A stretch of DNA of 64,000 nucleotides from Rudaeicoccus suwonensis (GTDB lineage: Bacteria; Actinomycetota; Actinomycetes; Actinomycetales; Dermatophilaceae). The notes beneath the pieces are model-generated. The model had not been told where the DNA came from, did not search any database, and saw only the letters and a list, made by a program, of their open reading frames with translations. A program made the translations under genes and the position numbers. The stretch lies in assembly GCF_007829035.1 (NCBI RefSeq), contig NZ_VIVQ01000001.1, positions 1,054,001 to 1,118,000 on the forward strand, written 5' to 3'. This document shows positions 1 to 64,000 of the stretch, piece after piece; position 1 is the first letter of the stretch, and each line of letters begins with the position of its first letter.

Positions 1-85
1 CCGAGAAAATCCGTAGCGCACTGCACCCGGAGAAGTCCTGTCTCGCCGTCAGCGGACGCGGGTTCGATTCCCGCCACCTCCACCA
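1..85 (+). ncRNA. ssrA: tmRNA, 3' end only (partial)
   Basis: The window opens inside an RNA whose last bases form a T-arm (GGGTTCGATTCCC) followed by an acceptor strand ending CTCCACCA, with the terminal CCA encoded. No tRNA cloverleaf precedes it: upstream lies pseudoknot-like GC-rich sequence. This is the usual 3' end of actinobacterial ssrA, the RNA that rescues stalled ribosomes and tags their products. The tag-coding part lies outside the window. A tRNA 3' half is the alternative, but the D and anticodon arms are missing. Confidence 0.8.
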
Positions 86-225
86 CCATGAAGGTCACGT
101 CACCACTGCGCAGTTCCTCTCGCCGCTTCGACCGACCCCTCAGCCGTGTCGCTGCCGATGACCCGGCGACCTCGTTCGTCCCGTTGACGGACCCCGGTGT
201 GCGAGATCGTGCCGGACCCACTTGA

Positions 226-1746
226 ATGACCTGTATGAGTGCGCAGCCTTCCGTGTCCAACTCCATCACCGTCCGCCTCGAACTACCGGGTCGAGCAACT
301 GCCGTCAGTGAGCTGACCGGCTGTGTAGAGCGAGCTGGTGGTCTGGTCACCGCACTCGACATCACCCACTCCGACAACGACCGCCTGCGCGTCGACGTCA
401 CCGCTGCCGCGCGCGACGGTGACCACGCCGACGAGCTCGTCGAGGCGATGCGCGGCGTCGAAGGCGTCGAGATCCACAAGGTCAGCGACCGCACGTTCCT
501 GGCTCACCTCGGCGGAAAGCTGAAGATCGAGTCCAAGGTGCCGATCCGCAACCGCGACGACCTGTCGATGGTCTACACGCCCGGTGTCGCGCGGGTGTGC
601 CTCGCCATCGCCGAGAACCCCGAGGACGCTCGCCGGTTGACCATCAAGCGCAACACCGTTGCGGTGGTCACCGATGGCACAGCGGTGCTCGGTCTCGGTG
701 ATATCGGCCCGCTCGCCGCGATGCCGGTGATGGAGGGCAAGGCGGCTTTGTTCAAGCGCTTCGCCGACATCGACGCCTTCCCGATCTGCTTGGACACCAA
801 GGATTCCGACGAGATCGTGCGCACGGTCAAGGCGATCGCTCCGGTCTTCGCGGGCATCAACCTGGAGGACATCTCAGCGCCGCGATGCTTCGAGATCGAG
901 CGACGGTTGCGCGACGAACTCGACATCCCCGTGTTCCACGACGACCAGCACGGGACGGCCATCGTCGTGCTGGCGGCGCTGCGCAACGCGTTGCGCGTTG
1001 TCGGCAAGGAATTGAAGGACGTGCGCATCGTGCAGTCCGGTGCCGGCGCCGCCGGCACGGCGATCGCGCTGCTGTTGTTGCACGCTGGGGCGACGGACGT
1101 CGTGCTCGCCGACATCAACGGTGTGGTGCGGTCCGACCGCTCCGACATCGCCGGCGACCCCGACTCAGATCTGGCGAAGATCGCCAAGCACACCAACCCG
1201 CGTCAGGTGTCAGGCACGCTCAAGGACGCGTTGCGCGACGCTGACGTCTTCATCGGAGTGTCGGCACCGAACATCCTGACCGGCGACGACATCGCCACGA
1301 TGGCTGACGATGCGATCGTCTTCGCCCTGGCCAATCCGACCCCTGAGGTCGACCCCGCGGATGCCGCCAAGCACGCCAAGGTCGTCGCCACCGGTCGCAG
1401 CGACTTCGCCAACCAGATCAACAATGTGCTGGTCTTCCCGGGCGTCTTCCGGGGACTGCTCGATGCTGCCGCCAGCAAGGTGACCCTGGATGTGATGCTC
1501 GCTGCGTCTCGGGCGCTGTCGGACGTGGTGAAACCGGAAGAGCTGAACCCGGCATACATCGTGCCGAGCGTCTTTCAGCCGGACGTCTCCAAGGTCGTCG
1601 CCGCGGCGGTCGCCGAGGCGGTCAAGGCCGATCAGACCGAGAACGCCCACTCCGGAGCCGCCGGCGCGGACAATGCGCACCTGGCGACCGACGACGATGC
1701 CACTGCGGTGGCGGATGACCAGGCCGGAACTCGCTCGGGGGAGTGA
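226..1746 (+). CDS. NAD(P)-dependent malic enzyme with N-terminal ACT domain
   Basis: Catalyses oxidative decarboxylation of malate to pyruvate in the cytoplasm. Residues about 1-90 look like an ACT regulatory domain, the arrangement seen in many actinobacterial malic enzymes. The malic N domain follows: YTPGVARVC with the catalytic Tyr near 117, [10 protein letters not shown] with the catalytic Lys near 172, and metal ligands in NLED (about 214-215) and FHDDQHGT (about 239-240). The dinucleotide fold carries GAGAAGTA near 272-279. The last 40 residues are an acidic, Ala-rich tail. Two ATGs nine bases apart (226 and 235) are both possible starts and neither has a good ribosome site. Specificity for NAD or NADP cannot be read from this sequence. 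Confidence 0.93.
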
Positions 1747-1757
1747 GCGCTCGCGAC

Positions 1758-2072
1758 TCACGTCGGGCGAGTCGCCTTGCGACTGCCGGCACGTATGGCG
1801 GAGTTCACCGCCGTGCGCGCGACCGGTCCGAGATCGTCAACCGCGTCGATGATTGCTGCGAGGCTGGTCAGGGCTGCCAGTGCTTCGTCGGCTCCGGCGT
1901 GATCGACGCCGTCGTACAGCTGCAGTCCGATGAAGCCGGCGCTGACCGCCCGGGCGAGTGCGCCGGGGTCGGCGATCTCGGCAAGGACGTTGCCGGCCAG
2001 GATGCGGCGCAAGGCCGCCTCGATCTCGGTGATCCAGCACGACATGGCGTAACCCGTTGCGGCTGCTGGCAA
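1758..2072 (-). pseudogene. TetR-family regulator, C-terminal remnant
   Basis: About 100 codons encode a TetR-type C-terminal ligand domain only (IGLQLYDGVDHAGADEAL, then a helix ending DDLGPVARTAV). TetR regulators of this type are near 190-210 residues with a helix-turn-helix in the first 50. No HTH is readable upstream in any frame, and the first 15 residues of the open frame do not look like protein from this family. I read it as a gene that has lost its N-terminal half. A short stand-alone protein is possible but less likely. It converges on the malic enzyme gene. Confidence 0.6.
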
Positions 2073-2457
2073 TTCGTCATATTGTGCGCCGGTAGCAATT
2101 GCTCTTGGTGTCGCTCATGGTGAGGCCACGCTAGTCGGGTTTCGAGCGGTGCGAGTCCGACCATCGGCCGCCGCCGTGATGGCACGGCGGCGGCCGCGCA
2201 CGATGTGACTGCGACCAAGGTCACGCCCGCGTCGGGCGCCTCGTTTTGCGGTGTATGCCGTGCCTCCGATACCGTGAAGCGTTGTATTCACGCGATCTTG
2301 CGTTCATTTCTGACACATTTCCTTTTGTGGGCGCCGAGATCTTTCTGGCGCCGAGGACCCCTCGAGCAGCGCGACACCCGCCCGATTTCGCGGGTCATGT
2401 CTGCGTGCCTCGAGACGGGTGGGGCGTCCAGCCGACCACGAAAGAGGACAGTCTCCA
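2073..2457. other. Gene-free leader upstream of the DEAD-box helicase
   Basis: No credible coding region. It holds a 10-bp perfect palindrome AGCAATTGCT (2094-2103), a strong hairpin (2165-2196) and then a relatively AT-rich stretch near 2280-2330 that probably contains the helicase promoter and a long untranslated leader. Long leaders are common for cold-induced RNA helicases; that link is inference. Confidence 0.4.
2165..2196. other. Perfect 14-bp GC hairpin with ATGG loop
   Basis: CGGCCGCCGCCGTG, loop ATGG, then its exact reverse complement. No U-tract follows on either strand, so it is not a classical intrinsic terminator. It could still block transcription between the TetR remnant and the helicase, or form part of the helicase leader. 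Confidence 0.55.
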
Positions 2458-4980
2458 ATGACCAAGAAGAGCACCGACGGCAAGAAGGCGCGCTGGACGC
2501 GAGCCCAGAAAGTCGAGGCCAAGCGCACCCCCGCCCGCAAGCAGGCGGCCGGTCGCGACGAGCGCCCGGCGCGTCGGGACGACCGCACCGGTGGTGCACG
2601 CACCGGCTCCGACAACCGTGGCTTCGACCGCGGATCAGACCGTGGCTCAAGCCGATTCGGCGATCGATCGGGCAGGTACGACTCGCGCGACGGTGGCCAT
2701 CGCAACGGTGATCGCGCCGACGGTGGTTTCGAGCGTCGTGACGACCGTGGTGGCAACCGCGGGTACCAGCGTCGTGACGACAACCAGGGTGGTCGTGGTT
2801 ACGAGCGCCGCGATGACCGTGGCGGCAGCCGTGGTTACCAGGACCGCAACGACCGTGGTGGTTACCAGCGTCGTGACGACAACCAGGGTGGTCGTGGTTA
2901 CGAGCGCCGTGACGACCGTGGTGGTTACCAGCGGCGTGACGACAACCAGGGTGGTCGTGGTTACCAGGACCGCAACGACCGTGGTGGTTACCAGCGTCGT
3001 GACGACAACCAGGGCGGTCGCGGTTACGAGCGCCGTGACGACCGTGGTGGTTACCAGCGGCGTGACGACCGTGGCGGCAGCCGTGGTTACCAGGACCGCA
3101 ACGACCGTGGTGGTTACCAGCGTCGTGACGACCGTGGCGGCAGCCGTGGTTACCAGGACCGCAACGACCGTGGTGGTTACCAGCGTCGTGACGACAACCA
3201 GGGCGGTCGCAGTTACGACCGTCGGGATAACCGTGGCCATGAACGTGGTGATGACCGCGGCGATCAACGTCGAGACAACCGCGTGCCCGCCTTCCGGCGC
3301 GACGACCGTCGTCAAGATGACCGCGCGTTCGACCAGACCGACCAGGCGAACACCATCGATGTCGCCGAACAGACCGAGACCGTGCGTCCCGTCGAAACGC
3401 CGGCAGCAGACAGCACCACCCCGAACACCCATAACACCGAGGACAACATCGTGACCACGCAGGAAGTCGTGGGCGCCGATGCAGCTGCGGCATACACCAC
3501 GGACGACGAGATTGAGACCACGCAGGCGGACGACAACGTGGACGCGCCGACCTTCGCTGACCTCGACCTGCCGGCCTCGTTGGTGGAGCGGCTGGCCCGT
3601 GACGGCATCACCAGCCCGTTCCCGATCCAGGTCGCGACGATTCCCGACGCGCTCGCCGGTCGCGACGTGCTCGGCCGTGGACGCACCGGTTCCGGCAAGA
3701 CGCTGGCGTTCGGACTCCCCGCGCTGACGCGACTCGCTGCCGGCGGCAAAGCCCGCCCGAACCAGCCCCGCGCCATCGTGCTCGTGCCGACCCGTGAACT
3801 CGCGATGCAGGTCAGCGACGCGTTGCAGCCGCTGGTGCACGTCATCGGCCTGCGTCACAAGCTGGTCGCCGGCGGCATGCCGTACGAGCCGCAGCTGTCC
3901 GCCCTCGAACGCGGCGTCGACCTGCTCATCGCGACACCGGGTCGGCTCATCGACCTGATGGAGCGCGGCGCAGCGGACCTGTCCCGTGTGGAGATTGCGG
4001 TGCTGGACGAGGCCGACCACATGGCGGAAATGGGCTTCCTGGAAGCGATTACGCAGATCCTCGACGAAGTGCCGACCGACGGTCAGCGGCTGCTGTTCTC
4101 GGCGACACTGGACCGTGGCATCGACACGGTGGTCGAGAAGTACCTCACCGACCCGGTGGAGCACGCAACCGACGACGGCACCGCGAGCGTCACCACCATG
4201 GCCCACCACGCGTTGCTGATCGAGCCGCGTGACAAGAAGGTCGTCACCGCTCAGGTCGCCAACCGGCCCGGTCGCACTGTCGTGTTCGTGCGCACCAAGC
4301 TCGGTGCCGACCGTGTCGCCGGTGAGCTGCGCGACCAGGGCGTGCTCGCGGCATCGCTGCACGGTGGCCTGAACCAGGGCCAGCGCAACAAGGTGCTCAA
4401 TGCGTTCAAGGACGGCAAGGTGCCGGTTCTTGTTGCGACCGATGTCGCAGCACGCGGCATCCATGTCGACGAGGTCGGCGTCGTGCTGCAGGTGGACCCG
4501 CCGGCCGACCACAAGGACTACCTGCACCGTGCCGGCCGTACGGCGCGCGCGGGCGAGAAGGGCACTGTCGTGACCCTTGCCCTCCCGCACCAGCGCCGCA
4601 CCATGCAGCGACTGCTGGACGACGCCGGTGTCGGTGTGCAGCTCCAGCGGGCGCAGCCGGGTGACGACGTCATCCGCGCCGCCGGTGGCAGCACGCCGGA
4701 GGGCCGGTCCATCTCCGACGACGAACTGCAGCGGATCCTGACGCCGCCGCGCGCCAACCGGGGCGGGCGCTCGTATGGCGATCGTCGCGGCTCACGCGAT
4801 GGTTACCGAGGCGGACGCGGTGGCGGCTACAACGACCGCGGTGGTCGAGGTGGCTACGGCGGCGACCGTGGCGGTCGCGGCGGCTTCAGCCGTGACGGTG
4901 GTGGCGACCGTGGTGGCCGCGGCGGCTACGCCGGTGGTCGTGGCGGCCAGGGCGGCGGACGCCGCTTCGACCGCGACTGA
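2458..4980 (+). CDS. DEAD-box ATP-dependent RNA helicase with long Arg/Gly/Asp-rich flanks
   Basis: Unwinds RNA duplexes; probably acts in ribosome assembly or RNA decay, as DeaD/CsdA/RhlE-type enzymes do. The 840-residue product starts at the ATG preceded by GAAAGAGGA. Residues 1-365 are low-complexity, with repeats built from RRDDNQGGRGY and RNDRGGYQ. The core follows: a Q motif near 365-390, GRTGSGKT near 409, PTRELAMQ, DEAD near 516, SAT near 547, VATDVAARG and HRAGRTAR near 690. The last 75 residues are RGG-rich. Such tails bind RNA and promote condensates in other helicases. The family is usually 450-600 residues, so the N-terminal repeat domain is unusually long. Confidence 0.95.
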   Translation: MTKKSTDGKKARWTRAQKVEAKRTPARKQAAGRDERPARRDDRTGGARTGSDNRGFDRGSDRGSSRFGDRSGRYDSRDGGHRNGDRADGGFERRDDRGGNRGYQRRDDNQGGRGYERRDDRGGSRGYQDRNDRGGYQRRDDNQGGRGYERRDDRGGYQRRDDNQGGRGYQDRNDRGGYQRRDDNQGGRGYERRDDRGGYQRRDDRGGSRGYQDRNDRGGYQRRDDRGGSRGYQDRNDRGGYQRRDDNQGGRSYDRRDNRGHERGDDRGDQRRDNRVPAFRRDDRRQDDRAFDQTDQANTIDVAEQTETVRPVETPAADSTTPNTHNTEDNIVTTQEVVGADAAAAYTTDDEIETTQADDNVDAPTFADLDLPASLVERLARDGITSPFPIQVATIPDALAGRDVLGRGRTGSGKTLAFGLPALTRLAAGGKARPNQPRAIVLVPTRELAMQVSDALQPLVHVIGLRHKLVAGGMPYEPQLSALERGVDLLIATPGRLIDLMERGAADLSRVEIAVLDEADHMAEMGFLEAITQILDEVPTDGQRLLFSATLDRGIDTVVEKYLTDPVEHATDDGTASVTTMAHHALLIEPRDKKVVTAQVANRPGRTVVFVRTKLGADRVAGELRDQGVLAASLHGGLNQGQRNKVLNAFKDGKVPVLVATDVAARGIHVDEVGVVLQVDPPADHKDYLHRAGRTARAGEKGTVVTLALPHQRRTMQRLLDDAGVGVQLQRAQPGDDVIRAAGGSTPEGRSISDDELQRILTPPRANRGGRSYGDRRGSRDGYRGGRGGGYNDRGGRGGYGGDRGGRGGFSRDGGGDRGGRGGYAGGRGGQGGGRRFDRD
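2737..3216 (+). repeat. In-frame tandem repeats inside the helicase gene
   Basis: Nearly identical DNA blocks coding GGYQRRDDNQGGRGY, ERRDDRGG and YQDRNDRGG alternate about a dozen times. Identity is high at the DNA level, so copy number may change by slippage or recombination without shifting the frame. Confidence 0.85.
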
Positions 4981-5012
4981 CCCGGCTTGATCCACGGTGA
5001 GGCCGTTCACCC

Positions 5013-5018
5013 GATAAT
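5013..5018 (+). promoter_or_regulatory. -10 box GATAAT, leaderless start of yqgE-like gene
   Basis: GATAAT lies 6 nt before the GTG at 5025, so transcription would start at the start codon. No convincing -35 element is seen. Confidence 0.5.
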
Positions 5019-5024
5019 GGTCGG

Positions 5025-5594
5025 GTGGACGACCTCACCAGCAAGCTCCTCGTGTCGGTTCCGCGCGAGCGCTCGCTGGTCGACGACCAGGATGTCTTCG
5101 ATCGCAGCGTCGTGCTGGTCCTGCACCACGACGAGGAGGGCGCGCACGGGCTGATCCTCAACCGTCCGCTGTCTGCGGACGTCGACGCAGTCCTGCCGGG
5201 TTGGCAGGAGCACGTGTCGGCCCCGGACCGCTTGTTCCAGGGTGGACCGGTCTCGCTCGACACCGCTCTCGGGCTGGCGTCGATGCCGGGTGATGATGAC
5301 GAAACCCTTGGTGTGCGAAGGATTTTCGGCGGAGTCTGCTTGGTCGATCTCGACGCTCCGCCGCCGGTAGTCGTCCCGATGCTGGCCGCGCTCCGGATCT
5401 ACGCCGGGTACGCCGGCTGGGCCGCGGGCCAGCTCGAAGGCGAGATCGAAGCCGGCTACTGGTTCGTCGTCGATGCCGAGGCGTCGGATCCGTTCAGCGA
5501 CGATCCGGCAGACCTGTGGCAGAACGTGCTGCTGCGGCAACGCTCGGCCTTGGCGTTCGCCGCGAGCTTTCCCGACGACCCGGATCAGAACTGA
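5025..5594 (+). CDS. YqgE/AlgH family protein (UPF0301)
   Basis: A 189-residue cytoplasmic protein of the conserved YqgE/AlgH family, whose biochemical role is unsettled. Family marks: an N-terminal LVSVPR segment, SVVLVLHHDEEGAHGLILNRP near 28-48, FQGGPV near 70, and RIYAGYAGWAAGQLEGEIEAG near 125-145. The length is typical. The start is the GTG at 5025 directly behind a -10 box, so the message is probably leaderless. It is followed by DUF3039 with about 120 bp between, which looks like a separate promoter rather than an operon. Confidence 0.88.
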   Translation: MDDLTSKLLVSVPRERSLVDDQDVFDRSVVLVLHHDEEGAHGLILNRPLSADVDAVLPGWQEHVSAPDRLFQGGPVSLDTALGLASMPGDDDETLGVRRIFGGVCLVDLDAPPPVVVPMLAALRIYAGYAGWAAGQLEGEIEAGYWFVVDAEASDPFSDDPADLWQNVLLRQRSALAFAASFPDDPDQN

Positions 5595-5704
5595 CGACGC
5601 TGTATGCCGCAGGGCGTCGTGGGCCGGGAGCTTTGTGAGTTTGCGACCAGCGCCGGCAGGGCCGGAGGCGCAGCACGGGGCAGAGCCGACAGTTCGCACC
5701 GGCA

Positions 5705-5710
5705 TACACT
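5705..5710 (+). promoter_or_regulatory. -10 box TACACT, leaderless start of DUF3039 gene
   Basis: TACACT ends 8 nt before the ATG at 5719, the spacing expected for a leaderless message. Confidence 0.45.
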
Positions 5711-5718
5711 TCTGGGTC

Positions 5719-6036
5719 ATGAGCACCCTGGACGAACCCGACCGCCTGTCATCTCCCGAGGCATCGCCCAGCGCTCCGCGCACGTCGACGGCGACCATCG
5801 AGCGCCCGGATGTCCGCGAGCAGTTGCAGGAGCCCGGTGACCATGAGCGCTTCGCGCACTACGTGCGCAAGGAGAAGATCATGGAGAGTGCGCTGTCCGG
5901 TGAACCCGTGACGGCACTGTGCGGCAAGGTCTGGGTGCCCGGTCGTGACCCGCAGAAGTTCCCGGTATGCCCGACCTGCAAAGAAATTTACGAGGGTTTA
6001 CGCGCTCCGCAAGATGGCGGCAGCGACAGTAAGTAG
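5719..6036 (+). CDS. DUF3039 protein with a Cys-rich C-terminal motif
   Basis: A 105-residue protein of the actinobacterial DUF3039 family; function unknown. The N-terminal 40 residues are disordered. The conserved part runs from ERFAHYVRKEKI to the end and has LCGKVWVP and PVCPTCKEIY, whose cysteines could bind zinc. In many actinobacteria this gene lies next to the SF2 helicase found here at 7107; in this window a fic gene sits between them. The start at 5719 is chosen because the -10 box is 8 nt upstream and conservation begins soon after. Confidence 0.85.
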   Translation: MSTLDEPDRLSSPEASPSAPRTSTATIERPDVREQLQEPGDHERFAHYVRKEKIMESALSGEPVTALCGKVWVPGRDPQKFPVCPTCKEIYEGLRAPQDGGSDSK

Positions 6037-6114
6037 CGCGCTTCATCGGGTTGATGTGCTGCCTGATACATCACGGGTAGGGCTCGTGTGATCGGGTGCG
6101 GAGCGCCCACGGCT

Positions 6115-6900
6115 TCACCTATTCAGACGCTTGTGCTTGTTCGACTCGTAGTCGGCTAGCCAATTCTTCGAACTCAACCACGTCCCATTGGCCGATTTTT
6201 GAGCACGGAGGCGACCTCGTTCGGCCGCAGCACGCAGGGCGGCGGCGGTGATGCCTTCCTTTGGGTCAACGAGACTGGCAAGTGGGACTAGCCTTGCCGG
6301 GCCCGCCACAGCGGGGACCACGAAGCGGTAGAGGTTGTTGGTGATTGCGCGCGCGAGCAACTCACCGAGGGGGCCGTACTCTTCCTTGTCTGCCTTACGC
6401 ATCGCGTTCAGATACCTCGTGCGTTCGTTCTTGAAAACAATGGCGGGCGGGTAGCCGAGCCGGACGATCAGAAGGTTGAGCAGGAGGCGACCGGTGCGAC
6501 CGTTGCCGTCGAGATACGGATGAATCTTCTCGAACTCGTTGTGAATTCGCGCGAGTCGCTCTGGGAAGGGAGTCTCGTCCTTTTCGCGTAATTCGTTCAC
6601 AACGTCGACCCAATCGGTCAGGCGATGGTTGATGTCGGGGAACGGTGGAGGAGTCATGCCTTCTGGGAATGGTTGTATGTCGTGGTGGCGCCAGTTTCCT
6701 GGTGTTTCGGCAGGTGTTGCGTTCGGGTGGGGTGAGACGTTCCAGACTGGCGTCATCGCTTTGTAGTGCACAGTCCTGATCTCGTGGAGGCTCAAGAGGT
6801 CGCCGGTCGTCCAGTCTCCAGCGAACATGAGCCTTTCGGTCGGCGAGCGAGAGTTGTTGCGTCGGCGGCGACTTAATGTGAACACGACAAACTTCACCAA
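6115..6900 (-). CDS. Fic domain protein (probable AMP- or nucleotidyl-transferase)
   Basis: Fic enzymes transfer AMP or related groups to hydroxyl side chains of target proteins. The core motif HPYLDGNGRTGR (about 142-153) is complete, with the catalytic His and the anion-binding GNGR, so it should be active. After the Fic fold there is a C-terminal winged-helix-like segment (LVPLASLVDPKEGITAAALRAAAE). The first 30 residues (LSRRRRNNSRSPTERLM) are less GC-rich and the upstream frame stays open to about 7053 without an ATG. The start, given here as TTG 6900 with GTG 6897 as an alternative, is therefore uncertain and the N terminus may be truncated. No antitoxin gene is visible beside it. It separates DUF3039 from the helicase and looks like an insertion. 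Confidence 0.85.
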   Translation of the reverse strand: MVKFVVFTLSRRRRNNSRSPTERLMFAGDWTTGDLLSLHEIRTVHYKAMTPVWNVSPHPNATPAETPGNWRHHDIQPFPEGMTPPPFPDINHRLTDWVDVVNELREKDETPFPERLARIHNEFEKIHPYLDGNGRTGRLLLNLLIVRLGYPPAIVFKNERTRYLNAMRKADKEEYGPLGELLARAITNNLYRFVVPAVAGPARLVPLASLVDPKEGITAAALRAAAERGRLRAQKSANGTWLSSKNWLADYESNKHKRLNR

Positions 6901-7092
6901 GTTGAGGGCGATTTGTCGCGTATGTCCAGAAATAATTCGAACACTACAACTTCTCGTCGGGTGCTGAGGAGATCCTCCGGTGCAGGGTTGGCCGCAGGTT
7001 GCGCGGGAGTGCCATTGGGTCGATCCGCCCTAGCACGACGGGGGTGCGATTTCTCACTCCGCCTGGATGAGCGTGCTGTCTCATCGCCTCGT
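6901..7092. other. Intergenic region between fic and the SF2 helicase
   Basis: No coding region that I can support. On the minus strand the fic frame remains open for about 150 nt without ATG or GTG, which may be degraded N-terminal coding sequence. Composition is less GC-rich near 6900-6960. Confidence 0.4.
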
Positions 7093-7098
7093 TACCCT
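7093..7098 (+). promoter_or_regulatory. -10 box TACCCT, leaderless start of helicase
   Basis: TACCCT ends 8 nt before the ATG at 7107. This argues for 7107 over the in-frame TTG at 7098. Confidence 0.45.
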
Positions 7099-7106
7099 TG
7101 TCCGCG

Positions 7107-8861
7107 ATGAGCACCTCCGCAGCGTCCCACCTGTCTCCTGCGTTTCCGGGGAAGGCCGCGTGGGGGACCGCCGGCAAGCTGCGCGCCTGGCAGGCGGCTG
7201 CGATGGACACCTACTTCGAGGCGCACCCCCGCGACTTCCTCGCTGTGGCGACGCCCGGTGCCGGCAAGACCACCTATGCACTGCGCCTTGCGACCGAACT
7301 CATCGGCCGCGGCATCATCGAGCAGGTCACGATCGTCGCTCCGACCGAGCACCTGAAGACGCAGTGGGCGGATGCGGCTGCGCGGGTCGGCATACACATC
7401 GATCCGCGGTTCACGAACGCGCAGGAGCAGCACGCGGCCGACTTCGACGGCGTGGCCGTCACGTATGCCGGGGTCGCCAGCCGCCCTGCGTTGCATCGGG
7501 CGCGCACCTCGGCACGACCCACCTTGGTAATCCTCGACGAGGTGCACCACGGTGGCGACTCCAAGTCGTGGGGCGATGCGATGCGCGAGGCCTTCGAACC
7601 TGCCACCCGCCGAATCTGCTTGACCGGCACCCCTTTTCGCTCCGACACCTCGCCTATTCCGTTCGTGCGTTACGACGAGGGTGCCGACGGCATACGGCGC
7701 TCGGCGAGCGACTTCACGTACGGCTACGCCGAGGCATTGCGCGACGGTGTCGTGCGCCCGGTGCTGTTCATGGCGTATGGCGGTGCCATGAGGTGGCGAA
7801 CCTCCGCCGGTGACGAGATCGCGGCACGGCTCGGCGAACCGCTGACCAAGGACGCCACGGCTGCCGCTTGGCGCACCGCGCTGGACCCGCAGGGTGCGTG
7901 GATCCCGGCGGTCCTGCAGGCGGCGGACAAACGCCTCACGGAGGTGCGCCGGCACATGCCGGACGCCGGTGGTCTGGTGATCGCGTCCAATCAGACGGCC
8001 GCGCGGTCGTATGCACGCACGCTGCAGGCGATCACCGGCGTGAAACCGACGGTGGTGCTCTCGGACGACACCGGGGCGTCGTCGCGCATCGAGGAGTTCG
8101 CGTCATCCGAGGACCGGTGGATGGTCGCGGTGCGGATGGTGTCCGAGGGCGTCGACGTGCCGCGCCTGGCAGTCGGTGTCTTTGCCACCTCCACCTCGAC
8201 CGCGCTCTATTTCGCGCAGGCGATCGGCCGATTCGTGCGGGCTCGGCGTCGCGGTGAGACGGCGACGGTCTTCCTGCCGAGCGTCCCCCAGATCCTCGAT
8301 CTCGCCTCGACCATGGAGAAGCAGCGCGACCATGCGCTGGATCGCCCTGAGAAGCAAGCGGATTCGATCTGGGACGAGGAAGAGGGGCTGATCGCCGACG
8401 CCAACAAGTCGGAGAAGGCGCTCGGTCCCGACGATCAGAAGTTCCAGGCATTGGAGTCGGAGGCGGAGTTCGACCACGTGCTCTTCGACGCCCAGCAATT
8501 CGGGCTCGGCGCCGAGGTCGGCAGCGCTGACGAGCAGGAATACCTCGGTCTGCCCGGCTTGCTCGAACCCGAGCAGGTCACCGAATTGCTGCGCGCCCGC
8601 CAGGACAAGCAGGTGCGCACCGGTCGTCGTCGCCCCGCCGATGACCAGCCGGTGGCCGCGCACCGGGCGCTCGCCGCGCAACGCAAGGAGCTCAACTCGC
8701 TGGTCGCGGCCTACGCCACTAAGTCGGGCAAGGCACACGCGATCATTCACAACGAGTTGCGGGTCAAGTGCGGTGGGCCGACGCTGGACCGGGCATCGAC
8801 CGACGAGGTGAGCGAGCGCATCACCATGATCCGGAACTGGTTCGTCGGCAGAAAGAGGTGA
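7107..8861 (+). CDS. Superfamily 2 DEAD/DEAH-type helicase
   Basis: A 584-residue nucleic acid-dependent ATPase of the actinobacterial family that usually neighbours DUF3039. Walker A is ATPGAGKTT (about 50-58), motif II is DEVHH (about 143), motif III is LTGTPFRSD, motif V is MVSEGVDVPRL (about 345) and motif VI is QAIGRFVRARR (about 375). The last 180 residues have no recognisable accessory nuclease or DNA-binding domain. Substrate and role are unknown. A nucleotidyltransferase-like gene follows after 7 bp, so the two are probably co-transcribed. Confidence 0.9.
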   Translation: MSTSAASHLSPAFPGKAAWGTAGKLRAWQAAAMDTYFEAHPRDFLAVATPGAGKTTYALRLATELIGRGIIEQVTIVAPTEHLKTQWADAAARVGIHIDPRFTNAQEQHAADFDGVAVTYAGVASRPALHRARTSARPTLVILDEVHHGGDSKSWGDAMREAFEPATRRICLTGTPFRSDTSPIPFVRYDEGADGIRRSASDFTYGYAEALRDGVVRPVLFMAYGGAMRWRTSAGDEIAARLGEPLTKDATAAAWRTALDPQGAWIPAVLQAADKRLTEVRRHMPDAGGLVIASNQTAARSYARTLQAITGVKPTVVLSDDTGASSRIEEFASSEDRWMVAVRMVSEGVDVPRLAVGVFATSTSTALYFAQAIGRFVRARRRGETATVFLPSVPQILDLASTMEKQRDHALDRPEKQADSIWDEEEGLIADANKSEKALGPDDQKFQALESEAEFDHVLFDAQQFGLGAEVGSADEQEYLGLPGLLEPEQVTELLRARQDKQVRTGRRRPADDQPVAAHRALAAQRKELNSLVAAYATKSGKAHAIIHNELRVKCGGPTLDRASTDEVSERITMIRNWFVGRKR

Positions 8862-8868
8862 GCGCCTG

Positions 8869-9519
8869 ATGGTGGCTGCGACGGAACTGACCGACGCCGA
8901 GTTCGAGCGCATTTACGGACGATGGGCACCGAACGAACCACGAGATGCTGCAGCCGCTTTCGCCGGCTATCCGGGTCTGTGGTGGATCGCCGGAGGCTGG
9001 TCCGTCGAGGCGTTCAGTGGCATTTCGCGACCACACCACGACTGTGATCCGTCAGTTCTGCGTGCCGATCTCGACGCCTTCCGAGAGCATGTCCGGGGGA
9101 CGTATGACGTATGGGTGGCCGGCTCAGGTGCCCTCAAACCATTGCTGCCCGAGCAGTCGCTGCAGGACGCGGAGCCGCTGCCGTCCGGCTGGGGACAGGT
9201 CTGGCTGCGGCGCGGCGCCGATCAGCCGTGGGAGTTCGACGTGCTGCTCGCGCCGGGCGATCGTGACACGTGGGTGTACAAGCGCGACGAGTCCGTCACG
9301 ATGCCGATGAGTGCGGCGCTGTGGGAGCGGGACGGCATACCTTATCTGCAGCCTGAGATCCAATTGCTCTACAAGGCAAAGGGATTGCGGCCACAGGACC
9401 AAGCCGACTTCGAAACCGCGGCGCCGCTCCTGTCGAGCGAGCAGCGTGACTGGCTGCGCGGGATGCTGCAGCGCACGCTGCCCGACCACCCCTGGCTGCG
9501 GCACCCCGCACTGCGCTGA
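8869..9519 (+). CDS. Nucleotidyltransferase-fold protein (aminoglycoside 2''-adenylyltransferase-like)
   Basis: A 216-residue protein resembling the aminoglycoside/lincosamide nucleotidyltransferase group. GGWSVEAFSG (about 41-50) matches the GGxAxD/E pattern, HHDCDP (about 55-60) stands where metal-binding acidic residues normally lie, and EIQLLYKAKGLRPQDQADFE (about 163-182) is the typical C-terminal motif. The usual HxDIDV is altered to HHDCDP, so catalytic competence is uncertain. AGAGG upstream of the ATG supports the start. It lies 7 bp behind the helicase. Drug modification is a family association only; chromosomal relatives often have unknown substrates. Confidence 0.7.
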   Translation: MVAATELTDAEFERIYGRWAPNEPRDAAAAFAGYPGLWWIAGGWSVEAFSGISRPHHDCDPSVLRADLDAFREHVRGTYDVWVAGSGALKPLLPEQSLQDAEPLPSGWGQVWLRRGADQPWEFDVLLAPGDRDTWVYKRDESVTMPMSAALWERDGIPYLQPEIQLLYKAKGLRPQDQADFETAAPLLSSEQRDWLRGMLQRTLPDHPWLRHPALR

Positions 9520-9533
9520 TCAGTGCGCCAGGG

Positions 9534-10010
9534 TCACTGTGTTCCGGCGGCGACCACCAAGGGTTGGGTGCGATGCGGCACGAGTTCGGCGAGGGCGATC
9601 ACGGTCGAGGTGCGCAGCACCATCCCGTTGCCGACGACCTGGTCGATGACGCGCTGCAGATCGGTGTTGTCACGCGCGACGACCCGAACGAACAGGTCGC
9701 CGTCACCGGTGATGGTGTGCACCTCCAGCACCTCCGGAATCGCCGACAGGTGATCGACGACCTTCTCGTGGCCGCGGCGCTGCTGAATCTCCAACGAACA
9801 GAAGGCCATCACCGGATACCCGAGCGCGGCCGGCGAGACGGTCGGCGCCAGTGTGCTGATGACACCGCGCTCGATCAGCCGGTCGAGTCGCGCCTGCACG
9901 GTGCCGCGCGCCACCCCTAGTTCGCGCGAGGCGCCCAGCACGCCGATCTGCGGCTGTGCCGCCAGCAGGGACAGCAGGCGGGAGTCGAGGGCGTCGATCG
10001 ATTGCGACAT
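9534..10010 (-). CDS. Lrp/AsnC-family transcriptional regulator
   Basis: A 158-residue regulator with an N-terminal winged helix (DALDSRLLSLLAAQPQIGVLG, then GVARGTVQARLDRLIERGV near 35-52) and a C-terminal RAM ligand-binding domain (VLEVHTITGDGDLFVRVVA near 95-115). It is divergent from hppD with about 110 bp between, so it most likely controls 4-hydroxyphenylpyruvate catabolism, with an aromatic amino acid as effector (inference). The start is ATG 10010, not the upstream ATG 10019, because a -10 box TACAAT ends 7 nt before it. Confidence 0.9.
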   Translation of the reverse strand: MSQSIDALDSRLLSLLAAQPQIGVLGASRELGVARGTVQARLDRLIERGVISTLAPTVSPAALGYPVMAFCSLEIQQRRGHEKVVDHLSAIPEVLEVHTITGDGDLFVRVVARDNTDLQRVIDQVVGNGMVLRTSTVIALAELVPHRTQPLVVAAGTQ

Positions 10011-10028
10011 ACAGCACATTGTATGGCG
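10005..10028. repeat. Inverted pair of the CGNCATAC/GTATGNCG octamer
   Basis: CGACATAC and GTATGGCG face each other across 8 bp, overlapping the lrp start codon and its -10 box. One of three such pairs in the window. Confidence 0.7.
10018..10023 (-). promoter_or_regulatory. -10 box TACAAT, leaderless start of lrp gene
   Basis: On the minus strand TACAAT is followed by 7 nt and then the ATG at 10010. It lies within the octamer pair, so a protein bound there would block this promoter. Confidence 0.55.
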
Positions 10029-10064
10029 AAGGCGCGATTCGATGATGCATATTGCACATGGTGA

Positions 10065-11324
<1,260 letters not shown>

Positions 11325-11335
11325 CCGGCGCCCGA

Positions 11336-11373
11336 CCGAAGGCCACGTCCCGTCACCGGGGCGTGGCCTTCGG
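11336..11373 (+). terminator. Hairpin terminator after hppD
   Basis: CCGAAGGCCACG pairs perfectly with CGTGGCCTTCGG across a 14-nt loop, 11 bp after the hppD stop. The T-tract is weak (CGTTTCC). Confidence 0.75.
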
Positions 11374-11479
11374 CGTTTCCTGGCCACGGCTGGTCACGCA
11401 CCAAACCATCGGGCGCCATGGATTTGCCCGGCGATGACAGCGGTCGTCCTCGAACCGGGTGCGCGCCGTTCCGGCAACC

Positions 11480-11485
11480 TAGGCT
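11480..11485 (+). promoter_or_regulatory. -10 box TAGGCT, leaderless start of the SDR-TspO gene
   Basis: TAGGCT ends 6 nt before the ATG at 11492. Confidence 0.5.
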
Positions 11486-11491
11486 GCAGTC

Positions 11492-12889
11492 ATGGCTCGG
11501 GTACTTGTCACAGGCGCATCGGGATACATCGGCGGGCACCTCGTCGCGGCGCTGCTGCGCGACGGTCAACAGGTGCGGGTGCTGACCCGCCACGCGGACG
11601 GTCTGCGCGCCGAGCCGTGGGTTGGCCAGGTCGAGGTCGTCGAAGGCGATGCGTCCGCCGCCGCAGATTGCCGTCGCGCGCTCGCGGGGGTGGAGGCGGC
11701 GTATTACCTGCTGCACTCGATGGATGGCGGTAGTGACTTCGTCCGTCGCGAGCGCGACATGGCGTCGACCTTCGCGTCGGCCGCGGAGTATTCACGTGTG
11801 GCCCGGATCGTCTACCTCGGTGGGCTTCATCCAGGCGGCGAATTGTCCGAACACCTCGGCTCACGTGTCGAGGTCGGCAAGGTCTTCCTCGCCGGAGCGG
11901 TGCCTGCTGTGGTCTTCCAGGCCGGTGTCGTGCTCGGAGCCGGCTCGGCGTCCTTCGACATGCTGCGCCATCTGACCGAGCGACTTCCGGCAATGGTGGC
12001 ACCGCGATGGGTGCAGAACAGGATCCAGCCGATCGCGATCGCGGACGTGTTGCACTACCTGGTCGGTGCCCTGCGGTTGCCGGCCGACGTCAACCGCACC
12101 TTCGACATCGGTTGTCCCGAGGTGCTCACCTATGCGCAGATGATGCGCCGGTATGCCGCAGACGTCGGTCTGCGTCGCCGATACGTGGTGACGGTGCCGG
12201 TGCTGACGCCGCGACTGGCGGGACTGTGGATCGATCTGGTCACGCCGATCTCCTCGGGCATCGCCCGGCCGCTGGTCGGAAGTCTGGTGCACGACGCCGT
12301 ATGCCGCGAGGACGACGTGCTCGAAGCGATCGGCCCGCCGCCGGGCGGCCGCACCGGCTTTGACGAGGCGATCGCGGCGGCAGCGGCGGACATCGACCCG
12401 CTGCGCTGGTCGCGCACGCTGGGGCGCACGGCCGCGATCGTGGCCGCTTCTGCGGTGACCGGTTCGGTGCTGACCAACCCCGGATCGGCGTGGTACACCG
12501 GACTGCGCAAGCCCGCCTGGCAGCCGCCGCCGGTGGCCTTCCCCCTGGTGTGGACATCGCTGTACACCTCGACGGCGGTCGCGACGGCCCTGGCCAGCGC
12601 GGACCTTGCCGAGGACGGCAAGCGTGCTGCAAGCAATTCGCTGGAGCGCGCGCTCGCGGTGAACATGGCGCTCAACACAGCGTGGACTGCCATCTTCTTC
12701 CGCGCGCACAAACCCACACTTGCCACGGTCGAATGCGCCGTGCTGTGCCTCAGCACGGTGGACCTGGCACGCCGGGCCGGGGTGACCGGTGGCGGCAAGG
12801 CTGCCACGATCGGCGCGTATGCCGCGTGGTGCGCGTTCGCGGGAACCCTGTCGGCCGGAGTGGCGCGGCTCAACCCCGGCTGTAACTAA
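11492..12889 (+). CDS. NmrA-like SDR fused to a TspO/MBR membrane domain
   Basis: A 465-residue two-domain protein. Residues 1 to about 290 form an extended/atypical short-chain dehydrogenase fold: GASGYIGG (8-15) binds NAD(P), followed by YYLLHSM and VYLGGL. Residues about 310-465 match TspO/MBR (TSPO family): WYTGLRKPAWQPPP, then NMALNTAWTAIFF and five hydrophobic helices. TspO proteins bind tetrapyrroles and sterols; the SDR half resembles NAD(P)H-binding proteins found with carotenoid or lipid genes. The fusion suggests a membrane-tethered oxidoreductase handling a hydrophobic ligand. That role is inference. It stands alone between two terminators. Confidence 0.87.
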   Translation: MARVLVTGASGYIGGHLVAALLRDGQQVRVLTRHADGLRAEPWVGQVEVVEGDASAAADCRRALAGVEAAYYLLHSMDGGSDFVRRERDMASTFASAAEYSRVARIVYLGGLHPGGELSEHLGSRVEVGKVFLAGAVPAVVFQAGVVLGAGSASFDMLRHLTERLPAMVAPRWVQNRIQPIAIADVLHYLVGALRLPADVNRTFDIGCPEVLTYAQMMRRYAADVGLRRRYVVTVPVLTPRLAGLWIDLVTPISSGIARPLVGSLVHDAVCREDDVLEAIGPPPGGRTGFDEAIAAAAADIDPLRWSRTLGRTAAIVAASAVTGSVLTNPGSAWYTGLRKPAWQPPPVAFPLVWTSLYTSTAVATALASADLAEDGKRAASNSLERALAVNMALNTAWTAIFFRAHKPTLATVECAVLCLSTVDLARRAGVTGGGKAATIGAYAAWCAFAGTLSAGVARLNPGCN

Positions 12890-12909
12890 TGCGGACGAGC
12901 TGAAACGAG

Positions 12910-12947
12910 CGTTGCGGCCCAACCTCGAAAGAGGCTGAGCCGCAACG
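12910..12947. terminator. Bidirectional hairpin between convergent genes
   Basis: CGTTGCGGC and GCCGCAACG pair around a region with an inner CTC/GAG stem. It separates the SDR-TspO gene from fdhA, which converge here. Confidence 0.7.
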
Positions 12948-12983
12948 GCTTTCGTCCGGCTGAAAGATCCGGCAGATCGTCGC

Positions 12984-14195
12984 TCAGGCGACCATGCCAT
13001 GTGGGTCGATGACGAACTTCTTCGCCGCACCCTTGTCGAAGTCGGCATATCCCGCCGGCGCCTCGTCGAGAGTGATCTTCGTGGCGTTGACGGCCTTGGC
13101 GATCTGCGCCTTGTCGCGCAGGATCAGGTTCATCAACTGGCGGTTGTACTTCTTCACCGGGCACTGACCGGTCATGAACGAGTGCGACTTGGCCCAGCCC
13201 AGGCCGAGACGCACACCGAGCGTGCCCTCCTTGGCGTTGTCGTCGGAGGCGCCCGGGTCGCCGGTGACATAGAGCCCCGGTATGCCGATGCCCGCGCCGG
13301 CACGAGCCAGCGACATACAGTCGTTGAGCACGGTCGCAGGTGCCTCGTCGGCATCCGCTCCGTGACCGCGGGCCTCGAAGCCGACGGCGTCGACGGCTGC
13401 ATCGACCTCGCGCTCGCCGATGGCCTGCTCGACCAGATCGGCGAGATCGCCACCACTGGACAGGTCGACCGTCTCGCAACCGAAACTACGCGCCTGCGCG
13501 AGCCGGTCGGCGTTCATGTCACCGACGACCACCACCGATGCGCCGAGCAACTGGGCCGCATGCGCAGCAGCCAGACCGACCGGACCGGCGCCTGCGACAT
13601 ACACGGTGGAACCGGTCGTCACGCCCGCGGTGTAGGCGCCGTGGTAGCCGGTGGGGAAGATGTCCGACAACATCGTCAGATCCATGATCTTCTCCAGCGC
13701 CTGCTCGCGATCGGGGAAAGGCAGCAGGTTGAAGTCGGCATACGGCACCATGACGTATTCCGCCTGCCCGCCGATCCAGCCGCCCATGTCGACATAGCCG
13801 TATGCCGCGCCGGCCCTGGCCGGGTTCACGTTGAGGCAGATGCCGGTCTTGCCCTCGTTGCACATGCGGCAGCGGCCGCATGCGATGTTGAACGGCACCG
13901 AGCAGATGTCGCCCTTCTTGACGAACAGCACGTCGTCACCGAGTTCGACGACCTCGCCAGTGATCTCGTGGCCGAGGGTCTGACCGATCGGGGCCGTCGT
14001 CCGCCCGCGGACCATATGCTGATCGCTGCCGCAGATGTTGGTCGTGACCAGTTTGAGGACCACGGCGTGCGGCGCCTGTTTCTTCAGGCTCATCCCGGCG
14101 GCTACGTCGTCCGGCAGTTCCAGTGCCGGGTAATCGATGTCTTCGACGGCGACCTGACCGGCGCCCTTGTAGACCACAACTCTGTTGGTGGGCAT
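12984..14195 (-). CDS. fdhA: Glutathione-independent formaldehyde dehydrogenase (zinc ADH family)
   Basis: Oxidises formaldehyde (and possibly other aldehydes) with tightly bound NAD, or dismutates it. The 403-residue protein has the catalytic zinc site ICGSDQH (about 46-52), GHE near 67, a structural zinc cluster CGRCRMCNEGKTGIC (about 97-111) and GAGPVGLAA (about 178-186) for the cofactor. The segment GIGIPGLYVTGDPGASDD near 300 is typical of the formaldehyde dehydrogenase subgroup rather than ordinary alcohol dehydrogenases. The ATG at 14195 has AAGGAGG upstream. It is a single-gene unit. Confidence 0.92.
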   Translation of the reverse strand: MPTNRVVVYKGAGQVAVEDIDYPALELPDDVAAGMSLKKQAPHAVVLKLVTTNICGSDQHMVRGRTTAPIGQTLGHEITGEVVELGDDVLFVKKGDICSVPFNIACGRCRMCNEGKTGICLNVNPARAGAAYGYVDMGGWIGGQAEYVMVPYADFNLLPFPDREQALEKIMDLTMLSDIFPTGYHGAYTAGVTTGSTVYVAGAGPVGLAAAHAAQLLGASVVVVGDMNADRLAQARSFGCETVDLSSGGDLADLVEQAIGEREVDAAVDAVGFEARGHGADADEAPATVLNDCMSLARAGAGIGIPGLYVTGDPGASDDNAKEGTLGVRLGLGWAKSHSFMTGQCPVKKYNRQLMNLILRDKAQIAKAVNATKITLDEAPAGYADFDKGAAKKFVIDPHGMVA

Positions 14196-14342
14196 GAGAC
14201 CTCCTTGTCTCCGGCGCGACGACCGCACGGAGATGTGCGCAGCGCGCCTCTTCCACCATAGGTCGGCGCGCGTCGCTGTTGCCCTGTCGCGCGCACCGGC
14301 CCTCGTCAGCCGCACCTGGGGGTGATGAGAGGATCCTGAGTC

Positions 14343-15308
14343 ATGACGGACCGCCCCTCTGGTTGGTATGACGACCCCGACAGTCCCGACCAGTTGCGTT
14401 ACTGGGACGGCATCCTGTGGTCCGATCGCACGATGCCCAAGGTCAAGCCGGGGCTGGAGGACTCCCACATCGGCGACCCGCGCGAACAGTGGGATCGGGA
14501 GCACCAGGACGACGAGCAGCACGTACCGTATGGCGCCGCGCCCTTCCGGGGTCAGCAGCCGGGCCGGCCGACCGGTTGGGGTCCCGGCGCGGGCTCGCAC
14601 TACGACCCTCGTCAGGGGCACTACCCCCAGGTGCAGGCGACCTACCCACCGCTCCCGGTGCCGACGACCCCGGACGGTGAGCAGCTGTCGGGCTGGTGGC
14701 GACGACTGGTCGCTTTCTGCATCGACGGCATCATTGTTTTCACGGTCGCGGTGGCGCTTGCGTGGCACTGGCTGCAGCCGTGGGTGCACACGGTCACGAC
14801 GTGGTACGACAGCGTGGTGACTGCTGCGGAGAATCACCAGTCGCAGCCTCCGACACCATCCGGTTTCTACGACGTTCCGTGGCAGTACCCGGTCGTCGTC
14901 TTTCTGATCTACCTGGTCTACGAAGTCTGTCTGACGGTATGGCGCGGGCAGACTCTCGGAAAGATGGTCACCGGTATCCGTGTGCGCGGTGCCGACTCGA
15001 CCGCGCCGCCCTCGTTGCGGGCCGCCACGATTCGCCTGTGCATCAAGCAGGGGGCTGTCGCGGTCCGCGGGATTCTGGTGCTGTCGACCGTGGGGTTGCT
15101 GTTCCAGGTGCTCGACGGGTTGGTGCCATTGGGCGATGCGCGTAAGCAGGCGATTCACGACAAGGGCGCCAAGACGTATGTCGTCCGGACGAATCCGACA
15201 AGCGGACACTATCCGCAGCAAGGCGGCCCGTCGCCATACAACAACCAGTCGTCGTATGGGAGTCAGCAGCAGCCGTACGACGGCGGCCAGCCGCCATACG
15301 GCCGGTGA
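14343..15308 (+). CDS. RDD-family membrane protein with N-terminal DUF2510 domain
   Basis: A 321-residue protein. Residues 6-30 (SGWYDDPDSPDQLRYWDGILW) are a DUF2510 motif, a short module common at the N termini of actinobacterial membrane proteins. A Pro/Gly/Tyr-rich linker follows to about 115. Then comes an RDD domain with WWRRLVAFCIDGII (first Arg-Asp helix), a second helix near 185-200 and GQTLGKMVTGIRV. The C terminus is a disordered Gln/Tyr/Pro tail. Some RDD proteins are Na+/H+ antiporters but the function here is unknown. Confidence 0.88.
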   Translation: MTDRPSGWYDDPDSPDQLRYWDGILWSDRTMPKVKPGLEDSHIGDPREQWDREHQDDEQHVPYGAAPFRGQQPGRPTGWGPGAGSHYDPRQGHYPQVQATYPPLPVPTTPDGEQLSGWWRRLVAFCIDGIIVFTVAVALAWHWLQPWVHTVTTWYDSVVTAAENHQSQPPTPSGFYDVPWQYPVVVFLIYLVYEVCLTVWRGQTLGKMVTGIRVRGADSTAPPSLRAATIRLCIKQGAVAVRGILVLSTVGLLFQVLDGLVPLGDARKQAIHDKGAKTYVVRTNPTSGHYPQQGGPSPYNNQSSYGSQQQPYDGGQPPYGR

Positions 15309-15402
15309 CGGCGACGGATGCGGCGGTCGCACGCTTCCGAGCACGCTGACCCGCTGCAGGAATGACAGGCGACGCGCTCGCGGTAGTCGTCCGGTGATCG
15401 CG

Positions 15403-15433
15403 GTGCCCTGCCCCAAATGGTGGGGCAGGGCAC
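15403..15433. terminator. Hairpin terminator between RDD gene and fahA
   Basis: GTGCCCTGCCCC, loop AAATGGT, GGGGCAGGGCAC: a perfect 12-bp stem between convergent genes. Confidence 0.8.
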
Positions 15434-15458
15434 GGTCTCGCTGACGTACGCCGTCGCC

Positions 15459-16676
15459 TCAGTCGCGAGCCGGCAGAATGCGCCCGCTGACCTCGCCGAG
15501 TGCGATGCGCCCGCCGCCCACCGCAGGCGCTGTCGCGGTGATCGTGACCTCGTCGCCGTCCTGCAGGAACGAACGCTCGGTGCCGTCCTCGAGCCGGATC
15601 GGTTCACTGCCGCTCCAGGACAGTTCGAGCAGGCTGCCACGTTGCTGCGGCTCGGGGCCGGACACCGTGCCGCTGGCGAACAGATCGCCGTTGCGCAGTC
15701 GCGCGCCGTTGACGGTGAGGTGCGCGAGCATCTGGCCGGGTCCCCAGTACATCTGCGCGTACGGCGGCTGCGACACCAGGGTCCCGTTGAGACGCACCTC
15801 CAGTGCAAGGTCGAGACCGAAAGCGCCCTCAAGGCCGCGCAGATAGGGCAGCGGTTGCGGGTCTTGCTGTGGCAGAGCGATTCTGGCCTCCTTCAGCGCA
15901 GCCATCGGTGTGATCCAGGCGCTCAGCGACGACGCGAAGGACTTGCCGAGGAAGGGCCCGAGCGGGACGTACTCCCACGCCTGCAGGTCACGTGCCGACC
16001 AGTCGTTGAACAGCCCGACGCCGAAGATGTGCTCGTCGGCCCGGTCGACGCCGACACGTTCACCCAACTCGGTTTCGCCGCCGACGACGAAACCAACTTC
16101 GGCTTCGATGTCGAGACGAACACTCGGACCGAACTGTGGTGCCGCGTCGGCGGGGGTTTTGCGCTGACCGACGGGCCGGACGATGTCGGTGCCGCTGACC
16201 ACAACAGTGCCGGCGCGACCGTGGTAACCGATCGGCAGGTGTTTCCAGTTCGGTGTCAGTGCCGCGCCGTCGGGACGGAAGATCTTGCCGACGTTGGTCG
16301 CGTGGTGCTCGCTGGCGTAGAAGTCGACGTAGTCGGCGACATCAACCGCAAGGTGCAGCTCCACGGCGTCCAGCGGGCGCAGGTGCGGTCGGACGAAGTC
16401 ACGGCGCCGGTCGTCGCTCAGCAGTTGCTGCAGCCAACGACGCGCTGCCTGCCACGACGAGGGCCCCTGCTCCAGGAAGGCGTTCAGTGACGGCGTGCTC
16501 CACGCGCGAGCCCACTTTCGGTGGCCGTCGGCAGCTGCCAGCCCGGCGATGCCGACGACGTGACCACCCAACCGCGAAACGACCTGAGGACTCCAATCCT
16601 GAGCGCTGGCAACGGCATACGGGAGGTTGGTGAGACCCCACAGATCGTCGGTGAGTGCGAACGGGTCAGCAGTCAT
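15459..16676 (-). CDS. fahA: Fumarylacetoacetase
   Basis: Hydrolyses fumarylacetoacetate to fumarate and acetoacetate, the last step of tyrosine catabolism. At 405 residues it matches the two-domain bacterial enzyme: an N-terminal domain with DYVDFYASEHHA near 118-129 (metal Asp and catalytic His), GYHGRAGTVVVSG near 155-167 and the metal-binding run DIEAEVGF and FNDWSARDLQAWE. Its ATG overlaps the stop of the upstream unknown gene (ATGA), so the two are translationally coupled. No maleylacetoacetate isomerase is present nearby. Confidence 0.95.
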   Translation of the reverse strand: MTADPFALTDDLWGLTNLPYAVASAQDWSPQVVSRLGGHVVGIAGLAAADGHRKWARAWSTPSLNAFLEQGPSSWQAARRWLQQLLSDDRRRDFVRPHLRPLDAVELHLAVDVADYVDFYASEHHATNVGKIFRPDGAALTPNWKHLPIGYHGRAGTVVVSGTDIVRPVGQRKTPADAAPQFGPSVRLDIEAEVGFVVGGETELGERVGVDRADEHIFGVGLFNDWSARDLQAWEYVPLGPFLGKSFASSLSAWITPMAALKEARIALPQQDPQPLPYLRGLEGAFGLDLALEVRLNGTLVSQPPYAQMYWGPGQMLAHLTVNGARLRNGDLFASGTVSGPEPQQRGSLLELSWSGSEPIRLEDGTERSFLQDGDEVTITATAPAVGGGRIALGEVSGRILPARD

Positions 16677-17494
16677 CAGTCCTCAATCAGGCCGAGTGTG
16701 GCCAGGTCGTTGATCGGGTCGAGCACGTCACAGCAACCGTATGACGTGAAGCTGTTGCGCACGTTGACGGCGCGAGCTTCGGAGAACTCGGTGATGTCGG
16801 CGGCGATCGCAGAGGTGTCGCGGCGCTCCAGTTGTGTGGCGACATCGTCGCCGTCGAGCGCAGCGGCGGTCGCGAGCACGACGTTGAGGAAGCCGAACTG
16901 GTCCTCCGTGCGACCGTCCGCGGTCACCGTGCTGGTGACCGCATGGTGCAGACCGCCGGTGAGCTTGAACGGGAGGCCGAGGCGCACGCACTCGCCGATG
17001 AACTGGGCCACGTCGGTGCTCGAGGGCACGGGGTTGGCCGGTGAACTGCCGGTGCGCAGCTTGGCGATGACCTGCAGGGGCGAGGATGCAAGATCCGGGA
17101 GCACGGACACCCCGCTCGGGCCGGCCGGCACCTCGACCGCGAGTGGCACTCCGAGCGTGAGGGCGTCCCGCCAGCCGTCGACAGCAGGCACCTCGAGGCC
17201 GGCGAGCGCGTGGCTCGGCGAGGCCGTCACGGCCTCGCCCGCAGCCACGATGTCGGCGATGGCGGTTCCCGCGCGACCTACGACGCCGATGACGAGCCCG
17301 CCACCGTCGGCCAACGCATCGTCGACCAGGGCGGGCGGAAGCAGCAGCGGTCCGACGAAATCCGACGCGGGGGTGCCGCGGCGTCGCGCCCGCCGCTCGA
17401 TAGCCTCGTCGAGCGGGAAGTTGCCGGGCGGAAAGACTGCGGCGTCATCGAGCAGGTGAGCGAACAGCGCGCGGGTGGGAAGCCTGGGTGACAT
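16676..17494 (-). CDS. Conserved protein of unknown function, coupled to fahA
   Basis: A 272-residue soluble protein that I recognise only as an actinobacterial conserved hypothetical found beside homogentisate-pathway genes. Regions likely to be conserved are DDAAVFPPGNFPLDEAI (about 15-31), PFKLTGGLHHAV (about 173-184), FGFLNVVLA and SYGCCDVLDPINDLATLG at the end. Motifs such as VIAKLRTG and KLTGG could suit a TIM-barrel or phosphate-binding fold, but I cannot assign one. It is divergent from hmgA and its stop overlaps fahA's start. The ATG at 17494 is favoured by a -10 box 7 nt upstream. It could supply the isomerase step missing here; that is a hypothesis. Confidence 0.75.
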   Translation of the reverse strand: MSPRLPTRALFAHLLDDAAVFPPGNFPLDEAIERRARRRGTPASDFVGPLLLPPALVDDALADGGGLVIGVVGRAGTAIADIVAAGEAVTASPSHALAGLEVPAVDGWRDALTLGVPLAVEVPAGPSGVSVLPDLASSPLQVIAKLRTGSSPANPVPSSTDVAQFIGECVRLGLPFKLTGGLHHAVTSTVTADGRTEDQFGFLNVVLATAAALDGDDVATQLERRDTSAIAADITEFSEARAVNVRNSFTSYGCCDVLDPINDLATLGLIED

Positions 17495-17501
17495 GGCTTC
17501 C

Positions 17502-17507
17502 ACCGTA
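17502..17507 (-). promoter_or_regulatory. -10 box TACGGT, leaderless start of the fahA operon
   Basis: TACGGT on the minus strand ends 7 nt before the ATG at 17494. Confidence 0.5.
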
Positions 17508-17621
17508 CTGAAGGGCCGGTGGTGCTTCTGCCCGCACCGCCGGGCGGCGCCACCTTCGTTGTCGACCGGCTGCATTAAGGTTTTGCGGGTGCCCTTCGCG
17601 GCACGGGAAGGGATGAGAACA

Positions 17622-18863
17622 ATGGCGTTCTACCGATCCATGGGACTGTTGCCCAGACAGCGGCATACAGCTCTGCGCACCCCCGAGGGCGGAGTCTTCT
17701 ACGAGGAGCTCATGGGGGAGGAAGGCTTCTCCAGCGACTCCTCGTTGCTCTATCACCGCGGTCTGCCGTCAGCGATCAGCGATGCGCGGGCGTGGGAGTT
17801 GGGCACCTCGCTGGACACGATCCCCAACCATCCGCTGCTGCCGCGGCACCTGAAACTGCACGACCTGTTCACCGAGGACGTCTCGCGCGTCGACGCCGTC
17901 ACGGGACGGCGTCTCGTGCTCGGCAACGGCGACGTGCGCATCTCGTATGTCGTCGCCGGCGCCGTCAGCCCGTGGTACCGCAACGGCATCGGTGACGAAT
18001 GCGTGTATGTCGAGCGTGGTCACGGACGTGTCGAGACGGTGTTCGGCGCGTTCGATGTGGCCGAGGGTGACTACGTGATCATCCCGCGGGCGACGACGCA
18101 CCGGTGGATTCCGCTGGTCGCGGGCGACGAGGGCTATTCGGAGCCGTTGCGGGCGTACGCGATCGAGGGCAACTCGCACATCGCCCCGCCGAAGCGGTAC
18201 CTCTCACGCTATGGGCAGCTGCTTGAGCACGCGCCGTACTGCGAGCGTGACCTGCGGGGGCCGCAGGGGCCATTGCTCGCCGAAGACATTGGTGCTGATG
18301 CAAATTCGCCGACCGAGGTCTATGTCAAGCATCGTGGCAACGGTCCGGGATCCAGCGGCGGCATCGTCGGCACGATCTACACCTACCCCTACCACCCGCT
18401 CGATGTCGTGGGCTGGGACGGTTGCCTGTACCCCTACGTCTTCAACGTCGCAGACTTCATGCCGATCACCGGCAAGGTGCATCAGCCGCCGCCGGTTCAC
18501 CAGGTCTTCGAGGGCACGAATTTCGTGGTGTGCAACTTCGTGCCGCGCAAGGTGGACTACCACCCGCAGTCGATCCCGGTCCCGTACTACCACTCCAACG
18601 TCGACAGCGACGAGATCATGTTCTACGTCGACGGCGACTACGAGGCGCGCAAAGGCTCGGGCATCGGCAAGGGGTCGATCTCGTTGCACCCGGGTGGCCA
18701 CGCACACGGCCCGCAGCCCGGCGCGTACGAAAAGTCCATCGGCGTCACCGAATTCGACGAACTCGCGGTCATGGTCGACACCTTCCGGCCGATGGAGCTC
18801 GGCGAGGCCGCACGGGCGGTCGATGACGGGAAGTATGCCTGGAGCTGGGTCGGCGGCCGCTGA
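17622..18863 (+). CDS. hmgA: Homogentisate 1,2-dioxygenase
   Basis: Opens the ring of homogentisate to maleylacetoacetate with Fe(II) and O2. The 413-residue cupin-type protein shows the iron-ligand region YHSNVDSDEIMFYVDGDY (about 325-342) and the following His in LHPGGHAHGPQPG (about 356-368). The start is ATG 17622, preceded by GGAAGGG; an upstream ATG at 17613 sits too close to that site. A TAAGGT box at 17576-17581 could be its promoter, giving a leader of about 35 nt. It is divergent from the fahA operon, so pathway genes share one control region. Confidence 0.95.
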   Translation: MAFYRSMGLLPRQRHTALRTPEGGVFYEELMGEEGFSSDSSLLYHRGLPSAISDARAWELGTSLDTIPNHPLLPRHLKLHDLFTEDVSRVDAVTGRRLVLGNGDVRISYVVAGAVSPWYRNGIGDECVYVERGHGRVETVFGAFDVAEGDYVIIPRATTHRWIPLVAGDEGYSEPLRAYAIEGNSHIAPPKRYLSRYGQLLEHAPYCERDLRGPQGPLLAEDIGADANSPTEVYVKHRGNGPGSSGGIVGTIYTYPYHPLDVVGWDGCLYPYVFNVADFMPITGKVHQPPPVHQVFEGTNFVVCNFVPRKVDYHPQSIPVPYYHSNVDSDEIMFYVDGDYEARKGSGIGKGSISLHPGGHAHGPQPGAYEKSIGVTEFDELAVMVDTFRPMELGEAARAVDDGKYAWSWVGGR

Positions 18864-18872
18864 GCACCCACC

Positions 18873-18903
18873 ACGCCGCCTGAGGGGTGGTGCGTGGCGG
18901 CGT
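18873..18903. terminator. Possible hairpin between hmgA and pncA
   Basis: ACGCCGCC and GGCGGCGT pair across 15 nt between convergent genes. Several alternative foldings exist, and no T-tract is seen. Confidence 0.4.
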
Positions 18904-18908
18904 CGCAG

Positions 18909-19490
18909 TCAGCCGATGGTGACGCCGGCCGCGGCCAGTTCCGCCAGCGCCGTGGTGGTGGATTCCGGCGCCACTCCGGCACACAGGTCGAGCAGCACCG
19001 TGGTGCCGAAGCCGGCACGCGCAGCATCGAGAGCGGTGGCGCGGACGCAGTAGTCGGTGGCGATACCGACGACATCGACGGTATCGACGCCACGCTCCCG
19101 CAACCAGGTCTGCAGATCGGTGCCGGCCTCGTCGCTGCCCTCGAACCCGCTGTACGCCGCAGCGTGCTCGCCCTTGCGAAAGATCGACCCCGCTGAGCCC
19201 ATCTGTCCGATCATCGAGATGGCCGGCAGTACCGCCGGATGGAACTCCGCGCCACTCGTGCCGACATGGCAGTGAACAGGCCAACTGTCTTTGAAATCAG
19301 GGCTTTTCGACCAGTGGGCGCCTGGCGCCATGTGCCAGTCCGCGGTCGCGGCAAGGGCGTCATACAGCTCGTGGTGGCGTTCGACATATGCGCTGATGCG
19401 CTGCGCCACGCCGGCTCCACCTGCGACGGCCAGGGAGCCGCCCTCGCAGAAGTCGTTCTGGACGTCCACGATCACAAGTGCTTGCGTCAT
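18909..19490 (-). CDS. pncA: Nicotinamidase (isochorismatase-like hydrolase)
   Basis: Deamidates nicotinamide to nicotinate for NAD salvage, and by family activates pyrazinamide. The 193-residue protein has the catalytic Asp in IVDVQNDFCEGG (8-19), metal ligands in DWH (51-53) and a later His, a Lys in FRKGEHAAAYSGFEG and the nucleophilic Cys in ATDYCVRATALDA (about 144). The partner enzyme PncB is encoded about 7 kb downstream. The ATG at 19490 is directly behind a -10 box, suggesting a leaderless message. Confidence 0.95.
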   Translation of the reverse strand: MTQALVIVDVQNDFCEGGSLAVAGGAGVAQRISAYVERHHELYDALAATADWHMAPGAHWSKSPDFKDSWPVHCHVGTSGAEFHPAVLPAISMIGQMGSAGSIFRKGEHAAAYSGFEGSDEAGTDLQTWLRERGVDTVDVVGIATDYCVRATALDAARAGFGTTVLLDLCAGVAPESTTTALAELAAAGVTIG

Positions 19491-19497
19491 GAGTTGC

Positions 19498-19503
19498 AGA
19501 TTA
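19498..19503 (-). promoter_or_regulatory. -10 box TAATCT, leaderless start of pncA
   Basis: TAATCT on the minus strand is followed by 7 nt and the pncA ATG. Confidence 0.5.
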
Positions 19504-19549
19504 CTGGGCGTCGGTGCCTCGCCGCGCGAAATGGATCAGAACTAGCCCA

Positions 19550-19579
19550 TTGACGGCGGCGGCTCGACGGGTGTTCTAT
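19550..19579 (+). promoter_or_regulatory. Possible promoter of the amine-catabolism operon
   Basis: TTGACG (19550-19555) and TTCTAT (19574-19579) with 18 bp between, about 32 nt before the GTG at 19611. Confidence 0.4.
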
Positions 19580-19610
19580 GTCGCAATCACCCCGTCGAGG
19601 AGGCATCACC

Positions 19611-21140
19611 GTGGATCAGACCAGCACCGGCTCCGACGAAGACCTGCTTGCCGAACTCGGCTACAAGCAGGAGCTGCATCGCGGCATGTCCGCGTTCTCG
19701 AACTTCGCGGTGTCCTTCTCGATCATCTCCATCCTCGCCGGATGCATCACCACCTACGGCCTGGCGATGGGCGGAGGTGGTCCGATCGCGATCACGATCG
19801 GCTGGCCCATCTGCGCGATCGCCGTCATGTGTGTCGCGATGGCGATGGCCGAGATCTGCTCGGTGTACCCGACATCCGGTGGGCTGTACTTCTGGGCCGG
19901 CCGGCTCGCGCGCAAGCGGAAGCGCGAATGGGCTTGGTACACAGGCTGGTTCAACTTCCTCGGTGAGGTCGGCGTTACCGCGTCAGTCGACTATGGCGCA
20001 GCGATCACGTGGATGGCGTTCGCCAGCGAGCTGTGGGGTGTCGATGTCACACCGAAGAAGACGTTCTTCCTCTTCCTTGTCTTCATCCTGATCCACGGGT
20101 TGCTCAACACCTTCGGCGTCAACGTCGTCAAGATCCTGTCCTCGGTCAGCGCCTGGTGGCACCTGGCGGGTGTGGCCGTCATCGTCGTCGTCCTGGCATT
20201 CGTCCCGAGTCATCACAAGTCTCTCGGTTACACCTTCGGCCACTTCAACGACTCGCTCGGCTTCTCACACGGACTGTTCTCCACGCCGCTGTACGCGTTC
20301 TTCATTGGTCTACTCATGTCGCAATACACCCTCACCGGGTATGACGCCTCGGCTCACCTCGCCGAAGAGACCCACGACGCCTCCCGCGAGGCGCCCAAGG
20401 GCATCGTGCGCTCCGTCTGGGTGTCGGCGATCGCGGGTTGGCTGCTGCTCATCGCGGTGACCGCGTCCATCCAGAACTTCGGCAGGGAGCTGACGGCGAC
20501 CCGCACGGGCCTGCCGGCCGCGGAGATCTTCATCGATGCGGCCGGTCACTCTCTGGGTGTCAGCCTCATCTTCATCTGTGGCGTGGCGCAGTTCTTCTGC
20601 GGTATGGCCTGCGTGACATCGAACTCCCGTATGTCGTATGCCTTCTCGCGGGACGGCGCTCTGCCGGGCTCGGCCCTCTGGGCGAAGGTCAACCCGCGCA
20701 CGGGCACACCGACGAACTCCATCTGGTTGTGCGTCGTGTGTTCCATCGCCTTGACGATCCCTGCGTACTGGAACACCACGGCGTTCAACGCAGTCGTCTC
20801 GATCGCTGTCATCGGGCTCTACATCGCCTACACGATTCCGATCTTCCTGCGTCGCATGAACCCCTCGTTCCGCGTCGGACGGTGGCATCTGGGCAAGTGG
20901 TCGCCACTGATCGGCTGGGTTTCGGTCGTGTGGGTGATTTTCATCGTGATCATGTTCATGCTTCCGCAGGCGGCACCAGGCACCTTCGGCAACAAGACGT
21001 TCAACTACGCGCCGGTGGCGGTTGTGATCGTGTTGGTGTTCGCCACGGCGATGTGGATCTTCGGCGGTCGCAGCCACTTCATGCGGGATGTGCCGGCCGG
21101 GCACGAAACCAAAGACGCCGCAGAGATTTTCGGGGACTGA
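19611..21140 (+). CDS. APC-superfamily amino acid/amine permease
   Basis: A 509-residue integral membrane protein with about 12 hydrophobic segments. The APC consensus is seen in FAVSFSIISILAGCITTYGLAM (helix 1, with unwound Gly-rich part), YPTSGGLYFW and LTGYDASAHLAEETHDASREAPKGI (about 240-265). It resembles GABA/polyamine-type permeases. The start is GTG 19611, which has GAGGAGG 7 nt upstream; the in-frame ATG at 19578 has no ribosome site. As first gene of a cluster with a gamma-glutamyl ligase, dehydrogenases and a gamma-glutamyl hydrolase, it probably imports the amine substrate. Confidence 0.9.
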   Translation: MDQTSTGSDEDLLAELGYKQELHRGMSAFSNFAVSFSIISILAGCITTYGLAMGGGGPIAITIGWPICAIAVMCVAMAMAEICSVYPTSGGLYFWAGRLARKRKREWAWYTGWFNFLGEVGVTASVDYGAAITWMAFASELWGVDVTPKKTFFLFLVFILIHGLLNTFGVNVVKILSSVSAWWHLAGVAVIVVVLAFVPSHHKSLGYTFGHFNDSLGFSHGLFSTPLYAFFIGLLMSQYTLTGYDASAHLAEETHDASREAPKGIVRSVWVSAIAGWLLLIAVTASIQNFGRELTATRTGLPAAEIFIDAAGHSLGVSLIFICGVAQFFCGMACVTSNSRMSYAFSRDGALPGSALWAKVNPRTGTPTNSIWLCVVCSIALTIPAYWNTTAFNAVVSIAVIGLYIAYTIPIFLRRMNPSFRVGRWHLGKWSPLIGWVSVVWVIFIVIMFMLPQAAPGTFGNKTFNYAPVAVVIVLVFATAMWIFGGRSHFMRDVPAGHETKDAAEIFGD

Positions 21141-21147
21141 TGGCATC

Positions 21148-21873
21148 GTGAGCTCTTCCGAAGCGCGGGTCATCGCGCTGCCTCAGGTCATCCTGCAGCC
21201 CACCGGGGGCAATGTCTTCGAGGCAACGGTGGGCCAGCTTGCGACGGCGATCCGGCTGGGAGTTTTCGCCGACGGCGAGCAACTGCCGCCTGAGCGTGAG
21301 TTGGCCGATCGGTTGCAGGTCAGCCGGGTCACCCTGCGCGAGGCAATTGCTGCCTTGCGGGACGCCGACCTGGTGCAGACGACGCGCGGGCGCGGTGGTG
21401 GCACCGTCGTGACCTACGCGGGTCCGACGCCGCCGACGACGCCGGGCTCCACCAGCGTCGCCCAGCTCACCGACGTGCTCAGCTTCCGGCGCATCGTCGA
21501 GCCGGGGGCGGCCGAGCTCGCGGCGACCAGACCGCTCGACGGCGCGCAGCGGGCCTGGCTGACACAGGTCATGGCCGAGTGTGCCGACACGTTGGACACC
21601 CCCGCTCACAGGGTGGCCGATGCGCGGCTGCACCTGGCGATCGCCTCGGTGTGCGGCAGCGCGATGCTCATCGACGCGGTGACGCAGGCGCAGGCTGCGC
21701 TGGGCGAGCTGCTCGCAATGATTCCGGTGCTGCCACGCAACATCGCCCACTCACACGACCAACACGAGGTCGTGGTTAAAGCGGTGCTGTCCGGTGACGC
21801 CGCCACCGCACGGGCCGCCATGCAGGAGCACTGTGACGCGACCGCCGAACTGTTGAAAGGACTGGTGGGCTGA
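21148..21873 (+). CDS. FadR-subfamily GntR transcriptional regulator
   Basis: A 241-residue regulator with an N-terminal winged helix (LATAIRLGVFADGEQLPPERELADRLQVSRVTLREAI, about 30-66) and an all-helical FCD ligand domain with RRIVEPGAAELAA (about 113-125) and metal-binding His candidates in ADARLHLAIA and SHDQHEVVVKA. The start is taken as GTG 21148, 7 bp after the permease stop; an upstream in-frame ATG would overlap the permease. It ends at the ATG of the next gene. Likely a local repressor responding to the operon's substrate. Confidence 0.88.
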   Translation: MSSSEARVIALPQVILQPTGGNVFEATVGQLATAIRLGVFADGEQLPPERELADRLQVSRVTLREAIAALRDADLVQTTRGRGGGTVVTYAGPTPPTTPGSTSVAQLTDVLSFRRIVEPGAAELAATRPLDGAQRAWLTQVMAECADTLDTPAHRVADARLHLAIASVCGSAMLIDAVTQAQAALGELLAMIPVLPRNIAHSHDQHEVVVKAVLSGDAATARAAMQEHCDATAELLKGLVG

Positions 21874-23243
21874 TGGGCACACATGAAACGTCCGGGCTGA
21901 CCCTGGACGCGCTGCGCGACGCTATCGAGTCAGGTGAGATCGACACCGTCGTCGTTGCTTTCACCGACATGCAGGGCCGTCTGCAGGGCAAGCGACTGCA
22001 TGGTCACTACTTCCTCGACTACGCACTGCAGGAGGGGGTGGAAGGCTGCAACTATCTGCTGGCTGTCGACGTCGACATGAACACCGTTGACGGCTATGCG
22101 ATCTCGTCGTGGAAGACCGGCTACGGCGACTTCGTCATGGAGCTGGATCTGCAGACGCTGCGGCATACACCCGGCGACGAGGGGTCGGCGACGGTGCAGT
22201 GCGACCTGGCGTGGCTCGACGGCTCGGGGCCGGTCCGGCAGTCGCCGCGAGCGGTGCTCAAGGCGCAGGTCGAGCGGGCGCGCGCACACGGTTGGGACGC
22301 CTTCGCCGGCACCGAGCTGGAGCTGATCGTGTTCGAAGATTCCTACGAATCCGCCTGGGATTGCTCGTATGTCGGGCTGACGCCGGCGAATCGTTACAAC
22401 ATCGACTACTCGATCCTTGGTGGGGCGCGCGTCGAGCCGTTGTTGCGGGAGATCCGCACCGAGATGCACCGCGCAGGTCTGATCGTCGAGGGCGCCAAGG
22501 GCGAGTGCAACTACGGTCAGCACGAGGTCGGTTTCCGTTTCGAGCAGGTGTTGCGCACGTGCGACAACCATGTGATCTACAAAGAGGGCGCCAAGGAGAT
22601 CGCCGCGCGTCGTGGCTGTTCGCTGACCTTCATGGCCAAGTATGACGAGCGTGAGGGCAACAGTTGCCACATCCACCTGTCGCTGCGCGACGAAGACGGC
22701 ACGCCGATCTTCGCCGGTGACCGGCCCGGCGGTCACAGTCTGTTGTTCGATCACTTCCTCGCCGGAATCCTCGCGACAGCAAGAGAATTCACCTACTTCT
22801 ACGCGCCGAACATCAACTCCTACAAGCGGTATGCCGATGGCTCGTTCGCGCCGACCGCGGTCGCGTGGGGCACGGACAATCGCACCTGCGCGCTGCGCGT
22901 GGTCGGTCACGGCAGCTCGCTGCGCGTGGAGAACAGGCTGCCCGGCGGCGACGTCAACCCCTATCTGGCGGTTGCGGCCATGCTGGCCGGCGGTCTCTAC
23001 GGGATCGAGCACGAGCTGCCGTTGGAGGACGCCTTCGTGGGCAATGCCTACGAGAGCGACAAGCCGAGGGTGCCCTCGACGCTGGCCGAGGCGCGAGACC
23101 TGCTGCTGGAGTCGACCATCGCGCGTGACGTCTTCGGCGACGAGGTCGTCGAGCACTACGCGCACGCGGCCGACATCGAGATCCAGGCGTTTAACAGCGC
23201 CGTCACCGATTGGGAACGCAAGAGAGGATTCGAACGACTGTGA
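21873..23243 (+). CDS. Glutamine synthetase-like gamma-glutamylamine ligase (PuuA/GlnA3-GlnA4 type)
   Basis: A 456-residue glutamine synthetase homologue. Such paralogues attach glutamate to an amine (putrescine, other polyamines, ethanolamine or an aromatic amine) using ATP. Visible marks are VVAFTDMQGRLQGKR (about 27-41), the metal/substrate run GTELELIVFEDS (about 138-149), KGECNYGQHEVGF (about 208-220), SCHIHLSL (about 263-270) and NRLPGGDVNPYLAVAA (about 351-366). The adenylylation-loop NLYDLP-type motif of true GlnA is absent. Its ATG overlaps the regulator's stop, and its own stop overlaps the next GTG. Confidence 0.9.
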   Translation: MGTHETSGLTLDALRDAIESGEIDTVVVAFTDMQGRLQGKRLHGHYFLDYALQEGVEGCNYLLAVDVDMNTVDGYAISSWKTGYGDFVMELDLQTLRHTPGDEGSATVQCDLAWLDGSGPVRQSPRAVLKAQVERARAHGWDAFAGTELELIVFEDSYESAWDCSYVGLTPANRYNIDYSILGGARVEPLLREIRTEMHRAGLIVEGAKGECNYGQHEVGFRFEQVLRTCDNHVIYKEGAKEIAARRGCSLTFMAKYDEREGNSCHIHLSLRDEDGTPIFAGDRPGGHSLLFDHFLAGILATAREFTYFYAPNINSYKRYADGSFAPTAVAWGTDNRTCALRVVGHGSSLRVENRLPGGDVNPYLAVAAMLAGGLYGIEHELPLEDAFVGNAYESDKPRVPSTLAEARDLLLESTIARDVFGDEVVEHYAHAADIEIQAFNSAVTDWERKRGFERL

Positions 23244-24601
23244 CCACGTATGACGTGATCAGCCCTGTGACCGAAAAGCCATGTGCAACGGTCGAACTCG
23301 CAGACATTGAGCGAACCGATGAGGTGGTCGCCCGCGCCAAGGCTGCAGCACCTGCCTGGCGTGAGACGGCCCCGGCCGACCGGGCGCGACTGTTGCGCAG
23401 GTTCGCGGCTCAGGTCGACTCGCACCTGGAGGAGCTGGCCCAACTGGAGGTGCGCAACGCCGGTCACACCATCAGCAATGCGCGATGGGAGGCGGGCAAT
23501 GTCCGCGATGTGCTCGAGTACTTCTCGGCAGCTCCGGAACGCCTGTGCGGCAAGCAGATTCCCGTCGCGGGCGGCATCGATGTGACGTTCCACGAACCCC
23601 TCGGTGTTGTCGGGATCATCGTGCCGTGGAATTTCCCCATGCCGATCGCCGGCTGGGGCATGGCGCCGGCACTGGCAGCAGGTAACACCGTGGTCCTCAA
23701 ACCGGCGGAACTCACGCCGCTGACCGCCATACGTCTCGGCGAACTCGCCCTGGAGGCAGGGATTCCCGAGGGAGTCTTCACCGTGCTGCCCGGTGAGGGT
23801 GCCGTCGTCGGGGCGAGATTCGTCTCGCACCCGGACGTGCGCAAGGTGTGTTTCACCGGGTCTACCCGGGTCGGCAAGCAGATCATGGCGGGCGCAGCGA
23901 ACGACTTGACGCGGGTGACCCTTGAACTCGGCGGCAAGAGCGCGAACATCATCTTCGACGATGCCGACCTCGAGCGCGCTGCAGCATCCGCACCGGGTGC
24001 AGTGTTCGACAACGCCGGTCAGGATTGTTGTGCTCGTGGCCGAATCCTCGTGCAGCGCTACGTCTTCGACAAATTCATGGAGCTGCTCGAGCCGGGTGTC
24101 ACGTCATACCGCGCAATCGATCCGAGCGACGAGGACGCGCAGATGGGTCCGCTCATCACGCACGTGCAGCGCGAGAAGGTTCGCGGCTACGTCGAGAGTT
24201 CCGACGTTGCGTTCCGCGGAACTGTGCCGGACGGTCCGGGCTACTGGTACCCGCCGACCGCCGTGCTGCCGACGTCGACCGACGACCCGGTCTGGCAGGA
24301 CGAGGTCTTCGGGCCCGTCGTCGCGGTGCTGCCCTTCGACGACGAGGCAGATGCGATCGCCAAGGCCAACGACACGGCATACGGGCTGTCCGGGTCGATC
24401 TGGAGCGAGAACATCGGACGTGCGCTGCGGGTCGCCCGCGGCGTCGAGGCCGGAAACCTCTCGGTCAACAGCAACGCCTCGGTGCGCTACAACACACCCT
24501 TCGGCGGTTTCAAGGGTTCCGGCATCGGTCGTGAGCTCGGCCCGGACGCGCTTGCATCATTCACCGAGGTCAAGAACGTCTTCATCGCAACCGATCACTG
24601 A
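23240..24601 (+). CDS. NAD(P)-dependent aldehyde dehydrogenase
   Basis: A 453-residue aldehyde dehydrogenase. PWNFPMPIAGW (about 135-145), KPAELTPLTA and FTGSTRVGKQI (about 215-225) form the cofactor site, ELGGKSANIIF (about 235-245) has the general-base Glu, and NAGQDCCARGRI (about 262-273) carries the nucleophilic Cys. It starts at GTG 23240, overlapping the ligase stop by four bases. In a PuuC-like role it would oxidise the aldehyde formed from a gamma-glutamylated amine; this follows from context. Confidence 0.92.
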   Translation: MTTYDVISPVTEKPCATVELADIERTDEVVARAKAAAPAWRETAPADRARLLRRFAAQVDSHLEELAQLEVRNAGHTISNARWEAGNVRDVLEYFSAAPERLCGKQIPVAGGIDVTFHEPLGVVGIIVPWNFPMPIAGWGMAPALAAGNTVVLKPAELTPLTAIRLGELALEAGIPEGVFTVLPGEGAVVGARFVSHPDVRKVCFTGSTRVGKQIMAGAANDLTRVTLELGGKSANIIFDDADLERAAASAPGAVFDNAGQDCCARGRILVQRYVFDKFMELLEPGVTSYRAIDPSDEDAQMGPLITHVQREKVRGYVESSDVAFRGTVPDGPGYWYPPTAVLPTSTDDPVWQDEVFGPVVAVLPFDDEADAIAKANDTAYGLSGSIWSENIGRALRVARGVEAGNLSVNSNASVRYNTPFGGFKGSGIGRELGPDALASFTEVKNVFIATDH

Positions 24602-24644
24602 CACCGATCACTGAAAACATCTGACAAACAAGGAGATCAACACC

Positions 24645-25412
24645 ATGGCAGGCAGGCTTGAGGGCAAGATCGCAGTCGTCACCGGAGGCTGTTCCGGCAT
24701 CGGGCTCGCGACCGTGACCCGTTTCGCGCAAGAGGGCGCGAAGGTCGTGATCGGTGACCTCGACGACGTCAACGGCACGCGCATCGCAGGCGAGATCGAC
24801 GGACTGTTCGTGAAGTGCGATGTCACCGATGCGCAGCAGGTGGACGCGCTGTTCGCGGCGGCGAAGTCGACATACGGCTCGGTCGACGTGGCCTTCAACA
24901 ACGCCGGCATCTCGCCGCCGGAGGACGACTCGATCCTCACCACCGACATCGACGCCTGGCGCAAGGTGCAAGAGGTGAACCTGACCAGCGTCTACCTGTG
25001 CTGCAAGGCGGCGCTGCCCTACATGCTCGAACAGAAGCACGGCTCGATCATCAACACCGCGTCCTTCGTGGCGATCATGGGCGCGGCGACCTCGCAGATC
25101 TCCTACACCGCCAGCAAGGGCGGTGTGCTCGCCATGTCGCGTGAACTCGGTGTGCAGTTCGCCCGCGAAGGCGTGCGGGTCAACGCACTGTGCCCTGGAC
25201 CGGTGAACACGCCTCTGCTGCAAGAGCTTTTCGCCAAGGATCCCGAGCGGGCGCAGCGACGTCTGGTGCACGTGCCGGTCGGCCGGTTCGGGGAGCCCGA
25301 GGAGATCGCCAACGCGGTCGTCTTCCTCGCCTCGGACGAGTCCTCGTTCATCACCGCGACCGACTTCCTTGTCGACGGAGGTATCTCGGGCGCCTACGTC
25401 ACACCGCTGTGA
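24645..25412 (+). CDS. Short-chain dehydrogenase/reductase (SDR)
   Basis: A 255-residue classical SDR. GGCSGIG (13-19) binds NAD(P), NNAGI is near 84-88, the catalytic Ser lies in NTASF near 130-134 and the Tyr/Lys pair in SYTASKGG (about 149-156). AAGGAG precedes the ATG with good spacing. In the operon it may oxidise an alcohol-bearing gamma-glutamyl intermediate. In the E. coli putrescine route a flavin oxidase (PuuB) makes the aldehyde; none is present here. Confidence 0.9.
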   Translation: MAGRLEGKIAVVTGGCSGIGLATVTRFAQEGAKVVIGDLDDVNGTRIAGEIDGLFVKCDVTDAQQVDALFAAAKSTYGSVDVAFNNAGISPPEDDSILTTDIDAWRKVQEVNLTSVYLCCKAALPYMLEQKHGSIINTASFVAIMGAATSQISYTASKGGVLAMSRELGVQFAREGVRVNALCPGPVNTPLLQELFAKDPERAQRRLVHVPVGRFGEPEEIANAVVFLASDESSFITATDFLVDGGISGAYVTPL

Positions 25413-26122
25413 GCGTGACGCGCCCGGTCGTCGGCATCACCGCGTATGCCGAGCCGATCGTCCGTGGCGTGTGGCAGCCGGTGCCGAGCGTGTTCGTCGC
25501 GTCGGGGTACACCTCCAAAGTCGTTGCAGCCGGCGGGATCCCGATGGTGATCCCGCCGGTCGACGCGGCGGATGACGACTGGGCCCAGGCGGTGCTCGAC
25601 CGGTTGGACGCGCTGATCATCGCCGGCGGAGCAGACATCGACCCGCAGCTGTATGGCGAAGCTGCGCATCCGGCCGCGCAGGAGTTCCGCCCCGAGCGCG
25701 ACGCCTGCGAGATCGCGCTCGCCCGGGCAGCCGTGCAGCGGGATCTGCCGTTGCTCGGGATCTGTCGTGGCATGCAGGTGATGGCGGTCGCGGCGGGCGG
25801 TTCGGTCGATCAGCACTTGCCGGATCTCGTTGGGCACGAAGGCCATTCGCCCACGCCGGGAGCATTCGCCGAGCACCCCGTGGTGGTCCGCAAGGGCACC
25901 GGTCTGCACGCGATCCTCGGCGACGAGGTGGTCGTGCCGACCTACCACCACCAGGGCGTGCGCACCCATCCCGGCTACGTCGCGGCTGCGGATGCGAGTG
26001 ACGGAGTGCTCGAGGCGATCGAGGACCCAACTGCCCGGTGGCGCTTCGGCGTGCAGTGGCACCCGGAGGCCGGTGACGACCCACGGTTGTTCGACGCACT
26101 CGTGCACGCCGCCCTGCGGTGA
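25409..26122 (+). CDS. Gamma-glutamyl-gamma-aminobutyrate hydrolase-like class I amidotransferase (PuuD type)
   Basis: A 237-residue peptidase C26 protein that hydrolyses gamma-glutamyl bonds. The nucleophilic Cys is in LGICRGMQ (about 116), and the His and Glu are in QWHPE (about 217-219). IIAGGADIDPQLYG (about 70-83) is the oxyanion-strand segment typical of PuuD relatives. It starts at GTG 25409, overlapping the SDR stop (GTGA). It would release glutamate from the gamma-glutamylated acid made upstream, closing the cycle. Confidence 0.92.
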   Translation: MSVTRPVVGITAYAEPIVRGVWQPVPSVFVASGYTSKVVAAGGIPMVIPPVDAADDDWAQAVLDRLDALIIAGGADIDPQLYGEAAHPAAQEFRPERDACEIALARAAVQRDLPLLGICRGMQVMAVAAGGSVDQHLPDLVGHEGHSPTPGAFAEHPVVVRKGTGLHAILGDEVVVPTYHHQGVRTHPGYVAAADASDGVLEAIEDPTARWRFGVQWHPEAGDDPRLFDALVHAALR

Positions 26123-26137
26123 CGTGATTCCACGCGC

Positions 26138-26300
26138 GTGCGGCTCTCACGGGCGGACCGTGTCCGCGATGACCGGTGCGGCTCTCCCGCCCGTGCTGTG
26201 GCCGCGATGACCGGTGCGGCTCTCCCGCCCGTGCTGTGGCCGCGATGACCGGTGCGGCTCTCCCGCCCGTGCTGTGGCCGCGATGACCGGTGCGACTCCC
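26138..26300. repeat. 38-bp tandem repeat block
   Basis: Three exact copies of a 38-bp unit begin at 26167, 26205 and 26243 (unit starts CGATGACCGGTGCGGCTCTC), with diverged partial copies on each side. The unit has no long open frame and no clear hairpin. It lies after the amine operon. Confidence 0.9.
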
Positions 26301-26340
26301 GTTGACCTGGCGGTAGATGCTCTTATGGGCTGCTCATAAC

Positions 26341-26433
26341 GACAGCTGCTGCCAGGTCGACGGAGGGTTAGGACAGCTGCTGCCAGGTCGACGGAGGGTT
26401 AGGACAACTGCTGCCAGGTCGACGGAGGTTAAG
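26341..26433. repeat. 31-bp tandem repeat block reaching the pncB stop codon
   Basis: Three near-exact 31-bp units begin at 26341, 26372 and 26403 (core CAGCTGCTGCCAGGTCGACG). The last one contains the pncB stop codon. An imperfect inverted copy (GACCTGGC) lies at about 26304, so a stem spanning the block is possible. Confidence 0.88.
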
Positions 26434-27760
26434 ACTGGTAGATCGTCGGGATGACCGGCTCACCACGCGACAGCTGTGCTGCGGTCGGCGGCAACTCCGC
26501 ACGCGACGCGGCGTGGCGCTCGCGCGCATCCGCGAGATCGCCGTGGAACACCCGCTCACCGTCCCGGATCAGCGGCACCAGCAGCGTGCGGTCGTCGCCG
26601 TCGTCGACCGGCGGCCGCCCGATGCCGATCAGCTCCGCCTCGGCGACGCCCCGCGAATCCCTCCGCCGCAGAGCGTATTTGCGCCCACCCACCGAAGCCT
26701 TGTCCTTGCTCTTCTTCGCGACCGCCTGCAGTTCGCCGGCGGCATTTTCGCGCGCGACCAGCTTGTAGACCAGGCCGGCTGTCGGCGCACCGGACCCCGT
26801 CACCAGCTGAGTGCCGACGCCATACCCGTCGACCGGGCCTGCCTGCAGCCCCGCGATCGCGAATTCGTCGAGGTCCGAGGTCACCACGATGCGGGTCTTC
26901 GTCGCGCCGAGGCTGTCCAGTTGCGCTCTCACCTCGCGCGCCTGCTGCAGCAGGTCACCCGAATCCAGCCGCACCCCACCGAGTTCCGGCCCGGCGACCT
27001 CGACGGCGAGTGCGACCGCAGTCGGCACGTCATAGGTGTCGACCAGCAATGTCGTCCCGACCCCGAGCGCGTCCACCTGCGACTGGAAGGCCGCGCGCTC
27101 GTCGTCGTGCAGCAGCGTGAACGCGTGAGCCGACGTGCCCGCAGTGGGCACGCCGTAGCGACGCCCGGCCTCCAGGTTCGAAGTGGTCGCAAAGCCCGCG
27201 ACGTATGCCGCACGGGCCGCCGCGACCGCAGCCCACTCATGCGTGCGGCGGGAGCCCATCTCGATGCACGGACGGTCGTCGGCGGCAGCCGTCATACGTG
27301 ACGCGGCAGCAGCGATCGCGCTGTCGTGGTTGAGGATCGACAGCACGAGAGTCTCGAGGACGACCGCCTCGGCGAACGGCGCCTCGACGATCACCAACGG
27401 CGACCCGGGGAAGTAGACCTCGCCCTCGGCATACCCCCAGATGTCGCCGGAGAAGCGGTAGTCCGCCAGCCAGGCCAGCGTCACGTCGTCCACGATCCGT
27501 CGCTCGCGCAGGTCGGCGAGTTCGGCCTCGCCGAAACGGAATCCGGCCAACGCGTCGAGCAGCCGGCCGGTGCCGGCGGTCACCCCGTAGCGTCGGCCGT
27601 CCGGCAACCGCCGGGCGAAGGTCTCGAACACACTCGCCCGCATGGCGGTGCCGTCCCGCAGCGCCGCCTGCAGCATCGTCAGTTCGTACTGGTCGGTCAG
27701 CAGGGAGGTGGCCGCGCGGCCGGCTGCGGCGTCCGTGGTTTCGGGAGTCACAGGCGCCAC
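26429..27760 (-). CDS. pncB: Nicotinate phosphoribosyltransferase
   Basis: Joins nicotinate to PRPP to give nicotinate mononucleotide, with ATP use, in NAD salvage. About 443 residues. LLTDQYELTMLQAAL (about 20-34) is the family's N-terminal signature, EMGSRRTHEWAAV (about 170-182) carries substrate-binding residues and SNLEAGRRYGVPTAGTSAHAF (about 195-216) the region of the catalytic His. VRLDSGDL near 280 binds the PRPP phosphate. The start is GTG 27760; GTG 27751 is equally possible. Only 14 bp separate it from the divergent clpS. PncA, encoded nearby, supplies the nicotinate. Confidence 0.95.
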   Translation of the reverse strand: MAPVTPETTDAAAGRAATSLLTDQYELTMLQAALRDGTAMRASVFETFARRLPDGRRYGVTAGTGRLLDALAGFRFGEAELADLRERRIVDDVTLAWLADYRFSGDIWGYAEGEVYFPGSPLVIVEAPFAEAVVLETLVLSILNHDSAIAAAASRMTAAADDRPCIEMGSRRTHEWAAVAAARAAYVAGFATTSNLEAGRRYGVPTAGTSAHAFTLLHDDERAAFQSQVDALGVGTTLLVDTYDVPTAVALAVEVAGPELGGVRLDSGDLLQQAREVRAQLDSLGATKTRIVVTSDLDEFAIAGLQAGPVDGYGVGTQLVTGSGAPTAGLVYKLVARENAAGELQAVAKKSKDKASVGGRKYALRRRDSRGVAEAELIGIGRPPVDDGDDRTLLVPLIRDGERVFHGDLADARERHAASRAELPPTAAQLSRGEPVIPTIYQS

Positions 27761-27762
27761 CT

Positions 27763-27768
27763 TAAAGT
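27763..27768 (+). promoter_or_regulatory. -10 box TAAAGT, leaderless start of clpS
   Basis: TAAAGT lies in the 14-bp gap between the divergent pncB and clpS starts and ends 6 nt before the clpS GTG. Its -35 region must therefore lie inside pncB. Confidence 0.55.
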
Positions 27769-27774
27769 GGATTC

Positions 27775-28077
27775 GTGTCCGTCGCGCCCCCGCAGCATGC
27801 AACCCCGGATGTCGACGTCGAGAGCGACGCGGCGTCTCAGCTGGATCAGCCGTGGGTCACGATCGTCTGGAACGACCCGGTCAACCTCATGTCGTATGTC
27901 GCATGGGTGTTCCAGAACTACTTCGGTTATTCCATCCAGGAGTCCGAGAAGCTGATGCTCAAGGTGCACCGCGACGGCAAGGCCGTGGTGGCCAACGGAC
28001 CGCGGGAGAAGATGGAGACCGACACCGAGGCCATGCACGGATACGGCCTGTGGGCGACCTTCGAGAAGGACAACTGA
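27775..28077 (+). CDS. clpS: ATP-dependent Clp protease adaptor ClpS
   Basis: Delivers N-degron substrates to the Clp protease. It is a 100-residue protein with the conserved [21 protein letters not shown] (about 27-47) substrate pocket and [21 protein letters not shown] (about 62-82) ClpC/ClpA contact region. The first 25 residues are flexible. It starts with GTG right behind a -10 box. The next gene begins at the base after its stop codon, as in many actinobacteria. Confidence 0.94.
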
Positions 28078-28659
28078 GTGGCAACGGCGTTCACCCGCAA
28101 GGGTTCCCGAGTCAGCTGCACGATGGAGTCCGACGAACGGATGCTGGTGCGTGAGTTGCTCTCGCAGACCCGGCAACTGCTCGAACCCGAGGGCGATCTG
28201 ACCGGTGACCCGGTCGAGGACCTCATGGCATCGATCGGGAAGAGAGCTGACCCGGCCGAACTCGCCGACCGTGACCCGGCGCTCGCCCGGCTGCTGCCGG
28301 ACGGGCATCGCGATGATCCCGAGGTCGCTGCGGAGTTTCGCTCGCTCACCGAGCACGGGCTGCGCCAGCGCAAGAGCGCCAATCTCAGCACCGCCATCGC
28401 GGCGATCGACGGGCAGTCCGGCGGTGACCGGCTCGATCTGGATCTCGGCCAGGCACAGGCGCTGCTCATCGCCCTGACGGATGTGCGGTTGGCGCTCGGG
28501 GAGCGACTCGGCCTGCGGACCGATCGCGACAGCGAGGCTCTGCAGGACGAACTCGCCCGGGCCGGATCGGAGCGGGCGTCCGACCCCCGGGTGATGACGG
28601 CGCTCTACTACGACTTCCTGAGTTGGCTGCAGGAGTCGCTCGCCGGCGTCCTGCTCTGA
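28078..28659 (+). CDS. DUF2017 family protein
   Basis: A 193-residue helical protein of the actinobacterial DUF2017 family. The gene regularly follows clpS, but its function is unknown. Conserved features are the N-terminal ERMLVRELLSQTRQLL (about 21-36), DPEVAAEFRSLTE (about 81-93) and the C-terminal LYYDFLSWLQESL (about 177-189). The GTG start abuts the clpS stop, so the pair is one transcriptional unit and probably coupled. A role in Clp adaptor function is only suggested by gene order. Confidence 0.88.
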   Translation: MATAFTRKGSRVSCTMESDERMLVRELLSQTRQLLEPEGDLTGDPVEDLMASIGKRADPAELADRDPALARLLPDGHRDDPEVAAEFRSLTEHGLRQRKSANLSTAIAAIDGQSGGDRLDLDLGQAQALLIALTDVRLALGERLGLRTDRDSEALQDELARAGSERASDPRVMTALYYDFLSWLQESLAGVLL

Positions 28660-28695
28660 GCGGGACCTGCGCGGCGCAATACCATCGAGGTCATC

Positions 28696-30213
28696 ATGAG
28701 CACGCCTACCGCATCGCCCGCCACGTCCCCTCGTCTCCGTGTCGCACCGTCACCCACCGGTGACCCGCACGTCGGCACCGCCTACATGTCGATGTTCGAC
28801 GTCGCCTTCGCTCACAAGCACGGCGGCAAGTTCATCGTGCGCATCGAGGACACCGACCGCACCCGGTTGGTCGAGGGTGCCGAACAGCAGGTATACGACA
28901 CGCTGTCCTGGCTGGATCTGCAGTGGGACGAAGGCCCCGACAAGGGTGGCCCGTATGCGCCCTACCGGCAGTCGGACCGGCTTGCGACATACAAGCCGTA
29001 TGTCGATCGTCTCCTGGCCGACGGCCACGCCTACCTGTGCTGGTGTTCCACCGAGCGGCTGTCGCAGATGCGCGAGATGCAGCAGAAGACCAAGCAGCCG
29101 ACCGGCTATGACCGGATGTGCCTGGGCAAGACCCGCGAGCAGCGTGCGGAACTTCCCGGGTTCACCGAGACGCCCGTCGTGCGGATGCACATCCCCGACG
29201 ACGTCGACCTCACCTGGGACGACCTGGTCATGGGCGCCTCCAGCGCGCCGCGGCCGGACGACCAGGTGATCCTCAAGGCGGACGGCTTCCCGACCTACCA
29301 CCTGGCCGTGGTCGTCGACGACCACGAGATGGGCATCACCCACGTCGTGCGCGGGCAGGACTGGATGTCCAGCACGCCCAAGCAACTGCTGCTCTACACG
29401 TGGCTCGATCTGCCGACGCCGCGGTTCGCGCACATGCCGCAGCTGCTTGAGGCCAGTAAGAAGAAGATCTCCAAGCGCCGGAATCCGTGGGCCCGGCTGA
29501 CGTGGTTCCAGGAGAACGGCTACCTGCCTGAGGCGTTGCTGAACTTCCTTGCGTTGCAGTGCTATCCGCCGATCGTCGAGGCGGACGGCAGCGAGCGAGA
29601 GATCTTCACCTTCGCCGAGTTCACCCAGCGTTTCGAGTGGGCGCACGTCAAGCGCGCGGGCGCGATCTTCAACCTCGACAAGCTCAACTGGCTCAATGGG
29701 CACTACATCCGCGAGTTGGCTGTCGGCGATCTGACCGACCGCCTGCTGCCCTTCCTGCAGCGCGACGGGGTGCTGCCGGCGGAGCCGTCGGCGGAGCAGG
29801 TCGAGCGCTTCGCCCAGATCGTCCCGTTGGTGCAGACCCGCATCAATCTGCTCACCGAGGCGACCGCGCTCGTCGCGCCGTTCTTCCTCCCCGACGATGC
29901 CCTGCCGATCGCTGATGACGCGCGGGCGCAGCTGAAGGATGGCGCCGCTGAGGTGCTCGACGCCGCGATCGGCGCTCTGGAGTCGCTGGGGGAGTCCGAC
30001 TGGACTGCCGCCGGTCTCGAGGAAGCGCTGCGCGCTGCCATCGTCGACGGGCTCGGCATCAAGCCACGCCTGGCCTTCGGGCCGCTGCGCACCGCGGTGT
30101 CCGGGCAACGCATCTCGCCGCCGCTGTTCGAGTCGATGGAGATCATCGGCAAGGGGTCCACGCTTGCTCGCCTCGCCGCGCTGCGGACCTCCCTTGGCGA
30201 CGGACAAGCCTGA
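28696..30213 (+). CDS. gltX: Glutamyl-tRNA synthetase
   Basis: Charges tRNA-Glu, and in bacteria lacking GlnRS also mischarges tRNA-Gln for GatCAB; both tRNAs are encoded 1.3-1.5 kb downstream. The 505-residue class I enzyme has the HIGH-like motif in PTGDPHVGTAY (about 17-27), RIEDTD (about 49-54) and the KMSKS-like KKISKRRNP (about 256-264). Cys pairs in YLCWCSTER near 113-121 resemble the zinc-binding region of some GluRS. A TACCAT box 10 nt before the ATG may give a very short leader. Confidence 0.97.
   Translation: MSTPTASPATSPRLRVAPSPTGDPHVGTAYMSMFDVAFAHKHGGKFIVRIEDTDRTRLVEGAEQQVYDTLSWLDLQWDEGPDKGGPYAPYRQSDRLATYKPYVDRLLADGHAYLCWCSTERLSQMREMQQKTKQPTGYDRMCLGKTREQRAELPGFTETPVVRMHIPDDVDLTWDDLVMGASSAPRPDDQVILKADGFPTYHLAVVVDDHEMGITHVVRGQDWMSSTPKQLLLYTWLDLPTPRFAHMPQLLEASKKKISKRRNPWARLTWFQENGYLPEALLNFLALQCYPPIVEADGSEREIFTFAEFTQRFEWAHVKRAGAIFNLDKLNWLNGHYIRELAVGDLTDRLLPFLQRDGVLPAEPSAEQVERFAQIVPLVQTRINLLTEATALVAPFFLPDDALPIADDARAQLKDGAAEVLDAAIGALESLGESDWTAAGLEEALRAAIVDGLGIKPRLAFGPLRTAVSGQRISPPLFESMEIIGKGSTLARLAALRTSLGDGQA
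28985..29005. repeat. Inverted pair of the CGNCATAC/GTATGNCG octamer inside gltX
   Basis: CGACATAC, 5 bp, GTATGTCG: a perfect inverted pair within the codons for ATYKPYVDR, using the uncommon codons ACA and TAT. Confidence 0.7.
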
Positions 30214-30231
30214 GCAGCAAGGGATTTCGGT

Positions 30232-30990
30232 ATGCCGATCCGCGCTGTGCTCCTCGACATCGACGACACGCTGCTCGACACGACGACGGCGATGGTCGAG
30301 GCCGGTGCCATCGCGATGGCCGCTGTCTGGCCCGACGAGGATCCCGCCTGGCGTTTGACGGCCTCCCGCCGATTCCGATCCGACCCGGGTCGTTTCTTCG
30401 CGCGGTTCACCCGTGGCGAACTCGACTTCGAGCGGATGCGCCGGCTGCGGCTTGAGGAGGTTGCGCTGGCCACCGGTCGGGTGCTGCCGGCCGACGGGCA
30501 TGCGTCATACGAGCGCGCCTACGGGCCGGCGTTCGCGGCATCCCAGCGGCTGTATGACGACGTGCTGCCCTTCCTCGCGCGATGCTCGGCTGAGGGCATC
30601 GCGGTGGCTGCCCTGACCAACTCTTCACAGAGCGCGACCGACCCGAAACTGCAGGCGACCGGCCTGGTCGGCCGGCTCGGACCGGTCGTCACGCGCGACA
30701 CCCTGGGGTTCGGCAAGCCGGACCCGCGAGTGTTCGCGCGCGCATGTGACCTCGTCGAGGTGGCGCCGGGCGAAACGGCATACGTGGGCGACGAATTCGA
30801 GGCCGACGTGCTCGGATCGATGGCAGCGGGGCTTGCGCCGGTATGGCTGCGCAGACCGCGGTCAGGTGAGAACGCACACGTGCCCGATGGCGGTGTGCCC
30901 GACCTGGCGGCGCCCGCCGGAGTGCCCGTGATCGCGAGCCTGACCGAGCTCGAACTCGAGCGGATCCCGTCGCGCGAGGACGATGCCTGA
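30232..30990 (+). CDS. HAD-superfamily phosphatase
   Basis: A 252-residue haloacid dehalogenase-like hydrolase. Motif I is LLDIDDTLLDT (about 6-16) with nucleophile and acid Asp, motif II is ALTNSSQS (about 126-133), the motif III Lys is in GFGKPDPRVF (about 160-169) and motif IV is YVGDEFEADVLG (about 184-195). A helical cap sits between motifs I and II, as in subfamily IA. The substrate is unknown. The ATG is part of a GTATGCCG octamer and lies 18 bp after gltX, so it may share the gltX message. Confidence 0.9.
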   Translation: MPIRAVLLDIDDTLLDTTTAMVEAGAIAMAAVWPDEDPAWRLTASRRFRSDPGRFFARFTRGELDFERMRRLRLEEVALATGRVLPADGHASYERAYGPAFAASQRLYDDVLPFLARCSAEGIAVAALTNSSQSATDPKLQATGLVGRLGPVVTRDTLGFGKPDPRVFARACDLVEVAPGETAYVGDEFEADVLGSMAAGLAPVWLRRPRSGENAHVPDGGVPDLAAPAGVPVIASLTELELERIPSREDDA

Positions 30991-30998
30991 CCCCGCCG

Positions 30999-31356
30999 CA
31001 CGAGATGTCGGCGTTTGTCGGCGCCTGGATGCCGGACGCGCACGAGATGTCGGCATTTGTCGTCGCCTGGATGCCGGACGCACACGAGATGTCGGCATTT
31101 GTCGTCGCCTGGACGCCGGACACGCACGAGATGTCGGCATTGGTCGCTTCCGCTGGGGTGGTTCCGACGAAAAGGGACATCTCGTGGCAGGAGTTTGCGA
31201 TAAGGATCGACATCTCGTGGCATCGGCGTGCTGTTGTGGCGTCAGGCTCCGTGCTTCTGTTGGCCGCACGCACACGGGATGTCGGCATTGGTCGTCGCCT
31301 GGATGCCGGACGCGCACGAGATGTCGGCATTGGTCGCTCGCAGCCTGCCTGACCCT
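30999..31356. repeat. 42-bp repeat cluster with core CACGAGATGTCG
   Basis: Units spaced exactly 42 bp start at 30999, 31041, 31083 and 31125, and again at 31273 and 31315. They are contiguous, with no unique spacers. Two inverted cores (GACATCTCGTG) lie at 31176-31186 and 31209-31219. Open frames across the block translate to repetitive, implausible proteins. The same core recurs at 52.7-53.3 kb. Nothing recognisable lies from 31357 to 31500. Confidence 0.88.
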
Positions 31357-31500
31357 GCGCGCGACTCGGGCGAGGCCGCCGAGTGCCGAGGTTGGCGTCG
31401 GCAGCCCCACGATTTGGGCGGAACGCGTGCTGCCGGTAAGGTTTCTCCTCGGTTCACCGAACGTCTCGGCCTTGTGGTTGCAGATCCGGTGATACCCCCA

Positions 31501-31575
31501 TGGGGTATGGTGTAATTGGCAGCACGACTGATTCTGGTTCAGTTAGTCTAGGTTCGAGTCCTGGTACCCCAGCCA
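31501..31575 (+). tRNA. tRNA-Gln (anticodon CTG)
   Basis: Acceptor TGGGGTA pairs with TACCCCA. The anticodon stem ACTGA/TCAGT holds the loop TTCTGGT, giving anticodon CTG. The T-arm is AGGTTCGAGTCCT. The 3' G is followed by an encoded CCA (31573-31575). Confidence 0.93.
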
Positions 31576-31636
31576 TCGGCGAGTGATCGCCGATTCGGCG
31601 GATCATCCGGGTGACCGGTAATGTTCTGCCAGCCGC

Positions 31637-31709
31637 GGCCCCGTTGTGTAGCGGCCTAGCACGCCGCCCTCTCAAGGCGGTAGCGCGGGTTCGAATCCCG
31701 TCGGGGCTA
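31637..31709 (+). tRNA. tRNA-Glu (anticodon CTC)
   Basis: Acceptor GGCCCCG pairs with CGGGGCT (one G-U). The anticodon stem CCGCC/GGCGG holds CTCTCAA, giving anticodon CTC. The T-arm is GCGGGTTCGAATCCCGT. The discriminator is A and CCA is not encoded. Confidence 0.93.
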
Positions 31710-31715
31710 CGTTCG

Positions 31716-31760
31716 GAACGGCCTCCCACCTGCAACATTGCAGGTGGGAGGCCGTTCTTT
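31716..31760 (+). terminator. Strong intrinsic terminator of the tRNA operon
   Basis: A perfect 20-bp stem (GAACGGCCTCCCACCTGCAA and complement) with a CA loop is followed by TTT. It lies 6 bp after tRNA-Glu. The following 31761-31982 holds no gene that I can support. Confidence 0.9.
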
Positions 31761-31982
31761 CGCGCCCGGGGCGCGGTCACTCGTGCTCTGGTGGCGTTGC
31801 GCGCGACATGGCCGGACTCGTGTCGCGGTGGCGGCCCTTCGTGTGGCGGTGAATTGGCGGGACGATGGCAGTCCGTCGATCGGACGTGCGCGATTCGAGC
31901 GCCATACAATCGGCTTCGACGACCGTGATGATCGCGAACCGCCCCGGCCCTGACTCCGGCGCCCCGGCTGAAATGAGGACCC

Positions 31983-32798
31983 GTGACCGACACTGCCGAT
32001 CGTTCGCCGCGGTGGGCGATGCTGATGCAGTTGCTCGCCGAGCGCGGTCGACTATCCGTGGTGGAGGTCTGTGAACAGCTCGACGTCTCACCGGCAACCG
32101 TCCGCCGTGATTTCAACGAACTGGCCGCTCAGCAACTGGCCACGCGCGTGCACGGCGGTGTCGTGGCGACCGCGGTGGCCTACGAGTTGCCCGCGCGATA
32201 CCGCTCTGCCGGCAAGGACGCTGCCAAGCAACAGATCGCCGAACGTGCCTCGGTCCTGGTCGAACCCGGCATGGTCGTCGGCTTCAACGGCGGCACGACG
32301 ACAACAGCGGTGGCACGGGCGGTGGCTGCCCGACCCGACCTGGCCGATCACCGGCAACAACCCGCGCTGACCGCTGTCACCAACGCACTCAACATCGCCG
32401 TCGAGCTCGTGCTGCGCCCGGTGGTGCGTACCGTCGGCCTCGGCGGCGTCGCTCGGCCGGAGTCCTACGAGCAGACCGGTCCGATCACCGAGAACGCCGT
32501 CGATCAGATGTGGTTCGACCTGCTGATCCTCGGGGTCGACGGCTTCGATGCCGCCACCGGTGCCACCTGCCGCCATCCGGAGGAAGCCAGCATCAATGCC
32601 CGGATGGTCGCGCGGGCCGAGCGAGTCGTCGTCGTCGCGACCGCGGAGAAGATCGGCCGGGCGACGTTTTCCCGGATTTGCACGGCCGAGCGCGTGCAGA
32701 CTCTGGTCACTGATGCGGCAGCCGAGCACCCGGCCGTGGTGGCCCTGTCCGAGGCCGGAGTCGACGTCGCCTCGGTGATCGCTTCATCGGCCGACTGA
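31983..32798 (+). CDS. DeoR-family transcriptional regulator
   Basis: A 271-residue DeoR-type sugar-phosphate-responsive regulator. The N-terminal helix-turn-helix is RLSVVEVCEQLDVSPATVRRDFNEL (about 23-47), followed by the family's HGG segment. The C-terminal domain has NGGTTTTAVARAVA (about 100-113) and LILGVDGFDAATGATC (about 181-196), which bind sugar phosphates. Family relatives include AgaR and GatR. It starts at GTG with TGAGGA upstream. It converges on the SIS/ROK/PfkB/aldolase operon, which it most likely controls through the repeats at 36441-36486. Confidence 0.9.
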   Translation: MTDTADRSPRWAMLMQLLAERGRLSVVEVCEQLDVSPATVRRDFNELAAQQLATRVHGGVVATAVAYELPARYRSAGKDAAKQQIAERASVLVEPGMVVGFNGGTTTTAVARAVAARPDLADHRQQPALTAVTNALNIAVELVLRPVVRTVGLGGVARPESYEQTGPITENAVDQMWFDLLILGVDGFDAATGATCRHPEEASINARMVARAERVVVVATAEKIGRATFSRICTAERVQTLVTDAAAEHPAVVALSEAGVDVASVIASSAD

Positions 32799-32839
32799 AC
32801 GCACCAGATCGACGCCGGACGGGCCGGTATGCCGCAGCC

Positions 32840-33676
32840 TCAGCTGTCGTGCAGCATCTGCAGCAGTCGTGCAGTCTCGTCCTCCACCGCGTCGCGTGCC
32901 GCACCGAGGTACTTACGCGTGTCGACCACGCCGGGTTCACGGTCGAGATACTCGCGCACCGCGCCGGTGAACACCGTGTTGAGGTGGGTCGCGATGTTGA
33001 CTTTCGTCATCCCGGAGCGGACGGCATCGACCAGTCCGGCGTCGGGCACCCCCGACGACCCATGCAGCACGAGCGGCACGTCGACGGCCGCGCGCAACCG
33101 GGTGATGAGCTCCAGATCGAGCGTCGCGTCGCGAGTGGTCATCGCGTGTGAGGAGCCCACGGCCACGGCCAGGGCGTCGACGCCGGTGTCAGCGACGAAC
33201 CGCGCCGCTTGTGCCGGGTCGGTCCGTGCGCCGGGCGCATGCACGCCGTCCTTGCCGCCCACCTCACCGAGTTCGGCCTCGATGCTGACTCCCGCGTCGT
33301 GGCAGCGCCGGGCGACCTCGGCGGTGACCGCGCGATTGCGGTCGTCGGGAAGCTTCGAAGCGTCGAACATGACTGAGGTGAAACCGAGTTCGAGGGCTTC
33401 ATGGACCAATGGCGGCGACTCCGCGTGATCGAGATGCAGCACGCAGATCGCGTCCGATGCCGCCGCGACGGCGTGAGTCGCGAGCGCGATGGGAGCAAGT
33501 GCGCCGTGGTACTTCGCGGCGTTCTCACTGATCTGCAGGACCACGGGCAACCCGGTGCGTTCAGCCGCTCGCACCAGCGCTTCGGCGTGCTCAAGTTGTA
33601 TGACGTTGAACGCTCCCACGCCGACACCGGCATCGCGTGCCGCCATCAGGACCGGGCGAAGCGGGCTGAGGGTCAT
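32840..33676 (-). CDS. Class II ketose-bisphosphate aldolase (tagatose/fructose type)
   Basis: A 278-residue zinc aldolase cleaving a ketose 1,6-bisphosphate to dihydroxyacetone phosphate and glyceraldehyde 3-phosphate. GAFNVIQLEHAEALV (about 21-35), the zinc/catalytic LHLDHAES (about 80-87), EAELGEVGG (about 133-141) and LVLHGSSG (about 206-213) are visible. KbaY/GatY and FbaA are hard to separate by sequence alone. The neighbouring SIS and PfkB genes favour tagatose bisphosphate. Its start overlaps the PfkB stop (ATGA), and it is last in the operon. Confidence 0.9.
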   Translation of the reverse strand: MTLSPLRPVLMAARDAGVGVGAFNVIQLEHAEALVRAAERTGLPVVLQISENAAKYHGALAPIALATHAVAAASDAICVLHLDHAESPPLVHEALELGFTSVMFDASKLPDDRNRAVTAEVARRCHDAGVSIEAELGEVGGKDGVHAPGARTDPAQAARFVADTGVDALAVAVGSSHAMTTRDATLDLELITRLRAAVDVPLVLHGSSGVPDAGLVDAVRSGMTKVNIATHLNTVFTGAVREYLDREPGVVDTRKYLGAARDAVEDETARLLQMLHDS

Positions 33677-34596
33677 GAGAACTCCTTGAGGTGGACGGAG
33701 GCAAGCAGTCGTTCGACGTCCGCTGGATCGACCTCACCGGCAGTGGGTTGCAGCACGGCCGCGGCCGACCAGGCGATCGCGGCGCGGAGCAGGTCGGCAC
33801 TCGACCACCCGCCGTCGATGCCGGCGCACACGGCCGCTGCCGCCGCGTCACCGGCACCGGTCGGGTTGCCGCTCAGCGTGTGGTCGAGGAAGGCGTGCAG
33901 GTGACCGCCGTCTTCGGGGAACAGGTGGATGCCGGCTGCGCCGTCGGAGACCACGACGGTCCGCGCTCCGGCATCGCGCAGGGAGGCCACCCCGTCGCTC
34001 ATGGTCTGCTGACCGGTGGTGGTTGCCAGTTCGCTGCGATTGGGTTTGACCACATCGGGACGGGCCGGCAGGGCATCTGTCAGGGGGGCGCCGGTGGCAT
34101 CCAGCACCACTGGGATTCCTCGTGATTCGGCGATCTCAACGATTCGCCGGTAGCAGTGCCCATCCATGCCGGTGGGCAGGCTGCCGCAGAGCGCGAGCAC
34201 CCGTGGTGGACGGGAGTCCAGCAGGTGCGTCACGTCAGTCACCAGGGCGTCGACGACGCCCGTGTCCTGGAGCGCACCGGGCTCATTGAAGACGGTGGCG
34301 TCGCCGGATTCATCCACGATCGTGACGGTGCGCCGTGACTCGCCTCGCAGTGGCGACAGGTGACGGGGCAACCCGCGTCGGTCGAGGTCGTGCTCGATCT
34401 GTGTGCCGGTCTGACCACCCGCGCAGCCGGCGACGACCACCTCGCATCCCATCGCCGCCGCGGCCGATGCCAGATTGATGCCCTTGCCGCCCGCGCGTTG
34501 CCACACCTGTCGCACCCGGTGGCTGGCGTGCACCCGCAGCTCCGGTATGCCGTAGGTGATGTCGAGCGCGGCGTTCGCGGTGACGGTGAGGATCAT
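33673..34596 (-). CDS. PfkB-family kinase (tagatose-6-phosphate or fructose-1-phosphate kinase type)
   Basis: A 307-residue ribokinase-fold kinase. TANAALDITY (5-14) is the N-terminal signature of the FruK/LacC branch, GGKGINLASAAAAMG (about 34-48) binds sugar, and NPTGAGDAAAAAV (about 244-256) contains the anion hole and catalytic Asp. It would phosphorylate a ketose phosphate for the adjacent aldolase. The start is ATG 34596, which overlaps the ROK stop. An ATA codon here lies inside a CGGCATAC octamer. Confidence 0.9.
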   Translation of the reverse strand: MILTVTANAALDITYGIPELRVHASHRVRQVWQRAGGKGINLASAAAAMGCEVVVAGCAGGQTGTQIEHDLDRRGLPRHLSPLRGESRRTVTIVDESGDATVFNEPGALQDTGVVDALVTDVTHLLDSRPPRVLALCGSLPTGMDGHCYRRIVEIAESRGIPVVLDATGAPLTDALPARPDVVKPNRSELATTTGQQTMSDGVASLRDAGARTVVVSDGAAGIHLFPEDGGHLHAFLDHTLSGNPTGAGDAAAAAVCAGIDGGWSSADLLRAAIAWSAAAVLQPTAGEVDPADVERLLASVHLKEFS

Positions 34597-35498
34597 CCGG
34601 CATCCCAGGCGAGGCACGCTGCGCCATACGACCCGGCCCGGTCGCCGAGTCGGGCGGTGACGATCTGCGGGCGCCGCTGGAAGGTCACCAGCTCCTCGAC
34701 CTTGCTGCGCACCGGTGTCAGCAGCACGTCACCGGACTGCGCGAGGCCACCGCCGACGATGACCAGCTCGGAGCCGAGCAGGGTGACGGCCGCGGTGAGG
34801 CCCTTCGCCAAAGCCGTTGTGGCAGTTGCCCATACAGCCGTTGCAGTCTCGTCGGTGCCGTCGGCGACGGCTTGCGCGATGGAGGCCGCGGTCGTAGCGC
34901 GACCGGTTGCCGCCCGGTAGTTGCGCACGACAGCGGATGCCGATGCAAGCGTCTCCAGGCAGCCTGTCTGTCCGCAGGCGCAGCGCGGTCCGGCCGGGTC
35001 GATGACCAGATGGCCGAATTCTCCGGCCCACCCACCGGCGGTCAGGACGTGGCCGTCGACCATCGCGGCGCCGGCGATGCCTGTGCCGACGGGTGCGAAG
35101 AGCACGTTTTGCTGACCCGTGGCGGCGCCGAGCCGGTGTTCGGCGAGCAGGCCGGCCCGCACGTCGTGGCCGACCACTGTGCGTAGCCCGAGGTCGCGGT
35201 GCACCAACTCGCGGATCGGCAGATCGCGCCAGCCGAGGTTGACCGCGACGACGCCCCGGCCGGTGTGCTCCTCGACGATGCCTGGGACCACGATGCCGAT
35301 CGCGGCCACGTCGCTGTCCGGAGCCTGCTGCGACAGGGCGGCGATCGCATGGCGCACAGCGCCCGCGACATCGCTCGCGATGTCTGCGGGAGTGGGCGTC
35401 GTCAACTCGGCCAGCACCCGGTAATCGGCATCGATCAAGCTCGCCTTGATGCGAGTGCCGCCGATGTCGATCGCGGCGACGACCGCGGTGCCCGGCAT
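34593..35498 (-). CDS. ROK-family sugar kinase
   Basis: A 301-residue ROK protein. AAIDIGGTRIKASL (about 8-21) is the phosphate-1 motif and GHLVIDPAGPRCACGQTGCLET (positions about 157-178) is the ROK zinc motif with its Cys set. No N-terminal HTH is present, so it is a kinase rather than a regulator. Candidates are N-acetylhexosamine or glucose-type sugars. The start is ATG 35498, immediately after the SIS stop; a longer open frame upstream only reads through the SIS gene. Confidence 0.92.
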   Translation of the reverse strand: MPGTAVVAAIDIGGTRIKASLIDADYRVLAELTTPTPADIASDVAGAVRHAIAALSQQAPDSDVAAIGIVVPGIVEEHTGRGVVAVNLGWRDLPIRELVHRDLGLRTVVGHDVRAGLLAEHRLGAATGQQNVLFAPVGTGIAGAAMVDGHVLTAGGWAGEFGHLVIDPAGPRCACGQTGCLETLASASAVVRNYRAATGRATTAASIAQAVADGTDETATAVWATATTALAKGLTAAVTLLGSELVIVGGGLAQSGDVLLTPVRSKVEELVTFQRRPQIVTARLGDRAGSYGAACLAWDAG

Positions 35499-35500
35499 CG

Positions 35501-36418
35501 TCAGGCGGGCTGCACGGTCAGGATCACCGACCGGGTCAGGTGCCGGGGATTGTCGGGGTCGAGGTCGAGGGCGCGAGCCTTGAACAGGCACAGCCGGTGG
35601 ACACGGACCAGATCGGCGAGTGGGTCGATGTCGCGATGCTCGAAGTGGGCGCCTGTCGCTTCGACCTGGGCCGCCAGACCGTCGGGCACGACGCCGAACG
35701 CCCACACCGCGCGACCGGAGCTCGCGATGGCGACAGGGCCATGGCGGTATTCCATGGCCGGGTAGGACTCGCTCCAGAACTGCGCGGACTCCCGCAGCTT
35801 CAGGGCGGCTTCCGTGGCGATCCCGACAGTCCAGCCGGTGCCCACGAAGGTCACCTGTTCGGCATCGGCGAGTCCGTTCAGCGCCTGGGTTTCGTCCTCG
35901 GCGAGAACGGCTCTCGCTTCGGCGACGGCCTGCGAAAGGTCCTCGCCGAGGGACGCCCTCAGCAGCGCGAGCGCCGAGGTGGCGAAGCGCGTCTGCACGA
36001 CAGACTTCTCGTCTGCCTCCGGCAGCAACACCACCTCGTGAGCGAGTTCGGTGACCGGTGTGCCACCGGTTGCGACGATCGCGGTCGTGCGCACGTCGCG
36101 CCGGCGTGCGGCGGTGAGCAGATCGATGACCTCGGTCGTCGTGCCGGACCGGCTGATGGCCAGGAGGTGGTCGTAGTCGCGCCCGGCGGGAAACTCGCTG
36201 GCGGCGAAGGCATCCGTCTCGCCGTATCCGCGCTGCTCGCGCAGCACCGCATACGCCTGAGCCATGAAGTACGACGTCCCGCAGCCGACGACGGCGACGC
36301 GAGCGCCGCGTGCGGGCAGCATCGGTGCCAGCTCCTGCAGTCGCCCGAGCACCGCCTGCCAGGTGTCCGGTTCGCTGAGCACCTCGGAGCGGAGGTGGCT
36401 GTGGGGATTGAAGGGCAT
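35501..36418 (-). CDS. Double SIS-domain sugar isomerase/deaminase (AgaS/GlmS-like)
   Basis: A 305-residue protein with two SIS domains like the isomerase half of GlmS, but without a glutaminase domain. VVGCGTSYFMAQAY (about 43-56) and ISRSGTTTEVI (about 87-97) bind the sugar phosphate in the first domain. The second has FVGTGWTVGIATEAALKLRES (positions about 196-216). Relatives include AgaS (galactosamine-6-phosphate deaminase/isomerase) and fructoselysine-type deglycases. It is first in the operon, with operator-like repeats directly upstream. Confidence 0.88.
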   Translation of the reverse strand: MPFNPHSHLRSEVLSEPDTWQAVLGRLQELAPMLPARGARVAVVGCGTSYFMAQAYAVLREQRGYGETDAFAASEFPAGRDYDHLLAISRSGTTTEVIDLLTAARRRDVRTTAIVATGGTPVTELAHEVVLLPEADEKSVVQTRFATSALALLRASLGEDLSQAVAEARAVLAEDETQALNGLADAEQVTFVGTGWTVGIATEAALKLRESAQFWSESYPAMEYRHGPVAIASSGRAVWAFGVVPDGLAAQVEATGAHFEHRDIDPLADLVRVHRLCLFKARALDLDPDNPRHLTRSVILTVQPA

Positions 36419-36440
36419 ACGGCGACCTGACTGCTCGATG

Positions 36441-36486
36441 TTTGATTGGTTGTGATTGTTTGATAATCATACAGATCAAAATCAAT
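36441..36486 (-). promoter_or_regulatory. AT-rich promoter/operator of the SIS-ROK-PfkB-aldolase operon
   Basis: TTTGAT occurs twice on the plus strand (36441-36446 and 36459-36464) and twice inverted as ATCAAAATCAA (36475-36485). TATGAT on the minus strand (36466-36471) could be the -10 box. The clustered repeats suit a DeoR-family operator. Confidence 0.55.
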
Positions 36487-36546
36487 CTCAGTGTGCGTTG
36501 AGCCTACTGCCGTGCGCAACCGGCTCTCGCGGCTGCCGGCAGCGGG

Positions 36547-37167
36547 TCACGGCCTGCGCGGAGTGCCGCCCGAGGTGATGTGACGTTGCGCCAGCCGCCG
36601 GAAGGTGAGGATGAGCGGGTCGGTCAGCAGGGTCCCGATGACGACCTGCCGGACGGCTTGGGCGGCGTCGGCCGGCACCGTGGCCAGATCGGTGACGGCG
36701 AGGTGCTCGGCGGCGTCGGCATACTCCTCGAGGGTGGCCTGCCCCTGTGATTCGATGCCGGAGGCGACCAACACGCGTATTTGCTCCCCGAGCAGCTCGA
36801 CCAGCGGATCGTCATCGGTCATCGGCCACCCTCGGTCAGCAACGAACTGACGGGCGACAGCAGTCCAAGCCGGGTCCGGTGCTGCCGGGCAGGCGGGGGT
36901 GATCGCCGACTGTGCCGCGGCGAGCAAGTCGTAACGCTGCGACGGAGGTTCGTCCAGCGTCTCCAGCACCTGGCGCACGCGGGCCAGGCTCAGATGGGCG
37001 GATTCGATCAGTGCTCGGATCAGCCGCACGCGCTCGGCGTGGCTCTCGTCGTACGTCGCCTGCGTGCGACTGGTCACGTCGCCGGAGTGCAGGAGCCCTT
37101 CGCGCAGATAGAACTTCAGTGTCGCGACGGGCAGGTCCGTAACCCGCGACAGTTCCGACATACGCAC
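36547..37167 (-). CDS. MerR-family transcriptional regulator
   Basis: About 206 residues. The N-terminal MerR helix-turn-helix and wing read SELSRVTDLPVATLKFYLREGLL (positions about 4-26). They are followed by a long dimerisation helix (VRLIRALIESAHLSLARVRQVLE) and an uncharacterised helical effector domain. It has no Cys cluster, so metal or redox sensing of the SoxR/CueR type is unlikely. The start may be GTG 37167 or ATG 37161. It is divergent from the SRPBCC gene, which may be its target. Confidence 0.85.
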   Translation of the reverse strand: MRMSELSRVTDLPVATLKFYLREGLLHSGDVTSRTQATYDESHAERVRLIRALIESAHLSLARVRQVLETLDEPPSQRYDLLAAAQSAITPACPAAPDPAWTAVARQFVADRGWPMTDDDPLVELLGEQIRVLVASGIESQGQATLEEYADAAEHLAVTDLATVPADAAQAVRQVVIGTLLTDPLILTFRRLAQRHITSGGTPRRP

Positions 37168-37266
37168 CGTGTCAGTCTCGCAGGCTGGACCGGCGCAGGC
37201 CAGCAAGAACTCAGACCGAACGAATTTCCTTGTCGCGTAACGACATATCCGAACGCTCGTGCTGGC

Positions 37267-37272
37267 TATTCT
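37267..37272 (+). promoter_or_regulatory. -10 box TATTCT, leaderless start of SRPBCC gene
   Basis: TATTCT ends 7 nt before the ATG at 37280. Confidence 0.45.
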
Positions 37273-37279
37273 CCGATGC

Positions 37280-37753
37280 ATGGACACTGCCACCCGTCAG
37301 GAAGCGACTCGCATCCTCGACGCAGGTGCCGCGGAGATCTTCGCGGTCCTGTGCGACCCGGCCGGTCATGTCGAGATCGACAGCTCGGGAATGTTGCAGG
37401 ACTTCACCGGTGGGCCGGTGTCGGCCGTCGGCGACAGCTTCGTGGTGCACATGGATCGCGAGGCACTCGGTGACCTGCCGATGGGTCGGTATGACGTGAC
37501 CGTCACCATCGAGACCTTCGAGCCGGATGCCGAGATCTCGTGGTCCATCCTGGGCACCGTGCGGCCTGGCATCGGACACCGCTACGGCTACACCCTGTCC
37601 GACACCGACGGCGGCACGCTCGTCACGTCGTTCTGCGACTGGTCCAACGCTCGCTCGGACATGGTGGCAATCTTCCCAGTGGTCCCGCAGAGCGCTCTGC
37701 GGGCCACGCTGGGAATCCTCGACCGGGTCGTGCGAGCCCGACGAATCCGCTGA
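37280..37753 (+). CDS. SRPBCC-fold protein (polyketide cyclase/START-like)
   Basis: A 157-residue helix-grip fold protein with a hydrophobic ligand cavity by family. The N-terminal ILDAGAAEIFAVLCDPAGHVEID (positions about 12-34) and TVTIETFEPDAEISWSI (about 75-91) are typical, as is the GYTLSDTDGGTLVTSFCDWS strand pair. The ligand is unknown. Divergent from a MerR regulator and ended by a strong hairpin shared with the convergent IclR gene. Confidence 0.82.
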   Translation: MDTATRQEATRILDAGAAEIFAVLCDPAGHVEIDSSGMLQDFTGGPVSAVGDSFVVHMDREALGDLPMGRYDVTVTIETFEPDAEISWSILGTVRPGIGHRYGYTLSDTDGGTLVTSFCDWSNARSDMVAIFPVVPQSALRATLGILDRVVRARRIR

Positions 37754-37773
37754 CATCGAGGCGTGCAACGCCT

Positions 37774-37801
37774 GGCCGGCCGGTTGCGGCACCGGCCGGC
37801 C
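37774..37801. terminator. Bidirectional hairpin between SRPBCC and IclR genes
   Basis: GGCCGGCCGGT, loop TGCGGC, ACCGGCCGGCC: a perfect 11-bp stem between convergent genes. Confidence 0.75.
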
Positions 37802-37809
37802 GGCATACG

Positions 37810-38580
37810 TCAGGCTGGGCGGTCCGTCGGCTGATCCGACTGCTGCCGCTGCTGCTGGCTCGCGGCGTGTGCCCGGGCCAGCACCTCGGTGAGTTTGTTC
37901 GCGCCCGCGACCACGGTGCCCGCATGCAGGCGCCCCGGCTGCCGCGAGATGCGTTCGATCGGGCCGGAGATCGAGACGGCAGCGATCACCCGGCCGGACG
38001 GGCTGCGCACCGGCGCGGACACCGATGCCACACCCGGTTCGCGCTCGCCGACACTCTGCGCCCACCCGCGGCGGCGGACCGCGGACAACATGGTCGCGGT
38101 GAACTTGGCACCGTGCAGGCCGCGGTGCAGCCGGTCCGGCTCTTCCCATGCCATCAGGATCTGCGCGGCCGAACCCGCCTGCATGGACAACGTCGCCCCG
38201 ATCGGAATCGAGTCGCGCAGACCCATCGGCCGGTCCGCCGCGGCGACGCAGATGCGCTGGTCGCCCTGCCGGCGGAACAACTGGGCGCTCTCACCGCAGT
38301 GGTCCCGCAGCCGGCCCAGCACCGGACCTGCTGCCGCGAGCAGACGGTCCTCGCCGGCCGCGGATGCAAGCTCGGCCAGGCGTGGGCCGAGGACGAATCG
38401 GCCCTGCAGGTCACGTGCCACGAGGCGGTGGTGTTCGAGCGCGACCGCAAGGCGGTGGGCGGTCGGACGCGCCAGTCCGGTGTGCGCCACCAGTTGCGCG
38501 AGAGTGGAGGGTCCGGCTTCCAGTGCCGAGAGCACGACCGCGGCCTTGTCGAGAACGCCGACCCCGCTAGAGTTGTCCAT
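37810..38580 (-). CDS. IclR-family regulator, NdgR/LtbR type
   Basis: A 256-residue regulator divergent from leuCD. This conserved actinobacterial arrangement is that of NdgR (Streptomyces) and LtbR (Corynebacterium), which control leucine and other amino acid genes. The winged helix is ALEAGPSTLAQLVAHTGLARPTAHRL (positions about 19-44). The effector domain includes RDSIPIGATLSMQAGSAAQILMAW. The C terminus is Gln-rich. The start is ATG 38580; a longer frame upstream crosses the leuC promoter. It probably represses leuCD by binding the inverted repeat at 38592-38614. Confidence 0.92.
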   Translation of the reverse strand: MDNSSGVGVLDKAAVVLSALEAGPSTLAQLVAHTGLARPTAHRLAVALEHHRLVARDLQGRFVLGPRLAELASAAGEDRLLAAAGPVLGRLRDHCGESAQLFRRQGDQRICVAAADRPMGLRDSIPIGATLSMQAGSAAQILMAWEEPDRLHRGLHGAKFTATMLSAVRRRGWAQSVGEREPGVASVSAPVRSPSGRVIAAVSISGPIERISRQPGRLHAGTVVAGANKLTEVLARAHAASQQQRQQSDQPTDRPA

Positions 38581-38591
38581 GTACTGATATT

Positions 38592-38614
38592 GCAGTCTCA
38601 CTGCGCGAGACGCA
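38592..38614. promoter_or_regulatory. Inverted-repeat operator between iclR-type gene and leuC
   Basis: GTCTC (38595-38599) and GAGAC (38607-38611) face each other across 7 bp, extended by flanking TGC and GCA. It lies just upstream of the regulator's start and about 120 bp before leuC. Confidence 0.5.
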
Positions 38615-38734
38615 AGTCTAAAGTGGGGCATGTTTCGCAGAACCGGTCCCTGATCGGACCACGCGAGACGTCCGACTGCCGCGGTGAACAGCCGTGCAGG
38701 TGATGACGAAGAGTCAGGAACAAGGAGGCAGATC

Positions 38735-40141
38735 GTGGGTCGCACGCTGGCGGAGAAGGTGTGGGAGCAGCACGTCGTGCGGCGGGCGGACGGCGAACCC
38801 GACCTGCTCTACATCGACCTGCACCTGCTGCACGAGGTCACCAGCCCCCAGGCGTTCGACGGACTCCGCCTTGCCGGGCGTCCCGTCCGCCGGGTCGATC
38901 TCACCCTGGCGACCGAGGACCACAACGTTCCGACCACGGCGGGTCCGATCACCGACGTCGTGAGCCGTACCCAGGTCGAGACGCTGCGCAAGAACTGCGC
39001 CGAGTTCGGCGTGCGGCTCTTCCCGATGGGCGACGCCGAACAGGGCATCGTCCACATCATCGGCCCACAATTGGGGCTGACTCAGCCCGGTATGACGATC
39101 GTCTGCGGTGACAGCCACACCTCCACGCACGGCGCGTTCGGCGCGCTGGCCTTCGGCATCGGCACCAGTGAGGTCGAGCACGTGCTCGCGACCCAGACGC
39201 TGCCGCTGAAACCGTTCAAGACGATGGCGATCAACGTCGACGGCGCCCTGCCCGAGGGTGTCACGGCAAAGGACATCATCCTGGCCGTCATCGCCGAGAT
39301 CGGCACCGGCGGTGGTCAGGGTTACGTGCTCGAATACCGCGGCGAGGCGATCCGTGCGCTGTCGATGGAAGCGCGAATGACGGTGTGCAACATGTCGATC
39401 GAGGCCGGCGCCCGCGCCGGCATGATCGCGCCTGACCTGACGACCTTCGACTACCTGCAGGGTCGCGAGCATGCTCCTGCCGGGTCCGACTGGGACGACG
39501 CCGTCGCCGCGTGGTCGGAGTTGAAGTCCGACGACGATGCCACCTTCGACGCAGAGGTCCACCTCGACGCATCGCAACTGTCGCCCTACGTCACATGGGG
39601 CACCAACCCGGGTCAGGGGCTGCCCCTGTCGTCTCTCGTGCCCGACCCGGAGTCCTTCGGCGACGAGGGTGAGCGCGCTTCGGCACAACGCGCCATCGAC
39701 TACATGGGGTTGACTCCCGGCACTCCGCTGCGCGACATCGGTGTCGACACGGTCTTCCTCGGGTCTTGCACCAACGGGCGGATCGAGGATCTGCGTGCCG
39801 CGGCCGAGATCGTCAAGGGTCACAAGGTCGCCGGCGGCGTGCGCATGCTCGTGGTGCCGGGATCGGCGAAGGTGCGTCTGCAGGCCGAGGCGGAGGGCTT
39901 GGACAAGGTCTTCTCCGAAGCCGGCGCCGAGTGGCGTCTGGCGGGTTGTTCGATGTGCCTCGGGATGAATCCCGACCAACTGGCCCCGGGGGAGCGCAGC
40001 GCCTCCACCTCCAACCGCAACTTCGAAGGGCGACAGGGCAAGGGCGGTCGTACCCACTTGGTGAGCCCACTGGTCGCCGCGGCGACCGCCATCCGCGGGA
40101 CGTTGTCCAGCCCGTCCGACCTGACCTCGACCACCCGCTGA
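38735..40141 (+). CDS. leuC: 3-isopropylmalate dehydratase large subunit
   Basis: Isomerises 2-isopropylmalate to 3-isopropylmalate in leucine synthesis, with LeuD. The 468-residue aconitase-fold subunit has [22 protein letters not shown] (positions about 120-141). The three iron-sulfur Cys are in [12 protein letters not shown] (about 345-356) and [12 protein letters not shown] (about 405-416). The start is GTG 38735, with AAGGAGG 7 nt upstream. leuD follows after 29 bp with its own good ribosome site. Confidence 0.97.
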
Positions 40142-40170
40142 AACAAGCACGCCGACAAGGAGATTCACCG

Positions 40171-40764
40171 ATGGAGAAATTCACCACCCACACCGGTGTC
40201 GGAGTGCCGCTGCGTCGCAGCAATGTCGACACCGACCAGATCATTCCCGCCGTTTACCTCAAGCGGGTGACCCGCACCGGATTCGAGGACGGCTTGTTCT
40301 CCGCCTGGCGCAATGACGAGACGTTCGTCCTCAACAACCCGACGTATGCCGCGGGGTCGGTGCTGGTCGCAGGTCCCGACTTCGGCACGGGCTCGTCTCG
40401 CGAGCACGCGGTTTGGGCGCTGCTGGACTACGGCTTCCGGGTCGTGTTGTCGTCGCGGTTCGCGGACATCTTCCGGGGCAACTCCGGCAAGGCCGGCCTG
40501 CTGACCGCGCAACTGCGTCAGGAGGACATCGAGCTCCTGTGGAAGTTGCTCGACAACGAGCCCGGCCTGCAGATCACGGTCGACCTGGGCGAGCGGACCG
40601 TCACCGCGCGTGAGCACGTCTTCGCCTTCGAGGTCGACGACTACACGCGCTGGCGCCTGCTCGAGGGTCTGGACGACGTGAGTCTGACTCTGCGACACGC
40701 TGACGAGATCACGACTTTCGAATCCTCCCGTCCCGCATGGAAACCCACGGTGCAGACCGTCTGA
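40171..40764 (+). CDS. leuD: 3-isopropylmalate dehydratase small subunit
   Basis: Partner of LeuC. The 197-residue swivelling-domain protein has [20 protein letters not shown] (about 12-31) at the start. It also has [21 protein letters not shown] (positions about 68-88), which contributes active-site Ser and Arg, and [11 protein letters not shown] (about 93-103). AAGGAG precedes the ATG. It ends the leu operon; 309 bp without a gene follow before hup. Confidence 0.97.
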
Positions 40765-40954
40765 CGAGCTGTATGACGAGCACTTGTCCTCCCGCTACTG
40801 GCGCGAATGTGCCTGATAATCAATGCAATTGGTGAAATTTCATAGAGTGCCAACGTTGATTCCGAGAAGGAAGTCCCGACTGCGGGCTGTTGTCGTAACC
40901 CGGTGAAATCGCCCAAACGCGTTGTCGTTGCGGCGAATTGATCTGCGTGGCAGG

Positions 40955-40983
40955 TTGCCGAAGTGGCCCATCAGGCATAGCGT
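40955..40983 (+). promoter_or_regulatory. Possible promoter of the HU gene
   Basis: TTGCCG (40955-40960), 17 bp, TAGCGT (40978-40983). It lies in the 309-bp gap between leuD and hup, which is AT-richer than its surroundings near 40805-40860 and has no coding potential. A TTGACA at 40998-41003 is a second -35 candidate without a clear -10. Confidence 0.45.
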
Positions 40984-41073
40984 CTGTCTCGATTGAGTTG
41001 ACAACTCGGTCGATTTCGCAAACCGCAGCCCGGCGCGATGCCGGCCGCGCACCTTTTGAAGGGGACAACACCC

Positions 41074-41652
41074 ATGAACAAGGCAGAGCTCATCGAGAGC
41101 CTTGAGACCAGGCTCGGCAGCAAGAAGGCTGCAAGCGACGCTCTCGAGGCTGTGGTGGATGCCATCATCCGCGAAGTTGCCAAGGGCAACAAGGTCGGCA
41201 TTACCGGATTCGGCACGTTCGAGAAGATCACCCGTGCGGCACGCACCGGGCGCAACCCGCGCACCGGCACGACCGTTCGCATCAAGAAGACCGCTGTGCC
41301 GAAGTTCAAGCCCGGTACTGCGTTCAAGGGTGTCGTCGCCGACCCGCGGTCGCTGCCCAAGACCGGCAATGCTGGTGGCCGTGCCTCGAGCGCCGCTGCT
41401 CCGGCAGCGAAGAAGACCACCGCCAAGAAGACCACCGCCAAGAAGGCCACTCCGGCTAAGACCGCTGCCAAGAAGACCACCACCGCAGCCGCCAAGAAGG
41501 CGACTCCGGCGAAGAAGGCGGCACCGGTCAAGGCCGCCGCCAAGAAGACCACCGCGGCAGCGGCGAAGAAGACCACGGCGGCCAAGACCACGACCGCCAA
41601 GAAGACCACGGCCGCCAAGAAGGCACCGGCCAAGCGCACCGCCAAGCGCTGA
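41074..41652 (+). CDS. hup: HU-family nucleoid protein with Lys/Ala/Thr-rich tail
   Basis: Compacts DNA. Residues 1-90 are canonical HU: MNKAELIESLETRLGSKKAA at the start, GFGTFEKITRAARTGRNP (about 46-63) and the DNA-binding arm GTTVRIKKTAVPKFKPG. Residues about 100-192 are a basic tail of AKKTT, AKKAT and AAKKTTAA repeats, like mycobacterial HupB and streptomycete HupS. The start is ATG 41074 with AAGGGGA upstream; an in-frame ATG at 41038 lacks a ribosome site. Such tails are targets of lysine acetylation in mycobacteria. Confidence 0.95.
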   Translation: MNKAELIESLETRLGSKKAASDALEAVVDAIIREVAKGNKVGITGFGTFEKITRAARTGRNPRTGTTVRIKKTAVPKFKPGTAFKGVVADPRSLPKTGNAGGRASSAAAPAAKKTTAKKTTAKKATPAKTAAKKTTTAAAKKATPAKKAAPVKAAAKKTTAAAAKKTTAAKTTTAKKTTAAKKAPAKRTAKR

Positions 41653-41674
41653 GGCTGCCTTTCTCGGATACGGA

Positions 41675-41710
41675 GACGGCCCGTCCACCATTGCGGTGGA
41701 CGGGCCGTCC
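41675..41710. terminator. Hairpin terminator after hup
   Basis: GACGGCCCGTCCACC, 5-nt loop, GGTGGACGGGCCGTC: a perfect 15-bp stem between hup and the convergent small gene. Confidence 0.82.
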
Positions 41711-41737
41711 TCGTGCATGCACGTGTGGTGCAGTGAG

Positions 41738-41950
41738 TCACCGAATCCGTTGTGCCGGGCCGATTCCGGTGATCCAAAGACGGCTCACACCGGAGCCGTC
41801 GACTTCGATACTGACCCGCTGACCCACCCGCAGATGCCGCAGCTGAGAGGCTGCGAAGACCGCATGGCTGAACCGCAGTTCGCGGCCGTTGTCGGTGAGG
41901 ACGGAACCGTCGCCGCCGTCGAAGTCGAAGGTGTGGACTGTCGCTTGCAC
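41738..41950 (-). CDS. Small OB-fold/cold-shock-like protein downstream of cofC
   Basis: About 70 residues. VHTFDFDGGDGSVLTDNGRE followed by LRVGQRVSIEVDG and SRLWIT recalls a cold-shock/OB barrel (turn-rich DxxxGxGxVLxDxG and a late GQRVxxE strand). The RNP motifs of true Csp proteins are absent. The open frame continues upstream into cofC in another frame but loses plausible composition, so GTG 41950, 38 nt after the cofC stop, is the likely start. Function unknown. Confidence 0.6.
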   Translation of the reverse strand: MQATVHTFDFDGGDGSVLTDNGRELRFSHAVFAASQLRHLRVGQRVSIEVDGSGVSRLWITGIGPAQRIR

Positions 41951-41988
41951 GGACTCGAGCCTAATCCGGTGTCGAGCGACGGTGCAGG

Positions 41989-42630
41989 TCAGACCGTCGC
42001 CGAGCAGGCGGACAGCACCCGTTGGGTGCGCGGGCCGACGCCGAGATCGACGGCGGCCCGCAGCGAGGCATCGTCGTCGACATCGGTGCGTAGCCTGGGC
42101 AGATCGATCTCGAGCACGGTGGCGCCACGAGCGTGCCGCGCAGCCGAGCCGGTGCCGAAGCTGGGGCGCAACCGGGCGGCATCGTGGTGTGCCAGCAGCA
42201 CGGTGCCGGTGCCGTCGTGATCGGGCACGATCGCGGATTCCGTTGCGGCGCAAGCGCGCAGGCCGTCATACAACGCGTCTTCGTCGAGAGCCGGCAGGTC
42301 GCCGAGCAGCACACCACCGGGGAGGCCGGGAGTGTGGCGAACCACCTGGTCGATGCCCGCGGTGATCGCCGCGTTGAGCCCGCGACCCGGATCGGCGATC
42401 AGCCGAACGCCCTCGTCGACGAGCTCTGAACGGACCTGCGGGTCACTGGTCACCACGACGACCTGATCGGCGGGCACGACACGTAGGACGACCTCGAGGG
42501 TGTCGAGCGCGAACGCCAGCGCCAGATCGGCGCGCCGCACGCCGGGGGGCGGCTGCAGACGGGACTTGGCCTGCTGACTGTCTTTGACCGGAACGACGAG
42601 ATGCCAGGTCGAGGTGGCTGGAAGTGGCAC
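41989..42630 (-). CDS. cofC: 2-phospho-L-lactate/phosphoenolpyruvate guanylyltransferase
   Basis: Activates 2-phospholactate or phosphoenolpyruvate with GTP in coenzyme F420 synthesis (CofC/FbiD). The 213-residue nucleotidyltransferase has LVVPVKDSQQAKSRLQ (about 11-26) at the start. It also has DQVVVVTSDPQV (about 55-66), DPGRGLNAAITAGI (about 80-93), GDLPALD (about 109-115) and a late PDHDGTGTVLL. It starts at GTG 42630, with no ribosome site. Its presence implies that the organism makes F420. Confidence 0.92.
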   Translation of the reverse strand: MPLPATSTWHLVVPVKDSQQAKSRLQPPPGVRRADLALAFALDTLEVVLRVVPADQVVVVTSDPQVRSELVDEGVRLIADPGRGLNAAITAGIDQVVRHTPGLPGGVLLGDLPALDEDALYDGLRACAATESAIVPDHDGTGTVLLAHHDAARLRPSFGTGSAARHARGATVLEIDLPRLRTDVDDDASLRAAVDLGVGPRTQRVLSACSATV

Positions 42631-42742
42631 GTGATGATGGTGTCAGATCTGCCGGTTGTGGGTGCCGCCGGTTCGGAAAACGTGACCCGCCCGTCGCCGT
42701 GGGCTTAGATGATCCAGCGACCGTCAGATCGAAGGAGTGGCA

Positions 42743-43495
42743 GTGCCCCGCCCAGCAATGACCGAAACAATCGAGCCAACATACTCACGCGTCATCACTG
42801 CGCTCTACCCCGTGCTGCAGCGGATCACCGTGCGGGAGTGGAGCGGCCTGGAGAACGTGCCGAAGACCGGCGGTTTCGTGGCGGCCTGCAATCACACCTC
42901 CAACATGGACCATTTCCCGCTCGCGCACTTCCTTGTCGAGGCAGGCCGGGCGCCGCACTACCTGGCCAAGGACTCGCTGTTCAAACCGCCGGGAGTCAAA
43001 CAGATCATGTACGGCTGCGGCCAGATCCCCGTCTACCGAGGCACTTCGCGGGCGACCAGCGCCCTGTCGGCGGCCAAGGAGGCGCTGCAACGAGGTGCCT
43101 GCGTGTGCATCTACCCCGAGGGCACCATCACCCGCGAGCCGGACTTCTGGCCGATGACCGGCAAGACCGGCGCTGCGCGGCTGGCGCTCGAGACCGGTGT
43201 GCCGTTGTTGCCGATCGCGATGTGGGGCACTCGCGACATCATGTGGCCCTATCGCGACAAACTGCCGAAACTGTTGCCGGCCAAACTTGTTCAGGTGTCG
43301 GCCGGCCCGCCGGTCGACCTTGACGACCTGCGCGACCAGCCGATCACGGCGACGACCTTGCGCACGGCAACGACCCGGTTGATGGATCAGATCACCGGAC
43401 TGCTGGAGGACGTGCGCGGCATACCTGCGCCCGCCGAACGCTTCGACCCGCGCGGTCATGCCGCCGATCCGACTCGCGGCGGGAAGACCGCGTGA
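42743..43495 (+). CDS. plsC: 1-acyl-sn-glycerol-3-phosphate acyltransferase
   Basis: Adds the second acyl chain in phosphatidic acid synthesis at the membrane. The 250-residue product has the LPLAT motifs NHTSNMDHFP (about 51-60, HX4D), YPEGTITREP (about 127-136) and PVYRG near 95 for glycerophosphate. AAGGAG ending 5 nt before GTG 42743 favours that start; GTG 42737 sits on the ribosome site and ATG 42758 is an alternative. The stop overlaps gpsA's GTG, linking two steps of glycerolipid synthesis. Confidence 0.9.
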   Translation: MPRPAMTETIEPTYSRVITALYPVLQRITVREWSGLENVPKTGGFVAACNHTSNMDHFPLAHFLVEAGRAPHYLAKDSLFKPPGVKQIMYGCGQIPVYRGTSRATSALSAAKEALQRGACVCIYPEGTITREPDFWPMTGKTGAARLALETGVPLLPIAMWGTRDIMWPYRDKLPKLLPAKLVQVSAGPPVDLDDLRDQPITATTLRTATTRLMDQITGLLEDVRGIPAPAERFDPRGHAADPTRGGKTA

Positions 43496-44493
43496 CGGTC
43501 GCGGCTGTCATCGGCAGCGGCAACTGGGGCACGGCATACGCGGCGGTTCTCGCCGACGCGGGCTGCACCGTGCGCATCGCCGCCCGTCGAGACAGCATCG
43601 CCGCCGAGATCAACGACCGGCACACGAATGCGGGTTACCTGCCGCAACTGCGTCTACCGGACACGGTGTCGGCCACGACCTCGGTGGCGGAGGCGCTCGA
43701 CGGCGCCTCGATCGCGGTGCTGGCGGTGCCGTCGCAGAGCCTGCGCGACAACCTGACCGTATGGCGCGACCTGATCCCGTCGGATGCCGCTGTCGTGTCG
43801 CTGATGAAAGGCATCGAGTTGCGGACCGGCAAGCGGATGAGTGAGGTGATCGAGGAGGTCGCCGGGATCGGCCACGACCGTGTGGTGGTGGTCTCGGGTC
43901 CGAATCTCGCGCACGAGATCGCCGCGCGGCAGCCCGCGGCCGCAGTCGTCGCCTCGAGCAGCGCACGGATGCGCTCGCGGGTTGCGGAGGCCTGCGCCAC
44001 CGGCTACTTCCGTCCGTACCTGGGCACGGATGTGATCGGCACCGAGATCGCCGGAGCGACCAAGAACGTCATTGCGCTTGCCGTCGGCATCGCAGCCGGC
44101 ATGGGCATGGGCGACAACACGATGGCCAGTCTGCTGACGCGCGGTCTCGCCGAAACAGCTCGGCTGGGAACGGCTTTGGGTGCTGACCCCCAGACCTTCA
44201 TCGGCCTGGCAGGCGTGGGTGACCTGGTGGCGACTTGTGCCTCCCCGCTGTCGCGCAATCGCACCTTCGGGTACCGCCTCGGCACAGGTATGGCGCTGGA
44301 GGAGGTCATCGCGGTGACCGATCAAACCGCTGAAGGCGTCAAATCCTGCGAGTCGATCCTGCAACTGGCGCGCAGCGTCGAGGTGGATGTGCCGATCGTG
44401 GAGAACGTCGCTGCCGTCGTGCACGACGGACGCTCCCCCCGGGACGTGCTCGAGGCGCTGATGTCACGTGCCCGCAAGCACGAGGGAGCCTGA
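43492..44493 (+). CDS. gpsA: Glycerol-3-phosphate dehydrogenase [NAD(P)+]
   Basis: Reduces dihydroxyacetone phosphate to glycerol 3-phosphate for phospholipids. The 333-residue protein has GSGNWGTAYA (6-15), VSLMKGIELRT (about 102-112) and SGPNLAHEIA (about 140-149). It also has the catalytic Lys in ATKNVIALAVGIAAGMG (about 188-204) and the C-terminal GVGDLVATC (about 240-248). GTG start overlapping the plsC stop (GTGA). Confidence 0.96.
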   Translation: MTVAAVIGSGNWGTAYAAVLADAGCTVRIAARRDSIAAEINDRHTNAGYLPQLRLPDTVSATTSVAEALDGASIAVLAVPSQSLRDNLTVWRDLIPSDAAVVSLMKGIELRTGKRMSEVIEEVAGIGHDRVVVVSGPNLAHEIAARQPAAAVVASSSARMRSRVAEACATGYFRPYLGTDVIGTEIAGATKNVIALAVGIAAGMGMGDNTMASLLTRGLAETARLGTALGADPQTFIGLAGVGDLVATCASPLSRNRTFGYRLGTGMALEEVIAVTDQTAEGVKSCESILQLARSVEVDVPIVENVAAVVHDGRSPRDVLEALMSRARKHEGA

Positions 44494-44528
44494 GCGGGCG
44501 ACGTCATCAGGCACCGGGCCGTTTTCGA

Positions 44529-44558
44529 CGCGCGGCGTGGGGCATTCCCCGCCGCGCG
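44529..44558. terminator. Hairpin between convergent gpsA and the PLP lyase gene
   Basis: CGCGCGGC/GCCGCGCG plus an inner GGGG/CCCC, with a two-base bulge and CATT loop. Confidence 0.6.
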
Positions 44559-44592
44559 GTGGTCACCGTCACTCGGGGAGTGCGCGTCGCGG

Positions 44593-45657
44593 TCAGCCGC
44601 GCAATGCCTGGTCGATATCTGCCCACAGGTCCTCGACGGCCTCGATGCCGACCGACAGACGCACGAGTTCGACCGGCACCGACTCCGGCTCGGCGGCGTG
44701 CCGGCGCCGTCGCTCCAGCGTCGACTCCACGCCCCCGAGGCTCGTCGCCGGCAGCCAGACCTGTACCCGCTGCTCAAGAGCTTCGGCAGCGGCCTGACCG
44801 CCGACGGTCTCCAGGCACACGATGGCGCCGCGACCCGGATAACGCACGCGAGCGACAGCCGGATGCTCCTTGAGACGTCGCGCCAGTTCGACGGCGTTCT
44901 CGCAGGCCCGCTCCAACCGCAGGTGCAGGGTGCGCATGCCGCGCAACGCCAGCCACGCCTCGTGTGGGCCGGGAATCGCCCCGTGCAGGGTGCGGTGGGT
45001 CAGTAGCGTGGCATACAGCTGTTCGTCTGCGGTGATCGTCGCGCCGAGCACCACGTCGGAGTGGCCGGCGAGATATTTGGTGACCGAGTGCAGCACGACG
45101 TCGGCACCCAACTGCAGCGGCTGCAACAGCAGCGGGGTGTTGAAGGTGTTGTCGACGACGGTGCGCACCCCGGCCTTGCCCGCTGCTGCGAAAAGCGTTG
45201 GCAGATCCGCGATTTCGAGCATCGGATTGGTGGGGGACTCGATCCACAGCACGTCCGCCGACGGCAGCGCGGCCAGCACCGCTGCTGTGTCGGCGGGGTC
45301 GACGCGCACGGCGCGCAGCGCGCCACGTCGCTCCAGCAGATCGACGAGGGCGCCGGTGCCGTTGTAACTGTGGTGCGGCAGCACCACCGTGCCGCCCGGA
45401 GGAGTCAGCGCGAGGCAGGCGCTGACTGCAGCCATACCGCTGGCGAAGCTCAGCGCGCGGCCGCCCTCTAGATCTCCCAGGGTGTCCTCCAGCACCTCCC
45501 ACGTGCGATTGGAAAACCGGCCGTATGCCGGGGTGCCGCCTGCGACATACGTCGAACTCAGCTCGATGCCAGGGCCGACGGCAGCACCCGGGCTGCGATC
45601 GGGTCGACCCATGCCGACGAGGCGGGTGGCGGGGGAGGAGCGGTGCTGGTCCGACAT
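44593..45657 (-). CDS. Cys/Met-metabolism PLP enzyme (cystathionine gamma-synthase/lyase type), short form
   Basis: A 354-residue fold-type I PLP enzyme acting on cystathionine or O-acyl-homoserine. It contains TYVAGGTPAYGRFSNRTW (about 37-54), FASGMAAVSACLAL (about 71-84), VDNTFNTPLLLQPL (about 162-175) and the PLP Lys in HSVTKYLAGHSDVV (about 184-197). After RYPG (about 271) it goes straight to RGAIVCLE, lacking the roughly 20-residue segment around the usual HP-x-H motif. Synthase and lyase cannot be told apart. The start is ATG 45657; longer frames upstream run through ddl's promoter. Confidence 0.88.
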   Translation of the reverse strand: MSDQHRSSPATRLVGMGRPDRSPGAAVGPGIELSSTYVAGGTPAYGRFSNRTWEVLEDTLGDLEGGRALSFASGMAAVSACLALTPPGGTVVLPHHSYNGTGALVDLLERRGALRAVRVDPADTAAVLAALPSADVLWIESPTNPMLEIADLPTLFAAAGKAGVRTVVDNTFNTPLLLQPLQLGADVVLHSVTKYLAGHSDVVLGATITADEQLYATLLTHRTLHGAIPGPHEAWLALRGMRTLHLRLERACENAVELARRLKEHPAVARVRYPGRGAIVCLETVGGQAAAEALEQRVQVWLPATSLGGVESTLERRRRHAAEPESVPVELVRLSVGIEAVEDLWADIDQALRG

Positions 45658-45714
45658 GCCGCCACCATGGCACGCCGGGAACGCCGGGACCCGGGCTGCC
45701 CGGCAACTGGGCAT

Positions 45715-45720
45715 TAGGCT
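45715..45720 (+). promoter_or_regulatory. -10 box TAGGCT, leaderless start of ddl
   Basis: TAGGCT ends 7 nt before the GTG at 45728. Confidence 0.5.
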
Positions 45721-45727
45721 CACTTCG

Positions 45728-46870
45728 GTGAGCACTCCGAGCCCGTCCGAAGAGTCCGGTGAGACCGGCCGAAAGCCCGTTGTCGCAATTGTTTTCGGTG
45801 GACGTTCCAGCGAACACGCGGTGTCGTGCTCGACCGCGGCGAGTGTGCTCGCGGCCATCGACCGTGACCGTTTCGATGTGGTGCCGATCGGCATCTCCCG
45901 AGAGGGTCGCTGGGTGCTGATGGCCGACGATCCGGCGCCGTTGCGACTCACATCGGGTCACACGCCCAGCGTCGAGGGTGAGACGGCAGCGCTGATCTCC
46001 GCCGACCCCTCGACGCGAGAAGTCATCATCTCCCCACCTGGCGAAGCCCCGCGTGTGCTGACCGAGGTCGACGTGGTGCTGCCACTGTTGCACGGGCCGT
46101 TCGGTGAGGACGGCACCCTGCAGGGGCTGCTCGAACTCGGCGACGTGCGGTATGTCGGATCAGGGGTCGCGGCGTCCGCAGTGATGATGGACAAAGCTCT
46201 GATGAAACTGGTCTTCGCCTCAGCAGGTCTGCCCATAGGGCGTTATGTCGTGATCACCGACAAAGAATGGCGCCGGGACAAGGCGACCTGCCTGGATGCG
46301 GCGGTGCCACTTGGTCTGCCGGTCTTCGTCAAGCCGGCCCGGGCCGGGTCGAGCGTCGGTGTCGTCAAGGTCGATGACCCGGCCGAGCTGGAGGCGGCCA
46401 TCGAGCGGGCACGGCTCAGCGATCCGAAGGTGCTGGTGGAAGCCGCGATCGCGGGGCGAGAGGTCGAGTGCGGTGTGCTCGAGGGCCATGATGCCGAGGC
46501 ACCCCGCGCCAGCGCGATCGGTGAGATCACGGTGACCGGTGATCGGCATACGTTCTATGACTTCGAGGCCAAATATCTCGACGACGACGCACGGCTGACC
46601 TGCCCGGCGCAGCTGCCCGAAGAGGATGCCGACGAAATCCGGGAGCTGTCGGTAAAGGCTTTTGAGGCTGCCGGTTGTGAGGGCTTGGCACGGGTCGACT
46701 GGTTCTACGAGCCCGGCGGCCAACTGGTGCTGAACGAGATCAACACGATGCCCGGCTTCACGCCCTCGTCGATGTTCCCGCGGGTGTGGGCGGAGACCGG
46801 GCTCGACTACAGCGAGCTCATCACCGAGCTCATCGAATTGGCACTGAACCGGCGCGTCGGCCTGCGGTAG
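45728..46870 (+). CDS. ddl: D-alanine--D-alanine ligase
   Basis: Makes D-Ala-D-Ala for peptidoglycan. The 380-residue ATP-grasp enzyme has VFGGRSSEHAVSCSTAASV (positions about 22-40), LLHGPFGEDGTLQGLLE (about 118-134), FVKPARAGSSVGVVKV (about 200-215), GREVECGVLE (about 243-252), RVDWFYEP and the magnesium-binding LNEINTMPGFTPSSMFPR (about 338-355). The start is GTG 45728, next to a -10 box; a much longer frame upstream reads antisense to the PLP enzyme. One of the two ATA codons outside a CATAC context is in this gene. Confidence 0.96.
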   Translation: MSTPSPSEESGETGRKPVVAIVFGGRSSEHAVSCSTAASVLAAIDRDRFDVVPIGISREGRWVLMADDPAPLRLTSGHTPSVEGETAALISADPSTREVIISPPGEAPRVLTEVDVVLPLLHGPFGEDGTLQGLLELGDVRYVGSGVAASAVMMDKALMKLVFASAGLPIGRYVVITDKEWRRDKATCLDAAVPLGLPVFVKPARAGSSVGVVKVDDPAELEAAIERARLSDPKVLVEAAIAGREVECGVLEGHDAEAPRASAIGEITVTGDRHTFYDFEAKYLDDDARLTCPAQLPEEDADEIRELSVKAFEAAGCEGLARVDWFYEPGGQLVLNEINTMPGFTPSSMFPRVWAETGLDYSELITELIELALNRRVGLR

Positions 46871-46920
46871 CTGCTGTCGCAGTCGTCGCAGGCCGACGCG
46901 CCGAGATCGTCGTCGTGCTG

Positions 46921-48333
46921 TCAGGCCTTCGGCGGCTCCGGTTCTCCGACCACCGCGCCCGCTTCGTAGGCCTCGCCGATCACGCCGCTGTGCGGACGCT
47001 TCGAGGAGCCGACCACGTTGAACAAGATGTTCAGCACGAAGACCACCAGCACGGTCGAGGTGATCGCTGACCCGAAGATGATCTGGAAGTCCTTCGGGAA
47101 CTGCTGGTAGAACGTCGGAGCCACAGTCGGGATCAGCCCGAACGACAGCGAGATCGCCACGATGAGCAGGTTGTGGTTGTTCTCGAAGTCGACCTTGTGC
47201 AGGGTGCGTATGCCGATCGACGTCACCATCGCGAACATCACCGTCGCAGCGCCGCCGATCACCGGCCCGGGCAGGTCGGACACCACCGCGCCGACCTTGG
47301 GCACCAGTCCCAGCAGCAGGAGGGCGACGCCGCAGACGGTGACCACCCAGCGCGAGCGCACCTTCGTCATACCGATCAGACCGACGTTCTCGGCGTACGC
47401 GGTGTCGGGGAAGGAATTCATGAACCCGGCGAGCAGCGCCGACAGGCCGTCGGTGCTCAGGCCGCGAGCGAGATCGCTGGGCGACAGCTCCCGGTCGGTC
47501 ATCTCGGCCACGGCCAACATGTCAGCTGTCGACTCGACGTAGGTCACCATGATCACGATGCACATCGAGATGATCGCTGCTGCAGCGAATTTCGGCGGTC
47601 CGAAGTGGAACGGTTCGGCGATGCCGAACCACTTCGCCGAAGCGACGTCCGGGAACTTCAGCAGTCCCATCGGCCAAGCCACGAGTGAGCCCAGGATGAT
47701 CGAGATGAGTGTCGAGGTCTGTCCGATGAAGCCGGTGAAGAACCGGCTGATCAGCACGATGAACAACACGACGAGTGCGGCCAGACCGATGTGCGAGGGC
47801 TGGCCGAAGTCCTTGGTGCCGGTGTCGCCCGCGATGAGCGAGACGTCGGCGCCGATGAGGGACAGTCCGATGATGGTGATGACCGTTCCGGTCACCAGTG
47901 GCGGGAAGAATCGCAGCACCATGGAGAACGGTTTGGCGATGATGAGTCCGAAGACACCCGAGACGAGCATCGCCCCGTAGACATACTGCAGACCGTTCCG
48001 GCCACCGCCGTACTGGTTGGCGATGATGATCATCGGGTTGACGACGGTGAACGTCGCACCCGCGACGACCGGCAATCGGACACCGAAGATCTTTCCGATG
48101 CCGACCGACTGGATGATCGTGGCGATGCCCGAGATGAGCAGATCGGCACTGACCAGGATCGCGATGTCCGGACCCTTGAGGCCGACGGCCGGTCCCACGA
48201 TGAGGGGGACCGCGACGGCCCCGGCATACATGATGAACAGGTGCTGGAGGCCCAGCACCAACAGACGAGGTGCTGGCAGCACCTCGTCCACTGGATGTGT
48301 TGTGGATGATTTTTCAGCGGCTGGTGCGCTCAT
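46921..48333 (-). CDS. NCS2 nucleobase:cation symporter (uracil/xanthine permease type)
   Basis: A 470-residue membrane protein with about 14 helices. LGLQHLFIMYAGAVAVPLIVG (positions about 28-48) is the NCS2 N-terminal signature with its QH pair, and the C-terminal half has the half-helices around TADMLAVAEM and NSFPDTAYAENVGLIGMTKVR (about 309-329). The substrate could be uracil, xanthine or uric acid. No ribosome site is obvious. It converges with ddl. Confidence 0.92.
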   Translation of the reverse strand: MSAPAAEKSSTTHPVDEVLPAPRLLVLGLQHLFIMYAGAVAVPLIVGPAVGLKGPDIAILVSADLLISGIATIIQSVGIGKIFGVRLPVVAGATFTVVNPMIIIANQYGGGRNGLQYVYGAMLVSGVFGLIIAKPFSMVLRFFPPLVTGTVITIIGLSLIGADVSLIAGDTGTKDFGQPSHIGLAALVVLFIVLISRFFTGFIGQTSTLISIILGSLVAWPMGLLKFPDVASAKWFGIAEPFHFGPPKFAAAAIISMCIVIMVTYVESTADMLAVAEMTDRELSPSDLARGLSTDGLSALLAGFMNSFPDTAYAENVGLIGMTKVRSRWVVTVCGVALLLLGLVPKVGAVVSDLPGPVIGGAATVMFAMVTSIGIRTLHKVDFENNHNLLIVAISLSFGLIPTVAPTFYQQFPKDFQIIFGSAITSTVLVVFVLNILFNVVGSSKRPHSGVIGEAYEAGAVVGEPEPPKA

Positions 48334-48639
48334 GTCCGACCCTCTCGACGGTGGGGACGATCAGCGCAGACTAGAGCCGCGGAGGGGTCGAACGTAAGAG
48401 AAATGGAAAAGAAATTTCGCATGCCGGTACTTTGCGGGTGCCGGAGGGGTCGCGTGGACGTAATTGATGGGGGTGTCGGTTGGGTGAAGAGCGCCGCCCG
48501 AACGCCTGTTGTCGGGACTGTGCCGTGCCCCGGCCGCGTGGGGCAGTGCAGAGCGTGCGCGGGGGTGTCGGCGCGCGAAACTGCGTCACACGCGCCGGTG
48601 GCGGCGGCTGTCGGCGCGCGGGAAACTGCGCGAGCTGAG
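48334..48639. other. Gene-free region between the NCS2 permease and DUF3515 genes
   Basis: 306 bp between the divergent-facing permease start and the DUF3515 stop. It includes an A-rich patch (48392-48418) likely to hold the permease promoter. Short open frames here have no family features. No repeats are seen. Confidence 0.4.
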
Positions 48640-49098
48640 TCAGCTGCAGTGTCCGGCGTTCTGCGGGATCTGACCCGCCGCCGCAGCGAAGGCGGCGAGT
48701 CCCCACGCGGCGTACTTCGTGGGGATGAGCACCTCGATGGCGGGGGAGCGCCCGAAGGTCACGAAACGTGTGCCGTCATCCAGGGGTGAACTGACCCAGT
48801 CGATGCCGTTGGTCTGCAGACATCCGGCCGCGGTCGGTGCGGGAGTTCCGACGCCGCAGCGGGCGATGATGGCCGGGTTGCCCCACGCCCGCACGGTGGG
48901 CGAGGAGACCGACACCTTCCGTGCAGTCTGGCTCGACACCGTGACCGGCCAATGTGCAGAAGCCTTGGCGCACAACGGATTCGAGGAGTAAGCGGCGACC
49001 GACACCTTCACGGTGCCGGCGCCCGAACCGCACCCGGAGAGCGCCAGCGCCATACCTGGTATGACGGCCGCTGCCGCGGCGCGCCTGCCGCGACGCAC
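48640..49098 (-). CDS. DUF3515 lipoprotein
   Basis: A 152-residue secreted lipoprotein of the DUF3515 family, function unknown. After RRGRR and a hydrophobic stretch (AAAAAVIPGMALALSGC) the lipobox LSGC gives a lipidated Cys near 25. The mature part has four further Cys, probably in disulfides, and the family segment ARCGVGTPAPTAAGCLQTNGI and RSPAIEVLIPTKY near 130. The start GTG 49098 overlaps the stop of the Lrp-like gene (TAGTG). This gene usually lies near thiL and ddl in actinobacteria. Confidence 0.88.
   Translation of the reverse strand: MRRGRRAAAAAVIPGMALALSGCGSGAGTVKVSVAAYSSNPLCAKASAHWPVTVSSQTARKVSVSSPTVRAWGNPAIIARCGVGTPAPTAAGCLQTNGIDWVSSPLDDGTRFVTFGRSPAIEVLIPTKYAAWGLAAFAAAAGQIPQNAGHCS
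49048..49066. repeat. Inverted pair of the CGNCATAC/GTATGNCG octamer in the DUF3515 signal peptide
   Basis: CGCCATAC, 3 bp, GTATGACG. It spans codons for VIPGMA and forces a rare ATA isoleucine codon. Confidence 0.7.
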
Positions 49099-49331
49099 TA
49101 CGGGTGGACCACCGTGCAGGTGAGCGTGCGCATGATGCCGGGCACGTCCTGGATCTTGGCGATGACCAGAGTGCCGAGTTCGTCCAGTGTGGGCGCCTCG
49201 GCCTGTGCGATGACGTCGTAGGGGCCCGTCACGTCGTCGGAGGAGATGACCCCGCTGACGTCGCGGACCGCAGCAGCCACGGCTGTCGCCTTGCCGAGAT
49301 CGGCCTGGATGAGGATGTACGCCTGGACCAT
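49098..49331 (-). CDS. Single-domain Lrp/AsnC ligand-binding (RAM) protein
   Basis: A 77-residue protein comprising just a RAM domain (AYILIQADLGKATAVAAAVRD, positions about 4-24, then GPYDVIAQAEAPTLDELG near 36-53), with no DNA-binding domain. Stand-alone RAM proteins of this size are common in actinobacteria near thiL and DUF3515. They may bind amino acids or pair with full Lrp proteins. The start is ATG 49331 with GGGAAGG upstream. It is divergent from thiL. Confidence 0.9.
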   Translation of the reverse strand: MVQAYILIQADLGKATAVAAAVRDVSGVISSDDVTGPYDVIAQAEAPTLDELGTLVIAKIQDVPGIMRTLTCTVVHP

Positions 49332-49484
49332 GCGCTGCCTTCCCTTGCGGAGAACTGCGTGAATGAACCTGCTCGACGAACCACATGTGACACCGTGATG
49401 GTGGCCGCATGTCGTCGCCGCCGAACCCGGTGCAGACGCTACCGTGCAGGGCTGACCGTGACGGCCGCGAGGGTAGGAGCACCG

Positions 49485-50447
49485 ATGAGCGCCGCAGACG
49501 AACCCGCCACCCTCGGGGACATCAACGAGGATGGGCTCCTGGCGGGCATTTTCCCCGGCCTGCCGACGAGCGACCGTGTGCTGATCGGCCCGGGTGACGA
49601 CGCGGCACTGCTGCAGGTGCGCACCGGGGCGACGCTGGCCACCACGGACACCATGGTGCTGAATCGCGACTGGCGCGACGAGTGGTCCACCGGATACGAC
49701 GTCGGCCACAAGCTGGTCACTCAGAACGTCGCCGATGTCGCAGCGATGGGCGGCCGGTGCACCGGACTGCTGGTGACACTCGTGGCGGATGCCGCGACGT
49801 CACTCACCTGGGTTCGCGCGTTCAACGACGGACTCTGCCAGGCAGCGGTGGACGCAGGAACGGCCGTGCTCGGCGGCGACCTGTCCTCGGCACCTGTCGG
49901 TGTGCGAATGGTGTCGATCACCGCTCTCGGCGAGTTCGAGGCCGGCGTGTCGCCGGTGCGCCGAAGTGGTGCCCGGGTCGGTGACGTGGTCGCCGTGAGC
50001 GGTGGTCTGGGCCGTGCCGCAGCAGGGTTGCTGCTGTTGCAAAGGGGTCGTGAGCAGGACGCCCCACACCTGGTCGATTTCCAGCGCCGGCCGGTCACCG
50101 ACTATGCCCAGGGTCCGGCCGCCGCGCGCAGCGGCGCGACCGCGATGCTCGACATCTCCGACGGCCTCGTGCGCGACGCCGGCCGGATCGCGGCTGCCAG
50201 CGGCGTCTTGCTCGCCATCGACGACGCGGTCTTGCGATCCGACGTCGACGACCTTGCGCCATACGTCGGGGATCAGGCACGCCAGTGCGTTCTCGCCGGC
50301 GGCGAGGAACACACGCTGCTGGCCACATTTCCATCGCAGAGCGTGCCCGCCGGGTGGCGTGTGATCGGTTCCGTCGAAGCCGGGTCCGGAGTGACAGTTG
50401 GTGGCGAACAGCACTCAGGTGGCGGATGGGATCACTTTTCCGCCTGA
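49485..50447 (+). CDS. thiL: Thiamine-monophosphate kinase
   Basis: Phosphorylates thiamine monophosphate to the pyrophosphate cofactor. The 320-residue protein has IGPGDDAALL (about 31-40), TTDTMVLNRDW (about 51-61, metal-binding Asp), NVADVAAMGG (about 80-89), LGGDLSSAP (about 128-136) and MLDISDGLVRDAGR (about 217-230). The start is ATG 49485, which has GTAGGAG upstream; a longer frame upstream reads through the divergent Lrp-like gene. Confidence 0.95.
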   Translation: MSAADEPATLGDINEDGLLAGIFPGLPTSDRVLIGPGDDAALLQVRTGATLATTDTMVLNRDWRDEWSTGYDVGHKLVTQNVADVAAMGGRCTGLLVTLVADAATSLTWVRAFNDGLCQAAVDAGTAVLGGDLSSAPVGVRMVSITALGEFEAGVSPVRRSGARVGDVVAVSGGLGRAAAGLLLLQRGREQDAPHLVDFQRRPVTDYAQGPAAARSGATAMLDISDGLVRDAGRIAAASGVLLAIDDAVLRSDVDDLAPYVGDQARQCVLAGGEEHTLLATFPSQSVPAGWRVIGSVEAGSGVTVGGEQHSGGGWDHFSA

Positions 50448-50564
50448 AACGATCACAATCGGTCGTTCGTTCGTGTTTTCTCGAGTTGTAGTCTGGGAAA
50501 ATCTTGTGTTCCCCGTCACGCCGATTTCGGTCGGCGAACTACATTGGAAAGCTCAGGTTCAGGC

Positions 50565-52250
50565 ATGCATATGGCCTCACCCGGGTTGCGGCTCGACGCC
50601 GGACCCGTTGACTACATCCTGATCGCGCTGTACTTCGTCTTCGTCCTCGGCATCGGCCTCATCGCCCGCCGGCAGGTCTCCAGCAGCGTCGACTTCTTCC
50701 TGTCCGGCCGGTCGCTGCCGGCGTGGATCACCGGTCTGGCGTTCATCTCGGCCAACCTCGGCGCCACCGAGATCATGGGTATGTCGGCCAACGGCGCCCA
50801 GATCGGTATGGCGACCTTCCACTACTACTGGATCGGCGCGATCCCGGCGATGCTCTTCCTCGCCGTGGTGATGATGCCGTTCTATTACGGCTCCGGTGTG
50901 CGCAGCGTGCCGGAGTTCATGTATCGGCGATTCGGTGCGACCGCACATCTGGTCAACGCGATCAGCTTCGCGGTCGCCCAGGTGCTGATCGCCGGCATCA
51001 ACCTCTATCTGCTGGCCACCATCGTCAACACGCTGTTCGGCTGGAACATCTGGGTGTCGACCATCATCGCCGCTGTGATCGTGCTGTCGTACATCACCCT
51101 CGGCGGCCTGTCGGCAGCGATCTACAACGAGGTGCTGCAGTTCTTCGTGATCGTCGCCGCACTGCTGCCGCTGACGCTGATCGCCATGCACAAGATCGGC
51201 GGATGGAGCGGCCTGAGTCACAAGCTGCACGGTCTCGAGGCGCAGCACTTCTACGCGCATGACCCCATGACGTCCTGGCCCGGTCAGGGCCTGACCGGCT
51301 TCAGCAGCTCGTTCCTGTCGATCCTGGGCATCGTCTTCGGCCTGGGCTTCGTGCTGTCGTTCGGTTACTGGACCACGAACTTCGTGGAGGTCCAGCGCGC
51401 GATGGTGAGCAAGAACATGAACTCCGCTCGGCGCGCGCCGATCATCGGCACCTTTCCCAAGATGTTCATCCCGTTCATCATCATCATCCCTGGTATGGCG
51501 GCCGCCGGGCTCGGCGCCTTCGCCGGTGACTCCAAGCCGGACTACAACAACGCGCTGTTGTTCCTGATGCGCGACCTGTTGCCGAACGGTCTGCTCGGTG
51601 TCGCGATCGCCGGAATGCTGGCGGCCTTCATGGCCGGTATGGCGGCGAACATCTCGGCGTTCAACACAGTCTTCACGTATGACATCTGGCAGTCGTATGT
51701 GAAGAAGGACCGCAGCGACCAGTACTACCTGAGCATCGGTCGTGTCGCCACCATTGCGGCGACCGCCATCGCGGTGCTGACGTCATACTTCGCGAGCCAG
51801 TACTCCAACGTGATGTCGTACCTGCAGACGTTGTTCGGGTTCTTCAACGCGCCGCTGTTCGCGACCTTCATCCTCGGGATGTTCTGGAAGCGGATGACCG
51901 CGACGGCCGGCTGGGTCGGCCTCGTGTCCGGCACGCTCGGAGCAGTCGTCGTCGGTGTGCTGTCCAAGGACGCGCTCGGTGGGGCGTCTATCGGTGTGCT
52001 GAATCTGAGTGGTCAGGGGGCCAGCTTCGTGTGCGCCGGTGCGGCGTTCGTGATCGACATCGTCGTGAGCGTCGCGGTCAGCCTGGTCACCGTGCCCAAG
52101 CCCGACTCCGAACTGCGCGGCCTGGTCAAGTCGGTCACGCCCAAGGCGGACCACGACGAAGGTGAGGTCGCGCACTGGTGGCTGTCGCCGGTCAAGCTGG
52201 CCGGTGTCTCCCTGGTCATGGTCGTCATCCTCAACGTGGTCTTCCACTGA
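50565..52250 (+). CDS. Sodium:solute symporter (SSS family)
   Basis: A 561-residue membrane protein with about 13-14 helices. GRSLPAWITGLAFISANLGA (about 45-64) is the SSS unwound helix 1 with its sodium-site residues, and AGMLAAFMAGMAANISAFNTVFTYDIW (positions about 351-377) is the conserved helix 8 region. Sugar-type SGLT relatives share these features but the substrate cannot be read. ATG 50565 and 50571 are both possible; TTG 50544 is a weaker option. A small membrane protein follows after 26 bp. Confidence 0.9.
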   Translation: MHMASPGLRLDAGPVDYILIALYFVFVLGIGLIARRQVSSSVDFFLSGRSLPAWITGLAFISANLGATEIMGMSANGAQIGMATFHYYWIGAIPAMLFLAVVMMPFYYGSGVRSVPEFMYRRFGATAHLVNAISFAVAQVLIAGINLYLLATIVNTLFGWNIWVSTIIAAVIVLSYITLGGLSAAIYNEVLQFFVIVAALLPLTLIAMHKIGGWSGLSHKLHGLEAQHFYAHDPMTSWPGQGLTGFSSSFLSILGIVFGLGFVLSFGYWTTNFVEVQRAMVSKNMNSARRAPIIGTFPKMFIPFIIIIPGMAAAGLGAFAGDSKPDYNNALLFLMRDLLPNGLLGVAIAGMLAAFMAGMAANISAFNTVFTYDIWQSYVKKDRSDQYYLSIGRVATIAATAIAVLTSYFASQYSNVMSYLQTLFGFFNAPLFATFILGMFWKRMTATAGWVGLVSGTLGAVVVGVLSKDALGGASIGVLNLSGQGASFVCAGAAFVIDIVVSVAVSLVTVPKPDSELRGLVKSVTPKADHDEGEVAHWWLSPVKLAGVSLVMVVILNVVFH

Positions 52251-52276
52251 CGCCACAGCTGCGAAAGGAATCTGAC

Positions 52277-52603
52277 ATGACACCTGAAAAGGCTTCTACC
52301 GCACCGGCTTCCAGTGACGCTGGAGGCTCGAACCGGCGTGCTGCCGGGTTGTTCGACGTCCGCAACATCATCGCGGCACTTCTCGGCATCTACGGCGTCG
52401 TGCTGACGATCATGGGCATCGTCAACTTCACCGATGCCGACAAGCACAAGAGCGACAACGTGAACCTCAACCTGTGGACGGGGCTTGCCCTGATCGTCGT
52501 TGCGGTACTCATGGCGCTGTGGTGCGCCCTGCGGCCGATCGTCGTCGATGAGGCCGAGGTCGCTCGGGTCCGCGAGGAGATGGAGCACGGACCCGCGCAC
52601 TGA
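52277..52603 (+). CDS. Small two-helix membrane protein behind the symporter
   Basis: A 108-residue protein. Residues 1-25 are disordered, then come two membrane segments: NIIAALLGIYGVVLTIMGIV (about 30-49) and LWTGLALIVVAVLMALWCAL (about 66-85). The C-terminal tail is acidic and ends EEMEHGPAH. AAAGGAA precedes the ATG. Co-transcription with the symporter and shared termination suggest an accessory subunit, but I do not recognise the family. Confidence 0.8.
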   Translation: MTPEKASTAPASSDAGGSNRRAAGLFDVRNIIAALLGIYGVVLTIMGIVNFTDADKHKSDNVNLNLWTGLALIVVAVLMALWCALRPIVVDEAEVARVREEMEHGPAH

Positions 52604-52663
52604 TCCGCGCAAGTGTGAGGAGGGGTCGGAGGCTTCACCGGTCTGACGATCGCTCGACAGCGA

Positions 52664-52698
52664 ATGAGCCGCCCGGGAGTCATTCCAGGGCGGCTCAT
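52664..52698 (+). terminator. Hairpin terminator of the symporter operon
   Basis: ATGAGCCGCCC and GGGCGGCTCAT form a perfect 11-bp stem with a 13-nt loop, 60 bp after the small membrane gene. Confidence 0.78.
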
Positions 52699-52736
52699 CC
52701 GCGCGTGCGGCGCGATGCGCCGCGAGGTGTCGATGT

Positions 52737-53290
52737 TTGTCGCGTCCGGTCTGGCCGCTCCCCGCGAGATGTCGGTTTTGGCCGCTTCTGGTCGGTCCGC
52801 CCGTCACGAGGTGTCGTTGTTTGCCGGATTCGGAGGTGGGTTCCGACCAGGAATGACATCTCGTGGGGCCAGGGGGGCGGTTTCGGCGAAAGGTGACATC
52901 TCGCGCGATCTGGATGGTGCGTTGCGCCGCGAGGTGTGGTCGGTTGCCGTGTCCGGTGTGGCCGCTCCCTGCGAGATGTCGTTGGTTGTCGTGTCCGGTC
53001 TGGGCGCTCCCCGCGAGGTGTCGGTTTTGGCCGCTTCTGGTCGGTCCGCCCGTCACGAGGTGTCGTTGTTTGCCGGATTCGGAGGTGGGTTCCGACCAGG
53101 AGTGACATCTCGTGGGGGCAGGGGGGGGCGGTTTCGGCGAAAGGTGACATCTCGCGCGATCTGGATGGTGCGTTGCGCCGCGAGGTGTGGTCGGTTTTGG
53201 CCGCTTCTGGTCGGTCCGCCCGGCACGAGATGTCGTTTCTTGCCGCTTCTGGTCGGTCCGCCCGGCACGAGATGTCGTTTCTTGCCGCGT
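52737..53290. repeat. Second repeat cluster with core CACGAGATGTCG, including a large internal duplication
   Basis: Cores (C)ACGAGATGTCG or CGAGGTGTCG alternate with inverted GACATCTCG(T/C)G cores at about 52855, 52892, 53103 and 53146. A segment of about 175 bp at 52771-52945 recurs at 53020-53196, differing mainly in the length of a G-run. Two further short units end at about 53290. Open frames across it are repetitive shadows. No transposase is present. Confidence 0.88.
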
Positions 53291-53342
53291 TCGCTGCGCG
53301 TGCGCCGCGTCCCTGAGCGTGCAACGGACACTCGGCATACGA

Positions 53343-53377
53343 AAAGGCCGGACCCCCGATACGGGAGACCGGCCTTT
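53343..53377 (-). terminator. Terminator of rpmB
   Basis: AAAGGCCGG and CCGGCCTTT pair across 17 nt and are followed on the minus strand by TTC. It lies 19 bp after the rpmB stop. Confidence 0.7.
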
Positions 53378-53395
53378 GCGGCAATCAGGAACGCG

Positions 53396-53590
53396 TCAGC
53401 GCTTGACCTTGCCTGCCTTGAGGCAGGAGGTGCAGACGTTCAGTCGCTTCGGGGTCACGCCCGCCTCGCCCACGAGCGCCTTGACGCGCTGGATGTTGGG
53501 GTTCCAACGACGCTTGGTACGGCGGTGCGAGTGCGAGATGCTGTGACCGAAGCCTGGTCCCTTGCCGCAGACGTCGCAGGTGGCAGCCAC
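53396..53590 (-). CDS. rpmB: 50S ribosomal protein L28
   Basis: A 64-residue large-subunit protein. [21 protein letters not shown] (positions 5-25) and [14 protein letters not shown] at the end give two CxxC pairs, the zinc-binding C+ form. Starts at GTG 53590 with AAGGAG upstream. It is divergent from the fakA-like gene. The C+ form implies that a zinc-free paralogue may exist elsewhere in the genome (inference). Confidence 0.96.
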
Positions 53591-53760
53591 GGTGAATCTC
53601 CTTGATTGATTGACAAACGATCGGTGCCCGGTTCCGGGCGTCCCGCGCGCAGCGCGCCATCGGGAACCGCCCAAGCGTAGCCGAGGCCGGGCGCGGGCAC
53701 CAAAACGGCTACGCTCCCGGTGACCACCTGTGCCCCGTCCGGAAAGCGAGCCGAGAACGT

Positions 53761-55296
53761 ATGCCGCTCGCGCACCTTGATCTCGTGGCGCTGCGGCGGT
53801 GGGTCATCACGGCCCGCGCCGACCTCGCCGCGTATGCCGATGCACTCAATCATCTCAACGTCTTTCCTGTGCCGGACGGCGACACCGGCACCAATCTGCT
53901 GATGACCGTCGACGGGGCTTTGGCGCAGTTGGGCGACGAGGCGCCCTCCGACATACAGCACGCGGCGGCGACGATGTCGGAGGCGACACTGACGTCTGCG
54001 CGTGGCAATTCCGGGGTGATCCTCAGCCAGCTGACGCGCGGCATCGCCGACGTACTCAGGGAGGTCGACGACGACACCCTCGACGGACACCACGTGGCGG
54101 CGATCCTGTCGCGCGCAGCGCGTCTTGCCCGCGACGGTGTGAGCCGTCCGGAGGGCGGCACCGTGCTCAGTGTCGCCTCCGCAGCGGCATCGGCTGCGGT
54201 CGCGGCCGACGCGGCGGGAGCCGAACTCGCAGGCGTCGTCGACGCCGCCGTCGCCGGTGCCGGCGAGGCATTGATCCGCACCCGCACCGAACACGAGGTG
54301 CTGCGCCGGGCAGGGGTCGTCGACGCCGGCGGAGCCGGCTACCTGCTGGTCATCGAGGCGCTGCAACGCGTGGTGCGCGGCGACGGTGGCCTGGCGATGT
54401 CGCCCGGGTCGGCGCCGGAGTGGTTGCGGATCAGCCTCGACTCCGCGGCGGTCGGCCCATCCGGTGTGCCGCCGGACGTGTGCGCTTCAGAGTCGTATGA
54501 CGCAGGCCCGGCATACGAGGTGATGTTTCTGATCGCCGACTCCGACGACGCCCGGGTGCGTTCGCTCAAGCAGCGTCTCGACGCGCTGGGGGACTCCCTC
54601 GTCGTTGCCGGAGGCCCGCACCTGTGGTCGGTGCACGTGCATGTCGACGACGTCGCGGCCGCGGTCAACCACGCGGTGGACGCGGGCCGGCCGCACCGCT
54701 TCGTGATCAGCCGGTTCGCCGACGAAGACCGCGCCCGCGCCCGAGGCGCACGGGTGGTCGCGATCGTGCGCAGCGACGGCGTCGCCGAGGTCGCTCAGGC
54801 CGCGGGCGCCGAGGTGCTGCGCAGCGCGACGCAGGAAGTGCTGCACGAGGCCTTCGCCGGACACGACGTCGACACGATCGTGCTGTGCGCGGGTGCGCAG
54901 ATCCGGCAGGAAGTCGAGCGCTGGGCGACGGGATCGGCATACCGGACCCGGTTGCGGCCGGTCGCCTCCAGCAGCGTCGAGATGATCGCCGCACTCGCCG
55001 TGCTCGACCACGAGCAGCCGTTCGAGACGCAGCTGACGGCGGTGCAGGATGCCGCCGACACCGTTGTGTGGCGGGAGATCGTCGGTGGTGACAGCGATGA
55101 TGTGGTGATGCGGCAGGCGCGGGCGTTCATCGACGAGTCCGTGCCGCGTCGCGAGTTGGTCACTCTCGTGGCCGGCGAGCACGTCTCGTGGGCCGACGAC
55201 CTCGCGGCGCAGGTCCGTACGGCATACCCGCACCTCGAAGTGCAGACCGTGGTGGGCGGCGCGGGTGAACCGACCCTGACGATCGGGGTCGAATAG
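53761..55296 (+). CDS. fakA: DAK2-domain protein, FakA/YloV type (fatty acid kinase catalytic subunit)
   Basis: The 511-residue protein has an N-terminal DhaL-like kinase domain with [15 protein letters not shown] (about 32-46, Asp ligands for Mg-ATP), [13 protein letters not shown] (about 81-93) and a helical bundle to about 205. The rest is the FakA middle and C-terminal domains ([10 protein letters not shown] near 256, [12 protein letters not shown] near 463). In Firmicutes FakA phosphorylates fatty acids bound to FakB/DegV proteins. No fakB is in the window. A TACGCT box at 53710-53715 may be its promoter. recG begins at the next base after its stop. Confidence 0.9.
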
Positions 55297-57543
55297 ATGC
55301 CGGTCACGTGGGACACCTCGCTCAAGACCGTGCTGGGAGCGCCGGCGACCAAGCTCGACAAACAGCGCGGCCTGCGCACGGTCGGCGACCTGCTGGAGTT
55401 CCTGCCGCGGCGCTATCTCGACGCGAGCAAGAGCGGTTTACTCGCCGATTTCGCGCCGGAGGAACAGGCGGTCCTGGTCGCGACCGTCGTCTCGGCGCAG
55501 ACCAGGCCGATGCGGCAACGACGCGGACGGATGCTGACCGCGGTGATCGAGGACGACGACGGACAGCACGCGACACTGGTGTTCTTCAGCGCCTGGGGCC
55601 ATGAGGAGCGCCTGCTGCCGGGCAACCGTGGTGTTTTTCGCGGCAAGCTGCAGAGGTACAAGAACTCCTGGCAGCTGGCGCATCCGGAATACACGATCAT
55701 CGAGGGCGACACCGATCCGATCTACCGTGGCGGACTCATCCCGCACTACCTCGAGATCAAGGGCGTCAGTGACATGCAGCTGACGCAGTCGCTGCGCCTG
55801 GTGCTCGACCAGGTCGAGTTGCCCGACCCCGTGCCCGCCGGCATCCGTGCCGCCCACCGGCTGGTGGACCTGGCGACGGCATACCGGTTGATCCATCTGC
55901 CGGGCGACGCGACCGACTGGGGCCGCGGCAAAAGGCGGCTGCGGTATGACGAAGCTCTCGTCGTCGGCACGGTCCTGGCTCAGCGGCGGGCCGAGGCCGA
56001 CGCACTTGAGGCGACTCCGCGCACCACGATGGAGGGCCGTCTGCTGGCAGCCTTCGACCGGCAGTTGCCCTTCGAACTGACGGAGGGTCAACGCCTGGTG
56101 GGGCAGCAGATCGCCGCAGACATGGCCAGGGCGCGACCGATGCACCGGCTGCTGCAGGGCGAGGTCGGGTCGGGCAAGACGATCGTGGCGGTCCGCGCGA
56201 TGCTCGCGGCGATCGATGCCGGCGCGCAGACCGCGCTGCTCGCGCCGACCGAGGTGCTCGCCCAACAGCACTACCGCTCCATCCGGGCGATGCTGGGCGA
56301 CCTGGCCGATGCCGGGATGCTGGGCGGTGCCGAGCATGCAACCCAGGTCGCGCTGCTCACCGGCTCGATGACCCGCCGCCAGCGCGAGAAGGTGCTTCTC
56401 GACATCGCCACCGGCCCGGTGGGCATCGTCATCGGCACGCACGCGCTGATCCAGGAGCAGGTGATGTTCGCCGATCTCGGTCTGGTCGTGATCGACGAAC
56501 AGCACCGTTTCGGTGTCGAGCAGCGGGATGCGTTGCGTGCCAAGGCAATTCGGCCGCCACACGTGCTGGTCATGACGGCGACGCCGATCCCGCGGACCAT
56601 CGCCATGACGGTCTTCGGCGACATGGACACCTCGGCCCTCACCGAACTGCCGCGCGGGCGCCGGCCGATCACCACCCATGTCGTCCCAGGTGCTCGCCCC
56701 GACTGGATGGCGCGCACCTGGGCGCGGGTCGCCGAAGAGGTGCGAGCCGGCCACCAGGCGTATGTCGTGTGCCCTCGTATCGGTGACCCGTCCGATGCCG
56801 GGGCGGATGCGGGCGAGGACGACGACCTGCTCGCGGAGGTCTATAACGGTCGAGCGACTGAAGACGAAACCGGGGCCGCCTCCGTCGACACCGCGGACGC
56901 CGAAGCCGGCGCGGAGCAGCCGCGTGAACTCCTCGGCGTCTACCAGCAACTGGAGCGTATGTCGGCCGAGCCGGCGCTTGCCGGGTTGCGCATCGCGATG
57001 CTGCACGGGCGGATGCCTGCCGAGGACAAAGAAGCCACGATGCAGTCCTTCGGCCGGGGCGACATCGACATACTCGTCTCGACGACGGTGATCGAGGTGG
57101 GTGTCGACGTGCCCAACGCGACCGTCATGGTGGTGATGGATGCCGACCGATTCGGCATCTCGCAGTTGCACCAGCTGCGCGGGCGCATCGGGCGTGGTGA
57201 CGCGGCGAGCTTGTGTCTGCTGGTGAGCGAGACCGACAACGCCGACTCCCTGGCCCGGCTGGAGGCGGTCGCTTCGTCGACGAACGGTTTCGAGCTCGCC
57301 GACCTCGACCTGAGTCTGCGACGGGAGGGGGACGTGCTCGGTGCTTCGCAGAGCGGCTTCCGATCCGGGTTGAGGCTGCTGCGCCTGACCAACAAGGCCG
57401 ATGTGCAACTCATCGAAGAGGCGCGCGCCGACGCGACCGCCATCGTCACCGATGATCCACAGTTGCGCGATCACCCGGCCCTGGCCCGCCTCGTCGCGGC
57501 GCGGGTGGACGAGCAGCAGGCCGCCTTCCTGGAACGCGGATGA
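55297..57543 (+). CDS. recG: ATP-dependent DNA helicase RecG
   Basis: Remodels stalled replication forks and branched DNA. The 748-residue protein has an N-terminal OB wedge domain (LEFLPRRYLDASK near 32-44). Motif I is GEVGSGKT (about 288-295), motif Ia APTEVLAQQHY, motif II DEQHRFG (about 401-407), motif III TATPIPRT and motif VI HQLRGRIGRG (about 629-638). The insertion near 505-540 (acidic, Ala/Glu-rich) is common in actinobacterial RecG. The start directly follows the fakA-like stop. Its own stop overlaps rsmD. Confidence 0.97.
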   Translation: MPVTWDTSLKTVLGAPATKLDKQRGLRTVGDLLEFLPRRYLDASKSGLLADFAPEEQAVLVATVVSAQTRPMRQRRGRMLTAVIEDDDGQHATLVFFSAWGHEERLLPGNRGVFRGKLQRYKNSWQLAHPEYTIIEGDTDPIYRGGLIPHYLEIKGVSDMQLTQSLRLVLDQVELPDPVPAGIRAAHRLVDLATAYRLIHLPGDATDWGRGKRRLRYDEALVVGTVLAQRRAEADALEATPRTTMEGRLLAAFDRQLPFELTEGQRLVGQQIAADMARARPMHRLLQGEVGSGKTIVAVRAMLAAIDAGAQTALLAPTEVLAQQHYRSIRAMLGDLADAGMLGGAEHATQVALLTGSMTRRQREKVLLDIATGPVGIVIGTHALIQEQVMFADLGLVVIDEQHRFGVEQRDALRAKAIRPPHVLVMTATPIPRTIAMTVFGDMDTSALTELPRGRRPITTHVVPGARPDWMARTWARVAEEVRAGHQAYVVCPRIGDPSDAGADAGEDDDLLAEVYNGRATEDETGAASVDTADAEAGAEQPRELLGVYQQLERMSAEPALAGLRIAMLHGRMPAEDKEATMQSFGRGDIDILVSTTVIEVGVDVPNATVMVVMDADRFGISQLHQLRGRIGRGDAASLCLLVSETDNADSLARLEAVASSTNGFELADLDLSLRREGDVLGASQSGFRSGLRLLRLTNKADVQLIEEARADATAIVTDDPQLRDHPALARLVAARVDEQQAAFLERG

Positions 57544-58115
57544 CGCGCATCATCGCCGGAGTGGCCGGTGGCCGCCGACTCGCGACCCCGCCCGGCAGCG
57601 GCACCCGACCGACGTCCGACCGCGTGCGTGAGGCGGTCTTCGGCCGACTCGAACACCTCGACGTGCTCGCCGGGGCGCACGTCATCGACCTGTATGCCGG
57701 ATCCGGAGCGCTCGGTCTCGAGGCGGCCTCCCGCGGTGCGGACTCGGTGCTGCTGGTCGAGTCCGACCGGCGGGCGGCGGGAGTCATCGCGCGCAACGCC
57801 ACTGCGCTGGAGTTGCCAGGCGTGCAGGTGCGCGCCGAGACCGTCGAGCGCGTCGTCGCGGCACCCCTGCGGCCGGCGCTGGACCTGGTGTTCGCCGACC
57901 CGCCATACGATGTCACCGACGAGACGGTTGCGGCGGTGCTGCAATCACTGGTCGACACCTCGTCCCTGGCGCCCGACGCGGTGCTGGTCGTCGAACGCTC
58001 CACCCGATCACCGGAGCCCGTCTGGCCGGCAGACGTCGAACTCATCGGCCCGCGCAGGTATGGCGAGACGACCTGCTGGTTCGCCGAATTCGTGCCGGAC
58101 GGCGAGATCGCGTGA
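57540..58115 (+). CDS. rsmD: 16S rRNA (guanine(966)-N2)-methyltransferase
   Basis: Methylates G966 of 16S rRNA. The 191-residue protein starts RIIAGVAGGRRLATPPGSGT (3-22), which is typical. RPTSDRVREAVFG follows, with the SAM motif VIDLYAGSGALGLEAASRGA (about 47-66) and the catalytic DPPYD (about 120-124). ATG overlaps the recG stop (ATGA). coaD follows, the common recG-rsmD-coaD order. Confidence 0.95.
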   Translation: MTRIIAGVAGGRRLATPPGSGTRPTSDRVREAVFGRLEHLDVLAGAHVIDLYAGSGALGLEAASRGADSVLLVESDRRAAGVIARNATALELPGVQVRAETVERVVAAPLRPALDLVFADPPYDVTDETVAAVLQSLVDTSSLAPDAVLVVERSTRSPEPVWPADVELIGPRRYGETTCWFAEFVPDGEIA

Positions 58116-58138
58116 GCGCTCCGTCATACAGTTCGGTC

Positions 58139-58630
58139 ATGAGCGGCGATCCCCGCCGGTGCGTCTGCCCCGGTTCGTACGACCCCATCACCAACGGTCA
58201 CCTCGACGTCATCACCCGGGCGAGCCGGCTGTATGACGAGGTCGTGGTCGCGGTGCTGCACAATCCCGCCAAACAAGGGACGTTCACTCCCGCCGAACGG
58301 GTCGACCTCATCGAACGGTCCTGCAGCCAGCTGCCCAATGTGCGCGCACAGGCGTATGGCGACCGGCTCATCGTCGACGTGTGCCGCGAGGTCGGTGCCG
58401 CAGTGCTGGTCAAGGGGATCCGCGATGCCACCGACATCGGCTACGAGTGGCCGATGGCGCTGATGAACCGGCAGATGGCCGACATCGAGACGCTCATGCT
58501 GCCGGGGGATCCGCGCTTCGGGCACTACTCGAGTTCACTGATCCGGTTGATCGCCGGGCATGGCGCCGACGTCGCCGAGATGGTGCCGCCGCCGGTGCTG
58601 CAGCCACTGCTGGAGCGGGTGCGCAGCTGA
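58139..58630 (+). CDS. coaD: Phosphopantetheine adenylyltransferase
   Basis: Penultimate step of coenzyme A synthesis. The 163-residue nucleotidyltransferase has CPGSYDPITNGHLDVITRA (positions about 8-26) with the HxGH-like TNGH, KGIRDATDIGYEWPMALMNRQ (about 90-110) and the late SSSLIR (about 128-133). ATG 58139 gives the usual length; GTG 58112, overlapping the rsmD stop, would add nine residues before it. Confidence 0.95.
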   Translation: MSGDPRRCVCPGSYDPITNGHLDVITRASRLYDEVVVAVLHNPAKQGTFTPAERVDLIERSCSQLPNVRAQAYGDRLIVDVCREVGAAVLVKGIRDATDIGYEWPMALMNRQMADIETLMLPGDPRFGHYSSSLIRLIAGHGADVAEMVPPPVLQPLLERVRS

Positions 58631-58700
58631 GTCACCCTCGCGACGCGCGCGGCTCGCGCGTGCTGCGGACGGGTGGCATCGACGGGCGAAGCGGCTCGGT

Positions 58701-58730
58701 TTGGGGGAGTGGGCACCCACCCGGTAACCT
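58701..58730 (+). promoter_or_regulatory. Possible promoter of the yceD-rpmF-rnc-mutM operon
   Basis: TTGGGG (58701-58706), 18 bp, TAACCT (58725-58730), about 60 nt upstream of the yceD-like start. Confidence 0.4.
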
Positions 58731-58789
58731 TGGTCCTCGGTCTTGTCGCTTCTGACTGGTCCGAGCCGTACCTTCGTAGAACCCACACC

Positions 58790-59371
58790 ATGATGAACAC
58801 TGATCCTCGCCGCCCGTTAGTCCTGGACACCAGGGAACTCGGTCGGCGACCCGGTTTGATGTTGGAACGGGAACTCGAAGCTGCAGCACCCCAGGATTTC
58901 GGCACCGATGTGATCGCAGTGCCGCAGGGCCGGCCCCTGTGGCTCGACCTGCGACTGGAGTCGGTGATGGAAGGGGTGCTGATCTCGGGCTCGGTTCGGG
59001 CTACGGCGACCGGTGCCTGCGTGCGGTGCCTGGAACCCGTCGAAGAACCCTTCGACGTGGATTTTCAGGAACTGTTCGCCTACGCCGATCGGGCAGCTCA
59101 CCACCACGAGGTGGCGAGTGAGGACGAAGAAGACGTGCACGAGCTGGACGGCGACCTCGCCGATCTTGAGCCCGTGCTGCGGGACGCAGTGGTGCCCACC
59201 CTGCCGTTCCAGCCGGTGTGTCGGGTGGACTGCCCCGGGTTGTGCTCCGAATGCGGAGCCCGCCTGGCAGACGACCCGTCGCACCACCATGAAGTGATCG
59301 ACCCCCGGTGGTCGGCGCTGGCCGGTATGGCGAGCACCGATGACACCGATACCGACGAGAGAAGGAACTGA
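58790..59371 (+). CDS. YceD/DUF177 family protein
   Basis: A 193-residue protein of the YceD family, which in many bacteria is encoded with rpmF and is linked to 23S rRNA maturation. PLVLDTRELGRRPG (about 8-21), TGACVRCLEPVEEPF (about 75-89) and CRVDCPGLCSECGARL (about 145-160) hold the conserved Cys pairs. The C terminus is acidic. ATG 58790 and 58793 are adjacent. rpmF follows after one base, so expression is linked to ribosomal protein production. Confidence 0.92.
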   Translation: MMNTDPRRPLVLDTRELGRRPGLMLERELEAAAPQDFGTDVIAVPQGRPLWLDLRLESVMEGVLISGSVRATATGACVRCLEPVEEPFDVDFQELFAYADRAAHHHEVASEDEEDVHELDGDLADLEPVLRDAVVPTLPFQPVCRVDCPGLCSECGARLADDPSHHHEVIDPRWSALAGMASTDDTDTDERRN

Positions 59372-59372
59372 C

Positions 59373-59567
59373 GTGGCTGTCCCGAAGCGGAAGACGTCGC
59401 GCTCCAACACGCGCTCGCGCCGTGCGAACTGGAAGGCCACGCCTGTTGCGCTGGCCACCTGCCCGGCGTGTGACGCGCCGAAGCAGTCGCACCTGGCGTG
59501 CCCGTCCTGCGGCACCTACAAGGACCGCCACTACAGCGCGGCGGAGCGCACCGAGCACCAGGGCTGA
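59373..59567 (+). CDS. rpmF: 50S ribosomal protein L32
   Basis: A 64-residue large-subunit protein. [17 protein letters not shown] (2-18) is the conserved start and [20 protein letters not shown] (about 31-50) carries four Cys for zinc. GTG start with GAAGGA upstream. Confidence 0.97.
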
Positions 59568-59584
59568 GCAGCCCACCGCCGGAC

Positions 59585-60331
59585 GTGAGCTCCTCCCGAC
59601 GTTCGCGTCGTGACGCCGAGCAGCGACCCGTCGCCGATCTTGCCCAGATCCTGCAGCAGCAGTCCGGGACGGTCATCGACGAGTCGCTGCTTTCGCGTGC
59701 CCTGACGCACCGTTCCTACGCCTACGAGAACGGTGGCATCCCGCACAACGAGCGCCAGGAGTTCCTGGGTGACTCGGTGCTGGGTGTGGTTGTCACCGAC
59801 CACCTCTACCACCAGCACCCGGACCTCGCCGAGGGTCAACTGGCCAAGTTCCGGGCTGCCATCGTCAACTCTCGCGCCCTCGCCGGTGTCGCGCGAGAAC
59901 TCGACCTCGGCAGCTTCGTCATGCTCGGTCGGGGCGAGACCACGACCGGTGGTCGTGGCAAGGACTCCATCCTGGCCGACACGATGGAAGCCGTCATCGG
60001 CACGGTCTACCTGTGCGGCGGCATCCCCGCGGCGACAGCGCTGATCCACAACGTGATGGACCCGGTCATCGCCGCCGCCGCTGAGCTCGGCGCCGGCCTC
60101 GACTGGAAGACCTCGCTGCAGGAGCTCACGTCGACGATGGCGCTGGGTGTGCCCAGCTATCAGATCGAGGAGTCCGGGCCCGATCACGACAAGAGCTTCT
60201 CGGCCCGCGTGATCGTGGGCGAGCAGGAGCTCGGCTCCGGCAGCGGCCGCAACAAGAAGGCCGCCGAGCAGCAGGCCGCGGAGGTCGCCTGGCGCGCACT
60301 CAAGTCGCGCGCCGATGCAGCCGGTGCCTGA
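59585..60331 (+). CDS. rnc: Ribonuclease III
   Basis: Cuts double-stranded RNA, including pre-rRNA. The 248-residue enzyme has the signature [13 protein letters not shown] (about 55-67) with the catalytic Glu and Asp, [12 protein letters not shown] (about 132-143) with the second acidic pair, and a C-terminal double-stranded RNA-binding domain ([10 protein letters not shown] near 173, ending [19 protein letters not shown]). GTG 59585 is the likely start; the frame upstream reads through rpmF. It overlaps mutM by eight bases. Confidence 0.95.
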
Positions 60332-61184
60332 GCTTCCCGAAGTCGAGGTCGTCCGCAGAGGCGTCGCCGCCCATGTCGTCGGTCGCCGGTTCGGGGCCGT
60401 CGAGTTGTATGGCGAGCGGGTCGCCCGCCGCCACGAGTCCGGTCCCGCCGACCTGGCCGCACGCCTCGCGCAGCGGGAGGTGCTCGCCGCGGGGCGCCGT
60501 GGCAAATACCTGTGGCTGGTGCTGGACGGTGACGAGGCGCTCGTCATACATCTCGGCATGAGCGGGCAACTGCTCGTCGAATCCGCCGAACTGCCAAGGG
60601 AAAAGCACGCCCATGCGATCTTCGAACTTCCCGGCGAGATGCAGCTGCGATTCGTGGATCAGCGCACCTTCGGCGGTCTGCAACTGGTGGAACTGGTGGC
60701 CGATCGCTTCGGAGACAGCATGGTGCCGGCGGTGATCACCCATATCGCGCCCGATCCGTTGGAGGACGCCTTCGATCAACCGGCGGTGGTGCGCGCGATG
60801 CGCAAGCGGCATACAGCGCTCAAACGGGCGCTGCTCGACCAGTCGCTGGTCTCGGGGATCGGCAACATCTACGCCGACGAGGCGTTGTGGCGGACGCCGG
60901 TGCACGGCGAGCGATTCACCGACCGGCTGACCGCGCGGATCATCGCCGAGACGCTCGACCATGCGGCCGAGGTGATGCGTGAAGCGCTCGGGCAAGGCGG
61001 CACGAGTTTCGATGCGCTCTATGTGAACGTCAATGGTGCGAGTGGCTACTTCGACCGGTCGCTGAACGCCTATGGCCAGCAGGGTCGGCCGTGCCGCCGG
61101 TGCGGCACGCTCATGGTGCGGGAAGCCTTCATGAATCGCTCCTCACACAGTTGCCCGCACTGCCAGCCGCGACCGCGTCGGTAG
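60324..61184 (+). CDS. mutM: Formamidopyrimidine-DNA glycosylase
   Basis: Removes oxidised purines such as 8-oxoguanine. The start must be GTG 60324, because the enzyme uses the second residue, Pro, as nucleophile ([12 protein letters not shown]). A frame from ATG 60315 would bury it. The 286-residue protein has the Lys in [10 protein letters not shown] (about 57-66), LGMSGQLL and the H2TH helix [14 protein letters not shown] (about 176-189). It also has a C-terminal zinc finger CRRCGTLM and HSCPHCQ. An ATA codon lies within CGTCATAC. Confidence 0.96.
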
Positions 61185-61480
61185 GCCCGACAGTCAATTC
61201 AGGCAGCCTCAGGATGGAGCAGGCGAACACCCGCCCTGGCCGCGATGACCGCAGCGTGGGCCTGCGGGCGGTTGGCTCGGATGACGATTACTGACGAGTA
61301 TCGCCGCCAGGCGTGTCACTGATCGTCATCTCATCCGGCGCCCTGATGCGCGTGTGGCCGCAGTTACCCATGCGCTGCTCGTGGCGGAGTGCTCCGACGC
61401 CTTCGACATGGGCCGACTCTTGAACCGTGCGGCTGGTCGTCGACCCGAGGATCAGCCGCACTCGCAGCTGACCGCTGCAT

Positions 61481-61486
61481 TAGGTT
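61481..61486 (+). promoter_or_regulatory. -10 box TAGGTT, leaderless start of the M3 peptidase
   Basis: TAGGTT ends 8 nt before GTG 61495. The stretch 61185-61480 has no gene that I can support; the peptidase frame is open through part of it. Confidence 0.45.
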
Positions 61487-61494
61487 TGGTGGTC

Positions 61495-63408
61495 GTGACC
61501 GACCTCAAAGCACAGACCCTGCCCGCAGCCGACGAAACACTGACGTGGGTGGAGGAGACCTGCGGCGGTTATCTGACCCAGGCCCGCGGGCTCGCGGATG
61601 CGTTGCGCGCCGATCCGCCGACCGAGCCGTTGGCGGTGCTGCGGGCGTGGAACGACATCCAGGTGCTGCTCGGCAACGCTGCCGCCATCGCCGGGTTGTA
61701 CTCCTCGGTCGATCCGGCTGCGCAGGTGCGGGATGCAGCCGACGCGGCGATGCAGCCGCTGGACGCCTTCGGCACCGAACTCGGCATGGACGCAAAGCTT
61801 TTCGAGATCATCAGCGCGGTTGACGCGAGCGCGCTGGACGCCGATGCTCAGCGCTTGTTGGAGCGCACACTGCGCGACTTCCGCCGCAGCGGAGTCGATC
61901 GTGACGACGTGACCCGCGCCCGGCTCGCCGAGTTGGCTGAGGCGGAACTGAAGGCATCCCAGGAGCACAACAAGAACATCCGCGAGGGCGTGCGCAGCAT
62001 CCACGTCACCCCGGACGCCCTGGCCGGTATGCCGCAGGACTGGCTCGACGCTCACCCTGCCGATGCGGACGGCCTCGTGACCGTGACCACCGACTACCCG
62101 GACTCGATCCCGCTGGTGACCTTCTGCAGCGACCACGGCACCCGGCGGGTGCTCACCCGCGAACGACTCAACGTCGCGTGGCCGGCGAACGACGCAGTGC
62201 TGCAGCGGCTGCTGGCGTTGCGCGCGGAACACGCCAAGTTGCTCGGCTACGACAGTTGGGCCGACTACGACGCCGAGGTCAAGATGATCGGATCCGCCTC
62301 TGCCATCGGCGAATTCATCGACAAGATCTGTGACGCGGCGACCGACAGTGCGCTGCGCGACAAGCAGGTGCTGCTCGACCGGTTGCGGCGCGACGTGCCC
62401 GACGCGACCGACATCGACTCACCCGACCTGAGCTACTACTCCGAGCTGGTGCGCAAGGAGGACTACTCGGTCGACGCGCAGCTCGTGCGCACGTACTTCG
62501 ACTTCACCAAGGTGCGGCAGGGACTGCTGGATGTCACCGGCCGGCTGTTCGGGCTCCGCTTCCGCGCCGCCCATGTTGTCACCTGGCATGAGGACGTTGC
62601 GGCATACGACGTGCTTCGGGACGACGTCGTCATCGGCCGCATCTACCTCGACCTGCATCCGCGCGAGGGCAAGTACAAGCACGCCGCGCAGTTCGATCTG
62701 CGCTCCGGCGTGCGCGGCCGCCAGTTGCCCGAAGGCGTGCTGGTCTGCAACTTCAGCCGCGGTCTCATGGAGCATTCGGACGTGGTGACGTTGTTCCACG
62801 AGTTCGGCCACCTGATCCACCATGTGCTGGGCGGTGACCAGGAGTGGGTGCGCTTCTCGGGGGTCGCCACCGAGTGGGATTTCGTCGAGGCGCCCAGCCA
62901 GATGCTGGAGGAATGGGCCTGGGACGCCGATGTGTTGGCGACCTTCGCGATCAATGCGGACGGCGAGACGATTCCCGCGGATCTGGTCGAGCGGATGCGT
63001 CGGGCGGACGACTTCGGCAAGGGATTTCAGGCGCGGACCCAGATGTTCTATGCCGCGCTGTCACTGCAGATCCACCTCGAATCACACGACGACCTGACCG
63101 ATGTCGTGCGCGAGCTGCAGGGGCGCTACTCGGTCTTCCCGTATGTCGAGGACACCCATTTCCATTGCGCCTTCGGGCATTTGGACGGTTACAGCTCCGG
63201 CTACTACACCTACATGTGGTCGCTCGTGATCGCCAAGGACATGTTCAGCGCCTTTGACGACGCCGACCTGTTCGCGCCGGCCGTGGCGGAGCGCTATCGC
63301 GACTGCGTGCTGGTGCAGGGCGGGCGCAAGGATGCCGCGGATCTCGTCGCGGACTTCCTGGGGCGTAGCTACACCTTCGACGCCTACGCCCGCTGGCTCG
63401 CCGAGTGA
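61495..63408 (+). CDS. M3-family zinc oligopeptidase
   Basis: A 637-residue cytoplasmic thimet/oligopeptidase-type metallopeptidase that trims short peptides. HEFGHLIHH (about 435-443) provides two zinc His and the catalytic Glu, and the third ligand is the Glu in EAPSQMLEEWAWD (about 466-478). TYMWSLVIAKDMF (about 576-588) has the substrate-binding Tyr region. The frame extends 47 codons further upstream. GTG 61495 is chosen because a -10 box lies 8 nt before it and the resulting length is normal for the family. Confidence 0.92.
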   Translation: MTDLKAQTLPAADETLTWVEETCGGYLTQARGLADALRADPPTEPLAVLRAWNDIQVLLGNAAAIAGLYSSVDPAAQVRDAADAAMQPLDAFGTELGMDAKLFEIISAVDASALDADAQRLLERTLRDFRRSGVDRDDVTRARLAELAEAELKASQEHNKNIREGVRSIHVTPDALAGMPQDWLDAHPADADGLVTVTTDYPDSIPLVTFCSDHGTRRVLTRERLNVAWPANDAVLQRLLALRAEHAKLLGYDSWADYDAEVKMIGSASAIGEFIDKICDAATDSALRDKQVLLDRLRRDVPDATDIDSPDLSYYSELVRKEDYSVDAQLVRTYFDFTKVRQGLLDVTGRLFGLRFRAAHVVTWHEDVAAYDVLRDDVVIGRIYLDLHPREGKYKHAAQFDLRSGVRGRQLPEGVLVCNFSRGLMEHSDVVTLFHEFGHLIHHVLGGDQEWVRFSGVATEWDFVEAPSQMLEEWAWDADVLATFAINADGETIPADLVERMRRADDFGKGFQARTQMFYAALSLQIHLESHDDLTDVVRELQGRYSVFPYVEDTHFHCAFGHLDGYSSGYYTYMWSLVIAKDMFSAFDDADLFAPAVAERYRDCVLVQGGRKDAADLVADFLGRSYTFDAYARWLAE

Positions 63409-63448
63409 TCGATCCCGCGCCGTGCGGTCTGTCAACAAGGAGATGACG

Positions 63449-64000
63449 ATGCAGTTCCCCACCCGCCACGACGGCAGCTGCGGCACCACGCTGCTGCTCG
63501 ACGACTCCGACCGCTCGAAGCTGCCGGTGGTGCGAGCCGTCAACGCCGTCGGACTCGACGACTCCGCGGCCGCATTGGCCGCACTGCGTCCGGGATGTGC
63601 TCTGCTGCAAGAGCATTCGGCGCCGACCTTTCTACGACCCGGTCTGTCAGGACACCGGCTCTCCGGCGCCGATGGTGCCGGCGGCTCGTGGAGCACGAAG
63701 TTCGAAACCACCGACGTCACGTATGACGATGCCGTTCTGCGGATCAGCGCTCGTGACGACCTGGCCGGCCTCGCGGTCGAGACGACGGTCGAGGCGCTGA
63801 CCGGAGGAGCGCTGCGGATCCGGCACCGCCTCACCAACGAGGGTGCTGCGGCATACGTGCTGGATGCCCTGGAGGTGAGCCTGCCGCTGCCGGACGATCA
63901 CGTGGAGCTGCTCGATTTCACCGGTCGTCACGAGCGCGAGCGGTCTCCGCAGCGGCACCCGTTGGCCGACGGCGTGTGGCTGCGCGAATCCCGCACGGGT
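63449..64000 (+). CDS. Alpha-galactosidase, GH36 family (N-terminal part; runs off the window)
   Basis: An open frame of 184 codons without a stop continues past the window end. The N-terminal beta-supersandwich domain of GH36 alpha-galactosidases is recognisable from LEVSLPLPDDHVELLDFTGR and HERERSPQRHPLADGVWLRE (about 160-179), the typical GRW-x-RERxPQRxP-type segment. The catalytic barrel lies outside. AAGGAG ends 6 nt before ATG 63449, which supports that start over the in-frame ATG 63443. It would release alpha-linked galactose from oligosaccharides. Confidence 0.85.
   Translation, partial: MQFPTRHDGSCGTTLLLDDSDRSKLPVVRAVNAVGLDDSAAALAALRPGCALLQEHSAPTFLRPGLSGHRLSGADGAGGSWSTKFETTDVTYDDAVLRISARDDLAGLAVETTVEALTGGALRIRHRLTNEGAAAYVLDALEVSLPLPDDHVELLDFTGRHERERSPQRHPLADGVWLRESRTG

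Follow-up and report, generated by a model that had tools for sequence, protein, structure and literature searches.

The 64,000-nucleotide stretch of DNA analyzed here (the window) raises the question of why a single short word, GTATGNCG, recurs throughout it on both strands and what, if anything, reads it. The window belongs to a 3.83-Mb genome assigned by GTDB to the Dermatophilaceae, with Flexivirga as the nearest named relative.

Frequency of the octamer in the window and the genome

An earlier note on this DNA had counted by hand 81 and 62 occurrences of GTATG on the plus and minus strands and, among them, 67 and 54 copies of the octamer. A pattern scan gave identical figures (121 copies in total; GC content, 67.0%; Table 1). 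The note's further description was also borne out: all four bases occur at the free position N (C, 48; G, 26; A, 25; T, 22), the copies are found in all six gene frames, though unevenly (sense, 39/14/5; antisense, 23/21/5), the seven intergenic copies that it listed are all real, within 3 bases, and the tandem array at 2.76 to 3.28 kb, one of the repeat clusters said to lack the word, holds none. In total, 14 of the 121 copies lie outside called genes. The word is slightly denser in the window (1 per 530 bp) than in the genome on average (1 per 634 bp).

Codon usage and protein sequence are ruled out as the cause of this excess by shuffles that preserve both and predict only about one-tenth of the real count. 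Window coding sequences contain 58 sense and 49 antisense copies, compared with 6.8 and 3.5 expected from synonymous-codon shuffling, and the largest total among 200 shuffles was 23; across 484 kb of the genome, 721 copies were seen and 77 were expected. The density is equal in coding (1.69/kb) and intergenic (1.70/kb) DNA. A third-order Markov model of the window predicts 6.2 copies of GTATGCCG on both strands together; 48 are present. Related words show no comparable excess: one-mismatch neighbors occur at 0.2 to 1.8 times expectation, and the core is strict, with weak preferences in the flanks. Genome-wide, there are 3,053 plus-strand and 2,982 minus-strand copies (reversed-word control, 611 and 607). 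GTATGNCG is therefore a short, non-palindromic word that occurs on both strands at a density like that of the DNA uptake sequences (DUS) of Neisseriaceae and far above codon-aware expectation.

Table 1. Positions of GTATGNCG copies in the window, with selected copies outside called genes
Feature	Position	Strand	Source
GTATGNCG starts, part 1	1793, 2253, 4773, 5602, 6675, 7463, 7775, 9102, 10021, 10598, 12151, 12299, 12817, 13280, 13800, 14366, 14528, 14937, 15176, 16739, 17945, 18005	+	pattern scan
GTATGNCG starts, part 2	20339, 20629, 22367, 22640, 22829, 23248, 25444, 25651, 27203, 27894, 28998, 30230, 30552, 32827, 33598, 34545, 37489, 39090, 40344, 40771, 43759, 44288	+	pattern scan
GTATGNCG starts, part 3	45523, 46150, 47208, 49059, 50779, 50806, 51493, 51637, 53759, 53832, 54495, 55944, 56760, 56957, 57692, 58058, 58231, 58354, 59325, 60407, 62027, 63141, 63721	+	pattern scan
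GTATGNCG lowest coordinates, part 1	1550, 3488, 5700, 7388, 7688, 9333, 10005, 13311, 13595, 13736, 15232, 15292, 16613, 17661, 19358, 22161, 23725, 24102, 24375, 24868, 26818, 27290, 27427, 28985, 30503, 30776, 31900	-	pattern scan
GTATGNCG lowest coordinates, part 2	34622, 36717, 37156, 37801, 42264, 43417, 43532, 45543, 46544, 47365, 48222, 49048, 50257, 51781, 53333, 53949, 54509, 54935, 55220, 55877, 57066, 57901, 58122, 60542, 60807, 62600, 63849	-	pattern scan
Intergenic GTATGCCG	2253..2260	+	
GTATGCCG outside called genes	5602..5609	+	
Intergenic GTATGGCG	10021..10028	+	
Intergenic copy, reads CGCCATAC on +	31900..31907	-	
Intergenic GTATGCCG	32827..32834	+	
Intergenic GTATGACG	40771..40778	+	
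Close opposite-orientation pair (49048-, 49059+), outside called genes	49048..49066	both	
Intergenic copy, reads CGGCATAC on +	53333..53340	-	

Family distribution, dialects, and spacing

Clear evidence of the motif came from 19 of the 36 Dermatophilaceae genera sampled and from no genome among the 22 that represent the order's other families. Its dialects are single-letter changes between genera, with switching at homologous sites. In a LeuS tree, the host genome (G000) and G022 are sisters; G022 carries 6,107 copies of GTACGNCG (3,027 and 3,080 on the two strands; reversed control, 389 and 366), and at 51 homologous G000 sites it shows GTACGNCG 16 times and GTATGNCG twice. Two sister genera each contain approximately 3,900 copies of GGATGCCG (G025, 1,977/1,972 versus 140/149 for the reversed control; G015, 1,966/1,850 versus 224/168). 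Codon shuffles further support the dialects GAATGNCG in G011 (32 versus 4.5 expected) and GTATGCG in G019 (47 versus 8.3). A possible GGACGNCG dialect in other families (G036 and G039) is approximately 1.8-fold enriched, no more than other GC-rich context words are there.

Within the host genome, copies are spread evenly, with slight under-dispersion (variance/mean of 0.75 in 2-kb bins). In the 44 20-kb segments read, we detected no strand bias or replication polarity and no regional change in density, except at one IS-flanked defense island (L117; HmaA/HmaB defense genes, an SNF2 helicase, and IS21- and IS256-type transposases), which has 2 copies per 20 kb compared with approximately 34 expected. 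An rRNA operon has none.

Over the 884 kb (of 3.83 Mb) covered by the spacing analysis, neighboring copies tend to alternate in orientation (844 opposite versus 591 same; P = 3e-11), because copies on the same strand avoid each other below approximately 400 bp; opposite-strand copies show no mutual avoidance. The mean same-strand gap is approximately 1.1 kb, and genomes with other dialects agree on the same-strand avoidance. Close inverted pairs are not in excess (57 opposite pairs at <50 bp versus 62 expected), which rules out a role as transcription terminators. GTATGNCG is thus a genome-wide, family-restricted, dialect-forming, and orientation-aware motif.

Candidate readers of the motif

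The earlier note had likened the word to DNA uptake sequences. Of the readings available, this analogy is the best, and it is partly supported; we give a probability of roughly 0.52 to GTATGNCG being a DNA-uptake-sequence-like self-recognition tag of Dermatophilaceae. It gains from the dialects, homologous-site switching, family restriction, near-absence from the island, and lack of polarity, as well as from a set of genes of which the note had named comEA and comEC as a lead: the host genome encodes two Tad clusters, ComEC, and a ComEA that combines SLBB and HhH domains. Against it, motif-less genera have the same genes, so no gene found tracks the motif, and their presence or absence does not discriminate these genera; the tad and comEC neighborhoods likewise revealed neither a gene that tracks the motif nor a candidate receptor. 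To our knowledge, such tags have so far come only from Gram-negative families (Neisseriaceae and Pasteurellaceae); we know of none in monoderm bacteria, and a literature search found no report.

Under the uptake-tag reading, a wall- or surface-exposed DNA receptor of the ComEA/ComEC and double Tad (Flp) pilus machinery would favor tagged DNA; recombined fragments would therefore carry tags more often than by chance, and the tag would be driven to high density wherever recombination reaches. If receptor specificity drifted in a lineage, the same drive would convert the sites to a new dialect one letter at a time, and if specificity were lost, sites would decay. The orientation-specific spacing suggests a one-directional reader: acting one way from an asymmetric motif, it would require separate coverage of each strand. 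Same-strand avoidance is not a textbook uptake-sequence trait, because tag orientation makes no difference to uptake in Haemophilus influenzae (PMC1939737). If the word is an uptake tag, its spacing is new quantitative evidence on the way in which a reader handles such an asymmetric signal.

A distinctly less probable reading is a directional, strand-specific genome mark other than an uptake sequence, whose reader would need one copy per strand approximately every kilobase and whose specificity would drift between genera, rewriting thousands of sites. Unlikely, and somewhat more so, is a signal resembling Chi that a helicase-nuclease of the AdnAB/AddAB type would read during double-strand-break resection. 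Break ends would each need a site in one orientation, so that each strand would be covered separately, which fits the orientation-specific spacing on both strands; the depletion of GTATGNCG in the mobile island also agrees. However, there is no replication polarity, unlike for Chi in Escherichia coli, and an essential repair signal would not readily be lost so often or change its dialect from genus to genus. RecC, the known Chi reader of RecBCD, is missing from the host genome (no PF04257 match). Most motif-rich genomes also lack RecC, several motif-less genomes encode it, and RecBCD-Chi itself is therefore rejected.

Slightly less likely again is a methylation-linked iterated motif like HIP1, in which an orphan methyltransferase would mark the word, mark-biased repair would create and maintain copies, and dialects would follow methyltransferase changes. 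HIP1 and alternate HIPs do occur in step with methyltransferases, at densities of up to about one site per kilobase (PMC4390886), near the per-strand density here, but they are palindromic, and GTATGNCG is asymmetric. Our methyltransferase search comprised PF02384, PF00145, and PF01555; PF00145 (C5-cytosine) and PF01555 have no match in the host genome, and none of the three has one in G006 or G034, two nearly complete genomes rich in the motif. For the modification alternative of the earlier note, these three common families are thus not required, and their occurrence does not match motif presence. Directed repair from a single neighbor word is also rejected, since neighbors are expected only 9 to 160 times each and most are not depleted, and such conversion cannot supply the approximately 640 extra copies.

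Binding sites for a protein that structures the chromosome, such as a nucleoid or segregation protein, appear no likelier than a methylation motif. The even, slightly under-dispersed spread would suit such a protein; repeated loss inside one family and the lack of polarity or regional density change outside the island argue against it, and the nucleoid-protein version raised in the earlier note fares poorly because simple binding does not predict avoidance confined to the same strand. Finally, an artefact of composition, codon pairs, or mutation is highly improbable. Depletion of the likely decay product GTATGNTG (3 versus 16.6 expected) could be cited in its favor, but codon shuffles and intergenic density contradict it, and the antisense copies, the spacing by orientation, and the homologous sites that switched in the sister genus also speak against it.

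If GTATGNCG is an uptake tag, it would be the first known to us outside Neisseriaceae and Pasteurellaceae and the first in monoderms, and it would mean that DNA self-recognition arose independently in bacteria that transform by means of Tad pili; the dialect map, with sister genera one letter apart, would be a natural experiment for finding the receptor. If it is something else, a dense, dialect-forming, strand-aware mark without a known reader would be stranger still.

Comparison with known systems

Chi (RecBCD/AddAB) resembles GTATGNCG as a dispersed asymmetric word whose orientation matters, but differs in that the present host lacks RecC and that the motif has no replication polarity and shows dialects and losses inside one family. 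The HIP1 and alternate HIP words of cyanobacteria are likewise hugely iterated, and near-absent in some members, and in a few, other words take their place (PMC4390886); they are palindromic and tied to orphan methyltransferases, whereas GTATGNCG is neither palindromic nor tied to the three families searched. Natural transformation of Micrococcus luteus depends on comEA/comEC together with two tad clusters (PMC4322843); our host has the full set. A search for the term found no mention of an uptake sequence in two M. luteus papers (PMC4322843 and PMC8467076).

The uptake signal sequences (USS) of Pasteurellaceae are evenly spaced and lack chromosomal orientation bias (PMC1939737). GTATGNCG shares both features, together with a strict core and weak flanking preference, but is a different word in a different phylum, and its same-strand avoidance contrasts with orientation-blind uptake in H. 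influenzae. Compared with DUS, the hosts here are monoderm actinobacteria with Tad pili in place of a type IVa pilus, and GTATGNCG is denser (1 per 634 bp), has no excess of close inverted pairs, shows orientation-specific spacing, and has a putative uptake role and receptor. DUS (receptor, ComP) is like it in being a short asymmetric word with thousands of copies on both strands. DUS are atypical in mobile elements (PMC7371117), as the tag is nearly absent from one island here, and DUS dialects differ by one or a few letters inside one family (PMC3630211), much as those of Dermatophilaceae do.

Abundance, spacing, and orientation of GTATGNCG

A pattern scan of the window (GC content, 67.0%) found 67 copies of GTATGNCG on the plus strand and 54 on the minus strand, matching the hand count of the earlier note. 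The whole Rudaeicoccus suwonensis genome (G000; 3,827,835 bases in 7 contigs) contains 3,053 + 2,982 copies, or one per 634 bp, compared with 611 + 607 for the reversed word. When synonymous codons were permuted within called genes, leaving proteins and codon usage unchanged (codon shuffle), 6.8 sense and 3.5 antisense copies were expected in the window genes, where 58 and 49 occur; 484 kb of G000 holds 721 copies versus 77 expected. As previously claimed, copies also lie between genes, and N can be any base (A 368, C 583, G 288, and T 221 among 1,460 copies). Copies are as dense between genes (1.70/kb) as within coding DNA (1.69/kb). The flanks of intergenic copies show weaker preferences, namely, A at -2, scarce A at -1, and G 3 bases past the core. 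GTATGNTG, a likely product of C-to-T decay, is the most depleted one-mismatch neighbor (3 versus 16.6 expected in 426 kb of G000 coding sequence).

Density is even: with one island left out, 20-kb segments of G000 contain 18 to 44 copies each (variance/mean, 0.87). Within segments, the two strands are more evenly matched than chance would give (chi-square, 18.4; 43 df; lower-tail P = 0.0004) and thus reveal no replication polarity. Adjacent copies are more often in opposite than in the same orientation (844 versus 591; P = 3e-11); label permutation gave a mean of 727 opposite neighbors (SD, 19), and 846 were seen. Neighbors alternate because same-strand pairs are depleted below ~400 bp (<50 bp, 26 versus 62 expected; 300 to 400 bp, 72 versus 124); opposite-strand pair counts are close to expectation. 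Eight control words checked in G000 all lack the opposite-neighbor excess. The excess implies that any reader of GTATGNCG treats the two orientations as non-interchangeable.

Distribution and dialects

LeuS of G000 is 78% identical to that of Flexivirga, and the matches that follow include Ornithinimicrobium and Nostocoides; the organism is therefore placed in GTDB Dermatophilaceae, on its Dermacoccaceae-like branch. GTATGNCG is clear in 19 of 36 Dermatophilaceae genomes (one per genus), including these three genera. Among 22 genomes of the order's other families, not one carries it clearly. Positive and negative genera are intermixed on the LeuS tree, which fits an ancestral family trait that was repeatedly lost or changed.

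Several seemingly negative genomes carry a one-letter variant (dialect) instead: GTACGNCG in the sister genus G022 (3,027/3,080; reversed control, 389/366) and GGATGCCG in the sister pair G015 (1,966/1,850; 224/168) and G025 (1,977/1,972; 140/149). Under the codon shuffle, G011 has both GAATGNCG (32 versus 4.5 expected) and GTATGNCG (19 versus 4.3), and G019 has GTATGCG (47 versus 8.3). In short stretches of G006, G016, G020, G021, G024, G029, G030, G031, and Nostocoides, N is almost always C. Opposite neighbors also predominate in G026 (55 versus 24), whose LeuS is identical to that of Flexivirga meconopsidis Q11, in G022 for GTACGNCG (79 versus 45), and in G025 for GGATGCCG (93 versus 45); the excess is weak in G019 (33 versus 18), and G003, G010, and G011 lean likewise, short of significance.

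At 51 aligned homologous positions with GTATGNCG in G000, G022 shows GTACGNCG at 16 and GTATGNCG at 2, versus GTACGNCG at 19 of 240 sites in genomes without that dialect (G008, G009, G018, and G025); sites were therefore changed to the new dialect in place. Between same-dialect genera, GTATGNCG sites turn over and are partly retained (G003, 25/71; G010, 15/45; G026, 22/59; ordinary aligned words, 0.19, 0.14, and 0.24, respectively).

In other families of the order, G055 contains GGATGCCG at 774/774 versus 97/87 for the reversed control, about twice the density of other outgroups; this may be a dialect beyond Dermatophilaceae, as judged from raw counts against the reversed word. GGACGNCG reaches ~1.8 times codon-shuffle expectation in G036 (385 versus 212) and G039 (295 versus 160), where other GC-rich words are raised to a similar degree.

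Regions poor in the octamer, and tandem arrays

Gaps of >3.8 kb fall in one rRNA operon, in one island, and in two otherwise unremarkable stretches where GC is somewhat reduced. The island, L117, holds 2 copies in 20 kb, and its Hma-type defense genes adjoin IS21- and IS256-type elements. The earlier remark that repeats lack the octamer holds for the array within the helicase gene.

Positions of the mobile/defense island (G000) and of tandem arrays (window)
Feature	Position	Content or context
L117	C1:2150001-2170000	HmaA helicase and HmaB adenine methylase defense proteins; SNF2 helicase, DpdE/DrmD-like; IS21-type IstA/IstB pair; Mutator-type (IS256) transposase
27/36/63-bp units (GTGGTTACCAG...)	2764-3283	In ORF 2419-4980, N-terminal part, DEAD-box helicase gene
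38-bp array, 4.2 copies, 93%	26138-26298	Between called genes
31-bp array, 3.1 copies, 95%	26341-26435	Between called genes; adjoins 38-bp array
42-bp units, two sets 22 kb apart	30997-31146; 52720-53288	Common core like CGAGRTGTCG

Uptake tags and alternative readings

Known uptake tags have a strict asymmetric core, occur in thousands of copies on both strands without chromosomal bias, are atypical in mobile DNA, and form dialects inside one family (PMC3630211, PMC7371117, PMC1939737). Of the competence genes that the earlier note proposed looking for, G000 encodes ComEC and ComEA (SLBB plus HhH); it also has two Tad clusters (one tadA-tadB-tadC-tadE in order and a second tadA-B-C set). By analogy, these properties and genes favor an uptake tag as the most likely mechanism (probability, roughly 0.52), in which a reader would prefer tagged DNA during uptake and so provide the drive. 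Observed directly are the word itself, its distribution and dialects, the change of sites in place, and the spacing. The uptake reading is weakest in that the same machinery occurs in relatives lacking the motif; specificity would therefore have to reside in a variable receptor.

An AdnAB-type, Chi-like signal is an unlikely alternative; RecBCD-Chi itself is ruled out in G000, where RecC is missing. A methylation-linked process like that of HIP1, the iterated cyanobacterial motif, is improbable: HIPs are palindromic and track methyltransferases (PMC4390886), whereas PF02384, PF00145, and PF01555 were not found in the GTATGNCG-rich G006 and G034. Binding sites of a nucleoid protein, improbable too, would leave the same-strand avoidance unexplained. 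No single neighbor word is numerous enough to supply the GTATGNCG excess by conversion.

Our search, with subscription papers and preprints outside it, found no report of an uptake sequence in Actinobacteria or of the GTATGNCG word. As regards the uptake-tag reading, transformation of Micrococcus luteus requires both of its tad clusters (PMC4322843), and G000 likewise has two such gene clusters. Membership among the DUS and USS of Neisseriaceae and Pasteurellaceae would hinge on uptake; in the sequence features tested, GTATGNCG resembles them.

Follow-up and report, generated by a model that had tools for sequence, protein, structure and literature searches.

Maleylacetoacetate is a cis-enedione acid, and in the described enzyme that isomerises it, MaiA (HmgC, of the GST zeta type, TIGR01262), the thiol of glutathione adds to the substrate and is released again once the bond has rotated. 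In actinobacteria, which generally lack glutathione, a mycothiol-dependent maleylpyruvate isomerase performs a similar reaction, turning a maleyl keto acid from the cis to the trans form. For Bacillus anthracis (PMC4457819) and Bacillus thuringiensis (PMC6193087) the relevant passages report no identifiable maleylacetoacetate isomerase gene and call the fate of maleylacetoacetate unclear; they describe hppD, fahA and hmgA in one operon and name there no gene like the one reported here. In Rhodococcus globerulus cells HmgA and HmgB were found, HmgC being cited in the text concerned only as a general step (PMC11889516). In two Rhodococcus strains an enoyl-CoA hydratase encoded near fahA was named Mai, and the accessions of hmgA and fahA of Rhodococcus R7 skip one number between them (PMC4591350). 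We infer that the skipped accession takes the place which the gene described here, called X, holds in other Rhodococcus loci. A literature search covering few subscription journals gave no paper that assigns the X family.

The window analysed here, a stretch of 64,000 nucleotides from Rudaeicoccus suwonensis, contains hppD, hmgA and fahA, which bears out the reading of the first-pass annotation. The 4-hydroxyphenylpyruvate dioxygenase (hppD, 10119..11324, plus strand) scores 431 bits on TIGR01263 (cut-off 277) and the fumarylacetoacetase (fahA, 15459..16676, minus strand) 417 bits on TIGR01266 (cut-off 375). The homogentisate 1,2-dioxygenase (hmgA, 17622..18863, plus strand, 413 aa) is of a short type, which reaches 32.4 bits on PF04209 (cut-off 21) and stays well under the cut-off of TIGR01015 (53 vs 511 bits); this short HmgA lineage travels with X. 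Gene X (16676..17494, minus strand) encodes 272 amino acids from an ATG at 17494 to a stop at 16678-16676, a start which its homologues favour over an upstream ATG at 17575 (299 aa). It overlaps the start of fahA by one shared base (the A of its TGA is the A of the fahA ATG) and is divergent from hmgA across 127 bp (17495..17621), both as first described; the gap presumably holds the promoters of both genes. The GC content of its three codon positions (0.74/0.52/0.85) matches the expectation for a coding gene in high-GC DNA, and X is single-copy in its genome (3.83 Mb, 99.95% complete).

X matched no family in Pfam or NCBIfam (the latter searched up to E 1), and scans of all 38 members of alignment A1 in the same two collections yielded nothing beyond chance matches of single members. 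A sequence search against the PDB found no relative, and the X profile against PDB sequences gave only chance matches to ribosomal S3. X is a real, conserved and pathway-bound gene; its conservation together with its neighbour fahA in other phyla excludes chance.

The isomerisation is the step for which the pathway has no gene. As had been proposed for the window, maiA is missing: TIGR01262 has no match in the whole 3.83-Mb genome, nor any over its cut-off in 246 actinomycete genomes or in 46 X-bearing genomes or records, with control genomes positive in both surveys. On the Kovacikia plasmid there are weaker GST-like matches, none above 87 bits where the cut-off is 171, and a GST route may serve the isomerase step there. 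On an Acinetobacter (proteobacterial) plasmid fahA and maiA are adjacent. A plasmid of Paroceanicella profunda (L156, also proteobacterial) carries an hmgA-fahA pair with no annotated maiA within an 11-kb stretch. A mycothiol-dependent isomerase elsewhere in the genome had also been named as counter-evidence, and such an enzyme may exist: the genome encodes four mycothiol-isomerase-like MDMPI_N proteins, two of which pass the broad TIGR03083 (52.5 and 90.5 bits, cut-off 50), and none of the four is encoded in the X/fahA operon.

The distribution of X follows that of fahA. X homologues occur in 42 of 59 genomes of the same family, and fahA adjoins X in 29 of the 30 same-family loci fetched. When true FahA is taken as a protein over the TIGR01266 cut-off, 39 of the 59 genomes have both X and FahA (one of them, G058, with only a remnant of X), three have X without FahA (G012, G035, G049), four have FahA without X (G011, G019, G024, G028) and 13 have neither, a co-occurrence with a Fisher p of 2.5e-7 that is inflated by relatedness. 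In the phylum set of 246 genomes X was found in at least 14, a lower bound with 10 first-look candidates scored per genome. True FahA occurs in 32, of which 27 pass the cut-off and five more have E 3.2e-78 or better, and these 32 include 13 of the 14 genomes with X.

Eighty X loci of named genomes, picked by the patterns DDAA[VIL]FPP[GA] or FK[LA]T[GA]GLH[HR], were examined for their flanks, where fahA was present in 72, hmgA in 70 and hppD in 14, so that the link of X with fahA and hmgA is closer than that with hppD. In 71 of the 80 fahA lies at most 130 bp downstream of X, and two of the eight loci without fahA (L104, L110) stop at a contig edge just beyond X. On plasmids fahA was adjacent to X in all eight loci first read, and in ten of ten with Tsukamurella and a second Priestia included; these loci span Actinomycetota, Bacillota (Priestia megaterium, L035) and Cyanobacteriota (Kovacikia minuta, L034). 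The gene order hmgA-X-fahA is frequent and occurs in Rhodococcus, Pseudonocardia and Tsukamurella; in it X is flanked by the genes for the maleylacetoacetate-forming and the fumarylacetoacetate-consuming enzyme. The full row is hppD-hmgA-X-fahA in Tsukamurella, where X was identified by HMM (E 1.1e-61 or lower), and hppD-X-fahA-hisC-hmgA in Priestia aryabhattai, and two Streptomyces plasmid loci carry X-fahA without a nearby hmgA. One alignment-based scan of genome contigs gave at least 564 relatives and a single-sequence pattern scan of genome contigs none; tblastn misses distant X, the Tsukamurella gene having been found by HMM only and a degenerate copy in G287 having been missed. The gene-neighbourhood survey, in which X tracks fahA and X-bearing genomes are without maiA over the curated cut-off, thus strongly supports the pathway role suggested in the first-pass annotation.

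X is not found wherever FahA is. In the phylum set 19 of the 32 true-FahA actinomycete genomes, eight of them large genomes of one genus, are without X and also without maiA over the cut-off. tblastn with a Streptomyces X was negative in all 19, and a renewed search of 14 of them with profile A2 found none with X, the absence in the other five resting on the first scan and tblastn; in these 14 together with five genomes of the same family, the A2 search recovered only the remnant in G058. This remnant (L186, G058:C1) is a C-terminal piece of about 25 profile positions between intact fahA and hmgA, and represents a natural loss of X. In G019 and G024, like G058 close relatives that have lost X, fahA and hmgA face each other directly, and the row in G254 is hppD-hmgA-fahA; a genome can thus retain hmgA and fahA in the absence of both X and maiA. 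In FahA genomes of this kind the isomerase step is done otherwise or bypassed. X is dispensable in some lineages, which is still tolerable for an isomerase because mice without zeta GST bypass the step non-enzymatically in a glutathione-dependent manner. Cyanobacteria generally make glutathione. The absence of glutathione, which had been offered as the reason for an alternative enzyme, therefore explains only part of the pattern: X is also carried by a cyanobacterial plasmid, and several actinobacteria have hmgA and fahA and neither X nor maiA over the cut-off.

Structure prediction, also proposed earlier as a check, gave a confident TIM barrel. The AlphaFold2 model of X, made with 110 aligned rows, has a pLDDT of 96.1 and a pTM of 0.93, and its strands and helices alternate in an eightfold barrel. 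Foldseek of the model against the PDB gave weak E-values (best 7e-4). In the VIA list, where missing fold families were not counted as evidence, DeoC-type enzymes and designs built on their scaffold, most of them recognised by title, fill the top 36 rows (Z 12.9-14.9); the best match is 5c2x (Z 14.9, rmsd 3.7 A over 207 residues), and the rows that follow are other barrels with Z of 12.0 or less. The closest solved fold to X is thus the DERA-type TIM barrel of DeoC (DERA, TIGR00126). The two would also have lysines in comparable motifs on beta 6 and beta 7, KxRTG and FKxTxG in X and KTSTG and FKPAGG in DeoC. An hhalign comparison of the X profile with 23 DeoC sequences was not significant (probability 0.4%, E 0.15), and its weak segment pairs K145 of X with K167 of DeoC and K177 with K201, which we take to be the functional lysines of DeoC. 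X differs from DeoC in having Gly-x-Cys255 where beta 8 of E. coli DeoC ends in Gly-Ala-Ser-Ser, in the lack of a deoxyribose-phosphate context and in showing no significant sequence or profile similarity. Membership of the DeoC family is not claimed, the profile comparison having failed and Pfam and NCBIfam having given no match; what is predicted is an aldolase-like barrel, whose link to DeoC is by fold only.

In the 110-row alignment D17, A18, A19, F21, P22, P23, A31, G48, E121, K145, R147, T148, P157, T179, G181, H183, G201, R246, G253, C255 and P260 are invariant, and K177 is lysine in 107 rows. In the 80 loci picked by pattern the conservation of K177 and H183 is partly built in by the search patterns, and C255, K145 and R147 lie outside them. 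Lys145 (codon 17060..17062, minus strand), the proposed Schiff-base lysine, belongs to the K-x-R-T-G motif of beta 6, Lys177 (16964..16966, minus strand) to the F-K-x-T-x-G-L-H motif of beta 7, and Cys255 (16730..16732, minus strand), the proposed nucleophile, to the Y/F-G-x-C motif at the end of beta 8. According to the predicted secondary structure E121 stands at the end of beta 5 and K145 and R147 at that of beta 6, T179 and H183 lie at or just after the end of beta 7 and C255 comes after beta 8, and in the model E121, K145, R147, T179, H183 and C255 would lie on the catalytic face of the barrel. A chaperone for the pathway had been considered as the other possible role of X; the predicted fold and the invariant residues point to an enzyme instead.

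With 23 further homologues added, a set of 141 rows gave, less three duplicates, 138 distinct copies; the fragmentary X of G049, G058 and G294 was left out. Of the 125 copies that adjoin fahA, 123 retain both K145 and C255, compared with 8 of the 11 copies elsewhere (Fisher p 0.004, inflated by the relatedness of the copies); two copies at contig edges, counted apart, retain both as well. All five copies with a loss come from lower-scoring genomes, so that the true loss rate is above that of the top-scoring sets. Two of them, L217 (G113:C8:84416-85321) and L218 (G287:C87:9741-10637), adjoin fahA yet have lost K145, H183 and C255, and may be decaying or re-purposed copies, which fits decay and also a non-catalytic role. 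Within the genus of L218 X is intact in one genome and absent from another, which looks like ongoing decay. Away from fahA, L202 has lost K145, K177, H183 and C255. Both full-length copies from genomes without FahA are altered at C255, which is Ser in L183 (G012) and Thr in L184 (G035), the latter with K145R, R147H, K177I and H183K as well. The L184 gene sits after a gene for an F420-dependent LLM oxidoreductase and may therefore have another job.

Taken together, we consider it reasonably probable that X is a maleylacetoacetate cis-trans isomerase which works without a thiol cofactor and belongs to a family unrelated to MaiA. Of the proposal of an alternative isomerase, the survey supports the pathway role; the activity itself is deduced from the position of the gene, the missing step and the conserved residues. 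HmgA would open homogentisate to maleylacetoacetate (cis), X would turn this into fumarylacetoacetate (trans), and FahA would split the latter into fumarate and acetoacetate. In X, R147 and H183 may bind the carboxylates of the substrate and K145, perhaps with K177, may polarise the conjugated ketone, possibly as an iminium. C255 would then attack the cis double bond, rotation would follow about the single bond so formed, and the thiol would be released, C255 thus standing in for the glutathione of MaiA. That X founds a new family of glutathione- and mycothiol-independent isomerases on an aldolase-type barrel, with covalent catalysis by a Schiff-base lysine and an internal cysteine, is a more tentative proposal, which we put at somewhat below even chances.

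X would share with MaiA the reaction, the place in the pathway and the position next to fahA. Unlike MaiA, it has no TIGR01262 match, no glutathione site is expected in it, and its predicted TIM barrel differs from the thioredoxin-like and helical GST domains of MaiA. With mycothiol-dependent maleylpyruvate isomerase it would have the type of reaction in common, but it has no PF11716 or TIGR03083 match, a barrel fold and a proposed cysteine of its own.

The alternative that survives best, though we regard it as unlikely, is that X is a tautomerase, C-C hydrolase or aldolase-type enzyme that removes a by-product, for instance maleylacetoacetate in a succinyl or adduct form. The aldolase-like barrel with its two conserved lysines is compatible with such a role, C255, H183 and E121 could make a hydrolytic set, and a clearing enzyme agrees with the lineages that do without X. 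However, cleavage is already provided by FahA, encoded beside X nearly everywhere, and the isomerase is the sole step that would then be left without a gene.

It is rather improbable that the isomerisation is carried out by a mycothiol-dependent enzyme encoded elsewhere, or by free mycothiol, with X as an accessory or scaffold for HmgA or FahA. The four MDMPI_N proteins, two of them over TIGR03083, and the lineages that have hmgA and fahA without X fit a mycothiol route, but no MDMPI gene lies in the operon and X also occurs in Bacillota and Cyanobacteriota, neither of which is known to produce mycothiol. An accessory X is suggested by the degenerate genes that persist beside fahA, and it has a precedent in HmgX of Aspergillus fumigatus, described as an accessory factor that works together with HppD and is found alongside maiA (PMC3203155); HmgX, compared with X by description only, is likewise an unnamed protein of similar length from a tyrosine-breakdown cluster. 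The invariant polar residues at strand ends, and a C255 that is changed where FahA is absent, suggest catalysis by X instead.

Known maleate isomerases use cysteines, as X is proposed to do. We consider it very unlikely, however, that FahA cleaves the cis compound to maleate and acetoacetate and that X then acts as a maleate cis-trans isomerase: in maleate the two conserved lysines would find no ketone, and X matches no known family, even if a maleylacetoacetate hydrolase path to maleate is mentioned for some Bacillus (PMC4457819). That the crotonase-type Mai named in Rhodococcus (BCP1) is the isomerase and X something else can hardly hold, since, although AII08877.1 is given as Mai, an enoyl-CoA hydratase-isomerase (PMC4591350), a crotonase-like gene is present in only 12 of the 80 X loci and not in the window, an occurrence on which a crotonase was rejected as the general isomerase, and X is nearer to fahA and far more constant.

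X thus probably represents a new family of enzymes that catalyse a known reaction. If so, it would fill the isomerase gap in many Actinomycetota, in Priestia and in some Cyanobacteriota, provide a thiol-free cis-trans isomerase and imply that a reaction of tyrosine breakdown in humans was invented independently, and hundreds of genomes would be re-annotated, given the number of relatives in the contig scan. The family suits this gap in many Gram-positive degraders; X alone leaves the Bacillus cereus group unsolved, as the operon there was described without such a gene.

Some other genes of the window may be mentioned. An Lrp/AsnC-type regulator gene (9534-10019, minus strand) is divergent from hppD, and Lrp/AsnC genes are found near hppD also in Tsukamurella and Priestia; the encoded protein likely regulates the pathway. 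A gene for an RDD and DUF2510 membrane protein (14343-15308, plus strand) is convergent with fahA, and similar ORFs with a WYDDP-type start adjoin fahA in L187 and L188 and X in L184. In the ORF at 11492-12889 (plus strand) an NAD(P)-binding epimerase-like domain and a TspO/MBR domain are fused, which looks unusual.
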